Source of the DNA: Euonymus europaeus
Lineage: Eukaryota; Streptophyta; Magnoliopsida; Celastrales; Celastraceae
Direction of reading: 5' to 3'
Assembly (NCBI GenBank): GCA_963580455.1
Contig: OY756964.1
Location: 5,146,001 to 5,210,000, forward strand
DNA: 64,000 nucleotides
In this document: one piece after another, positions 1-64,000 of the stretch
Layout: each line of letters opens with the position of its first letter
Numbering within the stretch: the first letter of the stretch is position 1
Made by a program: the position numbers and the translations under genes
Notes under the pieces: model-generated
Database searches by the model: none
What the model was told of the DNA's origin: nothing
What the model saw: the letters and a program-made list of their open reading frames with translations, nothing else

Positions 1-3000
1 CTATTGGTAGTTAGAGAAACGCATCTCCAAAGATGCGTGTAGGGCTGGGTCAAGGCAGAGCAAGTAGCTGCCTTGTGCCCAAATTTAATGTGGGGCCATA
101 TATATATAATTTTTGAAAAATAAAAAGTTAGAATTAAATAAGATTTGAAAGTTGAAATTGAGACAGGTACATAAATTGAAATCGGAACTCGACTATTGAA
201 TAGACTTACTATGTTATCAATTGAGAAAGAAATGATAGAACAATTAGATTCGCAAATTTGACTAATATTTTTGCTTCTAAAATCGCAAGGCAGGTAGTAT
301 TCACCTGATTGTGTTAAATTTTTTTAGCTTCGTTATTTGATTATAATATAAATATTTTGAGAAAATTTGGTTTTTTAAAAAACTCCAATATTGAGAACAC
401 TTACTTACGGGTATAAGGGCCAATTTATAGAGTTTGTTTTAGACCCCAAGAAGTACAGGTCCAGCCTTGGATGCGTGCACCCTTTACATTTTCTACTAAA
501 CCATAATATTTTTTTCTTCATGTTATAAGAAAGTATATATAGTGAGTTAGTTGAGAATGAATTCTTCTGCATGGAAGATCTATATTCGTCTAATACCATT
601 GACAAAATCTTATCAAGATGTTTAGTGGAGACAACAATCCAACTATTCGAGAATTTATTCAAGATTTTTTTAAAAAATATACAATTATTTTATCATGATT
701 TTTTGTATCTCGAGGATGGTTGGTTTAATGGTTTCGTAAAAAAAAATGATTTTTTGTTCTATCTGTCGATGCAAAATCTCGCACCGAACGTTATGATTTT
801 TTGAGTTATATGTACACAGATTAAGGAACTAAATGAACATAAAGGAAAAGCATGCAAAAAAAGTACGTGGTTCAGCAAGAAGGCCTACGTACACGGACTG
901 TATTTTTAATTATCCTTTCTTCCATGATTACAATTGGTGCTACTTGTAGTACAATCAAATAATAGCTTTCCTACTTTATATCCTCACATCACTCGTGTAA
1001 TCCATCATTTGAATTTTGAAGGGGAGTTGAGGAGATCATGATCATCACCAAAGACAGGATGAGGTTATGCAAGTTATGTACCACAATCCTCACACGTTTT
1101 GTGCCACGTCTAATCTATAGGTGTCTACCTTCTCTCTGTAGCCACTTGGCATCCTTACTTGACGCATGCTTTTACCGTCCACAATATCTTAATGGGTTAT
1201 TTTGTTCTTGCATGTAATAAATTGGATATTGTTTGTAGATTCGTCGAGACTCGAGAATACTAATTTGAAGCTTTTGTTAACTATTTTATATTTATATTAT
1301 TAATTTTTGAAAGATGAAAGAATTCGAATATCTTGCACCTTTTTATGTATACATGATGGGGAACGCGATCAATAAAAATGACTTATGTTATCTCAAGTTA
1401 CATAAGATTATTTATTAAATCCTCATAGCCAATGGTGATGAAACAACCACTTGAGTGACAGTATAGTAGTGAATTTTTCTAAGGCTTGACTCAACAATAT
1501 TTTTCTTGTTACGCGTTGGAATTTGACCCAACGTGTATTGTTGTTAGATAAAAAATTGAAATATTGATGTTAACGTGAGTTTAATGACCCAAGTTTATTA
1601 GTCTCATTTTGAGCACTCAAAAAACAATTGAAATATTGATGTTAACGTGAGTTTAATGACCCAAGTTTATTAGTCTCATTTTGAGCACTCAAAAGGCCAA
1701 ACTTGTATTATGTTGTTTTCTATCGCCAAAAAAATTAACAATGCACACAATCCAATGACATTAGGTCATTATTATTTTTATATTAATGTGCTAATCCAAT
1801 CAAATGGGATTTTGAATCCATTTTCACATTGCCTTTAATACTTATTTGGTATAGCGTAGAGAAATTTCGGCTCTTTTTCTAAGCTCATACGCTTATATGC
1901 TTTATAATTTCATGCTTCAATACTCACACGGCATATGTACAACTGAATATCCCTACTAGTACTATAAATACTCTTAATAGTAATTTAATAGTTTATACGC
2001 TATCATAACTTCAGCTATACCAAACACAATAACTTATTTGACAATTCATAGGCTAACTATTAATTTTACAGCTTATACGTTATTTTATAACTTGCGCTCA
2101 AAGGATGTGAGACTCAAACTTGGAGTTCGAAATTACCAATGATCTTAGTCGACAACTGAACTATATGAAATTGCAGACTTTATTTTGTTACAAGAGACAT
2201 TTTTTCCGATTCTCCAAATTAAAATCTCAATACGAACAACCAACTGATATTGTGTGCATCCCTCATGAGAGGGCCTTATTAGCGTCCAGTCTTGTCAAAT
2301 GACTGGACGCCGTTAAGTCCATTTTAATGAGTGACACGTGTACCTTGACACGGTCAACGTACACAAATGATTTTATTTTATTATATTTTACAAAAAAATT
2401 TATGAAGATAAAATGACGAAAATGGATATGAAAATTTAACCTATTACTAACAGAAAATTTAACAGACTTATTATTATTAACTTTTATATTTTTGATGCGC
2501 TTTCTCATTAAATGCATGAACCCTAGCGATGTTGATTTGTAGTTCACATCATCAGTTTTGTTTTGATATCGAGTAGGTCACGCTGTGGACTTGGAAGTAG
2601 ATGCTTGACGAATTCAGTACTGAATCTTCATAATCGTGTTGGAGAAGGAAACAATGACGCTGTTTTTCGATGTTTTTGCAATGTCTCTGTCTCCGAATTG
2701 ACTGCTCAAGAGAGCACTACGAGCTTTGTTAGGTAAAATCGGTCGTACGAAATTTTCTATGGAATCGACAATGAACATATCCAATTTCTACACATAAATT
2801 ATATATTTTATTTATGAAGGTTGACATTGAGGTCGGAAATATGTGTATGCCTTTAATATCCATATTACTAGTTGCAAAAAAAAATGTGCATTCTCATTTG
2901 AATATTTTTATTTGCAGGAAGAGTCTAATGTAACAGAACGAGAGATATAAGAGTATTATGATAATTGTACGAGTGTTTTATTTTTTAAAAATAAAAAAAT

Positions 3001-3700
3001 ATGATTTATTAATTCAAAAATTGATTTTAATTAATTTATTAATTCAAATATTAAAATTTGATAATTTTTAGTAATCTAATACAATGATAATTAAATCAAT
3101 TGTGCTTATACAATTATTTGATCCTACTCAACCGCAGTGCAGCCCCTCACGAGAGCAAAAACAAGGTTTCACATTCGAGTGCCATTCCCCCCATGAGCTC
3201 CGGCTGTTACCTCACCCTTACGTGGCTGCAACCTCTGCAACATTGAATTACGAACTTGCCCCTCTCACCGTCAAATAATTTCCCACTCACACACAAATAA
3301 TAATAAAAAAATTGGTGCATAAATCATTGTCTATTTTTTAAAATTTATCTGAGACAAAAACAATTGTGGTTAGCAATTAGCATAAATAATTAACCCTCTG
3401 TCTCACAAAAGAAATTTTTACTTCTTTTTCACACAGATTAAGTAAATTTAATTAATACAGTGATAAAATTACGTTTTACTTGAATTCTTTTTAATATACA
3501 CTTAATTAATTGATTTTTTAGGCCAAATAATCATAAAAACATGGAAAAGTTTGTAGGATAAGGAAATATACTAAATAAGGGTATTTTAATATTTTAATTA
3601 ATTAACTATATTTTAAAAAAATAGATTATACTAATTTAGAAGAGATAAATATAAAAAAGTAGGATTACATTTACGAACCGAATGAGTAACATTTTAACGG
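1..3700. other. AT-rich intergenic region, no gene seen
   Basis: I see no supportable gene here. Open frames are short, AT-rich and lack splice or promoter context. Near the left edge an 8-bp inverted pair (CAAGGCAG/CTGCCTTG, about 53-77) could form a small hairpin. A less AT-rich patch lies at about 3130-3280 and has a 64-codon open frame, but I recognise no domain in it. The only clear structure is the 72-bp tandem duplication listed separately. Confidence 0.6.
1554..1697. repeat. 72-bp tandem duplication
   Basis: Two head-to-tail copies, 1554-1625 and 1626-1697, are essentially identical apart from a few bases of the A-rich junction. Each runs from AATTGAAATATTGATG to GAGCACTCAAAA. The near identity suggests a recent local duplication. 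No gene or hallmark of a mobile element is attached. Confidence 0.9.
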
Positions 3701-3719
3701 TCGAGAATTTTTAGTAATA

Positions 3720-4314
3720 TAAAACACAGTTGGAGAAGAACTTTACTTCTTGAGGCCCCAGAGGCACAGACAACAACGGACTACGGTTTGATATTTTGGG
3801 TGGGGGGTTGGGGGTACGTTTCGTTCGGGGAGTTGCAAAAAACAAAACTTTTGACCAATTCGAAGAAACCCAAATTAATTTAATCAATTGCTTTTAACGT
3901 TACTTTGTTTTAATTCATTTTTTGTTTACAAATGGCGTCAAAGAAAGAAATTTTTTTTTTTGGGGAAGAAGAGATTGAGTATGGTTTACGCCAAGCAGAT
4001 CGGGCTCACTCTCTCCCTGTCATTACTATAAAGAAGCCACACTTTTCCTCTCCAAAGTACCCAGAAACGCAAAACCCTTCTCTCTTTCACAAACTTTTGC
4101 TTCTCTTGCCTTTTGATTTTATTATAATTCTTTTTTTTCCCGGGACTCCACTTTTCTTTCCCTCTCTTGTTCTTTTTCTTGTTAATTTGTTACCTGTGGA
4201 AGTCTTATATTCTTCTCTTTAAGAATAGCTTCTCTGATGGAGCTATAAGAGCCTTGAATGAGTTGGTATAGCAGGACTTGAAGGGTAAATTTTTGTGGGT
4301 TTTGGGAGGAAGAG
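3720..4314 (+). promoter_or_regulatory. Promoter and leader region of the NAC gene
   Basis: This stretch precedes the NAC start codon. It becomes pyrimidine-rich (TCTC/TTTC runs) at about 4000-4220, as plant 5' leaders often do. A 96-codon open frame at 3932-4222 lies inside it. It begins in a T-run and has a low-complexity Phe/Leu-rich product, so I read it as leader sequence or at most a uORF. I could not fix a TATA box or transcription start. Confidence 0.35.
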
Positions 4315-5287
4315 ATGGAGAAGCTCAACTTTGTCAAAAATGGTGTGCTTAGATTGCCTCCTGGGTTTAGGTTCCATCCTACAGACGAGGAACTTGTGGT
4401 TCAGTATTTGAAGAGAAAGGCCTTATGTTTTCCTCTGCCTGCTTCAATCATTCCTGAAGTTGATGTTTGCAGGTCTGATCCTTGGGACTTGCCAGGTTAG
4501 TGTTTGAATTAAAGTTTCCATTTTTTAGATTATTTATTTTGTGGAGATTTGATTGAAATTTAAAGGGAATTCAGAACTGAAATTAGGTTTGTATGTTTGT
4601 TTGTGTAGGTGATTCTGAGCAAGAGAGGTACTTTTTCAGCTCTAGAGAAGCCAAGTACCCAAATGGGAACAGATCAAACAGGGCTACCGGTTCTGGGTAT
4701 TGGAAAGCAACAGGGATTGACAAGAAGATTGTGACTTCAAAAGGAAATCAGGTCGTGGGGATGAAGAAAACTCTTGTTTTTTATAGAGGAAAACCTCCAC
4801 ATGGTTCCAGGACTGACTGGATTATGCATGAGTATCGCCTTGTCAATTCTGATGACACCCAGCAAAGGATGAACTCAACCCAGGTGGATTTTCTCATTAA
4901 TTTTTGTTCAGATTTGTTACATTTTCAGAAAACCCAAGAAGTGGAAATGAGAATTTTGTTCAATTCTTGCTTTTGCAGAGCACTGTAGTGGCAATGGAGA
5001 ACTGGGTTATCTGTAGGATTTTCTTGAAGAAAAGAGGTACCAAAAATGAGGATGAACAAAACACTGTTGGTAATGGAGTTGTTGAGAAACAACTACAAGC
5101 AAAGAAAAACAAACGTGTTTTTTATGATTTCATGTCCAGGGGAGGGACTGATTTGAATCTTGCTCCTTGTTCATCATCTTCTGGCTCCAGTGGAATCACA
5201 GAGGTCTCTTTTGATAACAATTCTTCTGATGAACTTGAAGAAAGCAGCAGTTGCAACACTTTTCCTTATTTTAGAAGAAAACAGTAG
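4315..5287 (+). CDS. NAC083/VNI2-like: NAC transcription factor, VNI2/NAC083 type (3 exons)
   Basis: Exons are 4315-4495, 4609-4883 and 4979-5287. Both introns are GT-AG and the junctions keep frame (phase 1, then phase 0), giving 254 residues. The NAC DNA-binding domain spans about residues 14-168, opening with [15 protein letters not shown] and containing [30 protein letters not shown] and ENWVICRIF. The short variable tail carries FYDFM, the motif DLNLAP at 210-215 (DLNxxP-type EAR repression motif) and an acidic Ser-rich end. The N-terminus ([12 protein letters not shown]), EAR motif and tail match what I recall of Arabidopsis VNI2/ANAC083, which binds VND7, represses xylem vessel genes and links ABA/salt signals to leaf senescence. 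Orthology is inferred, not aligned. Exon 3 begins with STVVAM just before ENWV, a small lineage difference or an alternative acceptor (another AG lies at about 4927-4928). No neighbouring gene suggests a shared role. Confidence 0.95.
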
Positions 5288-8247
5288 GCTTTGAAATTAA
5301 ATTTCATCTCTTTAATTCTAGTGCCATTTTCTAGTCCTTGTACCAGCAAAAATAATCCATCCGAGCAATCTAATGTTTGGTCATTTTTCTTGTCATCTCT
5401 GTTAGAAGTCCAAGTGGAAAATCATTTTTTATATAGTATGAAGAGGTGTGAAGACATCTAAATTGTAAGGTACATGAATGAGATGATTTATGTATTTGCA
5501 TATAAGATTCTCGATTGAATCACAATATTTACTGGAATATATTTCCCTACAATCTCTGCTCTGTGATTAACAAAATAACAATCAAGCTCTCAGGCAAAGA
5601 AGATAGGCCTCCACTGCATATGTGCTTAGCTTTTCATATTGCACAATATGAACTTTGTCAATACTCAAAAGGAAGTTTTAGTGTGGCAGAACTAGAATAA
5701 GAATCTGGTGCAAAATTTGCTGAAATCCGAACCAAATTCTGTGATACTGTAATGACCTAAATGGAACAAATCTCCAAAAATATTGACATTTTTTTAACGG
5801 TTGTACTAATATTCATAATATTTAACATTCATAGCATACATAATCACAATGTAGCACAATCACAAACCACTAGTTTAGAGAAAGAGACATTATTTGAGGT
5901 ATTTTCACAAAAATTGTTTGGTAGAGCGTTGGTGTAGTTTATACTCTGTCAAACATATTCTCAGAGATCGTTGGTGCAGCTTTAGTGTGCCATTTCAACA
6001 AATTTTTCTATACCAAATTACCAGTACAAGAAAACTGCTGCAGGAGTTAGGTGCATATATAGCTGTGAGGGAACACAGTTAACTAAAATTTGAATTTGCT
6101 GGACCAGTAGGTGGAAGTAGAGGGGGCAATTATGGGTGGTTCTTGGGGGCCAAGTCTATAGAACTACTTCTGTGACTAGGGTTCTTAATTTGTTACTATT
6201 TCTTGTACATTCTTACAAGTTTTCAATTCCTGCAAAAATGTACTCTAATTTTCTCTAATTTTGGACAACAGCACCAATTGAAACCAAATTATCAACAAGT
6301 TTATATTGCTAAAGGAAATTTATTTAACTGTAAGATTCTCCAACTATTTGGTTCTTTTGACTTTAATTAAATAAAAAATGGTTTCTTAATCTCAATATAA
6401 TATGTTTTGAAAATATTTGGGCAGAAAGTTTTATTATTAATTGCACTTCTAATGCGGCTTAATCAAACAAGTTATGTGGGTACACTTGTTTGTTCACCCA
6501 TCACAAAATCAATAATCTAAAACCCTAAAATAATTTATCAAATCATGATTATTATCTTGTGCTTAATATATTATATAGTGAAAATGAAGGGGTCCCATCA
6601 ATTCATGAGCCAATAAATGAATGCCAAGTGTACGTTATTAATACAACGGACGGCATAAAGTAGCCTTAATGACCATCATTATAGAGAGATTAAGAGTTTT
6701 GATGTAGGACATACAGCATCAATGCCCGCTTATTATACTGAACTTGTTGATTGATAATTTGTTTTTCGAAAATGTTAGTATCCCAACAAAAAAAACATTT
6801 CAAGAGTGTCTCAATAGAGATATTATCCATGAATTTGAATTTTAAATCCTGAATTTGCCTCTAAATTTTATGGTGTATATACCATCACATAAAATTATGA
6901 AAATTTTGAAATGTTTTGTTTGTTTTTGTAAAACTCTCACATCTAAAGATTTGGGTTGGTAAAAGCACTTTATAAGTGCAAGCTCACTTTCAACATTCAA
7001 TCAGGTTTTTTCCAAAACCTGGTGAGTTGAGCCCAATCCACGAGAAACTAAGTCGTGTGGGTCCCGATGTATCCATATGAAATATTATTGGTGTGTATGA
7101 AGGTGCGAAAATTATAATATGATATCGGAGTCAGGTTGCTCGATCCAAGCTCACCTCTAACACAACAAGACCTTTTCGCCTTTTTCAAGGCTTGGTGAGT
7201 TGAACCTAACCCATTTGATAACTTTAGGAGAAACAAAGCATTTACAACAAGTTTTGAATGATAATTAGGGTCTAATTACAATGTCTTAATGGACAACTAT
7301 GATTCTATCTGCTACATAAAAGGGTAGATGAGCCAAAATTATGGCGATTAGGTTTTTAAATATCCGGGTTAGAGGAAGACTAAACCGGAACTTGCATACT
7401 AAATCAAGAAGAAAGTAGAAACAAGAAGGTGTTGAATTTTGTAAAGAAAAATAGTCAGAATACTAAACAATTATGGAAGTAAACAGGCCGACCAGAGTTT
7501 CTTGTGACAGTGGGGTCAGAATACTAAAAGTAAGGCTGTTGGGAGTTCTTCACGTCACTTTTTCCTATATTTTAATAAATATCACTTTCTTGGTTATTGT
7601 AATTAAGAAATAAAATAAAAGAAGACTAGAGAGGGAGAGAGAATAATGGATTGGATATGTGGATTGCTGACTTGGGCTTCAAATTGTCAAATCACGTGGG
7701 CAGCCCGTCATGAAAGACCTCACTCGCTCTCTTTTTGTTTGTTTTTGTAGCCTCGCCTGGTTTTTTAGGTCAATGACAAGAACCTCTCCTTCTTCTTCTT
7801 CTTCCTCCAAGGGGCATTGTGGGTCTCCATCAACTTCATGGGCATTTATGTTATTTCATTGCACAATACTTGTAGATAGGGAATGTATTTTTTGCAAATT
7901 ATGTAATGCTGATGTTATATTCCGTCCCTCCCCTAGGCCTAAATACATATTGTCCGATTTGGACCGGCTCATTGTAGTCCATACGAATTTATTATTGGCC
8001 ATAAAATGCAGCTAAAGCTAGGCCTTAGAAGATAAAGTTGTGCGGACTAATATATGTTAATCCAAAATGGACAAAGTGTTAGCACCAATAATGATAGATT
8101 TGTGTCGAGGAATGAAAAATGTATGAAATGAGTATTTTTGTTAATGTAACTGTATTTGAATGTATTTTATTGATGAGAATGAACTTGTGACTTTACTTTT
8201 TGTGTAATAGACGTAATATCCAACTTTAATTTTAATGAAAAATGGAT
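5288..8247. other. 3' region of NAC gene and intergenic DNA
   Basis: The NAC 3' UTR probably lies in the first few hundred bases. The rest is AT-rich with only short, unsupported frames. At about 6990-7210 a segment is repeated loosely (CCTGGTGAGTTGAGCCCAA and GCTTGGTGAGTTGAACCTAA), which looks like degraded repetitive DNA. A CT-rich and GA-rich stretch occurs at 7620-7810. No gene could be supported. Confidence 0.5.
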
Positions 8248-8313
8248 AAATCTATTGTTGCAGTTGTTAATAACTAACTCAAATCTATTGTTGCAGTTGT
8301 TAATAACTAACTC
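8248..8313. repeat. 33-bp perfect tandem duplication
   Basis: Two identical 33-bp copies, 8248-8280 and 8281-8313, each begin AAATCTATTGTTGCAG and end AACTAACTC. The exact identity points to a recent slippage or repair duplication in non-coding DNA. Confidence 0.9.
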
Positions 8314-9990
8314 AAAGAGAATAAAATGTTACTAGTGCGAAAAGACAGATTGTTATTGTTGACCAGTACCATTTTATTGCTAATGAAAAAGGACAAGAAA
8401 AGAAATCTCAAAACAAAGAGAATTACAAACAACTACGGAGACCAACTAACTTTCATGGAATCAAAAAAAAAAAAAGCCCAGTGGGTAAAGGGGCTGTTCA
8501 AATAATCACCAAAACCGAACCGTTTGGTCCATCTTTTTAAAAAAGGAAATTACATTTTTACATTAAAACCAACTAAAAATCGAATCGAAAACCGAAAAAC
8601 GGACATACCAACTGAAAACCGCCTAAACAATTTGAAAAAAATATGTAAAAAAAAGGGACCGAAACCTACTGCAAACACCCTCGTAAGTTGCTCTAAAACG
8701 CGGCAACTGGCCACAACAACTCATTCACATCACTTCCACAGAAATACTAAAATGAAAAAATGAAAAAAAAAATCAGGAATGATCAAAATGATGCAACAAC
8801 CTTAGATCATATGTGTGGGAGATGATGTGTACAAACAAGCAAGAATCTCAAAGATGTAAAATTTTCCAGAAGTATATATCAGCCAATAAGCAAAAAGACA
8901 TGAAGGCACACAGTAGGTTGACATATTGAACTATAAATAGGAAAGGCAGAAAATGTGAGAACATCATAGGAGTTGCGTGTGAATATGTGAACTCTACCAA
9001 GGATGGCCAAGAGGATCTCCTTAAAGTCTCAAGGGTCACAGTTATACAGAAGGAGAAATCACAAAAATAATATTATTGTCACTTCCATAATGTCAAAATC
9101 AGCTATACAATGCAACTGCAACTAGGGAAGAGTATTCAATCTTTCGTTGGTTTTCTTGTCCATTTTTTCCCATCCGAACCAATATTTTATTTTCTTTTCA
9201 AAACAATAATGGACCACAACATGCTGCTGACAAGATCCAGCATCATCCTTCCTATGTTTGGAACGGCATAGATTCCTTGCGAAAATATCAAAAAGATTCC
9301 ATCAAGTTTTCAAACTATAAAATAACTTCGACAAATGAAATGCAACAACTACTTACTTCCCAAGAAAAGTATCCTATGCAAAGGAAAGCAAGAAAAATAT
9401 ATATGGAGAGTGAATTCATTATTCCCTCCGATACCCCAACAATCAAGCTGCAACTCAAGTACTCAACAATCAACAACTCCCAAAGACTTGAAGGTTTCGT
9501 TTGGTTGAAAATTTTCACCACATTAAACTAGGTTGCAAAACCAAACATGACACTGTTGCGATGCGACACGCAGTTAGAAAAGGGATTCATCCGTTTCATC
9601 GTCTTCAATGACTTCATCATATATATGTTATAAAGTTAGGTGCTAAGTAACATTGATGAGTTGCACAAGAGAATCAGAAAACGAGTAATCCTGAAAGTTT
9701 TAAGATAAAAAACATTCAGCAAGCACAGTTCTAAAATATTATTCTCAACTTCGTTGATGATCATTGTAAACTAACAACAATAGTGCTTGGTTTTTGCCGA
9801 ATGACTAATAATTTGTGCTACAATTTGAAGCTTGAGAAATGATGCAAATTGATAATCCCAGATTTTAGTCACGTGAATAAACAGATGTTAATTACGATAC
9901 AAATTTATTGTAAAACGCAACTGCAACAAAAATGAACTTTGGCATCAGCAGTTAGTTAATCACCAAGTGCACCTTTTATGCTCATCTTGG
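8314..9990. other. Intergenic DNA with a possible degraded MITE
   Basis: AT-rich DNA without a supported gene. At about 8478-8690 the sequence starts GGGGCTGTTCAAAT, is rich in ACCGAA motifs and ends near GCAAACACCCT. This resembles the outline of plant hAT-type MITEs, but I could not find matching terminal repeats or a target duplication. The last 100 bases include the 3' UTR and poly(A) signal of the minus-strand gene that follows (TTTATT at 9904-9909, i.e. AATAAA on the minus strand). Confidence 0.4.
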
Positions 9991-11455
9991 TTACTTCGTG
10001 ATCGCACATGAGTTAGCTTCGGGGCTTACAGTTTTCGTCTCAGCAACTCCTATAGCACCAGCCACTGATGATTTTGAAAGAGGTGGTTCGGAACATGCCT
10101 TTAGAACAGCATCATTCTGCAAGAAAATGGCTTTTTTAGAACTTAAAAAAATATTGTGAAATGATAGGGAGATGTCATGAGACTTGTCGATGGTTGGTTC
10201 TCTACACTAACTTCTGGGCCTTCAGACATTGTAACAATTTCCTAGATATATTGAAACTGGATATAGCTTAGTTATTCTTTTTATGTTTACTAACGAACCT
10301 CTCTATTACTTGCATCTTTGCCTGCACCATCTTAGTGCTCTGTGGAAAATAAGAAATATACTGATAAATGAGAATGCCACACACAAAAAAAAGAAGCCCG
10401 AGTAAGTTATCTAAGATTATTGCAAACAAAAGGGTATTAAGCTGCAACAACCAGATAGTTATACATAAATTCCATTATTTGGTCTACTGACAAGGCATTG
10501 CATCAATATGATTTACACAACAAAAGCTAACGCTCAATTAAATGAAAAATTCAGTCCTTTTGACAAAAATGATGAATTAATCAAAACCCAATCATATATG
10601 GGAAGCAGATTAAAAAGAATTCAGCACTCCTATTAAAAAAGATACAGTTCATCATTGAGAAATCATTGGACCGTAATACAATTGCTTTATTTTAGCATGA
10701 ATTCATGAAAACAACTATGTGGAACTCAGTAAACTATCGAGATAAACAAAGTTTCACTCTTTCTTTTTCAATTCCAATGACCAAAAAAAAAAAAAAATTC
10801 CACCAGGCACCCACATTCCGTTGATCTACTTGAACGTCAGACCGTCATGAGTCCCAAATATTCATCCTAAACAGGTTTTTTTTCTTCAAAAAACACAGAA
10901 AACAGCTTTATGCTTCTACTTTGCTCAAGTAGTTTAGTCAGATTGCTCGATGTTTTTCCTTGTTTCTTTTTCCTTATTGAAAAATAAAACCCACGCTAAA
11001 GCAACATTTAGCCTTATCCCTGCATTGCATAGAGATACTTTCCATGATTTGCCACTGTAGAGTAACTCTACCACAGAACTAGTCTCATCCTTAAAAATGC
11101 CAAACACAAGATTAAATGTTACCTCAACCTTTAGAGGTAAAATCCTAACAAGAAATAAATAAAAACAGTATCCAATAAATTTTTCTGAAGATCAATTGCT
11201 TCGGATATTGCAAAACAGCTAAAGAAACTAACTATTATCTAAAAGACCCAAAAAAATAGGGAAAGGGATGTCGGAGGGATCTGCCAAACGCGACGGAGAC
11301 GCTTCTTGGCATTGGCTTTGCGGGTGGAGGTGATCTTTATTCTCTTCCATAAAAGACCACCGGAATCGTTCTTCTTCACTAATCACTATTTCCATCACTC
11401 TTGTGCCTCAGAAAGCGCCCACGCCTGACATCTCTCTCTCTCTCTGAGGCGCAAA
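9991..11455 (-). CDS. Probable multi-exon gene, small protein, not recognised
   Basis: A minus-strand gene is supported by several signals. The terminal exon is complement(9991..10116): acceptor TTTTCTTGCAG, 41 codons starting NDAVLKACSEPPLSKSS, and a TAA followed about 85 nt later by AATAAA. An upstream candidate exon is complement(10310..10339), coding STKMVQAKMQ. It has acceptor TTTTCCACAG and donor CAA|GTAATA and joins the terminal exon in frame. Farther upstream, complement(11281..11367) encodes a basic block with the motifs GGLLWKRIKITSTRKAN and AKKRLRRVWQ. The 5' end is GA-rich (about 11430-11460) with site II elements beyond it. I cannot resolve exon 1: the basic frame has no ATG ahead of it, the best ATG (minus, about 11386) is in another frame, and the donor is uncertain. 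The function is unknown. A nuclear or nucleic-acid-binding role would only be a guess from the basic block. Confidence 0.45.
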
Positions 11456-11516
11456 GAAACAGACACTTAATTTATGAAATGGGTCAGGTCCGACCAATTA
11501 AATTAACCAACTTGAC

Positions 11517-11640
11517 AGCCCAAAACTTCTGATGGGCTCCGTCCAAGAAATTCATGGGCTAGACAATTAACTATAAGCCCGTAGATAATTAGATATAGAA
11601 AAAATTGAGGTTTAGGCCTACAACGGCAGAGTCTGGCCCA
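11517..11640 (-). promoter_or_regulatory. Cluster of site II (TGGGCY) promoter elements
   Basis: Four TGGGCY-type motifs occur in 124 bp: 11517-11522 (minus), 11533-11538 (plus), 11555-11560 (plus) and 11635-11640 (minus). Clusters of this kind are typical of plant housekeeping and growth-linked promoters, bound by TCP factors. They sit just upstream of the GA-rich start of the minus-strand gene and support a promoter there. Activity toward the plus strand cannot be excluded. Confidence 0.5.
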
Positions 11641-12444
11641 AAACATATAAATAAAGTAAACCATAAAGCTGCTGACAAAGCTGGTGGTTATTTTATTGGG
11701 AGAGGTCCGGAGGGGTCTGCGAAAATGGAAGTCTGCGAACTGCATGCGTTTTTAAAAACAACGGACTTTTCGGCGGCGACGTTCGGCGCTTGTCAGTACA
11801 CCCGCGCCGCCTGAACAGACCTGCGTTGTTGGTCCCTGCACTTTTGTCTCTGCTTTAGGGGAACACTATGTACTATTTCTTTCTTAGCTACTAAAAAGGT
11901 TGACTGCAGTTCATAATCCAATTTTTTTTTCATTTTTCTTTCAATTTTTTTGAATAATTAAATATTTATATAAATATTCTTCGTATTTTTAGAGATTTTC
12001 AAGCTTGTACCGCTCCACTTAATTAAGTAAACAGCTAAAAAAAATTATTTTAAATTTGTCAATGGAAGAGATTATATTACTACATTAATTTGAGGGAAAG
12101 AAAGAATTAACCCATTATATTATACGTCTAATGATTAAGATTTAAGACTCATCACATACGTCATTAATTATTATCACGTACGTCATCATCAACATAAAAC
12201 CCGACATTAAGGACAGATACAGCCGCCTTCCCTCCTCCTTCCCCAGTCTCTCTGACTCCTCAAAGCTTGGCCGTGAAGAGTCTGATGATAATTCTGCATG
12301 TCCTCCTAAAGCTCAACACCCACAAGCACGCGTCGCGACAACAAACGGACAAAGGCCTTTCTCCTTATTTACCACGCCCCCTCCCCCTATAACCCACCAC
12401 ATCTACACTCATCACTTGGTAGATCAAATAAATTCATTAAAACT
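11641..12444 (+). promoter_or_regulatory. Upstream region of the CC-type glutaredoxin
   Basis: No gene is supported in this stretch. It holds a 69-codon frame (11605-11814) without recognisable features, then AT-rich DNA, then the glutaredoxin promoter. TATAAC at 12388-12393 is a plausible weak TATA element 52-57 bp before the ATG. The region 12220-12420 is C/T-rich, like a leader. Confidence 0.4.
12157..12185 (+). promoter_or_regulatory. Pair of TACGTCA (TGA/bZIP) boxes
   Basis: TACGTCA occurs at 12157-12163 and again at 12179-12185, 22 bp apart, about 260-290 bp upstream of the glutaredoxin start. The TGACG core is the binding site of TGA-class bZIP factors. The spacing is wider than in the classic as-1 element. 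TGA factors are the known protein partners of this glutaredoxin class, so feedback control is possible but not shown. Confidence 0.4.
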
Positions 12445-12843
12445 ATGAATTATTATCAGGTAGCAGCGGAGCCATGGGGGTACTACATGAGTACTTCTCA
12501 GACGTCGTTCGGAGGAGGGGAGGAGAGGGTTGTTAGGCTAGCGGCAGAGAGTGCGGTGGTGATATTCAGTATGAGGAGTTGCTGCATGTGCCACGCTGTC
12601 AAGAGGTTGTTTTGTGGGATGGGAGTGAATCCTACTGTGCACGAGTTAGACCAGGACTTTAGAGGGAAGGAGATTGAGAGGGCGTTAGTGAGCTTGCTTG
12701 AGAACTCTTCATCGGTTGCGACGCCGTTGCCGGTGGTTTTCATCGGAGGGAAGTTAATTGGAGCAATGGATCGAGTCATGGCTTCTCATATTAATGGGAC
12801 CCTCGTGCCTCTTCTCAAAGAGGCCGGAGCACTCTGGCTTTGA
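12445..12843 (+). CDS. ROXY1-like: CC-type glutaredoxin, ROXY1/2 (GRXC7/8) type
   Basis: An intronless 132-residue protein with a thioredoxin-fold glutaredoxin domain at about residues 28-130. The active site is C46-C47-M48-C49 (SCCMCH), diagnostic of the land-plant CC class. The [10 protein letters not shown] stretch (93-102) supplies the cis-Pro and glutathione-binding loop, followed by [19 protein letters not shown]. The C-terminus keeps LxxLL (120-124) and ALWL (129-132), motifs used for contact with TGA factors and TOPLESS-type co-repressors. The N-terminus (EPWGYY) and overall sequence are closest to the ROXY1/ROXY2 branch, which controls petal and anther development in Arabidopsis, rather than the ROXY19/GRX480 branch. 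Length and intronless structure are normal. The ATG at 12445 follows an A-rich leader and no earlier in-frame start is needed. The protein is expected to act in nucleus and cytosol. Its floral role here is inferred. Confidence 0.95.
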
Positions 12844-13635
12844 TATGTGTATAGTATTGTATATCTGCCATTTTTAGTAATAAATTTGGTGATGTTGATG
12901 GATTAGTTTTGAGTCTTCTAAGTCTTTTAACAAAGAATATTAGTAGCACCTGATGAGAATTCTGCCTTCTCCTGATGAAGAACTGAACCAATCAGAGACT
13001 GCCACGTAATGTGTTTATTCAATCTCAAACACACAGAATGTAAGGCTGCTGGTCCACTTTTGTTGGGCTCGAGTACTATTTGGGCTTCGAATAGCTCTCT
13101 CTTTATGATTTCTTCAAGCCTGTGGAAGTTTGTCCATTCAGTGGGGACTTACCCAGAAATGGGAATTCATACCATACCACAAACCCATCTCAAACTCTAG
13201 ACGCTCTGTCTAGGACTCTAGAGAGATGGGCTGATTTCAGAGATGCAAGCTGTGAAAATCCTGTCCATGGTTGAAGATGTGTGTAGCCACTGATTTGAAG
13301 AAGAAACCGCTGAAGAAATTGGTACAGAACATCAATACTGTCATGGTCTCATGACCTTCTTCTGTTCATATATTGGAAATTAAAAAGGCCTCCAAATCAA
13401 ACCCCCAACCACTACTTGTCAATCAGCTACAGAAGCTGCCAAGAGGACTGCTTCACATGACTTTGTTTGTAGTGAATAGATTAAAGCATTTTTTTCCAGC
13501 TCTTCCCTGATTATTACAGTTGGTCCAAAACAGCAAACACTCACGGGCTGCATTATGCTCTGTTCATAGAGTTCCAACTATAAAGTCTATTGACTATAGA
13601 ATGCTTCTGTAAAAGCTTATTCCCTGTCTGTTCTT
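12844..13635. other. Intergenic DNA between glutaredoxin and Ole e 1 gene
   Basis: The left part should contain the glutaredoxin 3' UTR (AATAAA-like ATAAAT at about 12880). No further gene is supported. The last 60 bases are the Ole e 1 gene's core promoter and leader. Confidence 0.5.
13579..13585 (+). promoter_or_regulatory. TATA box of the Ole e 1/extensin gene
   Basis: TATAAAG at 13579-13585, 51 bp upstream of the start codon. Transcription would begin close to 13610, leaving a very short leader. Confidence 0.5.
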
Positions 13636-14795
13636 ATGGATCTATCAATCATTCTTCTTTTTCTTCTTGCAACTTTGTTTTCTCACCCATTTTCTGTCTC
13701 AGCTCAAGCAAGTAATCCCACCGCTCACGTTACCGTTGTTGGTGTTGTTTATTGTGATACATGTTCAACCAATGTTTTCTCCAGACACAGCTACTTCTTG
13801 CCCGGTACCCAGTCTAACCCAGAAGAACCCATAAATTAAATATACTTTATTACGCAGCTTTCTTTTTAATTCTATTTGAGTTTAATCTTTTTTTGAACTT
13901 GTGGGTTTTATTATCAGGTGCTGACGTTCACATACAGTGCGAGTTCAAAGCAGATTCTCCAAAAACTGCGGAGCATATGACTTTCACAGTCAACAGAACT
14001 ACAGATAGATATGGTATATATAGGATGGAAATACCAGAAGTTGATGGGGTGGACTGTGTAAATGGAATGGTGTTGGAGTCATTGTGCCAGGCAAGTTTGA
14101 AAGGGAGCTCAGCTTCAGATTGCAACGTTCCTGCTTTAAGGGTAACAACAAATGAGATGTCAGTCAAATCAAAACAGGATAATCTCTGTATTTATAGCCT
14201 GAAAGCACTGAGTTACAGACCTTCCAAGAAAAATAAAACCTTGTGTGGAAACCAAAAGGAGGAGGAGATTGTGCCAAGTTCTTTCAACTCTTCAAAGTTC
14301 TTTCTGCCTTATTTTCCATCATATGGTTATCCTTGGCCTCAATTAGCACCAATGCCTCCTCTGCCTCAGCTACCCCCATTGCCCAGGTTTCCCTTTCCTC
14401 CATTCCCACCTCTTCCATCTTTTCCATTCCCTCACTTTCCATTTTCAAATCCACCTTCTCCGCCATTCCCATTTGCACCGCTCCCTCCTCATCCTCCAAT
14501 ACCCTTTGCTTATCCACCACCTCTTCCATCCTTTCCACTCCCTCACTTTCCATTTCCAAATCCACCTTCTCTGTCATTCCCATTTCCACCGCTGCCTCCT
14601 TATCCTCCAATACCCTTTGCTTATCCACCACCTCCACCTGCATTCAGTCTAGGAGATCCAAGAACATGGGTACCTAATTTTCCTCCATTATCTCCCCCTC
14701 CTTCACCACCAGCATTCAATTTAGGAAACCCCAGAACTTGGAATCCATATTTTCCTCCATCTCCTCCTCATATGCTTGAGAGACAAAGTCCATGA
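13636..14795 (+). CDS. Ole e 1-domain, proline-rich (extensin-like) secreted protein
   Basis: Exon 1 is 13636-13804 and exon 2 is 13918-14795, with a 113-bp GT-AG phase-1 intron. The product is 348 residues. Residues 1-23 form a signal peptide, with a likely cut after VSA. An Ole e 1-like domain covers about 28-150, with the CDTC pair (C40, C43) and further cysteines at 64, 103, 113, 125 and 147. From about 187 the chain is an extended Pro/Phe-rich tail (PPLP, FPFP, PPIPFAYPPP). This layout is that of the plant 'pollen Ole e 1 allergen and extensin' family, secreted to the cell wall; no precise biochemical role is established. The tail contains a 37-residue repeat and two copies of a G(D/N)PRTW module, so it has grown by duplication. 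The Ser-Pro4 runs of classical extensins are absent, so it is better called proline-rich than a true extensin. It has no link with its neighbours. Confidence 0.85.
14409..14631 (+). repeat. 111-bp in-frame tandem repeat in the proline-rich tail
   Basis: Copy 1 starts at 14409 and copy 2 at 14520, an offset of 111 bp or exactly 37 codons. Each encodes a block ending NPP...PPIPFAYPPP. Differences are mostly synonymous or conservative, so the repeat is older than the neat tandem duplications elsewhere in the window. Confidence 0.85.
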
Positions 14796-15052
14796 TTTGT
14801 CTATTCAATTTTTATTTAATATGATGATTTGTGTGAGCCTGTGAGGTATGCTATTTGTTCATAATTACATGAACATTCTATCTTAGGAGACCCAAGAACT
14901 TGGAATCCATATTTTCCTCCATCCTCTCCTTGATATGTGCCAGAGAGGCAACGTCCATGATTTGTCTACTCAATTTTTACTTAATATGATGATTTGTGCC
15001 TGTGAGGTATTTATTCTATTTGTTCATAATTACATGAACCTTATATCTTGTT
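14721..15052 (+). repeat. Tandem duplication of the gene's 3' end beyond its stop
   Basis: The last 75 bases of the coding sequence plus 3' flank (14721-14882) recur at 14883-15052. The second copy still reads LGDPRTWNPYFPPSSP before a TGA at 14931-14933, although it now lies downstream of the real stop (14793-14795). Both copies continue through CATGATTTGTCTA and TTCATAATTACATGAAC. It is a partial duplication of the last exon and 3' UTR. Confidence 0.85.
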
Positions 15053-15378
15053 GATTGAACCCAAATGGGTAATGCCAATCTGGATAGTATGTATGCTCGT
15101 GAGGAATACAATTGAATGTTTTGTGTTAATGAATCTTAAAAAAAAAAAACAAGACAATGCTAGAAGGGGCAGAGGGAGAGAATTTAGCAAAAGGGAAAAA
15201 ATAAAAATGTGTTTGTATGTAACTACCAAAGTTGCTTATAAATCATAAGCACTTAAACATTGTTAACGATTATTTTCCCAGCCACAATGCAAAGAGTGTT
15301 AAATCTGAACTTATTTTGTCATATATGGATGCATGCCTTATCTCTTAGTATAATTAATTAGGAGAAACTCAAATCAGA

Positions 15379-16850
15379 TTAGGTCGTACCTCTCATCAAT
15401 GACAGAAGGAAGCTGCTACCACTCTCACATGAGCCAAAGAAATCAAAATTCAAATTGGCTTTAAATGCATTGAAGGAAGCTTCAGTCTCCAGCTTCAGAG
15501 AGGATCGGTTGCATGAAATATGAGAAAGGAAGAGAGCGGGTTCCTGTGAAGAAATTTATGTTAGAGGGTTAATCAAAACAAAGCCAAGACTCCTCTATTC
15601 TTTTTTGTCTCTAAAGGCCATCAATATATATCATTCCTTCATATCCTTTACATCTAATTCAAGATATTATTATTAAGTGACAATGAAATTGATTTCTTAA
15701 TTGAAGATCCTAAACTCATGAATAGCAAATGTGAAAAAATTTGCCGCATGAAATTAGTAATTTAATGGATAAGAGAGGACGAATAACTAAAATGTACTCA
15801 AACCAATGGAATGAAGAAAATCAGCTTGTTTTGCAAGATAAAGGAACAACTAAAAACCCACATATGGCAAGGTACAGGGAAACTGATATGCAGCAACAAT
15901 TTCTTGAAGACGAACACAGGGAATATCATAGCCTAGATCTCTAACAAGTCCAGCAATTTAATTGCACCAAGAGCCAAAATTTTTGCAAACGGCAGTACGG
16001 CACATATCATGATGAACATATGATCCTTATATGATAAAAAAAAGATTCAGGGATTATCACTTCCTCTAATTTTAAAATAACTTTGCAACGCCCCAAATTC
16101 TATCTACAAAACATTCTATAACTCTGTGAATGCACTCAATAGGAAACAGGGCAGTAAAACATCATAGGCAAAGTTTTTCATTCCTAAATGAAACAATTTT
16201 TGTACAGATAAATACATTATAAGAAAATTCATAATCTACAAATTGAAATTTTCCTCACCAACTAGATACATAAACTGCTCATACAATCAAAGCTCCGAGT
16301 AATCAACAGATTCAATGTTTGCATGCAAAAACAAAAAAGAAAACCAAGATTTACCCAAAAGCACTGCATTCATTCCTTTAGGATTTAACATAAAATAAAG
16401 TAGAGTTTCTAATTAGGCCGAACTCGACTTGCAGATAAGAAAGTATTTCCAAACTTGAGTGATTCTGGCAACAGCAATGGATGATATAGGAAGCTCGAAA
16501 TCCCAGATTTATCTGTTCCTGTAACTGTTTCTTCACAGCCCAGTGCATACAAACAATCAAAAAAAAAAAACTCAAACGAACAAGACACGTTATTCGATTT
16601 TGCCAAGAATCACGAACAGCACGATGAACAGAGAATGAAGATACGAATGATTAAACAAAGAAAACCGATAGATACTAACACAATCAAAGAGCAATCAAAT
16701 TAGGGTTTCAAGATTGAGATAGGAAAGTGTCATTAGATGATAATCAATTATGTGATTATCCATCCCAAAAGAACGACCTAAATTCTTTTGATTGAACAAA
16801 AATGTCTCACTCAAAGATGTGGAGGAGGGAAGGATTTGACAACTTCGAAG
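15379..16850 (-). pseudogene. Possible minus-strand transcription unit, coding status unclear
   Basis: Weak evidence only. Complement(15379..15543) looks like a terminal exon: acceptor TTCTTCACAG, then 54 open codons (EPALFLSHISCNRSSLKLET onward, ending LMRGTT) and TAA. A possible donor TTTTGG|GTAAAT lies at complement 16353-16355, after a short frame starting MNAVLL. The simplest join of the two shifts the frame, so at least one more exon, a different start, or a broken gene would be needed. The sequence in between is pyrimidine-rich on the minus strand, as an intron would be. I recognise no family. It could also be a non-coding RNA gene or chance. Confidence 0.22.
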
Positions 16851-17289
16851 GTTGCGAAGAAAAATAAAGGAATTAACTAACGGTAGGATTTCGTTATTTT
16901 GAAATTCAGAAAAGACCTATATAATTTTGTAGCCGTTACAATTATATTTTCAATTTTCATTCTTCAAAAACAGGAGTCGACCGTTCAGCCGTCAGCGTTT
17001 GCTTCACAGTTCAGACAATAACACTATCGTGTTTGGGCCGGACTTGGTTATCAGAACTGCCCCAAAGAACCATGCAGGGCAGGAGTTGGGCCTTATATCT
17101 TGTCTAAACGGGCCCAAATCCACAGAATCATCATCTCAATTCATCTTTCATGTTCTTTTTTATTTGTGATGAAAACTTTTTGTTGTTGGTTGTTATTTTT
17201 TTAAATAACCGAAAAGACGAAAAAGACACCATATAAATTATACTTGAGATATTTAACATGGACCTAAACTCACGCCTTCAAGTCACTGG
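16851..17289. other. Intergenic DNA, no gene seen
   Basis: No coding region is supported. Several TGGGCC/GGGCCC-type motifs (about 17030-17120) resemble site II elements and could be a promoter for the doubtful minus-strand unit to the left. Confidence 0.4.
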
Positions 17290-17841
17290 CTATCTACTAG
17301 GGCTGTCATTGGTCGGTCTTGGTCGGTTTTTATGACCCCTCAACACCCGGGCCGAATTTTCGGTTTTTTTTTAATAAATAACCGAAACCGACCAAACACT
17401 ACAGTTCAAGAGAGAAAACCGACTTTCGGTTTGGTCGGTTTTCGGCCGGTTTTCGGTTTTAAGATGGGCCTAATTTTAATAGGCCAAGATCTCATTTACT
17501 GTTGGGCTAAAAGACCATTGGGCCTGACCCTTTAAATCTGGGCCATTGATTGATTATTTATATCAATGGCCCAAATTTATTTAATTAGTTTAAATGTTTA
17601 ATAACTTAAATATATATTATATAATTATATATGTAATACTAATATATTATTAATTCGGTCGGTTTGGTTTTAACCGATCTGTTTTCTTCAGTGTAACAAA
17701 ACCGACCATTGATAATTGTTTATATAAAAATAAAACCGATCGGTCGGTTCTCATAATTTAAAAAATTTAGAACCGCCCGATCGGTCGGTTTGGTCGGGCG
17801 GTTCGATTTTTCCGGTCAATTTTGACAGCCCTACTATCTAC
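17290..17841. mobile_element. hAT-type MITE with perfect 8-bp target duplication
   Basis: The element spans 17298-17833 (536 bp). It has a perfect 11-bp terminal inverted repeat, TAGGGCTGTCA at the left and TGACAGCCCTA at the right. It is flanked by identical 8-bp repeats CTATCTAC (17290-17297 and 17834-17841). Eight-base duplications and (C/T)AGGGCTGTCA ends are typical of plant hAT non-autonomous elements. The subterminal parts are full of GGTCGG/CCGACC and CGGTTTT motifs on both strands, probable transposase-binding repeats. It has no transposase gene. Confidence 0.9.
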
Positions 17842-19069
17842 CTCTATATATATATATTTTGGTGTGTAGCGATCATCATCCCTAAGCTTATCCAGTAGAC
17901 CCTAAATCCATAACAGTGTTTAATTTAAAATTAATTGCATTCCAACTGCCATAATATATTGTCACAATATAATTAATCCTTTTTTTATAGGATGACTTGC
18001 TCAAATTAAATTAACTAATCAAACAAATTGTTTTAAACTTAGGAATGTTTAGTCAACTTATCTCGATAGCTCTAGCTTTTCGGAAGAGCATAATATCAAT
18101 AATTGAGTTGCATTACCTAAAATAAGACGAATGATGTGAGATTATAGTCTCGACAATTAATCGAATAAAATGATCCGAAATTAATATTGTCATAAAGTTA
18201 AATAATTTATAAAAAATTGCGTAACATATATATCATCTCCATTGATCACTACTCTCGTTATGTCGTCACTTGTCAATTTCTATAATTCCACAAAATTCAT
18301 GAATCACGACATGCATGATGTTTTGGATATATAATAAACGTTGATGGACTTGTTCTTATTCAATATAAAATAATAATTCAAAATTGAATAGGTGTCCAAT
18401 TCGAATCTACAAATTGTCCCGCAATACAAAAATCCTAGGATTGGATTGACCTAGTCGATCCAGGCAGCCTCCATGATATTATATTTTATTTTACAAGAAA
18501 TTAGTGACAGCCAATTTTGTCCAGCCACCGAAAAAGTTAAACCCTAATATTCAGCAAGTATAAATTATTTAACTCAAATCACCCATCACACAACAACATT
18601 AATAATTATTAATTTAAGAAAAAAGTGTGTAATTAACTTCACACAAACCCCATATGAGACTCGTGTGAACCATAATAATGAAAAATGACACATTGCCACA
18701 TTGATAGTCTACATGGCATTGGATGTTTCTTGGTTCCTAAAAGTTAGTCTCTCTAGCAAAAATGCATAATAATTAATGATAAGATTATTAGATCTAATAT
18801 AGGAGTCTCCAGAGTACACAACAAAAATGTTCAAACTAGCTAGTATATATGAGTCTGCAACAATAAATTTCAAATAGCCTAGTTGAAGAGCTGGATCGTA
18901 TTTAATCTCGAACTTTAAGTTCAAATCCCACCCCTTTCTTCGTATTAAAAAAAATGATCTTGTATGTACAATGTGTATATCCTAATGCAATAGGGAGAGA
19001 AAAATTGAGAAAATAAAAGTGGAAAAAGTAAAGTAAAATATAAAAGATGAACATGGAAATAAATTTTGT
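17842..19069. other. AT-rich intergenic DNA
   Basis: No gene is supported. At about 18885-18950 the phrase AAGTTCAAATCCCACCCC resembles the box B region of a tRNA-derived SINE (compare GGTTCGANTCC), followed by an A-run, so a decayed SINE is possible. Confidence 0.4.
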
Positions 19070-20415
19070 AATGGGTTTCACTTTATTTTTCTTCATGCAT
19101 TTCATCTCGATGTATTTGGGTGGAGCTATCTACATCCCAATAATTACCGGTCTCATTCCATTACTAGCAAAATCTCAATAAAAAACAGACAGATTCTGAA
19201 TAATATTCATTATTGTCAAAACCCCAACTTTTTCTCCTTTTTCTCTCTCTCCTTCTCCTCCTCTATGTCTTCTTCAAAGCTTATCTCGTAATGTATCAGC
19301 CTTTCCCTCTTCTTCCTATACTGGATTATGTTGTTGTTTTCCAATTTGTAGACTTTATCGACGATGCTAAATGTTGATAAGGAAAATCAAACGAGAATTT
19401 GTGACGATCAGTTTCAGGATGAGAATTACTGAGAAAATGTCGCATGTCTGAGAGCTCTCAACTGAATCTCCAACTTCGGACACAAAGAGACTTCCTAGAA
19501 CAATCAAGGCCCTATAACACTAGTCACTAAAGAGGGCAACAAGGGCACATAAACAACAGAATGTAATAGATGGATCAGATCTACTTAATAGCATATGAGC
19601 TATCACTGATGGGCTTGAGGTTGGATACACTGTTTGATCAGCTCCGGCACTCATTGAGTTGTTTCGAGGAGGCTAACAAGCCTGATTTTGAGAGAGAATG
19701 ACAGATTAATCATATGGAGAGGGAGAAAGAGAGAGCACGAGATGAAACAGAGACAAATAGATAGGAAAATAGATGAGGTATTATAAGATAATAATTTTAT
19801 ATTTTTAAGGTGTGATCGATAATTATTAGGATGCAATAGCTCATCCAATGTATTTAACCGATCTTGAACTGTTTCATAGCGACGATGAAACATTGAAACG
19901 CAACATGAGAACAGTCAAACCATGATGATCAAAATCAGTAAATGAAAACCAATGTATTAGAGCCACCACCAAAGCGCACTTAGAAAACAAAGTCAACGTG
20001 GTACACTAAAATAAAATAAAAAATTGTACTAGTATTTACATGCACAGCACGTGTTTTTTTTGTCCTTTTCTTGTAGTCATAATTACCCAATAAATTATTT
20101 AAAAACTTGTTGTTCAGCCACCGAACAGGAAAGCACTTAAACCAACCAGTTAATTATGGTAATAAAATATAGCAAGTAATAATAAATTAAAGGATCATAA
20201 TCAGCGCTCATCCAAATATTTATGGGTTCAGTTTTCACTGGATGAATTTGTGTGACTTATCTAACATGGGTGATTGTATAGTCGGAGAGATCGGGATAGA
20301 TTGCATTTTGAATGAGTTATTTGTATGGATAAGTGATGTATCAACTTTTATCCATTTGAGAAGTCAGAACATAACAAAATTGCCCATGTAAGAATGAAAT
20401 CGAAGACACGGGCAA
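19070..20415 (+). repeat. Segmental duplication, copy A (interrupted)
   Basis: The block at about 19845-20415 matches 21940-22420 over more than 450 bases with point and indel differences. Shared landmarks include AAAACTTGTTGTTCAGCCACC, ACCAACCAGTTAATTATGG and GACTTATCTAACAT. The short flank at 19070-19105 (TAATGGGTTT, ATGCATTTCATC, GATGTATTT) matches 21887-21940. Copy A therefore has about 740 extra bases (19106-19845) that copy B lacks, an insertion in A or a deletion in B. No gene is contained. Confidence 0.75.
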
Positions 20416-20569
20416 AATCCTCTTGCAGTGGTGCTTCTTTTTTAGACTTGCAGGGATCATTTTAGTGGTCAGATATAAAATTATGTCAAAAAATATGAAA
20501 TTATAATTTTTATTTTATTGCTAGTGCATAATTATATTTCTTTGTAAAGCCCCCATAAATCACTTTTTC

Positions 20570-21290
20570 TCTATAAAATCTTTTTTTGTTTGATCGACAG
20601 ACCAAAATCTCGAATACTAAAATCCTATTTTCCAAGTGATGAGCCCCAAGACTTGGACAAAGGAGTTAGGCAAAAAAAATATGAAATCATAATTTTTGTT
20701 CTACTGCTAGTGCAAAACTTTTTTTTCTCTATATATCCTATATTTATCTGTAGAATTTTTATTTCTCTGTAAAATTACTTTTTCTCTATAAAATCTCTTT
20801 TCCACTATTCGACAAACCCAAGGCTCGAATTCACTACTGAAACACTATGTCCCAAGTGATAAACCCAAGACTTGAATTTGCTAAACACTAACGAATTCAA
20901 GGAAATGATTCACTACTAAAATCTTAAATGTCACAAGTGTTAAATCCTAGGGTCCTAACTACTAAACTCTAACGGGCTCGGAAATCCCAAACACTGGGGT
21001 TCAAACTTCAAAAATTGGTCATAATTCTTTTTCCTTATAGAATCACTGTTTATCTGTTCAACGGATCAAAACTTGAATTCGCTATTAAAATCATATGTTT
21101 CAAGTGATGAACCCGAAAGTTTGAATTCACTAAACCCAACAAATTCTTACCATTGGAAGCACTCAAAGCAAGACCTAAATAATGAGCCAATAATATCATC
21201 ATAAATTGTACAATGTTGTTCTCTATCTGTATAAAATAATTTTTCTCTGTAAAACTGTCAAAATATTTTTTTGATCAGGTAATCCTTTTC
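20570..21290. repeat. Degenerate direct repeats between the two duplicated blocks
   Basis: Short phrases recur imperfectly here: CCAAGTGATGA(G/A)CCC, AAGACTTG(G/A)A, CTCGAATTCACTAC and TTTTTCTCT(A/G)TAAAA, each seen three or four times with irregular spacing. This looks like an old, decayed tandem or nested repeat. The stretch 21290-21680 likewise repeats GGCAAGGCCAGTGA-like phrases. No coding frame was found. Confidence 0.5.
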
Positions 21291-21886
21291 GATGACTTAT
21301 TGAGGTGAGGCTAGCGGCATTAGAATTGCCAGGTCAAGAAAAATTCAACGCTACCGATCTCGCCTCAATTAGTTGTCATAAATGGTCGAATCGAGGCAAA
21401 ACACATTCTGACTATTTTGCCTCAATCTGACAGTTTTTGATGTCGAATATTGGCAAGGCCAGTGACGACGTTGAATTTTTCTCAAACTCTCGACTTGACG
21501 ATTCCAACGCTACACACCTCACCTTGGTCAGTTGATAGAAAAGGCCTGATCGAGGCAAAATGCATTTTGACCATTTTGTCTTGATCCGATAGTTTCCAAT
21601 GTCAAATCTTGACAAGTCCAGTGATATTGGATTCGTCTCGGCATGATGAATCTAGTGCCACCAATCTTACCTCAATCCAAAGTCAGAAACATGCATAGCG
21701 AAAAAAATGAATTTTTTGTCATCTTTAATTGGAATAACAATAACAAATCTACAACTTCAAGTCTTACCCTTAATTTTATAAATTTAAAAATTAGTTAGAT
21801 CTTAACCATCCAAAAAAGTTCAATTATCTTTTTATTCTTAAGAGTTGATAAATTAAGGCATATCCTAATTTTCCCAAAAAATTTCG

Positions 21887-22420
21887 GAATGGGTTTGAAT
21901 TTATTTTCCTTTTATGCATTCATCCAGATGTATTTAGTAGATCTTGAAATGTTTCATATAGTGATGATGAAACGCAACATGAGAATAGTCAAATCAATGT
22001 ATTTAGAGCCACCACGAAAGAGCACCTAAACATTAGAAAGTCAACGTGGTACACTAACAAAAAAACAGTACACTATTTAGTATTTACATACATATCACGT
22101 GTTTTTTTTTTGTCTTTTTCTTATTCTCCATAATTACCCAATAAATTATTTAAAAACTTGTTGTTCAGCCACCAAACAGAAAAGCACTTAAACCAACCAG
22201 TTAATTATGGTAATAATAATAAATTAAAGAAGATCATAATGAGCGCTCATCCAAGTATTTATGGGTTCAATTTTCACTGGATGAATTTGTGTGACTTATC
22301 TAACATAGGTGATGTATAGTCGGAGAGATCGGGGTAGATTGCATTTTGAATGAGTTATTTGAGAAGTCAGAAGGTAACAAAATTGCCCATGCAAGGATAA
22401 AATCGAAGACGTAGGCAAAG
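21887..22420 (+). repeat. Segmental duplication, copy B
   Basis: The downstream partner of the block at 19070-20415, in the same orientation and about 2 kb away. Copy B is the shorter version and may be the ancestral form without the 740-base segment. The similarity stops at about 22420, after GAAATTGCCC-like and GAAGAC phrases shared by both copies. Confidence 0.75.
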
Positions 22421-23467
22421 TGTGCCGAACCAAATTAAATCTTGTGTCTTGTGTGTTTATCTGTCCTTGAGTTTGTTGCATAACGTAGATTAATAAATAT
22501 ATATAACTTCATTGTAATAATTATTTCAATAACTATTATTTTGTCATATTATCTAAAATAGTGAGAGGAAAAAAATTATTGTCATTTTCTATAATTTTCT
22601 TCTGTGTTTATTTCAACCAACGTGACCTACAACTCTTGGAGGTTGGGCTTATTGGAATAACCGCGTTAACCCATGAAACCTGCAACTCTTGCGGACCTAT
22701 GCTGTTTGGTTTAACATAAGTTTTAGTAGCATATAAGTTGTCAATATACTATGAAGAGTATGTAAATTAGTTTAATAACGAAATAAAAATTATTGAATAT
22801 GGGTCTTATTGGAAAGAGCTTTACGTTGAGTTTGAATATGTAATTTTTTTTTCAAAATCTAGCATATATTTTGAAAGATAAAATGATAAATATGTGAAAG
22901 AACAGGGGCAAAAAAGAAAATTAAAGAATTTTTTTTTGATATGTGATTGATAATCAATGAAATTGAACTTATAAGCTCGCATACTCTAATCTAGCTTATA
23001 AGCTTGACTGCAACTAATCAACGCCGTTTCCGGCGACTTCATCAGGTGACGGAGATCATTGTTGAGCTTGATCCAAAAAATCATATCAAACTAGATCTTG
23101 ATCCATAATCAGCTCATGAAATCGAAATCAAATCACAAATTTATATAAAACTATTACAAAAGCAGATCTAGTTCATACGATTTCATAGAATAAGTTGTCA
23201 GATTTTGAAACAATTCCAAAAAAGCCGATTCTTACAGATCATGCCAATATAATAACAAATCCAATTTTCAATCGATCCTTCTTATGATCTAGCAAAACCC
23301 TTGATACCAATTGTTTGTTCCATTAAAGATCTATGTAAGTCATCAAGACAAGAAGGATTCAACTATAAGTGATCGGTATATACCTTGATCCATAGTGGTT
23401 GGACTCCTAGTTGAGACACTTATTGATTCGCACTTGGACCATAACCCGTTAGTGGTATTCTTTTATA
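22421..23467. other. Intergenic DNA with retroelement-like phrases
   Basis: No gene is supported. At about 23300-23316 the minus strand reads CAATTGGTATCAAGG, close to the TGGTATCAGAGC primer-binding site used by many plant LTR elements. This may be the decayed edge of a retrotransposon oriented on the minus strand. Confidence 0.35.
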
Positions 23468-23715
23468 CAAGAATTGGACAAAGCCATGCCCCCAGGGCAT
23501 ATGGCTCAACAAGACCAGCTGGGGTTTTCGGTTTGGTCAGTAAGATAGGTCTTGGGTTCGAAGTGCAGCTCAGGAGTTCGGTGATTTATCTGAACACACT
23601 CAGCCTGTCTCTGTCATTGTGTCGCATAATCTGCAACTTACATTCTATAGGCATTCCGAGAGCGCGGGTCTATAGACAAGTCCTTGAGTCCTGCCTCAAT
23701 CCAAGAATTGGACAA
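23468..23715 (+). mobile_element. tRNA-derived SINE with 14-bp target duplication
   Basis: The insertion 23482-23701 is bounded by the direct repeat CAAGAATTGGACAA at 23468-23481 and 23702-23715. Its head has pol III promoter-like blocks: box A about TGGCTCAACAA (23502-23512) and box B GGGTTCGAAGT (23554-23564). Its start (CCCCCAGGGCATATGGCT) is shared with the SINE at 60111-60470, so the two belong to related families. It has no coding capacity. The 138-codon open frame crossing it is incidental. Confidence 0.8.
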
Positions 23716-24405
23716 TGTTGGAAGAATTTCAGGATCTTTGTTGCAGAAATTCACACGACAATAGAGAAAATTGAAATAGAAAAGTGCAACAATCACGACA
23801 CAAGAATTTAATGTGGAAAACTCCAAATCCGGAGAAAGACCACGGGTGCTGTCAAAAAGACAATCAAAAGAAAAATTCCACTATGTAGAAAATTTGTACA
23901 ACCACACAGTTCTAATTTTCCCTCGCCAAGAAATCTAGGCAAACCCCGAATTTCTCTTTGTGCTCAACGCACACCGCCCCTAGAAGTCTCTATCTTTTGC
24001 ATTCACAACACACTCATAAATATAGTAAACCACTGGTATTTATAGAAGTGTCACGTCTCCCAATTCTATTCTACCTAGGAATTTTTACCCAAGATGTTTC
24101 CAATTACAGATATGATACTAATTACATTCATAATTAGAAACCAACTTGAAAACGTGTTTCCACAAAACAAGGATTCCTTTTATAGTAAAAGAACTAGTCC
24201 AACTTTTTGATCAATTCCTAACAGACAAAGCCCTATAAACCCTAATACAAATAATATTAAGTTTTTACACAATATTGACTCATACTCAATTAATGTCTCT
24301 TAAGCCTTACTCAATTCATCACTTAGGCGGCCCAAATAACTAACACAATATATTTGTATTAACATATTGGCCCACATATGTTGAATTAATAACAAAAATC
24401 CAACA
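23716..24405 (-). mobile_element. LTR-like sequence (TGTTGG...CCAACA), probably Copia-type
   Basis: A 690-bp sequence with ends TGTTGG and CCAACA, i.e. TG...CA with a 6-bp inverted repeat, as in LTRs. The minus-strand start (TGTTGGATTTTTGTTATT) looks like plant Copia LTRs, and the phrase CACAAGAATTTAATGTGGAAAAC is a familiar LTR motif. The flanking 5-mers (GACAA, ACGCC) do not match, so it is not a clean solo LTR. No adjacent pol gene is present. It ends about 250 bp upstream of the SAUR TATA box. Confidence 0.55.
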
Positions 24406-24657
24406 ACGCCTCTTCGGGTCATTATAAGGATCCCTAACACACATTACAAAATATATATTAAAAACTTATATATTTTGAGTTGACATAAGTGGGTTATTAT
24501 CTTATAGAATAATTTATGCCTTTTAAAGGGCTATAGCCTATATATAAATCCAACTTAGGCACCTTCTCAAGCTGAGTTTGCCCCACCAAGGACGCAATAG
24601 AAATAAGTAGAGGATATCCCGTGAAGTTGTCATCGTCTCTAGTCCTCTAACAGCTTT

Positions 24658-24669
24658 TATATATAAATA
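24658..24669 (+). promoter_or_regulatory. TATA box of the SAUR gene
   Basis: TATATATAAATA at 24658-24669 is a strong plant TATA box. With initiation about 30 bp downstream, the leader of the SAUR mRNA would be about 310 nt. That is long for a SAUR gene and contains a small uORF. Confidence 0.6.
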
Positions 24670-24770
24670 CATGCTCGCTCCTTCTTGTGTTATTATTTGT
24701 GGTTGTTTTTCGAATGACTTGTTTCTTGAATGATTTCATGAGCTTCCTCTGTTGAATTAGATACAGAATT

Positions 24771-24833
24771 ATGGGTAACACACTGAGACCTGGATCCAGA
24801 GTCGTCTTCTATCAAGTCTACGACAGAGGTTAA
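24771..24833 (+). CDS. 20-codon upstream ORF in the SAUR leader
   Basis: ATG at 24771 to TAA at 24831-24833 encodes MGNTLRPGSRVVFYQVYDRG. It lies between the TATA box and the SAUR start. It could limit translation of the main ORF, be a fragment of another gene, or mean nothing. A donor-like ACAGAG|GTTAAG at its end raises the alternative that the leader is spliced. Confidence 0.3.
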   Translation: MGNTLRPGSRVVFYQVYDRG

Positions 24834-25002
24834 GTTTCAGATAGAGTTAATTAGGAATGGATGGAGCTGGTGTTGTGTCTGGTTTTCTTTAATTAAGCCC
24901 AACATCATCCGAAATTGTTTTCCTGCACAGATAAGTTTTTGTTCTTCCTTTCTTTCCCTTTTTTTTTGTGTAATTTTTGGTAAATACCCATCAAAGAGGA
25001 GG

Positions 25003-25497
25003 ATGAAAAAGGGGAACTTGATTGTGAAAACATGGGAGAGATGCAAATCGATTGGCAGAGGAAGCAAGAACTCATCGGGGTCGATCGTTCGTGCTTTGAA
25101 CTCTAAAAGCAAGTCACGGTCACGAATTGATGTGTCTTCTTCTCTTGACTGCGATTATAGTGATCGAAAACGGTCTTTGAAGAAGCATCAAGTGGCGCCG
25201 GACGGTTGCTTTACGGTCTACGTTGGACAGCAGAAACAGAGGTTTGTGATCAAAACAGAGTACGCGAACCACCCGCTCTTCAAGATGTTGCTCGATGAGG
25301 CAGAGTCGGAGTACGGTTACACAAGCGAAGGCCCTCTATCGCTGCCTTGCAACGTTGACTACTTCTGCAAGGTCCTTCTGGCTATGGATGATGATGGCGA
25401 GGATCGTGCGATCAACAGCGGATGTGGATTTCCGAGGAGTCCTGCCTCGTATCGACTCCTCAGTCCGTCTCCCATGATTGCCATAAATCAGTTCTGA
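25003..25497 (+). CDS. SAUR: SAUR family auxin-responsive protein
   Basis: An intronless protein of 164 residues, rather long for a SAUR. A basic N-terminal extension (about 1-62, with WERCKS and a Ser/Lys/Arg-rich run) precedes the SAUR domain at about 64-127. The domain has the family hallmarks APDGCFTVYVGQQKQRFVIK, ANHPLFKMLLDEAESEYGY and GPLSLPCNV. A C-terminal tail CGFPRSPASYRLLSPSP ends in AINQF. SAURs are short-lived growth regulators. Known members inhibit PP2C.D phosphatases, which activates plasma-membrane H+-ATPases and cell expansion. The basic extension and tail mark the long-SAUR subgroup, but I cannot name the orthologue. The ATG at 25003 sits in GAGGAGGATGAAAAAG and no better in-frame start lies upstream. 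An AuxRE-like TGTCTC is at 24294-24299, inside the LTR-like sequence. Confidence 0.92.
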   Translation: MKKGNLIVKTWERCKSIGRGSKNSSGSIVRALNSKSKSRSRIDVSSSLDCDYSDRKRSLKKHQVAPDGCFTVYVGQQKQRFVIKTEYANHPLFKMLLDEAESEYGYTSEGPLSLPCNVDYFCKVLLAMDDDGEDRAINSGCGFPRSPASYRLLSPSPMIAINQF

Positions 25498-26281
25498 AGG
25501 TGTTTGTTGTATTGTCTGTGTGATCTGTGTCTGTTTTTTTTTTTTTTGATAAATAATATTGATCGGTGTCTGGTTTTTGTCATTATTTTTTGGGTTTGAT
25601 TGTGTTGTTAATGTTGGGTACTCTTGCAGTCTTGCTAGCTCTAACCTTCTGTGTACAAGAATCCTAATAGATTGTATGCTGATGTGCATGTAATAAGTCC
25701 ATTTTTTTTTTAATTTAAAAAACTAGTTGTAAACCGACTTTTCCTCTCTGGGGATGTCGTGAGTTTGATTCCTATCTAAACTCATGTGTGTAATAATTAT
25801 CATATGTTTATTTGGCACGCGTGATCAATTTTAGACACAAAATATGGCCTCACATTATTTACAAGAGGTAATAAGTCAAAATATCTGACTTAAAATATTT
25901 TCCAAAAAAATAATTTTTTTTTTGATATCAAAGAGGGGGAATACCGAACACAAACACAGAGATTAAATGATCCGATCGGCTACACAAAGGGAGATGATTT
26001 AGACACTAAGCCTTATATTTATCATTTTTTGATAGTTTTTAAAAATGAGATGATGGCTCAAATATATGTAATGCAGGGCTGCAGTAGAAATTCCACTGCA
26101 GGCGCTCATTCTTAATCGACTGTTGTCTATCATTTCGTGATCACCATCACTCACCATACATCTAATCACAATTAATTTGTTGATAATTTGATATGATGAT
26201 AATTCGTTTATCCAAAAAAATAAGAGTTTTTTATTTTTGCAAAATATCATTATTTAAATAATTAATTAAAGAAATAACAAT
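25498..26281. other. SAUR 3' region and intergenic DNA
   Basis: The SAUR 3' UTR is followed by AT-rich DNA without a gene. At about 25722-25790 the phrase TAGTTGTAAACCGAC, then GTCGTGAGTTTGATTCC, resembles box A and box B of a tRNA-derived SINE, probably decayed. Confidence 0.4.
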
Positions 26282-27175
26282 GATCTTTTTTCTTCAAATA
26301 TATAGTAATACATGCTATTATCAATAGTGCGATTAGCTTTGTGATTTTTGGGATCATACTACTGATAAATAGCGGGATTAATGTTTTAAACTTTTATATT
26401 ACACACATTGTTCCCAATAGCGGGATAGATATTTTGGAACGACAATGTTCGAAACAACATATGATAAATAAAAAAGTTTTTTAAATAGTAGTTGAAACAT
26501 TGTATATATATTTACGAAATAGTAGTTATAAGAGTAATAGTGGCATAATAGTGGCAGGACGTACATATCTAGAAGGCAATAAAACAACAACATAGAACTA
26601 AAATCTAAAGATCGGTCAGTCAACTTCTAATACGCATAGGTGGGGCAGATGAAGTACTGGCCTCGCCATCATGACGTCCACACGGTGCCTAATTGCTAGC
26701 CTCAATATGGTGTAGTCGATAACCTTCATCGACATAATTTGAGATGTCACGAAAAGTGCAAAAACCAAGCTTGAGAAGCCAAAATAATCTAAGACATTAT
26801 AAACGGGTAAACAAGTAGTGAAGATCATACATGTTGGCAGTGTCGCCCAAGGATGAAGATCTACTCGTCGGAGGATGGAGACCTGCTCGAGTGAGGCATG
26901 GCGGGGGTTCGTTACTCTCAAACAAAACCACAGTATACACGACAAAAGTGATGGGCAGAGGTGGTTCTAGATTTTTTAAAAACAATAATTTGGTCTTGCT
27001 ATTTCGAGTAGTGTGACACTAAAAAAATTACACTCATTGTTGGCGACAACGTGTGTAATATAAAAGATTAAAACTTTGATCACGCAATTGCTAGTAGCGT
27101 GATATCAAAAATCACAAAGCTAATCACGCTACTAACAATAACGTGTATTGTTATATCTGAAAAAAGAAAAAGATG
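26282..27175. mobile_element. TIR element, about 0.9 kb, possibly Mutator-like
   Basis: Long imperfect inverted repeats: about 26282-26440 on the left matches the reverse complement of about 27010-27175. Shared phrases include GATTAGCTTTGTGATTTTTG and TTTTATATTACACAC. I could not find a convincing target duplication. The core (26600-26990) is clearly richer in G+C than the arms and has a 109-codon minus-strand frame with no recognisable domain. That is the look of a non-autonomous TIR element, perhaps with a captured genomic fragment. Confidence 0.6.
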
Positions 27176-27895
27176 ACTATGTTGTAAATGTTAAATTTTT
27201 TTTACTTAATATGAATGATACACTTAACCAACTCAACCACTAATATCCACCAAATATATTAATTATGTTACACACCTAATGAACATGAATTAAAAGTGGT
27301 AGATGAAGATATTAGAATTAGTGGAGAAAATGCAATTAACATTGATTGTATTAATGAACTTAGGTGAATTTTTGTATTTTAAATATTTTAAACTTCGCAT
27401 TTTATACACATCAATTAAAGAAAAGTATTCTCTTATGTTCTCTAATTTCCCTCTTGTAAATTTTCTCTTCAAATTTTCTTATAATTATTATTCTTATTGT
27501 ACAAGATTTTTTAATATTGATTATAGGAATTCTCTGATTCCTTATTTTACAACAAACCGTAGCTATTTTCCTAATTAATTATTTAAATAGTTACATTTTG
27601 CAAAAAAAACTCAAAAAAAATAAGGCTATAATTAAATTCGAAAAGGTCTTTTTAAAAATAAAAGACTAAATATGCTTTATCAACTGACACGTCACAATGG
27701 CTCCACGATGCGGCTCATCCAAGTTGACTTAAGATTATTTTCATTAAATATATATTGTTTGAATATGATTGATGGACAAATTTCACCACTTATATTTTAA
27801 AAAATTAAATTTGTTTTTGTTTTTTAAATGAATTAAAAGTCATTATTTGCATAATTATAATAAAATTCCCTGCATCTACCTCCATGAATTGCAAT
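27176..27895. other. AT-rich intergenic DNA, no gene seen
   Basis: Very AT-rich sequence with short Phe/Tyr/Ile-rich frames only. No promoter, splice or repeat structure could be supported. Confidence 0.5.
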
Positions 27896-29082
27896 ATTTT
27901 TTAGAGGGTTAATAATACTTATAACCACCAAAAGATATCTCATGTTTTATTTTGGTCTCTAAAAATTCAAAACGTTTCAACTTGATCACCTAACTTTTAA
28001 ATTTGTTTCGGAAAGCATAAACATAGACATGACAATTTGACCGTCAACTTGTATTTACACTTGAAAATAAAAATAAATCAAAAAATATTGACAAATGTGT
28101 AATAATTCTGGGTTCCAAAGAACTCAACCAGCAATCAAGCTCAAGCCCAACCCTCACCCACGCAACGAAACCCAACCGTCACTTCACTTCCCTGAGAATC
28201 TCATCTGTCCTACGATAACAAGAAGTGTGTAAAAATTTGAAATTTATTTACTTTATTTATTATCTTTATGTGCTATGGAGACTCAGAGATCTCAAAGGTC
28301 CATCAGAGTAGTTGCCATTTGATTACTTTTGGCTGCTACCAACATGCGCACGATGAGTTGAGGAAGACTGCGTCGAAGAAAGTATAAGAATTTGCGATCC
28401 GAGATGGAGAACTTGATTATGCAACTGAAGAAGCTATGTGTTCTCTGGCGATAATCTGAGTGGTAGGCTGGTAGCACAATGCTTCGCTGCTGATTTATGA
28501 TGTTATGGATAAGTTTGGTAGTGGTAGCGAGGTCCAGTGTGTGATATCCCGAATCCAAAATTTTAAAAAAAATATAATAATTTCTCAAATTTAATATTTT
28601 TAATAAATACTACATATTTTTAGGAAAATATTGACGCAAGAATCAGCTAAATCGGAGTTGAATTGGATTTGTTACGAATTATGTAAGTTTTAAGTAATAT
28701 AGGGAAAGACGAGGGGCAAAACCGTCATTTTCCAGAAATCTGGTTTAAACCAGATTTCTCTGGTTTCAGTAGCAGCCGAGAGAGAGAGAGAAGAGGTTTT
28801 GTTCGTTTGACGTCCGATCGGAGCAAGTAATGTGTCAAATCGAAGCTCGTGGTGAGAGGAGCAAAACCCAAGTGGAATCACCAACATCGGACCACCGTAG
28901 ACGGCGGAATTGGCCGGAGAAGTTTCGGTTTTTCAAAATTTCAAAGCTCGATCCCGGTCGATTCAGTAGGAATTTTGGAACGAGACAGGTACCATTAGAT
29001 TTCTGTTGTTGTGGGCTGCGTTTTGATGTAGGAGTGACCGGAACATTCGCCGGAAAATGGATTCCGGCGACCGGCCGGCCGA

Positions 29083-29228
29083 GTTGACTCGGGTTTGACC
29101 CGTTTTGACTATTGACCCGGTTTGACCGTTGACTATTTGACCCGAGTTGATTATTTGACCCGAGTTGACCGGGTTACCGAGTTGACTTTGACCGTTGACT
29201 TTTGGTTGACTTTTCCGTATTTTGACTG
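29083..29228 (+). promoter_or_regulatory. Dense cluster of W-box (TTGACY) motifs in the solo LTR
   Basis: About 14 TTGAC(C/T) motifs, all on the plus strand, occur in about 146 bp, mostly as variants of GAGTTGAC, TTTGACCCG and CGTTGACT. TTGACY is the core of WRKY-binding W-boxes. The cluster lies in the upstream half of the LTR, where a promoter would be. The array LTRs keep a smaller version on their own coding strand (about 31737-31790 in the first). Confidence 0.55.
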
Positions 29229-29520
29229 TCGTGTATACGTATCCGTATTTTGACGCAGGAGGTTGATTTGGAGATTTCTGACGTATTACGGATTAGCTTA
29301 GTCGACATTCTAGGTAGGGATTCTGCCATAGTTCTTATTTGGGGTTCCGGGAGTTCCGTATTCGACGGACTCCTATTTGTCTATTGGTGTGAAATTCCCG
29401 GAGGTTGAGAATTTCTCTGTTTATACTCTTATCTGATTTATTTCCGCAATTGCAATATGTTATGATTATATGTGGTTGGTTTGAAGGTATATGTACGACT
29501 GACAGTATTTTTGTGTCTCT

Positions 29521-29708
29521 TGTGGGGCCCACTATCCTGGTGGGGCCCACTTATCCTCCTGTGGGCCCACTATCCTTGTGGGGCCCACCTATCCTCTCGT
29601 GGGGCCCACTATCCTGGTGGGTCCCACTTTTTCCTCTCGTGGGGCCCACTATCCTGGTGGGTCCCACTTATCCTTTTGTGGGGCCCACATCCATTGGTGG
29701 GGCCCACC
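29521..29708 (+). repeat. Minisatellite of GTGGGGCCCAC units (about 10 copies)
   Basis: About ten units of 17-22 bp, each with a near-palindromic GTGGGGCCCAC core (sometimes GTGGGTCCCAC) and a CTATCCTG-like spacer. The core holds the GGNCCCAC/GTGGNCCC consensus of TCP-factor sites on both strands. It lies in the solo LTR downstream of the W-box cluster. Confidence 0.85.
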
Positions 29709-30666
29709 TTCTGATGTTTGCTTTTTTCTCGAGAGTCCGGATAGGACTTCATTATGATGATCTTTTATGATTTGTGAAATTATGGAGGGATGATTTGTAG
29801 AGCGTGGGACCCACATCGGGCGACCCAGCTTACTGGATGATTTATCGATGGTTTCGATCGGGTACGTACCTGGAGACCGGATTGAGGTGAGGTACATCCT
29901 AGGGGACGCTCTTCGATGTAGGCGATGCTATCGAGTACCTGATGTAGGCTCGATCCTCATCCAATCTGGGGAGTACCTGGACTGGGAGACACCTTGCGGG
30001 GATCAGGGTGGGTCCAGGGGAGGATTTTCTGTTGTTATGTGGATTTGAGTTGATATGGATTTGAGTTTGATTATGGTTGAGTACTGATTTGAGAGTTGTA
30101 CTTGAGGATGGTAGTGGTGGAGCCTACTCGGCATCTACCATACGGATTGACTGATTGTGATGAGTTGTGATGTGTACCACTTATGATTTCTCTATATGTA
30201 TTCTATATCATACAGACTTTCTTACTTTATCTCTGATTTACTGGAGTTCGGTGATACGGGAGTGTATCACTATTTGAGTTTCCTGTTCATTTCACATACA
30301 TCTTGAGTTCTACATTCTGTTTATTCTGATTATTGATATTTCTCCATATCCCTACTGAGCTTTGTAGCTCATCCCTTTCATTCACATGTTTTTAGGTGAG
30401 ATAGCCGGAGTGGATGATCAGCGCAGGGATGCGTGAGGCGTGATGTAGCTGGTGGGAATGGTTTGTCTGTCTGTAGTATCTATGTTTTGTACGGTATTCC
30501 GTATCTATATGATATTCCGCTGTAGACTCTGGTTTGTATGTTACATTCCATTATGGCAGTATTTGGGATTTGGTTGAGACATATATATGTGAGATTACTT
30601 ATGTAGTGTTTGAATAGCTTGGGGTGTAAATCCGGTTCGGGGAACGGAGGAGTTCCCTGCCGATCA

Positions 30667-32506
30667 TGTCACGCCCCGATCCCCAGGCACGTGACGTGTA
30701 ACTATCTCATCCTCCCGACTAATTTTTTTTCAAATCTCAATAACTCAGTAAAAGTATAATTATCTACATACTTATATTTAGATGATAGATATAAATAAAT
30801 ACATAATAACTTATATACCCGACTGAGACTCCAGCTCAGCCACCCCAACCCACTGGGTCCACTCAACCCTTACGCAGCGACTTTGGTATGTACACCGACT
30901 GTCCTGTCCTGTCTGCACTCCCAGTCTCGTCACAGTTGTTTCACCTGAAAATAAACAATGGGAAATAGGGGATGAGCCGAAGCTCAGTAGGGAATACCGT
31001 ATTCACACGCAAAAACATCCAAAATAGTTATTGACAGAAGCACGACAATTTAAATAACACTTCTATTTATCAACCCGCCTCGAATATCCGTCACCACCTC
31101 GAACGCCTTCCGACCTCCTCGCCGGAAAATATTTTTCTCCGCTTTCCGACCTCCTCGCCGGAAGCAATCTACAAGTAAGGAAGGTAGGCACCTTCTTCTA
31201 CCCGGGACTTGCCACCCCTTCGCTATGTGGCCGCATAGCAAATCCTTACTCGGATTATCACCCACTGTACGTACAGGGTCATTTCCACATCACTTCAATC
31301 TCCACAATTTATATAAAACCACAGCATAAGCAAATATTCAATCTCATGCATACAGTAATAAAACATCAACTTTCTCAATGAAATGCAGGAGTACCGCATA
31401 ACAGAATCATCCACAATACCATTACCCGCAACTTCACAATAAAAAACCCAGACATTTAATCCCCCACAAATGCAATGCATTATGTCCCCACAAATGCAAT
31501 GCATTATGTTTACAGCAAGAATTTCCGTTTAAATATAACACAGAAACTCCAAAACCATGCAAGGGTTAAAGTATTCCCTACCTCGTGAAGCGTGCCTCAC
31601 ATCCCACTCGAACCAATGTTTTTCCGTATTTTCCCGACGTACACCATTTTGGTTCCTATACCAGTTCTACACCAAAGGCAAATCCAAGTTCTCAAATATG
31701 TTCAAAATCCGCGTAAATACGTAGTCTATACGATCTAGTCAAACGGGTATATTTTACCCGAAAAGTCAACTCGGGTCAAACGGGTCAAATAGTACCCGAA
31801 ATACCCCTATTCCGGGTTACCGAAGATCCGGCGACCTTCACCGGAAATCACCTAGTGGGTTTGGTAGTACTCACCAAGACGAACTCAACGGTGGTCGTCT
31901 CGTGTCGATCGGAGGTCGGAGGAGGGAGAAATCGACTGTCGAAGCTTGTGGTGGCCGAAACTTCCGACGGCTTTTCCCGGTGATCTACAGCTCCGATCAA
32001 GGTGATTCTTGAAGCAATTTCATACGTCTCGAAGAGACGAAGAGATTGACACCGGTCTCGTCGCCTGAAGTGGTCGGACGGCGGAGATCGGCGCCGGAGA
32101 AGTTCCGGACGCGGAAATGGAGTTTTTTTTCTTTTCTTTTTTTTTCTCTGTTTCGTTTCTTCCTGCTTCTTTTCTTCTTCTGTTCCGTTTCTTTCTTTCC
32201 TTTTTATTTGTTTCCTTCTCTCTCCAAGCTTCTAGCATTCTCTCTTCTTTTCCTTTTTATTTTATTTTATTTATATATGTATATATATATATGTATATGT
32301 ATATCTATTTTTATTTTATATTTTTATCATTGACTTACCTCTCATTTATCCTTTACTTTTATATGTCTATATATATATATATATATATATACTTTTGGAA
32401 TAAATTCTTTTAATCCGAATTTCATTTTCGGACTCCTCGGGGTACCATTGTACACGTGTCACTCTCCTATTCAATGTTTATATTATTTCCGGGTCGGGAT
32501 ACCACA
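30667..32506 (-). repeat. Array LTR 1 (outer, 3' LTR of the array)
   Basis: 1840 bp, TGTCACGCCCCG at the plus-strand left end and GGGATACCACA at the right. To its left is host solo-LTR DNA, not a primer-binding site, so this is the 3' terminal LTR of the minus-strand element. It contains a 24-bp tandem repeat (31462-31485 and 31486-31509), a duplicated TTCCGACCTCCTCGCCGGA block (about 31108-31162) and a TA microsatellite (about 32363-32391) whose length varies between LTRs. Confidence 0.92.
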
Positions 32507-34365
32507 TTCTCCCCTTCTTATAAAAATTTCGTCCTCGAAATTTAAATTCCCTCTCAATCTTCCTACCATTCCTTACCACATCAGTCAATTTTTCTCCACG
32601 GTGATTTTGTCACAGCATCTCTCCACTATACTTTTTATATAAAGTTTGGAAGCAACTCACATCCCGCGTTAATTCATGTTTGAATCCTCCCAACAATAAT
32701 TATTCCCCAAACACCGATGTCTTATTCCTAGAGCTCCTGAACTTATTTCTAGGGGTAAGTAAATCCAGAGTGTCCAGCAGGAAACAAGAGTTTCATACAT
32801 GCAACCACTGTTTTCCTTCCATGTTAACTAAGTTCAAACTCAAATGCACATGGAAAATCGAAAAAAAAAAAAACAACACAAGTCATATATACATAAAATC
32901 TCACACATGGTAAATCATCTGAATTATTCTTATCCGGAATCCACCATCCCGGCCACAAACATTTACTTACACGCACACAAGAATTGGTCATTAAATCTTA
33001 TTATACCAATATCGCAGTAGCCGCACTACCGTGTCAGGGCAATCTTAATTATCACGTGTGCACAATCACACCACATATTCCTCATCAACTCGTCTTACCA
33101 ACACCTTCTACTGCACGGTATATCAGTGAATAATCACCCTTTTGGTCACGGCCTACTAGTGGCCCCATCTCAAAGTCAACACATTTACATATCCCTTGTT
33201 CTTCTATAGTTGTTATAATAAGCGACGACAATTATCACCGCATCATGTAAATACTTGCCAGCCAACATAACCCTTTCAAACACAAATCCAACACAACATT
33301 TATGGAACTGATCAACTGGTTCCATTTAATCCCAAGTACATCCTTAGCAATATTCATCATGTGAAGTACATGTATCCTTTGGAGGTGCATATGCTCTACC
33401 ACTCACGACATATTGGTTCATCATTATGTTTTAAAGTTATTTCACACAGGTTCCACTCAATTCACTTAGCATAGGTTACACAATCAAGTTACCACACTTT
33501 TCAAATTCTCCAATATCATACAAGACAATCAACATTACCCGCACAACATAGGAGCCATCTAAGCTTTGAGATTATCACAAGTTTTATCACCCCTACTGCA
33601 TAGCGGAATAACAGCATCAAGGGTGCAAGCATAGCCATTATATCACAATTATTCACTTTTTTTTTTTTTTTTAACCCATACGTATCCAAGCATATACTAG
33701 TGTATCACATATGAGACCCATTTCATAAGGTACGAATATAATCATGGAAATTTGGTGCTCTCCACCCAAGCACGCACGACCAATCACACAACATTTCTAA
33801 GTCGGCTACCAACTCTGTAATTACACTAACACAAGGTAGCAATAGTTACATAACCCAAATACCCCTATAATCCGACCGAACTTCACAATCATAATACACA
33901 GTTACAATAGCTAGAATTTTGGATTATCTTAGGGTTATGGTATCTCCTCCTTCCACTTTAACCTAATAATGACGTAAATCGTCTGCCACGTATCTCGCAA
34001 GATAACATTTACTACCCCCTCACCCTTAGATACCTACACCCAACAACGCCATCCTGACACAACAGCACCATTATTTGATATTAACACTCCCCATGCCATT
34101 TTTTTTCTTGGCGTCCCCAGGTTTTTTTTTTTTTTTTTTCCTAAAACACTCCATCAATTATGGATCCCCGCAAGATAACGATCCCAACCGATTCTCGAGA
34201 TATGAGTCAAAATATTATCACCTCTTTGACTAAAGTATCTAAAGACTGACACAACAATTATGGGTAGACGAGCCAACCCTTATCGGTCTGGCCCCTCCAT
34301 CTGCTCGTAACGACACGTAATTCTTGAATAAATAATTCCATCCTTATCCGTTTATACTCTCATTC

Positions 34366-34373
34366 TATTTAAA
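34366..34373 (+). promoter_or_regulatory. TATA-like box ahead of the antisense ORF (copy 1)
   Basis: TATTTAAA on the plus strand, 70 bp upstream of the antisense ORF's ATG. It is followed by a CT-rich, leader-like segment (CTCTTTTCCCTCTCC just before the ATG). The spacing fits a short 5' leader. The same arrangement recurs in all four internal regions. Confidence 0.4.
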
Positions 34374-34443
34374 CCTCATTCAAGAAAAGCTCAACTTGTC
34401 TTCAGAGAATCTACTATCATTGTTCTCTTTTCCCTCTCCTTAA

Positions 34444-34737
34444 ATGGATACGCACTCTCATGCTAACTCTTCCAACATACTCCAAGAGTTGGAAGAGGTT
34501 CAGAGGCAACTCCAAGACGTTGAGAGGTTATATGGTCAAATCATAGCCAAACTCGACTCCATAATCCTGCTAACAGCACCACCAAAGGACAGTGAGGATG
34601 CTGCCTTGGCCACAACCAGTCTAAACAACGACTCTGTTGACCTATACAACACTGACTCCGACTACCCTCTGGGGTCGCTCCCTCGTACCGAGCCATACAG
34701 CACGGAGGAATGGGCTGGATGGTTCGACCACTGCTAG
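34444..34737 (+). CDS. Antisense accessory ORF of the retroelement, copy 1
   Basis: 97 residues, encoded against the direction of the element in the half nearer its 3' LTR. Residues about 10-40 are predicted by eye to form a coiled coil (ILQELEEVQRQLQDVERLY, regular Leu/Val spacing). A Ser/Asp-rich acidic middle follows (about 50-75), then a short Trp-containing end (EEWAGWFDHC). No signal peptide or membrane segment. I recognise no family. Antisense ORFs near the 3' LTR are known from several plant gypsy elements, with unclear function. The ORF is the same in all four copies, but because the copies are almost identical throughout, this does not prove selection. Confidence 0.45.
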   Translation: MDTHSHANSSNILQELEEVQRQLQDVERLYGQIIAKLDSIILLTAPPKDSEDAALATTSLNNDSVDLYNTDSDYPLGSLPRTEPYSTEEWAGWFDHC

Positions 34738-37305
34738 GTAGTACCAATAGCATACCTACTAGTATGTCCTCGTCTCAGTTTCTACTATTTCCTACTGTCT
34801 ATGTACAATTGTGTTAACCGTACTCATTCCCTCAATCTACCATTGTAATATCCCCTGCTTGTTAGCGTTAAAGGCTATCCAAATATACCATGTATAATAG
34901 TCCCCTTTTTGTATAATATCCTCCAATGTAAAATATTTCTCAATCCCCTTTTTTTTTCTTTTCTTCCTTCATGTACACTCTGTAACACAAACATTTCCAA
35001 TGAGATCAACGTCATCACAATCGCCAACTCTCAACCATCAATTATCCCCAGAAGTTTGGTGCCAATATCTCCCAATATATATATATAGCGATTCCAATTT
35101 ACATAAGTACAAAGCTAAGGTCTCATTACTCCAATATATATCACCTGAGATTTACATGCTTAAGATCCAATTTTACGAACCAATTTCAACCTCAAATGTC
35201 ACAAGTGGTTTAATTGGAACCACACTCTTAATCGGCAAGTACTAATCGAAACCACATGAACATTCATACAATAACCCCAAATCATGCAGAGAGTGTTTCA
35301 ATATATCACAGAGTTGTATTATAACCCAGCCTTGATTATAACACAACTAAAGCAACGCTTCCTCCATTACCTCTTATTGGTCGAAATCAATTTCTGAGTA
35401 CATCTTAATCACTAGACATTCCATCATATGGTCTCGGCAAATCAATACTCAACTTACTGTATCAATAGCAACCACAATTGTAGTTACTACAATTCAGATT
35501 ATCAAGCACAGAGTTACAAATTAAAGAACACCATTCCAACAATTTCTAGCCAAACATTTTAATTGATAACATACTATTATATCCACCCAAATTCTCGTTT
35601 TGTCATAAATCACTTTTTAGACAACCCAATTTCCAAACACTCAGACCTACCACTTGCCCCCAACATCATAACCATAACTTCTCATCACCCGGCATGACAC
35701 TGCTACCCGTAGTTCGGCAACCATTTCATAGTATACCATGTCGCATCAGTAGTTCCAATTATATCCTAATATGTCCACTCACACAAATTGAGCTTCAACC
35801 ATCAACCGTAAGTTCCATTATTTCCATCGGCAACTAACAACACAAATGGACAAGCAAAATCATAAATCCCAATTTACGCACAGAATATGGTACCACTTTA
35901 GCCCCCTTTTTGACAACAATTCAACTACTCAAATACCCAGAAATGGTTTGTCCATAGTTCTTATTAATGCCCAGTCACGAATAAGAATGCTTGATCACAC
36001 CATGAATTCAACGTATTACATATTTAACCAAAGCAAGCTACACGTTAGTCCAAATTCTACACTCATTTCACAAGAAATTTGACCCTGCACCATCAAACAA
36101 GAATAACTCAAAATCTCGCTGGTTTCATCTGATCACAGTTATAGCACAACAAAGTATAAATTCTATCTTCCCAACTTGCTAAAGTCAGGATATTTCTTAC
36201 AAGGACAATCAATTTACCCAACCATCAAATTCTTTTACTACAAGAATCTTCACTCCTCCCACTAAAAATTTCATCCCACCTTGGAGATTTTTTTTTTAAT
36301 AATTATGATTGTCGCCTCAACCCGCTAAAAGGCCCTTCAACGGATTACAATTCACACTGTAATTAATCCAAACCAAGGATGGTACACTTAGTATCTCAAT
36401 CATTACAAAACCACTATAATCGTCAGAATTATTGTTACCTACCATACTCACTTTAATTATTATAACATGCAGTTCACAATTAACATGCCATTTTAGTGTT
36501 GATTAATATCACACAATTATAAGCACTGGGATTCCAGTTAACCCCAAGGAAAGATTCACAGGGTCATCCAACACCCTCCCAGGTTATTCACAATTATAGT
36601 ATTCACTACAATTTCATATCCCTCTAATACACCACGTAGCCATAAACTAACCTACAGAGTATACGCAGAAACTTATCGGCACCCTACTTTCCTAATACAA
36701 ACCATCACCTCTCGTCACCTTCCTCTTTCTCACGTAATTCCACCCAATTCCACAATCAATTTTCATATAATAACCACCGGCATAGCATGTAAAGAACACA
36801 ACCCCATTGTCAAGTTGATTAAAACTGCAATTCATAAATTTAAATACCACCAGATTTATTTCCAAAATAATCACAAAAGTATGAGACTCTTCACCAGTCA
36901 CACAACGATTGACAAGTACCCCAGCTCTATTTATCAACAAGCCAACTATCAATTCACAATTCTTCATTAACATTTCAGCAGTAATTACGCAATTCAAAAT
37001 TTTCCAAGTAACTATGTCCGAAAATCAACAGAGTTATCACACTGTCGTATTCATCACATTTTCAAATCATTCCCGTACTCATGCTCATCTCCTTCCTATT
37101 TCTATCACTTTTTTTTTTCTTCCTTTAACTGATATATCGGTCATGCAACACTCACATGTCTGTCAATGAACTAACAAAGAACCTCTAAAATATATCTCAC
37201 ATGGTACTATGTGTACCTTCCCGATCGGCTGCGAGGCAGAAGACAGGTCCGGTGTACATACCCTCCATTCAGTCCTAACTCCAACCTACTGCTCTGATAC
37301 CACCT

Positions 37306-39147
37306 TGTCACGCCCCGATCCCCAGGCACGTGACGTGTAACTATCTCATCCTCCCGACTAATTTTTTTTCAAATCTCAATAACTCAGTAAAAGTATAATT
37401 ATCTACATACTTATATTTAGATGATAGATATAAATAAATACATAATAACTTATATACCCGACTGAGACTCCAGCTCAGCCACCCCAACCCACTGGGTCCA
37501 CTCAACCCTTACGCAGCGACTTTGGTATGTACACCGACTGTCCTGTCCTGTCTGCACTCCCAGTCTCGTCACAGTTGTTTCACCTGAAAATAAACAATGG
37601 GAAATAGGGGATGAGCCGAAGCTCAGTAGGGAATACCGTATTCACACGCAAAAACATCCAAAATAGTTATTGACAGAAGCACGACAATTTAAATAACACT
37701 TCTATTTATCAACCCGCCTCGAATATCCGTCACCACCTCGAACGCCTTCCGACCTCCTCGCCGGAAAATATTTTTCTCCGCTTTCCGACCTCCTCGCCGG
37801 AAGCAATCTACAAGTAAGGAAGGTAGGCACCTTCTTCTACCCGGGACTTGCCACCCCTTCGCTATGTGGCCGCATAGCAAATCCTTACTCGGATTATCAC
37901 CCACTGTACGTACAGGGTCATTTCCACATCACTTCAATCTCCACAATTTATATAAAACCACAGCATAAGCAAATATTCAATCTCATGCATACAGTAATAA
38001 AACATCAACTTTCTCAATGAAATGCAGGAGTACCGCATAACAGAATCATCCACAATACCATTACCCGCAACTTCACAATAAAAAACCCAGACATTTAATC
38101 CCCCACAAATGCAATGCATTATGTCCCCACAAATGCAATGCATTATGTTTACAGCAAGAATTTCCGTTTAAATATAACACAGAAACTCCAAAACCATGCA
38201 AGGGTTAAAGTATTCCCTACCTCGTGAAGCGTGCCTCACATCCCACTCGAACCAATGTTTTTCCGTATTTTCCCGACGTACACCATTTTGGTTCCTATAC
38301 CAGTTCTACACCAAAGGCAAATCCAAGTTCTCAAATATGTTCAAAATCCGCGTAAATACGTAGTCTATACGATCTAGTCAAACGGGTATATTTTACCCGA
38401 AAAGTCAACTCGGGTCAAACGGGTCAAATAGTACCCGAAATACCCCTATTCCGGGTTACCGAAGATCCGGCGACCTTCACCGGAAATCACCTAGTGGGTT
38501 TGGTAGTACTCACCAAGACGAACTCAACGGTGGTCGTCTCGTGTCGATCGGAGGTCGGAGGAGGGAGAAATCGACTGTCGAAGCTTGTGGTGGCCGAAAC
38601 TTCCGACGGCTTTTCCCGGTGATCTACAGCTCCGATCAAGGTGATTCTTGAAGCAATTTCATACGTCTCGAAGAGACGAAGAGATTGACACCGGTCTCGT
38701 CGCCTGAAGTGGTCGGACGGCGGAGATCGGCGCCGGAGAAGTTCCGGACGCGGAAATGGAGTTTTTTTTCTTTTCTTTTTTTTTCTCTGTTTCGTTTCTT
38801 CCTGCTTCTTTTCTTCTTCTGTTCCGTTTCTTTCTTTCCTTTTTATTTGTTTCCTTCTCTCTCCAAGCTTCTAGCATTCTCTCTTCTTTTCCTTTTTATT
38901 TTATTTTATTTATATATGTATATATATATATGTATATGTATATCTATTTTTATTTTATATTTTTATCATTGACTTACCTCTCATTTATCCTTTACTTTTA
39001 TATGTCTATATATATATATATATATATATATACTTTTGGAATAAATTCTTTTAATCCGAATTTCATTTTCGGACTCCTCGGGGTACCATTGTACACGTGT
39101 CACTCTCCTATTCAATGTTTATATTATTTCCGGGTCGGGATACCACA
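37306..39147 (-). repeat. Array LTR 2
   Basis: 1842 bp, 2 bp longer than LTR 1 through the TA microsatellite. It serves at once as 5' LTR for internal region 1 (primer-binding site on its left) and 3' LTR for internal region 2 (purine tract on its right). The longer TA tract removes a stop, so an incidental 175-codon frame spans 38756-39283 here and in no other copy. Confidence 0.92.
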
Positions 39148-42100
39148 TTCTCCCCTTCTTATAAAAATTTCGTCCTCGAAATTTAAATTCCCTCTCAATC
39201 TTCCTACCATTCCTTACCACATCAGTCAATTTTTCTCCACGGTGATTTTGTCACAGCATCTCTCCACTATACTTTTTATATAAAGTTTGGAAGCAACTCA
39301 CATCCCGCGTTAATTCATGTTTGAATCCTCCCAACAATAATTATTCCCCAAACACCGATGTCTTATTCCTAGAGCTCCTGAACTTATTTCTAGGGGTAAG
39401 TAAATCCAGAGTGTCCAGCAGGAAACAAGAGTTTCATACATGCAACCACTGTTTTCCTTCCATGTTAACTAAGTTCAAACTCAAATGCACATGGAAAATC
39501 GAAAAAAAAAAAAACAACACAAGTCATATATACATAAAATCTCACACATGGTAAATCATCTGAATTATTCTTATCCGGAATCCACCATCCCGGCCACAAA
39601 CATTTACTTACACGCACACAAGAATTGGTCATTAAATCTTATTATACCAATATCGCAGTAGCCGCACTACCGTGTCAGGGCAATCTTAATTATCACGTGT
39701 GCACAATCACACCACATATTCCTCATCAACTCGTCTTACCAACACCTTCTACTGCACGGTATATCAGTGAATAATCACCCTTTTGGTCACGGCCTACTAG
39801 TGGCCCCATCTCAAAGTCAACACATTTACATATCCCTTGTTCTTCTATAGTTGTTATAATAAGCGACGACAATTATCACCGCATCATGTAAATACTTGCC
39901 AGCCAACATAACCCTTTCAAACACAAATCCAACACAACATTTATGGAACTGATCAACTGGTTCCATTTAATCCCAAGTACATCCTTAGCAATATTCATCA
40001 TGTGAAGTACATGTATCCTTTGGAGGTGCATATGCTCTACCACTCACGACATATTGGTTCATCATTATGTTTTAAAGTTATTTCACACAGGTTCCACTCA
40101 ATTCACTTAGCATAGGTTACACAATCAAGTTACCACACTTTTCAAATTCTCCAATATCATACAAGACAATCAACATTACCCGCACAACATAGGAGCCATC
40201 TAAGCTTTGAGATTATCACAAGTTTTATCACCCCTACTGCATAGCGGAATAACAGCATCAAGGGTGCAAGCATAGCCATTATATCACAATTATTCACTTT
40301 TTTTTTTTTTTTTTTAACCCATACGTATCCAAGCATATACTAGTGTATCACATATGAGACCCATTTCATAAGGTACGAATATAATCATGGAAATTTGGTG
40401 CTCTCCACCCAAGCACGCACGACCAATCACACAACATTTCTAAGTCGGCTACCAACTCTGTAATTACACTAACACAAGGTAGCAATAGTTACATAACCCA
40501 AATACCCCTATAATCCGACCGAACTTCACAATCATAATACACAGTTACAATAGCTAGAATTTTGGATTATCTTAGGGTTATGGTATCTCCTCCTTCCACT
40601 TTAACCTAATAATGACGTAAATCGTCTGCCACGTATCTCGCAAGATAACATTTACTACCCCCTCACCCTTAGATACCTACACCCAACAACGCCATCCTGA
40701 CACAACAGCACCATTATTTGATATTAACACTCCCCATGCCATTTTTTTTCTTGGCGTCCCCAGGTTTTTTTTTTTTTTTTTTTCCTAAAACACTCCATCA
40801 ATTATGGATCCCCGCAAGATAACGATCCCAACCGATTCTCGAGATATGAGTCAAAATATTATCACCTCTTTGACTAAAGTATCTAAAGACTGACACAACA
40901 ATTATGGGTAGACGAGCCAACCCTTATCGGTCTGGCCCCTCCATCTGCTCGTAACGACACGTAATTCTTGAATAAATAATTCCATCCTTATCCGTTTATA
41001 CTCTCATTCTATTTAAACCTCATTCAAGAAAAGCTCAACTTGTCTTCAGAGAATCTACTATCATTGTTCTCTTTTCCCTCTCCTTAAATGGATACGCACT
41101 CTCATGCTAACTCTTCCAACATACTCCAAGAGTTGGAAGAGGTTCAGAGGCAACTCCAAGACGTTGAGAGGTTATATGGTCAAATCATAGCCAAACTCGA
41201 CTCCATAATCCTGCTAACAGCACCACCAAAGGACAGTGAGGATGCTGCCTTGGCCACAACCAGTCTAAACAACGACTCTGTTGACCTATACAACACTGAC
41301 TCCGACTACCCTCTGGGGTCGCTCCCTCGTACCGAGCCATACAGCACGGAGGAATGGGCTGGATGGTTCGACCACTGCTAGGTAGTACCAATAGCATACC
41401 TACTAGTATGTCCTCGTCTCAGTTTCTACTATTTCCTACTGTCTATGTACAATTGTGTTAACCGTACTCATTCCCTCAATCTACCATTGTAATATCCCCT
41501 GCTTGTTAGCGTTAAAGGCTATCCAAATATACCATGTATAATAGTCCCCTTTTTGTATAATATCCTCCAATGTAAAATATTTCTCAATCCCCTTTTTTTT
41601 TCTTTTCTTCCTTCATGTACACTCTGTAACACAAACATTTCCAATGAGATCAACGTCATCACAATCGCCAACTCTCAACCATCAATTATCCCCAGAAGTT
41701 TGGTGCCAATATCTCCCAATATATATATATAGCGATTCCAATTTACATAAGTACAAAGCTAAGGTCTCATTACTCCAATATATATCACCTGAGATTTACA
41801 TGCTTAAGATCCAATTTTACGAACCAATTTCAACCTCAAATGTCACAAGTGGTTTAATTGGAACCACACTCTTAATCGGCAAGTACTAATCGAAACCACA
41901 TGAACATTCATACAATAACCCCAAATCATGCAGAGAGTGTTTCAATATATCACAGAGTTGTATTATAACCCAGCCTTGATTATAACACAACTAAAGCAAC
42001 GCTTCCTCCATTACCTCTTATTGGTCGAAATCAATTTCTGAGTACATCTTAATCACTAGACATTCCATCATATGGTCTCGGCAAATCAATACTCAACTTA

Positions 42101-43949
42101 CTGTATCAATAGCAACCACAATTGTAGTTACTACAATTCAGATTATCAAGCACAGAGTTACAAATTAAAGAACACCATTCCAACAATTTCTAGCCAAACA
42201 TTTTAATTGATAACATACTATTATATCCACCCAAATTCTCGTTTTGTCATAAATCACTTTTTAGACAACCCAATTTCCAAACACTCAGACCTACCACTTG
42301 CCCCCAACATCATAACCATAACTTCTCATCACCCGGCATGACACTGCTACCCGTAGTTCGGCAACCATTTCATAGTATACCATGTCGCATCAGTAGTTCC
42401 AATTATATCCTAATATGTCCACTCACACAAATTGAGCTTCAACCATCAACCGTAAGTTCCATTATTTCCATCGGCAACTAACAACACAAATGGACAAGCA
42501 AAATCATAAATCCCAATTTACGCACAGAATATGGTACCACTTTAGCCCCCTTTTTGACAACAATTCAACTACTCAAATACCCAGAAATGGTTTGTCCATA
42601 GTTCTTATTAATGCCCAGTCACGAATAAGAATGCTTGATCACACCATGAATTCAACGTATTACATATTTAACCAAAGCAAGCTACACGTTAGTCCAAATT
42701 CTACACTCATTTCACAAGAAATTTGACCCTGCACCATCAAACAAGAATAACTCAAAATCTCGCTGGTTTCATCTGATCACATTTATAGCACAACAAAGTA
42801 TAAATTCTATCTTCCCAACTTGCTAAAGTCAGGATATTTCTTACAAGGACAATCAATTTACCCAACCATCAAATTCTTTTACTACAAGAATCTTCACTCC
42901 TCCCACTAAAAATTTCATCCCACCTTGGAGATTTTTTTTTTAATAATTATGATTGTCGCCTCAACCCGCTAAAAGGCCCTTCAACGGATTACAATTCACA
43001 CTGTAATTAATCCAAACCAAGGATGGTACACTTAGTATCTCAATCATTACAAAACCACTATAATCGTCAGAATTATTGTTACCTACCATACTCACTTTAA
43101 TTATTATAACATGCAGTTCACAATTAACATGCCATTTTAGTGTTGATTAATATCACACAATTATAAGCACTGGGATTCCAGTTAACCCCAAGGAAAGATT
43201 CACAGGGTCATCCAACACCCTCCCAGGTTATTCACAATTATAGTATTCACTACAATTTCATATCCCTCTAATACACCACGTAGCCATAAACTAACCTACA
43301 GAGTATACGCAGAAACTTATCGGCACCCTACTTTCCTAATACAAACCATCACCTCTCGTCACCTTCCTCTTTCTCACGTAATTCCACCCAATTCCACAAT
43401 CAATTTTCATATAATAACCACCGGCATAGCATGTAAAGAACACAACCCCATTGTCAAGTTGATTAAAACTGCAATTCATAAATTTAAATACCACCAGATT
43501 TATTTCCAAAATAATCACAAAAGTATGAGACTCTTCACCAGTCACACAACGATTGACAAGTACCCCAGCTCTATTTATCAACAAGCCAACTATCAATTCA
43601 CAATTCTTCATTAACATTTCAGCAGTAATTACGCAATTCAAAATTTTCCAAGTAACTATGTCCGAAAATCAACAGAGTTATCACACTGTCGTATTCATCA
43701 CATTTTCAAATCATTCCCGTACTCATGCTCATCTCCTTCCTATTTCTATCACTTTTTTTTTTCTTCCTTTAACTGATATATCGGTCATGCAACACTCACA
43801 TGTCTGTCAATGAACTAACAAAGAACCTCTAAAATATATCTCACATGGTACTATGTGTACCTTCCCGATCGGCTGCGAGGCAGAAGACAGGTCCGGTGTA
43901 CATACCCTCCATTCAGTCCTAACTCCAACCTACTGCTCTGATACCACCT
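39148..43949 (-). mobile_element. Array internal region 2
   Basis: 4802 bp. The purine tract is complement(39148..39160) and the primer-binding site complement(43935..43946). It carries a private base change, T at 42782 where the other three copies have G, plus small T-run length differences. Confidence 0.88.
41088..41381 (+). CDS. Antisense accessory ORF of the retroelement, copy 2
   Basis: Identical in predicted protein to the copy at 34444-34737: coiled-coil start, acidic middle, Trp-containing end, the same TATTTAAA box 70 bp upstream. No frame damage. Function unknown. Confidence 0.45.
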   Translation: MDTHSHANSSNILQELEEVQRQLQDVERLYGQIIAKLDSIILLTAPPKDSEDAALATTSLNNDSVDLYNTDSDYPLGSLPRTEPYSTEEWAGWFDHC

Positions 43950-45787
43950 TGTCACGCCCCGATCCCCAGGCACGTGACGTGTAACTATCTCATCCTCCCG
44001 ACTAATTTTTTTTCAAATCTCAATAACTCAGTAAAAGTATAATTATCTACATACTTATATTTAGATGATAGATATAAATAAATACATAATAACTTATATA
44101 CCCGACTGAGACTCCAGCTCAGCCACCCCAACCCACTGGGTCCACTCAACCCTTACGCAGCGACTTTGGTATGTACACCGACTGTCCTGTCCTGTCTGCA
44201 CTCCCAGTCTCGTCACAGTTGTTTCACCTGAAAATAAACAATGGGAAATAGGGGATGAGCCGAAGCTCAGTAGGGAATACCGTATTCACACGCAAAAACA
44301 TCCAAAATAGTTATTGACAGAAGCACGACAATTTAAATAACACTTCTATTTATCAACCCGCCTCGAATATCCGTCACCACCTCGAACGCCTTCCGACCTC
44401 CTCGCCGGAAAATATTTTTCTCCGCTTTCCGACCTCCTCGCCGGAAGCAATCTACAAGTAAGGAAGGTAGGCACCTTCTTCTACCCGGGACTTGCCACCC
44501 CTTCGCTATGTGGCCGCATAGCAAATCCTTACTCGGATTATCACCCACTGTACGTACAGGGTCATTTCCACATCACTTCAATCTCCACAATTTATATAAA
44601 ACCACAGCATAAGCAAATATTCAATCTCATGCATACAGTAATAAAACATCAACTTTCTCAATGAAATGCAGGAGTACCGCATAACAGAATCATCCACAAT
44701 ACCATTACCCGCAACTTCACAATAAAAAACCCAGACATTTAATCCCCCACAAATGCAATGCATTATGTCCCCACAAATGCAATGCATTATGTTTACAGCA
44801 AGAATTTCCGTTTAAATATAACACAGAAACTCCAAAACCATGCAAGGGTTAAAGTATTCCCTACCTCGTGAAGCGTGCCTCACATCCCACTCGAACCAAT
44901 GTTTTTCCGTATTTTCCCGACGTACACCATTTTGGTTCCTATACCAGTTCTACACCAAAGGCAAATCCAAGTTCTCAAATATGTTCAAAATCCGCGTAAA
45001 TACGTAGTCTATACGATCTAGTCAAACGGGTATATTTTACCCGAAAAGTCAACTCGGGTCAAACGGGTCAAATAGTACCCGAAATACCCCTATTCCGGGT
45101 TACCGAAGATCCGGCGACCTTCACCGGAAATCACCTAGTGGGTTTGGTAGTACTCACCAAGACGAACTCAACGGTGGTCGTCTCGTGTCGATCGGAGGTC
45201 GGAGGAGGGAGAAATCGACTGTCGAAGCTTGTGGTGGCCGAAACTTCCGACGGCTTTTCCCGGTGATCTACAGCTCCGATCAAGGTGATTCTTGAAGCAA
45301 TTTCATACGTCTCGAAGAGACGAAGAGATTGACACCGGTCTCGTCGCCTGAAGTGGTCGGACGGCGGAGATCGGCGCCGGAGAAGTTCCGGACGCGGAAA
45401 TGGAGTTTTTTTTCTTTTCTTTTTTTTTCTCTGTTTCGTTTCTTCCTGCTTCTTTTCTTCTTCTGTTCCGTTTCTTTCTTTCCTTTTTATTTGTTTCCTT
45501 CTCTCTCCAAGCTTCTAGCATTCTCTCTTCTTTTCCTTTTTATTTTATTTTATTTATATATGTATATATATATATGTATATGTATATCTATTTTTATTTT
45601 ATATTTTTATCATTGACTTACCTCTCATTTATCCTTTACTTTTATATGTCTATATATATATATATATATATACTTTTGGAATAAATTCTTTTAATCCGAA
45701 TTTCATTTTCGGACTCCTCGGGGTACCATTGTACACGTGTCACTCTCCTATTCAATGTTTATATTATTTCCGGGTCGGGATACCACA
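43950..45787 (-). repeat. Array LTR 3
   Basis: 1838 bp, the short TA-tract form, the same length as LTR 4. It is shared between internal regions 2 and 3 and keeps both junction signals. Confidence 0.92.
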
Positions 45788-48700
45788 TTCTCCCCTTCTT
45801 ATAAAAATTTCGTCCTCGAAATTTAAATTCCCTCTCAATCTTCCTACCATTCCTTACCACATCAGTCAATTTTTCTCCACGGTGATTTTGTCACAGCATC
45901 TCTCCACTATACTTTTTATATAAAGTTTGGAAGCAACTCACATCCCGCGTTAATTCATGTTTGAATCCTCCCAACAATAATTATTCCCCAAACACCGATG
46001 TCTTATTCCTAGAGCTCCTGAACTTATTTCTAGGGGTAAGTAAATCCAGAGTGTCCAGCAGGAAACAAGAGTTTCATACATGCAACCACTGTTTTCCTTC
46101 CATGTTAACTAAGTTCAAACTCAAATGCACATGGAAAATCGAAAAAAAAAAAAACAACACAAGTCATATATACATAAAATCTCACACATGGTAAATCATC
46201 TGAATTATTCTTATCCGGAATCCACCATCCCGGCCACAAACATTTACTTACACGCACACAAGAATTGGTCATTAAATCTTATTATACCAATATCGCAGTA
46301 GCCGCACTACCGTGTCAGGGCAATCTTAATTATCACGTGTGCACAATCACACCACATATTCCTCATCAACTCGTCTTACCAACACCTTCTACTGCACGGT
46401 ATATCAGTGAATAATCACCCTTTTGGTCACGGCCTACTAGTGGCCCCATCTCAAAGTCAACACATTTACATATCCCTTGTTCTTCTATAGTTGTTATAAT
46501 AAGCGACGACAATTATCACCGCATCATGTAAATACTTGCCAGCCAACATAACCCTTTCAAACACAAATCCAACACAACATTTATGGAACTGATCAACTGG
46601 TTCCATTTAATCCCAAGTACATCCTTAGCAATATTCATCATGTGAAGTACATGTATCCTTTGGAGGTGCATATGCTCTACCACTCACGACATATTGGTTC
46701 ATCATTATGTTTTAAAGTTATTTCACACAGGTTCCACTCAATTCACTTAGCATAGGTTACACAATCAAGTTACCACACTTTTCAAATTCTCCAATATCAT
46801 ACAAGACAATCAACATTACCCGCACAACATAGGAGCCATCTAAGCTTTGAGATTATCACAAGTTTTATCACCCCTACTGCATAGCGGAATAACAGCATCA
46901 AGGGTGCAAGCATAGCCATTATATCACAATTATTCACTTTTTTTTTTTTTTTTTTAACCCATACGTATCCAAGCATATACTAGTGTATCACATATGAGAC
47001 CCATTTCATAAGGTACGAATATAATCATGGAAATTTGGTGCTCTCCACCCAAGCACGCACGACCAATCACACAACATTTCTAAGTCGGCTACCAACTCTG
47101 TAATTACACTAACACAAGGTAGCAATAGTTACATAACCCAAATACCCCTATAATCCGACCGAACTTCACAATCATAATACACAGTTACAATAGCTAGAAT
47201 TTTGGATTATCTTAGGGTTATGGTATCTCCTCCTTCCACTTTAACCTAATAATGACGTAAATCGTCTGCCACGTATCTCGCAAGATAACATTTACTACCC
47301 CCTCACCCTTAGATACCTACACCCAACAACGCCATCCTGACACAACAGCACCATTATTTGATATTAACACTCCCCATGCCATTTTTTTTCTTGGCGTCCC
47401 CAGGTTTTTTTTTTTTTTTTTTCCTAAAACACTCCATCAATTATGGATCCCCGCAAGATAACGATCCCAACCGATTCTCGAGATATGAGTCAAAATATTA
47501 TCACCTCTTTGACTAAAGTATCTAAAGACTGACACAACAATTATGGGTAGACGAGCCAACCCTTATCGGTCTGGCCCCTCCATCTGCTCGTAACGACACG
47601 TAATTCTTGAATAAATAATTCCATCCTTATCCGTTTATACTCTCATTCTATTTAAACCTCATTCAAGAAAAGCTCAACTTGTCTTCAGAGAATCTACTAT
47701 CATTGTTCTCTTTTCCCTCTCCTTAAATGGATACGCACTCTCATGCTAACTCTTCCAACATACTCCAAGAGTTGGAAGAGGTTCAGAGGCAACTCCAAGA
47801 CGTTGAGAGGTTATATGGTCAAATCATAGCCAAACTCGACTCCATAATCCTGCTAACAGCACCACCAAAGGACAGTGAGGATGCTGCCTTGGCCACAACC
47901 AGTCTAAACAACGACTCTGTTGACCTATACAACACTGACTCCGACTACCCTCTGGGGTCGCTCCCTCGTACCGAGCCATACAGCACGGAGGAATGGGCTG
48001 GATGGTTCGACCACTGCTAGGTAGTACCAATAGCATACCTACTAGTATGTCCTCGTCTCAGTTTCTACTATTTCCTACTGTCTATGTACAATTGTGTTAA
48101 CCGTACTCATTCCCTCAATCTACCATTGTAATATCCCCTGCTTGTTAGCGTTAAAGGCTATCCAAATATACCATGTATAATAGTCCCCTTTTTGTATAAT
48201 ATCCTCCAATGTAAAATATTTCTCAATCCCCTTTTTTTTTCTTTTCTTCCTTCATGTACACTCTGTAACACAAACATTTCCAATGAGATCAACGTCATCA
48301 CAATCGCCAACTCTCAACCATCAATTATCCCCAGAAGTTTGGTGCCAATATCTCCCAATATATATATATAGCGATTCCAATTTACATAAGTACAAAGCTA
48401 AGGTCTCATTACTCCAATATATATCACCTGAGATTTACATGCTTAAGATCCAATTTTACGAACCAATTTCAACCTCAAATGTCACAAGTGGTTTAATTGG
48501 AACCACACTCTTAATCGGCAAGTACTAATCGAAACCACATGAACATTCATACAATAACCCCAAATCATGCAGAGAGTGTTTCAATATATCACAGAGTTGT
48601 ATTATAACCCAGCCTTGATTATAACACAACTAAAGCAACGCTTCCTCCATTACCTCTTATTGGTCGAAATCAATTTCTGAGTACATCTTAATCACTAGAC

Positions 48701-50588
48701 ATTCCATCATATGGTCTCGGCAAATCAATACTCAACTTACTGTATCAATAGCAACCACAATTGTAGTTACTACAATTCAGATTATCAAGCACAGAGTTAC
48801 AAATTAAAGAACACCATTCCAACAATTTCTAGCCAAACATTTTAATTGATAACATACTATTATATCCACCCAAATTCTCGTTTTGTCATAAATCACTTTT
48901 TAGACAACCCAATTTCCAAACACTCAGACCTACCACTTGCCCCCAACATCATAACCATAACTTCTCATCACCCGGCATGACACTGCTACCCGTAGTTCGG
49001 CAACCATTTCATAGTATACCATGTCGCATCAGTAGTTCCAATTATATCCTAATATGTCCACTCACACAAATTGAGCTTCAACCATCAACCGTAAGTTCCA
49101 TTATTTCCATCGGCAACTAACAACACAAATGGACAAGCAAAATCATAAATCCCAATTTACGCACAGAATATGGTACCACTTTAGCCCCCTTTTTGACAAC
49201 AATTCAACTACTCAAATACCCAGAAATGGTTTGTCCATAGTTCTTATTAATGCCCAGTCACGAATAAGAATGCTTGATCACACCATGAATTCAACGTATT
49301 ACATATTTAACCAAAGCAAGCTACACGTTAGTCCAAATTCTACACTCATTTCACAAGAAATTTGACCCTGCACCATCAAACAAGAATAACTCAAAATCTC
49401 GCTGGTTTCATCTGATCACAGTTATAGCACAACAAAGTATAAATTCTATCTTCCCAACTTGCTAAAGTCAGGATATTTCTTACAAGGACAATCAATTTAC
49501 CCAACCATCAAATTCTTTTACTACAAGAATCTTCACTCCTCCCACTAAAAATTTCATCCCACCTTGGAGATTTTTTTTTTAATAATTATGATTGTCGCCT
49601 CAACCCGCTAAAAGGCCCTTCAACGGATTACAATTCACACTGTAATTAATCCAAACCAAGGATGGTACACTTAGTATCTCAATCATTACAAAACCACTAT
49701 AATCGTCAGAATTATTGTTACCTACCATACTCACTTTAATTATTATAACATGCAGTTCACAATTAACATGCCATTTTAGTGTTGATTAATATCACACAAT
49801 TATAAGCACTGGGATTCCAGTTAACCCCAAGGAAAGATTCACAGGGTCATCCAACACCCTCCCAGGTTATTCACAATTATAGTATTCACTACAATTTCAT
49901 ATCCCTCTAATACACCACGTAGCCATAAACTAACCTACAGAGTATACGCAGAAACTTATCGGCACCCTACTTTCCTAATACAAACCATCACCTCTCGTCA
50001 CCTTCCTCTTTCTCACGTAATTCCACCCAATTCCACAATCAATTTTCATATAATAACCACCGGCATAGCATGTAAAGAACACAACCCCATTGTCAAGTTG
50101 ATTAAAACTGCAATTCATAAATTTAAATACCACCAGATTTATTTCCAAAATAATCACAAAAGTATGAGACTCTTCACCAGTCACACAACGATTGACAAGT
50201 ACCCCAGCTCTATTTATCAACAAGCCAACTATCAATTCACAATTCTTCATTAACATTTCAGCAGTAATTACGCAATTCAAAATTTTCCAAGTAACTATGT
50301 CCGAAAATCAACAGAGTTATCACACTGTCGTATTCATCACATTTTCAAATCATTCCCGTACTCATGCTCATCTCCTTCCTATTTCTATCACTTTTTTTTT
50401 TCTTCCTTTAACTGATATATCGGTCATGCAACACTCACATGTCTGTCAATGAACTAACAAAGAACCTCTAAAATATATCTCACATGGTACTATGTGTACC
50501 TTCCCGATCGGCTGCGAGGCAGAAGACAGGTCCGGTGTACATACCCTCCATTCAGTCCTAACTCCAACCTACTGCTCTGATACCACCT
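45788..50588 (-). mobile_element. Array internal region 3
   Basis: 4801 bp. The purine tract is complement(45788..45800) and the primer-binding site complement(50574..50585). I saw no private base substitution; it differs from its neighbours only in homopolymer length. Confidence 0.88.
47727..48020 (+). CDS. Antisense accessory ORF of the retroelement, copy 3
   Basis: Same 97-residue product and upstream context as the other three copies. Intact. Function unknown. Confidence 0.45.
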   Translation: MDTHSHANSSNILQELEEVQRQLQDVERLYGQIIAKLDSIILLTAPPKDSEDAALATTSLNNDSVDLYNTDSDYPLGSLPRTEPYSTEEWAGWFDHC

Positions 50589-52426
50589 TGTCACGCCCCG
50601 ATCCCCAGGCACGTGACGTGTAACTATCTCATCCTCCCGACTAATTTTTTTTCAAATCTCAATAACTCAGTAAAAGTATAATTATCTACATACTTATATT
50701 TAGATGATAGATATAAATAAATACATAATAACTTATATACCCGACTGAGACTCCAGCTCAGCCACCCCAACCCACTGGGTCCACTCAACCCTTACGCAGC
50801 GACTTTGGTATGTACACCGACTGTCCTGTCCTGTCTGCACTCCCAGTCTCGTCACAGTTGTTTCACCTGAAAATAAACAATGGGAAATAGGGGATGAGCC
50901 GAAGCTCAGTAGGGAATACCGTATTCACACGCAAAAACATCCAAAATAGTTATTGACAGAAGCACGACAATTTAAATAACACTTCTATTTATCAACCCGC
51001 CTCGAATATCCGTCACCACCTCGAACGCCTTCCGACCTCCTCGCCGGAAAATATTTTTCTCCGCTTTCCGACCTCCTCGCCGGAAGCAATCTACAAGTAA
51101 GGAAGGTAGGCACCTTCTTCTACCCGGGACTTGCCACCCCTTCGCTATGTGGCCGCATAGCAAATCCTTACTCGGATTATCACCCACTGTACGTACAGGG
51201 TCATTTCCACATCACTTCAATCTCCACAATTTATATAAAACCACAGCATAAGCAAATATTCAATCTCATGCATACAGTAATAAAACATCAACTTTCTCAA
51301 TGAAATGCAGGAGTACCGCATAACAGAATCATCCACAATACCATTACCCGCAACTTCACAATAAAAAACCCAGACATTTAATCCCCCACAAATGCAATGC
51401 ATTATGTCCCCACAAATGCAATGCATTATGTTTACAGCAAGAATTTCCGTTTAAATATAACACAGAAACTCCAAAACCATGCAAGGGTTAAAGTATTCCC
51501 TACCTCGTGAAGCGTGCCTCACATCCCACTCGAACCAATGTTTTTCCGTATTTTCCCGACGTACACCATTTTGGTTCCTATACCAGTTCTACACCAAAGG
51601 CAAATCCAAGTTCTCAAATATGTTCAAAATCCGCGTAAATACGTAGTCTATACGATCTAGTCAAACGGGTATATTTTACCCGAAAAGTCAACTCGGGTCA
51701 AACGGGTCAAATAGTACCCGAAATACCCCTATTCCGGGTTACCGAAGATCCGGCGACCTTCACCGGAAATCACCTAGTGGGTTTGGTAGTACTCACCAAG
51801 ACGAACTCAACGGTGGTCGTCTCGTGTCGATCGGAGGTCGGAGGAGGGAGAAATCGACTGTCGAAGCTTGTGGTGGCCGAAACTTCCGACGGCTTTTCCC
51901 GGTGATCTACAGCTCCGATCAAGGTGATTCTTGAAGCAATTTCATACGTCTCGAAGAGACGAAGAGATTGACACCGGTCTCGTCGCCTGAAGTGGTCGGA
52001 CGGCGGAGATCGGCGCCGGAGAAGTTCCGGACGCGGAAATGGAGTTTTTTTTCTTTTCTTTTTTTTTCTCTGTTTCGTTTCTTCCTGCTTCTTTTCTTCT
52101 TCTGTTCCGTTTCTTTCTTTCCTTTTTATTTGTTTCCTTCTCTCTCCAAGCTTCTAGCATTCTCTCTTCTTTTCCTTTTTATTTTATTTTATTTATATAT
52201 GTATATATATATATGTATATGTATATCTATTTTTATTTTATATTTTTATCATTGACTTACCTCTCATTTATCCTTTACTTTTATATGTCTATATATATAT
52301 ATATATATATACTTTTGGAATAAATTCTTTTAATCCGAATTTCATTTTCGGACTCCTCGGGGTACCATTGTACACGTGTCACTCTCCTATTCAATGTTTA
52401 TATTATTTCCGGGTCGGGATACCACA
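50589..52426 (-). repeat. Array LTR 4
   Basis: 1838 bp, the same TA-tract length as LTR 3. That is compatible with LTR 3 and LTR 4 being the most recently separated pair. It keeps the primer-binding site on its left and the purine tract on its right. Confidence 0.92.
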
Positions 52427-55400
52427 TTCTCCCCTTCTTATAAAAATTTCGTCCTCGAAATTTAAATTCCCTCTCAATCTTCCTACCATTCCTTACCACA
52501 TCAGTCAATTTTTCTCCACGGTGATTTTGTCACAGCATCTCTCCACTATACTTTTTATATAAAGTTTGGAAGCAACTCACATCCCGCGTTAATTCATGTT
52601 TGAATCCTCCCAACAATAATTATTCCCCAAACACCGATGTCTTATTCCTAGAGCTCCTGAACTTATTTCTAGGGGTAAGTAAATCCAGAGTGTCCAGCAG
52701 GAAACAAGAGTTTCATACATGCAACCACTGTTTTCCTTCCATGTTAACTAAGTTCAAACTCAAATGCACATGGAAAATCGAAAAAAAAAAAACAACACAA
52801 GTCATATATACATAAAATCTCACACATGGTAAATCATCTGAATTATTCTTATCCGGAATCCACCATCCCGGCCACAAACATTTACTTACACGCACACAAG
52901 AATTGGTCATTAAATCTTATTATACCAATATCGCAGTAGCCGCACTACCGTGTCAGGGCAATCTTAATTATCACGTGTGCACAATCACACCACATATTCC
53001 TCATCAACTCGTCTTACCAACACCTTCTACTGCACGGTATATCAGTGAATAATCACCCTTTTGGTCACGGCCTACTAGTGGCCCCATCTCAAAGTCAACA
53101 CATTTACATATCCCTTGTTCTTCTATAGTTGTTATAATAAGCGACGACAATTATCACCGCATCATGTAAATACTTGCCAGCCAACATAACCCTTTCAAAC
53201 ACAAATCCAACACAACATTTATGGAACTGATCAACTGGTTCCATTTAATCCCAAGTACATCCTTAGCAATATTCATCATGTGAAGTACATGTATCCTTTG
53301 GAGGTGCATATGCTCTACCACTCACGACATATTGGTTCATCATTATGTTTTAAAGTTATTTCACACAGGTTCCACTCAATTCACTTAGCATAGGTTACAC
53401 AATCAAGTTACCACACTTTTCAAATTCTCCAATATCATACAAGACAATCAACATTACCCGCACAACATAGGAGCCATCTAAGCTTTGAGATTATCACAAG
53501 TTTTATCACCCCTACTGCATAGCGGAATAACAGCATCAAGGGTGCAAGCATAGCCATTATATCACAATTATTCACTTTTTTTTTTTTTTTTTTAACCCAT
53601 ACGTATCCAAGCATATACTAGTGTATCACATATGAGACCCATTTCATAAGGTACGAATATAATCATGGAAATTTGGTGCTCTCCACCCAAGCACGCACGA
53701 CCAATCACACAACATTTCTAAGTCGGCTACCAACTCTGTAATTACACTAACACAAGGTAGCAATAGTTACATAACCCAAATACCCCTATAATCCGACCGA
53801 ACTTCACAATCATAATACACAGTTACAATAGCTAGAATTTTGGATTATCTTAGGGTTATGGTATCTCCTCCTTCCACTTTAACCTAATAATGACGTAAAT
53901 CGTCTGCCACGTATCTCGCAAGATAACATTTACTACCCCCTCACCCTTAGATACCTACACCCAACAACGCCATCCTGACACAACAGCACCATTATTTGAT
54001 ATTAACACTCCCCATGCCATTTTTTTTCTTGGCGTCCCCAGGTTTTTTTTTTTTTTTTTTCCTAAAACACTCCATCAATTATGGATCCCCGCAAGATAAC
54101 GATCCCAACCGATTCTCGAGATATGAGTCAAAATATTATCACCTCTTTGACTAAAGTATCTAAAGACTGACACAACAATTATGGGTAGACGAGCCAACCC
54201 TTATCGGTCTGGCCCCTCCATCTGCTCGTAACGACACGTAATTCTTGAATAAATAATTCCATCCTTATCCGTTTATACTCTCATTCTATTTAAACCTCAT
54301 TCAAGAAAAGCTCAACTTGTCTTCAGAGAATCTACTATCATTGTTCTCTTTTCCCTCTCCTTAAATGGATACGCACTCTCATGCTAACTCTTCCAACATA
54401 CTCCAAGAGTTGGAAGAGGTTCAGAGGCAACTCCAAGACGTTGAGAGGTTATATGGTCAAATCATAGCCAAACTCGACTCCATAATCCTGCTAACAGCAC
54501 CACCAAAGGACAGTGAGGATGCTGCCTTGGCCACAACCAGTCTAAACAACGACTCTGTTGACCTATACAACACTGACTCCGACTACCCTCTGGGGTCGCT
54601 CCCTCGTACCGAGCCATACAGCACGGAGGAATGGGCTGGATGGTTCGACCACTGCTAGGTAGTACCAATAGCATACCTACTAGTATGTCCTCGTCTCAGT
54701 TTCTACTATTTCCTACTGTCTATGTACAATTGTGTTAACCGTACTCATTCCCTCAATCTACCATTGTAATATCCCCTGCTTGTTAGCGTTAAAGGCTATC
54801 CAAATATACCATGTATAATAGTCCCCTTTTTGTATAATATCCTCCAATGTAAAATATTTCTCAATCCCCTTTTTTTTTCTTTTCTTCCTTCATGTACACT
54901 CTGTAACACAAACATTTCCAATGAGATCAACGTCATCACAATCGCCAACTCTCAACCATCAATTATCCCCAGAAGTTTGGTGCCAATATCTCCCAATATA
55001 TATATATAGCGATTCCAATTTACATAAGTACAAAGCTAAGGTCTCATTACTCCAATATATATCACCTGAGATTTACATGCTTAAGATCCAATTTTACGAA
55101 CCAATTTCAACCTCAAATGTCACAAGTGGTTTAATTGGAACCACACTCTTAATCGGCAAGTACTAATCGAAACCACATGAACATTCATACAATAACCCCA
55201 AATCATGCAGAGAGTGTTTCAATATATCACAGAGTTGTATTATAACCCAGCCTTGATTATAACACAACTAAAGCAACGCTTCCTCCATTACCTCTTATTG
55301 GTCGAAATCAATTTCTGAGTACATCTTAATCACTAGACATTCCATCATATGGTCTCGGCAAATCAATACTCAACTTACTGTATCAATAGCAACCACAATT

Positions 55401-57226
55401 GTAGTTACTACAATTCAGATTATCAAGCACAGAGTTACAAATTAAAGAACACCATTCCAACAATTTCTAGCCAAACATTTTAATTGATAACATACTATTA
55501 TATCCACCCAAATTCTCGTTTTGTCATAAATCACTTTTTAGACAACCCAATTTCCAAACACTCAGACCTACCACTTGCCCCCAACATCATAACCATAACT
55601 TCTCATCACCCGGCATGACACTGCTACCCGTAGTTCGGCAACCATTTCATAGTATACCATGTCGCATCAGTAGTTCCAATTATATCCTAATATGTCCACT
55701 CACACAAATTGAGCTTCAACCATCAACCGTAAGTTCCATTATTTCCATCGGCAACTAACAACACAAATGGACAAGCAAAATCATAAATCCCAATTTACGC
55801 ACAGAATATGGTACCACTTTAGCCCCCTTTTTGACAACAATTCAACTACTCAAATACCCAGAAATGGTTTGTCCATAGTTCTTATTAATGCCCAGTCACG
55901 AATAAGAATGCTTGATCACACCATGAATTCAACGTATTACATATTTAACCAAAGCAAGCTACACGTTAGTCCAAATTCTACACTCATTTCACAAGAAATT
56001 TGACCCTGCACCATCAAACAAGAATAACTCAAAATCTCGCTGGTTTCATCTGATCACAGTTATAGCACAACAAAGTATAAATTCTATCTTCCCAACTTGC
56101 TAAAGTCAGGATATTTCTTACAAGGACAATCAATTTACCCAACCATCAAATTCTTTTACTACAAGAATCTTCACTCCTCCCACTAAAAATTTCATCCCAC
56201 CTTGGAGATTTTTTTTTTAATAATTATGATTGTCGCCTCAACCCGCTAAAAGGCCCTTCAACGGATTACAATTCACACTGTAATTAATCCAAACCAAGGA
56301 TGGTACACTTAGTATCTCAATCATTACAAAACCACTATAATCGTCAGAATTATTGTTACCTACCATACTCACTTTAATTATTATAACATGCAGTTCACAA
56401 TTAACATGCCATTTTAGTGTTGATTAATATCACACAATTATAAGCACTGGGATTCCAGTTAACCCCAAGGAAAGATTCACAGGGTCATCCAACACCCTCC
56501 CAGGTTATTCACAATTATAGTATTCACTACAATTTCATATCCCTCTAATACACCACGTAGCCATAAACTAACCTACAGAGTATACGCAGAAACTTATCGG
56601 CACCCTACTTTCCTAATACAAACCATCACCTCTCGTCACCTTCCTCTTTCTCACGTAATTCCACCCAATTCCACAATCAATTTTCATATAATAACCACCG
56701 GCATAGCATGTAAAGAACACAACCCCATTGTCAAGTTGATTAAAACTGCAATTCATAAATTTAAATACCACCAGATTTATTTCCAAAATAATCACAAAAG
56801 TATGAGACTCTTCACCAGTCACACAACGATTGACAAGTACCCCAGCTCTATTTATCAACAAGCCAACTATCAATTCACAATTCTTCATTAACATTTCAGC
56901 AGTAATTACGCAATTCAAAATTTTCCAAGTAACTATGTCCGAAAATCAACAGAGTTATCACACTGTCGTATTCATCACATTTTCAAATCATTCCCGTACT
57001 CATGCTCATCTCCTTCCTATTTCTATCACTTTTTTTTTTCTTCCTTTAACTGATATATCGGTCATGCAACACTCACATGTCTGTCAATGAACTAACAAAG
57101 AACCTCTAAAATATATCTCACATGGTACTATGTGTACCTTCCCGATCGGCTGCGAGGCAGAAGACAGGTCCGGTGTACATACCCTCCATTCAGTCCTAAC
57201 TCCAACCTACTGCTCTGATACCACCT
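52427..57226 (-). mobile_element. Array internal region 4
   Basis: 4800 bp. The purine tract is complement(52427..52439) and the primer-binding site complement(57212..57223). One A-run (about 52781-52792) is one base shorter than in the other copies, which changes the end of an incidental plus-strand frame there. Confidence 0.88.
54365..54658 (+). CDS. Antisense accessory ORF of the retroelement, copy 4
   Basis: Same 97-residue product and upstream context as the other three copies. Intact. Function unknown. Confidence 0.45.
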   Translation: MDTHSHANSSNILQELEEVQRQLQDVERLYGQIIAKLDSIILLTAPPKDSEDAALATTSLNNDSVDLYNTDSDYPLGSLPRTEPYSTEEWAGWFDHC

Positions 57227-58923
57227 TGTCACGCCCCGATCCCCAGGCACGTGACGTGTAACTATCTCATCCTCCCGACTAATTTTTTTTCAAATCTCAA
57301 TAACTCAGTAAAAGTATAATTATCTACATACTTATATTTAGATGATAGATATAAATAAATACATAATAACTTATATACCCGACTGAGACTCCAGCTCAGC
57401 CACCCCAACCCACTGGGTCCACTCAACCCTTACGCAGCGACTTTGGTATGTACACCGACTGTCCTGTCCTGTCTGCACTCCCAGTCTCGTCACAGTTGTT
57501 TCACCTGAAAATAAACAATGGGAAATAGGGGATGAGCCGAAGCTCAGTAGGGAATACCGTATTCACACGCAAAAACATCCAAAATAGTTATTGACAGAAG
57601 CACGACAATTTAAATAACACTTTTATTTATCAACCCGCCTCGAATATCCGTCACCACCTCGAACGCCTTCCGACCTCCTCGCCGGAAAATATTTTTCTCC
57701 GCTTTCCGACCTCCTCGCCGGAAGCAATCTACAAGTAAGGAAGGTAGGCACCTTCTTCTACCCGGGACTTGCCACCCCTTCGCTATGTGGCCGCATAGCA
57801 AATCCTTACTCGGATTATCACCCACTGTACGTACAGGGTCATTTCCACATCACTTCAATCTCCACAATTTATATAAAACCACAGCATAAGCAAATATTCA
57901 ATCTCATGCATACAGTAATAAAACATCAACTTTCTCAATGAAATGCAGGAGTACCGCATAACAGAATCATCCACAATACCATTACCCGCAACTTCACAAT
58001 AAAAAACCCAGACATTTAATCCCCCACAAATGCAATGCATTATGTCCCCACAAATGCAATGCATTATGTTTACAGCAAGAATTTCCGTTTAAATATAACA
58101 CAGAAACTCCAAAACCATGCAAGGGTTAAAGTATTCCCTACCTCGTGAAGCGTGCCTCACATCCCACTCGAACCAATGTTTTTCCGTATTTTCCCGACGT
58201 ACACCATTTTGGTTCCTATACCAGTTCTACACCAAAGGCAAATCCAAGTTCTCAAATATGTTCAAAATCCGCGTAAATACGTAGTCTATACGATCTAGTC
58301 AAACGGGTATATTTTACCCGAAAAGTCAACTCGGGTCAAACGGGTCAAATAGTACCCGAAATACCCCTATTCCGGGTTACCGAAGATCCGGCGACCTTCA
58401 CCGGAAATCACCTAGTGGGTTTGGTAGTACTCACCAAGACGAACTCAACGGTGGTCGTCTCGTGTCGATCGGAGGTCGGAGGAGGGAGAAATCGACTGTC
58501 GAAGCTTGTGGTGGCCGAAACTTCCGACGGCTTTTCCCGGTGATCTACAGCTCCGATCAAGGTGATTCTTGAAGCAATTTCATACGTCTCGAAGAGACGA
58601 AGAGATTGACACCGGTCTCGTCGCCTGAAGTGGTCGGACGGCGGAGATCGGCGCCGGAGAAGTTCCGGACGCGGAAATGGAGTTTTTTTTCTTTTCTTTT
58701 TTTTTCTCTGTTTCGTTTCTTCCTGCTTCTTTTCTTCTTCTGTTCCGTTTCTTTCTTTCCTTTTTATTTGTTTCCTTCTCTCTCCAAGCTTCTAGCATTC
58801 TCTCTTCTTTTCCTTTTTATTTTATTTTATTTATATATGTATATATATATATGTATATGTATATCTATTTTTATTTTATATTTTTATCATTGACTTACCT
58901 CTCATTTATCCTTTACTTTTATA

Positions 58924-58956
<33 letters not shown>

Positions 58957-59070
58957 TTTTGGAATAAATTCTTTTAATCCGAATTTCATTTTCGGACTCC
59001 TCGGGGTACCATTGTACACGTGTCACTCTCCTATTCAATGTTTATATTATTTCCGGGTCGGGATACCACA
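57227..59070 (-). repeat. Array LTR 5 (outer, 5' LTR of the array)
   Basis: 1844 bp, the longest TA tract of the five. It has a private T at 57623 (C in the other four). A primer-binding site lies on its left, but on its right there is host solo-LTR DNA starting with the GATCA duplication instead of a purine tract. It is therefore the 5' terminal LTR of the minus-strand array. Apart from the TA tract and the one substitution I saw no difference from LTR 1, so the insertion is very young. Confidence 0.92.
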
Positions 59071-59649
59071 GATCACGTCTCTGGGATTCATGGGTGCTCA
59101 TCTGCACCTATCTGGGAGAGGGGCGTGACACAGTGTCACCTAGGTTTTTGGAGGTTTTAGGTGCTAGAACACTAGCTTCGATCATGCAACGGTTACCTGT
59201 TGTTCGAGTAATGGATCGAGCTAGAGATTTAAAGACGAATTAGATGAGCCAGAATCAGACGATTTCAATTTTTTAGGTTTAAAGAAAGAGAGGTGCAGGT
59301 TAGGGTCAGAGAAGAGGATGACACGTGTCATGCACCCATTCTTCAACATTTTGATTTTTGAAAATAAATAAATTTGGGTTTATTTTCATTTCCACGTGTA
59401 AATACGGGTTGGGGGTCAAAATGCCATGTCTGAATTTATGCTGCCCGAATTTATAGAAACCTGATCGAGTGATCGGACTGGAACAAATTCAAAAGTTGAG
59501 TAATCAAGTTGAGACATTTGAATTTTCGATGACCAAAATGAAACATGAGATATCTTTTGATGACTATAAATAACATTAACCCATTTTTTAGATAGTGACC
59601 ACGATCTTACGGGTGTTTTCATTGTTCTGGGACTAAAGGAGAAAGAATT

Positions 59650-59788
59650 ATGGAGAAAGGTTGAGGGTAAAATGGTGAATTTAATGTCACCTTAACATTT
59701 GTTTTAATGTCACGTTAGATGGAGAAAGGTTGAGGGTAAAATGGTGAATTTAATGTCACATTAACATTTGTCTTAATGTCACCTTAGA
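59650..59788 (+). repeat. 69-bp tandem duplication
   Basis: Two copies, 59650-59718 and 59719-59788, beginning ATGGAGAAAGGTTGAGGGTA and differing at about three bases. It lies just outside the Mutator-like element's right duplication. No gene is attached. Confidence 0.88.
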
Positions 59789-60093
59789 TTAAGACGCTAA
59801 TATAGGACTCATGTTAATAGCATTAACACCACCTACAACGATCTCATCTTAACAAGTTTTGTGATCCAGAAGATGTATTTAGGAGGACAATGTGCATAGT
59901 AAATTACTGAGATACATGGATGGAAGCAGTCGTTTATATGAAGCGACGCGAATGAAGAGAACGAAGAGACGCTTTACAGATAAAATTTCTCAAAGCATGC
60001 AAAGGATCGCGGCGAGAACGAAAAATCGACACGTTTAGAGTCAAATTTAATTTTCTTTTATTTAAGGAAAATTGGGCAACAATCTATCAAAGT

Positions 60094-60487
60094 AGATGTT
60101 GATGTGTCACAACCACCAAGCCTTTGGCATGGTGGCCACCGGCTTGTCCTAAACCTTAGTGCTCTGAGAGTGAAGAGGTCACTGGGTCGAGCCGGGGAAG
60201 TGGCACGTTATTGAATTTAATTGCCATAACGCTTACATATAACCCACTTTTGGCCCCCAGGGCATATGGCTGAGCGGTACCCACCTTGTCAAAAACTCTT
60301 AACGGGGGAAGTGGAGGTTGTGAGTTCGAACCCTCGTAGAGGCATTCGACCACTTCTAAAGCGGCAGGTGGTCCCTACCGTAAGGCTGCACATCCTGCGA
60401 CTTACATCTGTCAGTGACTCCCAGGGCAGGGAACTGGCAGACGGGTTTCGGTTTCTCGACCCCAAACCGGAGATGTTGATGTGTCAC
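60094..60487 (+). mobile_element. SINE with two tRNA-like heads and 17-bp target duplication
   Basis: The 360-bp insertion 60111-60470 is flanked by a perfect 17-bp direct repeat AGATGTTGATGTGTCAC (60094-60110 and 60471-60487). It contains two pol III promoter-like modules. Head 1 has box A TGGCATGGTGG (60125-60135) and box B GGGTCGAGCC (60184-60193). Head 2 has box A TGGCTGAGCGG (60267-60277) and box B GAGTTCGAACC (60322-60332). Head 2 starts like the SINE at 23482 (CCCCCAGGGCATATGGCT). It has no poly(A) tail; the 3' end is CCCCAAACCGG. The layout suggests a dimeric SINE. Confidence 0.82.
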
Positions 60488-60839
60488 CCTAAGATGTAAT
60501 TTAGTCTTTTGATGGACGCATGAGAGGACATCATTTTGTTAGCTTTACTTATAAGTAATAAATAGATATCTATATGCATCTAAAAAAAAAAAATAGATAT
60601 CTATCAAGTTCATCCACAATAGTTTTGTTAATTGTTTATTGATTTTGGTATTTTTTTAAAGGAAATGTAGATTTTAGTCTAATGCTTTTATGCTACTATG
60701 GTATTCTTTTTAGTTTAAAAAAATTATAGAAGAAGGAGAGAAATAATAATAAAAAAAACAGCCGCTCAACGAAATGGCGCGTACAGCCGCAATCTACAAA
60801 ATGGTAATCTCGAGTTTCTCTCTCTCTCTAAAACTAGCA
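60488..60839. other. AT-rich intergenic DNA
   Basis: No gene seen. A short direct repeat ATAGATATCTAT (about 60562 and 60593) brackets an A-run. A CT microsatellite lies at about 60815-60830. Confidence 0.5.
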
Positions 60840-60931
60840 TCATGACCTATGGGACAAATTATTTCTGACTTTAGCATCTATTTTATATTATTTCTCAAAC
60901 TACCATTTCAAGTCAAACCTTTTCAACTTTG

Positions 60932-61557
60932 GTGTTTGATATAATCAAAATATCCCTATCAATGAGGTTATGACATGTGTCCCTACAAGGAGGAGTATGA
61001 AGGACCGCCAAATGAAGGTTGCCCTTAGGTCCAAGAGGTCATCTCACCCTACCGAGGAGGGCACCTTGGTAGGAGTCCCTTAAAGGCTAGCGTACCTCCT
61101 CGGCCTACCGATGAGCTGCTCGATATTGCACGACTTCCTACTATAATTAGGAGACTAACTTGGAAGCGGATTCTAATTCCTGCTGAGAGAAGAGTCCTGT
61201 TGAGGCTCAAACTCCAGTATTCCAGAGATCAACGGTGTGGATGCAAATATGAGGAAGTCCTAATACTACTCAAGTTTGGACTCCTCAACTCCCATATAAG
61301 GCCTCGAAGTCAAATATGAAACTCTCAAATCACAATCTACACTTTTGCTTACAAAGAGCTCTAGTCCACCAAGCTCTCCTTACTTTTGACTACGAACTAA
61401 CTTGAGCATCGAAGAGCCAACGCTAGAGGACAACCTCTGGTGTGACCTTTAGCTCACATTTGCTTGCTGCGTAGGAAGGATCTTCATTCTAAGTTGTCGT
61501 GCAGGGAAACATGTCTGACCTACTAATTGTTATCACCTTGTGGACGTCATCAGCGTT
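60932..61557. mobile_element. Solo LTR, 616 bp, in the arm of the TIR element
   Basis: 60937-61552 begins TGATATAATC and ends GACGTCATCA (TGAT/ATCA). The flanking 5-mers are GTGTT (60932-60936) and GCGTT (61553-61557), one mismatch. Removing the segment plus one 5-mer restores an arm (GGTGTTAAAATAC-like) matching the opposite TIR, independent support for the limits. Phrases such as ACTTGAGCATCGAAGAG near the right end resemble plant gypsy LTRs. Confidence 0.65.
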
Positions 61558-61933
61558 AAAATACCACCTTGAGATCTAAAATACCACCAGCTACTCCACT
61601 ACCCCACCACTCGATTCTCTCTACCATACCCCACTGCCCAATTCTTTCTCCTCCTAACCCCGCCGACCGTTTCTCTCATCTTACCCTCACCTCACCGTTG
61701 ATTCCCTCTCACTAGTAGATTATATTATGGCAACAAAACCTAAGGTTTACAATAGAGTTCGACATCAACAATAACGATAACATGGAAATGGTATGTCTGG
61801 CCTTGATTTTTGCTTTCTCTTGTATGCGCATACAACCGTGCTTGATCTTGGCTTTTCTAGTTTACCGATTCGACGATACAATTGTTTCTATGGTTTTTTG
61901 GAAATACTGGCTTTTTGGTTTATGCACATATGC

Positions 61934-62527
61934 TTTGTGATCAAGGATTTAAAAGGCGCGCCTCCAGGCGAGGCGGGCTGGACTTTCATCGGAGCGTCTG
62001 CAGCAAGGCGGAAGGCGCGGTCCAGGCTCGCGCCTCAAAGTATTTTTTTAACTCAGGCTAAGGGCAAAAACGACATTGTTTTGCCCTAAGCCAGCCCTAA
62101 AAAACATATAAGAAAACGAGCTCTCTGCTGCGCCTCTTGTTGGAAGCTCGCCTGGAGGCTAAATATGGAAACACATTCTACCAACACAGTTTTTTAGGAG
62201 ATATATTATCTCCATAAAATGTTATAATCATGAGCTAGCAAATCCTTGATTGTTTCACTATGCAACTGACCAAAGTAAATCTAAATCTGCAAACCAATTC
62301 TTACCTACAAACCTTCTTAATATAAATAATTTAGATGCTGACAAATTTTATGTATTGTTGAGATAATTTGTTTTATTTCATGATTTTTATGGATGATTAT
62401 GGTTATCTTAACTATATATAATTGTTTTGTATTATTAAATTTTTTTACACAAAAGGCTTACGCCTAGTCTTGCTACCCGAAAAACGCCTCGTGTAACGCT
62501 TTCTTTTATTAAAACCTTGTTTGTGAT
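61934..62527. mobile_element. GC-rich hAT-type element with 8-bp target duplication
   Basis: 61942-62519 (578 bp) is flanked by perfect 8-bp repeats TTTGTGAT (61934-61941 and 62520-62527). Its ends are CAAGG at the left and CCTTG at the right. The left subterminal part is strikingly GC-rich and self-complementary (GGCGCGCC, AGGCGAGGCG, GGCGCGG, CGCGCC), and the right has CGCCTAG and ACGCCTCG. Size and duplication length fit a hAT-type non-autonomous element. No coding capacity. Confidence 0.75.
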
Positions 62528-63310
62528 GATCAAATTTGTCTTTATGAACTTTTGGCTTTTCCACTTATGCGCATACAAATTTTTTTGTCTAATTTGTCTT
62601 CATGGAATTTTTGGTGAGGTCTTACTGCTTAGAAAAAATTGCAATATTGTCTTATAATAATTGATATTATAATATGGCATTGCAGTGTTCAATAATTTTT
62701 TGTGAGGTCTTAGTGCTTAATTTTTTTTGCAACATTGTCTTATAATAATTGGTATTTTAATCTGGCATTGGAGTGTAAAAGAATTTTTGGTGGGGTCTTA
62801 CTACAAATTAGGTTAATCATATTTTGGTTGTATAACCTCTAATTGAATGTAATATTAGTCTCAGTGAATGACTTTTTGGATTTTAAGTCATTGGCTAAAG
62901 GATAAATGTATTTCATTAGAGTTTTTGTGTTTTTCCCTCCCCCAGTTGTTGCATGGAGGGGTGCTGTAATAATATGTTTATATTTTTAATGATAATATTT
63001 AATTTTTAAAGTATTTTTGTAATGAAAATTTTGAATTGTTGAATGTAAGAACAAATTGCACAGTATTTGCACATATTACGTTGGGCATTAAGAGCCTCTA
63101 ATTTGTAAATATTAAAAATTAAAAAGGGAGATCTTTACTGCTATAGACTGCTGGCAGACCCAGACCAATCCGATTTTGGAAAATAGCTTTAGAGGTGGTA
63201 TTTTAGATCTTAAGGTTGTATTTTAACACCAAAAATGGAAAGGTTTGGCTTTTAGTGCTAGTTTCAAAAATTGTATTACAAATATTTCATTCCAAAGATT
63301 AAATGTTTCA

Positions 63311-64000
63311 ACCACATAACCCAACTTTTGATTTACTCGGACAGTTTTGTCCAAAATTAGCCAGTTAAACTCGGAATAAATAGAACATGTGGTCACAAAA
63401 AATAGGTTACATTTCATTTTCGTCACTAAATGTGAAATGTTTCAACTTCAACATTCAATTTATGGTGTTCCATATTGACCAATCAGACCATTTTTGACCA
63501 AAATTGAACAATCAAATTTGTGCATGTTTGACAATACGTTGATGGCCCACATTTAAAGTTGTGTATAAACGTAATCCAAGAAAACGTGGGCCCAATCGTT
63601 TGGTTGTAAAGCTGGAACGACGTTGCAACCCTAATTAACAAGTGCGCATTTTTTATGAATGCATAAGACAAAACACGGAAAGAGCACGTCTGTTACGAGT
63701 TTTGTGAGACGGAAACCTAGATCGACATGAGGGTTTCAGTTACGTATTAATAAAAAATATTCAATTAATTAAGGTAAATATAATTTATGTTTATAATAAT
63801 ACTGTAATTGCGTTCAAACTCATCTAACAGCACCACAGTTTTATACCTCACATCAATCCCAAACAGGCACTGCGTTGAACGTTAACCATTTGTTAAATTT
63901 CACATACGTGTACATATTAAATGGTGACTGGACTAACGTTTGTTAGGTGTCCTAAAAAAAGACAGACCCAAGAAAACCCTAATACCCTTCCACTCCATAT
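63311..64000. other. AT-rich intergenic DNA, no gene seen
   Basis: Only short frames without context. AAACCCTAAT-like phrases close to the right edge (about 63975-63985) could belong to the promoter of a gene beyond the window, but nothing more can be said. Confidence 0.45.

Follow-up and report, generated by a model that had tools for sequence, protein, structure and literature searches.

A four-unit, LTR-sharing array of a LARD-like LTR retrotransposon with a conserved antisense reading frame in Euonymus europaeus

A 64,000-nucleotide stretch of Euonymus europaeus contig OY756964.1 (hereafter, the window) contains a block of ~28.4 kb in which LTRs and internal regions alternate. This locus raises the question of what kind of element the block is made of, and how so many units came to occupy one site. 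In the assembled sequence, the block consists of five LTRs (1,838–1,844 bp) and four internal regions of ~4.8 kb, bounded by a single GATCA duplication (Table 1). From the self-BLAST of the window, we observed repeats at shifts of 6,639, 13,283, 19,922 and 26,560, with identities of 99.7–99.9% (gaps counted); such identity across kilobases excludes chance repeats. No GATCA-like duplication was present at the inner LTR junctions read in the sequence. The block has the properties of tandem LTR retrotransposons, namely alternation of LTRs and internal regions, an LTR at both ends and a single 5-bp target duplication.

The array is nested in an older solo LTR, which has its own CAGTG duplication. 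Among the seven matches to this host LTR, five begin at its start, while L004 and L008 begin further in. In all seven fetched relatives of the host sequence the site is uninterrupted, without any gap, and reads GGTCA. Because these relatives run gap-free through the site, we concluded that GATCA is one target duplication. The five LTRs, four internal regions and one GATCA duplication described in the initial annotation were therefore borne out by the self-BLAST, the junctions and the seven relatives. Elsewhere in the genome, the host family has gag, protease and integrase-end domains, with SH3_Tf2-1 above the cut-off and Chromo just below it (24.1 versus 25.1 bits).

Table 1. Features of the array and of its host site (window positions).
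Feature	Position	Strand	Basis
CAGTG target duplication of older host solo LTR, left copy	28535..28539	.	read in sequence
Host solo LTR, left part	28540..30666	+	86–90% match to L002–L008
GATCA target duplication of array, left copy	30662..30666	.	sequence and uninterrupted relatives
LTR 1 (3′ LTR of element)	30667..32506	-	self-BLAST, junctions
Internal region 1, gag/pol ORF not found	32507..37305	-	ORF and domain scans
Polypurine tract AAGAAGGGGAGAA	32507..32519	-	read in sequence
AATTTCGAGGACGAAATT motif, common to coding host family beside its polypurine tract	32525..32542	-	comparison
TATTTAAA TATA-type box, 78 nt upstream of antisense ORF	34366..34373	+	conserved across loci
Antisense ORF97, copy 1	34444..34737	+	
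Primer binding site TGGTATCAGAGC, 3 nt from LTR	37291..37302	-	read in sequence
LTR 2	37306..39147	-	self-BLAST, junctions
Internal region 2, holds sole internal substitution	39148..43949	-	unit comparison
Antisense ORF97, copy 2	41088..41381	+	
LTR 3	43950..45787	-	self-BLAST, junctions
Internal region 3	45788..50588	-	unit comparison
Antisense ORF97, copy 3	47727..48020	+	
LTR 4	50589..52426	-	self-BLAST, junctions
Internal region 4	52427..57226	-	unit comparison
Antisense ORF97, copy 4	54365..54658	+	
LTR 5 (5′ LTR of element), holds sole LTR substitution	57227..59070	-	self-BLAST, unit comparison
GATCA target duplication of array, right copy	59071..59075	.	sequence
Host solo LTR, right end	59076..59130	+	comparison and sequence
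CAGTG target duplication of host solo LTR, right copy	59131..59135	.	read in sequence

Comparison of all the units over 28,396 sites (5 × 1,840 + 4 × 4,799) revealed two substitutions, one at position 397 of LTR 5 and one in internal region 2. The other differences are length changes of homopolymers and of a (TA)n repeat (24, 26, 22, 22 and 28 bp), so that the substitutions set apart only internal region 2 and LTR 5, and the remaining copies differ by simple-repeat lengths. The closest other copy, on C2, differs from internal region 1 at 13 of 4,788 sites. Two substitutions among the units against 13 to the closest copy indicate that the units descend from one insertion. Nested independent insertions were rejected, as inner target duplications are lacking and the units are much closer to each other than to that copy. 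Shared LTRs, one target duplication and two substitutions in all constitute the evidence for a single origin of the units.

The array is confirmed as assembled sequence, and its unit number is that given by the assembly. It is distinctly unlikely that the true units are fewer or more, reads having been chained through the near-identical LTRs. Such a miscount would be in keeping with the length of the array and the near identity of its units, with the fact that an LTR-to-LTR misjoin would resemble an unequal crossover, and with a nearly exact 24.2-kb triplication elsewhere in the same assembly. However, LTR 5 and internal region 2 have private substitutions, the (TA)n lengths vary, and the same type of structure, with other periods, is present at other loci, which would share any assembly fault.

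The element is oriented on the minus strand. Unit 1 has no long ORF, and a domain scan of six of the 17 internal ORFs (≥65 aa) gave a single sub-threshold DUF3402 match and no gag, pol or env domains. An autonomous element was rejected, as unit 1 lacks a long ORF and gag/pol was not found among the six ORFs scanned. The primer binding site, TGGTATCAGAGC, is presumably of the initiator Met tRNA type, and folding of the 60 nt around it showed nothing notable (z 1.45). The element and the coding host family share their ends, the type of primer site and the polypurine-side motif. A chromodomain-bearing integrase, the mark of Ty3/gypsy chromoviruses, was not seen in the element, where pol was not found. 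TRIMs are very small elements with short LTRs, and a unit of 6.6 kb with LTRs of 1.84 kb does not fit this class. Like LARDs such as Sukkula (named in PMC7215508), the element is non-autonomous and lacks gag, pol and env domains; unlike them, it has a TATA-type box followed by a conserved antisense ORF, and so departs from the definition of LARDs as having no protein-coding capacity at all. The element is a non-autonomous, LARD-like LTR retrotransposon with Ty3/gypsy-type ends in which gag/pol was not found.

The antisense ORF, ORF97, encodes 97 aa and lies behind the TATA-type box TATTTAAA in each of the four units. It has matches at 107 places in 96 loci of the genome, and the box was found in all 30 of the loci L027–L056, a set that includes the four units of the array itself. 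Full-length matches are open in 66 of 80 cases and have stops in the remaining 14. Could ORF97 have arisen by chance, or be a frame in decay, within an internal region that is plain non-coding LARD sequence? We consider this very improbable. The stops in 14 of the 80 matches are in line with it, as are the lack of significant matches in the domain and structure databases and a structure model of low overall confidence. ORF97 gave only weak Pfam matches and none above the displayed cut-off, no PDB match, and none in a single-sequence search of one protein collection (one candidate, no hit); its predicted structure is one long helix (3–44; mean pLDDT 70, pTM 0.36). Against a chance frame, 53 of the 65 full-length matches at 55–89% identity are open, whereas simulating neutral change to 14% divergence left ~26% open, and the box is retained in the close loci. 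The median dN/dS of 0.34 also argues against it, with 116 of 120 pairs below 1 among 16 sequences, although these loci were the top-scoring ones in a protein search, which favours intact frames, two of the 16 hold stops and the pairs are not independent. Each of the other five frames of the region has at least one stop in every one of the 16 sequences.

Because of the codon pattern, we infer that ORF97 is translated into a small protein, important for how the element group spreads; we would guess at a regulatory or nucleic-acid-bound role. Grande, RIRE2, Retand and PvRetro13 likewise have a conserved ORF antisense to the element, and in Grande an upstream promoter belonging to the ORF drives its transcription (PMC7264820, PMC11963269). 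Their antisense ORFs are located in the space separating pol from the 3′ LTR, whereas no surrounding gag/pol was found for ORF97. Retand, too, includes some non-autonomous elements, and TRP28 (PF04195) is present in the majority of its clusters (PMC7264820, PMC11963269); in the ORF97 group, by contrast, none of 25 members matched TRP28 at E ≤ 0.01. The gag-like ORFs beside distant 99-aa relatives of ORF97 gave no significant Pfam match. Among the papers listed by one search, none combined 'antisense ORF' and 'LARD', which we do not take to mean that ORF97 is unpublished.

Purifying selection on a protein of a putatively enzyme-borrowing element is not readily explained, and the locus raises the question of why an element that seems to rely on foreign enzymes keeps such a protein. 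One speculative answer, which we regard as unlikely, is that what unites an entire gag/pol-less group with unlike LTRs is a single antisense gene, which has a promoter of its own and encodes a small protein. This protein would act on the RNA or DNA of the element or against silencing, and would therefore be kept under selection despite the borrowed enzymes; tandem arrays would multiply the gene. With four identical antisense ORFs in this one array, their dosage and transcription are testable.

How did the array arise? A single insertion event, with an older solo LTR as its target, made a 5-bp duplication, and the insertion now comprises, in the assembly, four LTR-sharing units. We lean, somewhat beyond even confidence, towards a single insertion of the LARD-like element with its antisense ORF97, followed by growth through unequal LTR–LTR recombination. 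A coding relative would have copied the element in trans, and integration would have taken the usual form, with one LTR at each end. Unequal exchange between LTRs, either on sister chromatids or on homologues, would then have enlarged the insertion, the reciprocal product being a shrunken one. It is rather unlikely that the array integrated ready-made, as a multi-unit cDNA from a read-through transcript or a one-LTR circle joined by integrase, a possibility raised for plant tandems (PMC11899658) and Cassandra (PMC7215508). The single target duplication would agree with this, and so would the star pattern of the internal regions, where each variant is private to one unit. Private-only variants are equally expected from one concatemeric insertion, but a fast series of crossovers yields the same pattern. 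Moreover, a 28-kb cDNA would be long for a particle, and each of the three other LTR-internal-LTR copies examined holds one unit between 5-bp duplications (CCGCC, GTCCT and TATTA).

Tandems of LTR retrotransposons are documented in rice, Arabidopsis, almond and cotton (Morales-Diaz et al. 2025, PMC11899658), and LTRtype defines classes for them (PMC5379124). The plant tandems also have alternating LTRs and internal regions, terminal LTRs, one short target duplication and similar units (PMC11899658, PMC5379124), and in one rice case an older element likewise surrounds the tandem (PMC11899658). Two internal regions are present in each of the two rice loci for which details are given, whereas the Euonymus array has four; retrotransposon domains are encoded by every one of the 28 curated tandems of rice, whereas gag/pol was not found here, although the pipeline also has a domain-less class (PMC11899658). 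Cassandra (PMC7215508) and Wukong (PMC4528315) similarly form LTR-sharing arrays of non-autonomous elements, but these are miniature, in contrast to the 6.6-kb unit, 1.84-kb LTRs and antisense ORF of the Euonymus element. The initial annotation had proposed one insertion with shared LTRs and recent amplification, and this part stands, the amplification being very recent, given the single target duplication, the absence of inner ones and two substitutions in 28,396 sites. It had also ranked four internal regions well beyond a usual number of two or three; in that form the statement is not supported, since more than three LTRs occur in four complex elements of Arabidopsis (PMC5379124), up to seven in Wukong TRIMs (PMC4528315) and up to 13 in Cassandra arrays (PMC7215508). 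Four units make a large tandem, not a new kind. The array is a clean, very young case of an LTR insertion enlarged rather than reduced to a solo LTR.

Outside the array, at least two further close internal copies are present (C13:21521117, 97%; C2:6441664, 95%). Of 35 LTR matches outside the array, 29 were counted as unpaired. This does not establish that solo LTRs are frequent, because an ORF97 match lies within 5 kb of five of the 29 and the survey scored 40 of 462 candidates. The 24.2-kb triplication on C5, with an LTR 82% similar, was rejected as a further LTR-sharing array, its repeat start not being at that LTR. Three further loci of the 96, on C1, C9 and C10, have two ORF97 copies 5.2–6.6 kb apart. 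The initial annotation did not mention these three tandem-like loci, nor the minus strand, the missing gag/pol, ORF97 and the nesting in a solo LTR. At the C1 and C9 loci, two internal regions are separated by a single LTR-like stretch (about 0.96 and 2.3 kb, respectively). All three look like further LTR-sharing tandems of the element group; for the C10 locus alone, with its target duplication and three 2,134-bp LTRs, was the structure verified over its full length.

The array holds five LTRs of 1,838-1,844 bp and four internals of ~4.8 kb, with GATCA at both outer edges, which bears out the block layout (five LTRs, four internals, outer GATCA) proposed in the initial annotation. Across all units, LTR 5 and internal 2 each carried a single substitution and no others were observed; the remaining differences were length changes in homopolymers and (TA)n. 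Assuming a star tree and two plant clocks, 7e-9 and 1.3e-8 substitutions per site and year, the units are estimated to have separated ~10 or ~5 thousand years ago (outer 95% limits 0.7-36 thousand years).

Positions of features (C numbers are places in the same assembly)
Feature	Position	Description	Flanks
Window	C8:5146001-5210000	443-Mb genome	
Host solo LTR	window 28540-30666 + 59076-59130	2.18 kb, split by array	CAGTG on both flanks
C10 tandem	C10:21692085-21707511	three 2,134-bp LTRs, identical or one difference apart, with two internals	ATCAG both sides
Triplication (L012-L017, L019, L021, L022)	G000:C5:7521802-7594533	24.2-kb unit, head-to-tail, nearly exact	
C2 ORF97 loci	C2:6345415, 6396654, 6442589	three inside 100 kb	
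Distant ORF97 relatives (L059-L062)	C9:4466831, C1:1853670, C7:16397296, C2:21165870	33-37% identity	
Ole e 1-type ORF	window 13818-14795	continues into long proline-rich stretch	
Internal DNA repeats	window 14391-15049	associated with Ole e 1-type ORF	
Direct repeat pair	window 19946-20323, 21991-22361	~385 bp, 86% identical	

An LTR search of the genome (40 scored among 462 candidates) gave the five array LTRs, three pairs and 29 matches that have no scored partner less than 15 kb away. The C5 triplication accounts for three of the 29. Five of the 29 have an ORF97 match (the 97-aa antisense ORF of each unit) within 5 kb and therefore are not bare LTRs; for the other unpaired matches, solo LTRs are one possibility. 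The pieces of the triplication are 99.4-100% identical and LTRs do not bound the repeat; it is a recent segmental duplication or else arose in assembly. A query with part of the internal (40 scored of 54 candidates) added at least two close copies, C13 and C2:6441664. One of the three C2 loci in the table is the copy closest to the array element.

This closest C2 copy differs from array internal 1 by 13 substitutions over 4,788 sites, so the array units derive from a single insertion. Unequal LTR-LTR exchange following that insertion would account for the shared LTRs and the one TSD. Integration of a multi-unit cDNA accounts for the same structure and also for the unit-private variants, but a cDNA of 28 kb would be needed, and the three paired-LTR copies (TSDs CCGCC, GTCCT and TATTA; 1, 0 and 17 substitutions between LTRs) are all single-unit insertions. 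Mainly for these two reasons, we favour unequal exchange, a choice also left open for plant tandems in PMC11899658.

Besides the array, two ORF97 copies lie 5.2-6.6 kb apart in 3 of 96 loci, namely C10, C1 and C9. At the putative C1 and C9 tandems, a single LTR-like stretch (~0.96 and ~2.3 kb, respectively) separates two ORF97-bearing internals, and the expected primer-site and polypurine-side motifs are present. The C9 stretch has no more than short pieces in common with the array LTR, and the C1 stretch has none. Tandem formation thus appears to be repeated in the ORF97 group, across subfamilies with largely unlike LTRs. The array itself is of a known kind, as described in PMC11899658, PMC7215508, PMC5379124 and PMC4528315.

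The array interrupts the host solo LTR; all seven fetched relatives of this LTR are uninterrupted at the array's target site, which reads GGTCA there versus GATCA at the array. Relatives of the host solo LTR are parts of coding elements, with gag, aspartic protease and SH3_Tf2-1, and Chromo just under the cut-off. The left part of the window has Pfam matches to NAM (NAC), glutaredoxin, pollen Ole e 1 and auxin-response, which point to plant DNA.

The primer site (TGGTATCAGAGC) and polypurine tract place the element on the minus strand. Unit 1 showed no long ORF, and a Pfam scan of 6 of its 17 internal ORFs (at least 65 aa) gave one sub-threshold hit and nothing more. As the element shares its ends, primer-site type and the AATTTCGAGGACGAAATT motif adjoining the polypurine tract with the coding family of the host solo LTR, a member of that lineage is a plausible helper.

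Every unit carries ORF97 on the + strand, and the ORF has matches at 107 places (120/120 candidates scored), or 96 loci after 15-kb clustering. Full-length matches are stop-free in 66 of 80 cases, and at 55-89% identity in 53 of 65; neutral simulation expects 26% open frames at 14% divergence (37% at 10%, 15% at 20%), nucleotide divergence being 1.4-16.5% in the 25 loci measured. Median dN/dS was 0.34, with values below 1 in 116 of 120 non-independent pairs from the 16 distinct members of 30 loci fetched by protein score (stops in 2/16); all other frames are interrupted by one or more stops in every one of the 16. Selection may be carried by masters instead of copies. Within a 16-locus set, the longest conserved stretch, ~34194-34893, includes the region directly upstream of ORF97. 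There, TATTTAAA begins 56-78 nt 5' of the ATG in 30/30 loci (L027-L056, some near-identical); L057 has TATAAA instead, and the four distant relatives, outside the search pattern, show TATATAA by eye.

ORF97 had no match in PDB and only weak ones in Pfam (lowest E 0.00012; seen in no more than 4 of 25 members). A limited literature search found no gag/pol-less group with such a conserved antisense ORF in the available text of PMC11899658, PMC7215508, PMC5379124, PMC4528315, PMC11963269 and PMC7264820, and we do not claim absence. In the distant relatives, the ORF97 relative lies downstream of a gag-like ORF on the same strand that carries what we take to be a zinc-knuckle-like stretch. The two such gag-like ORFs tested had no significant Pfam match. 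These loci are possibly the source of ORF97.
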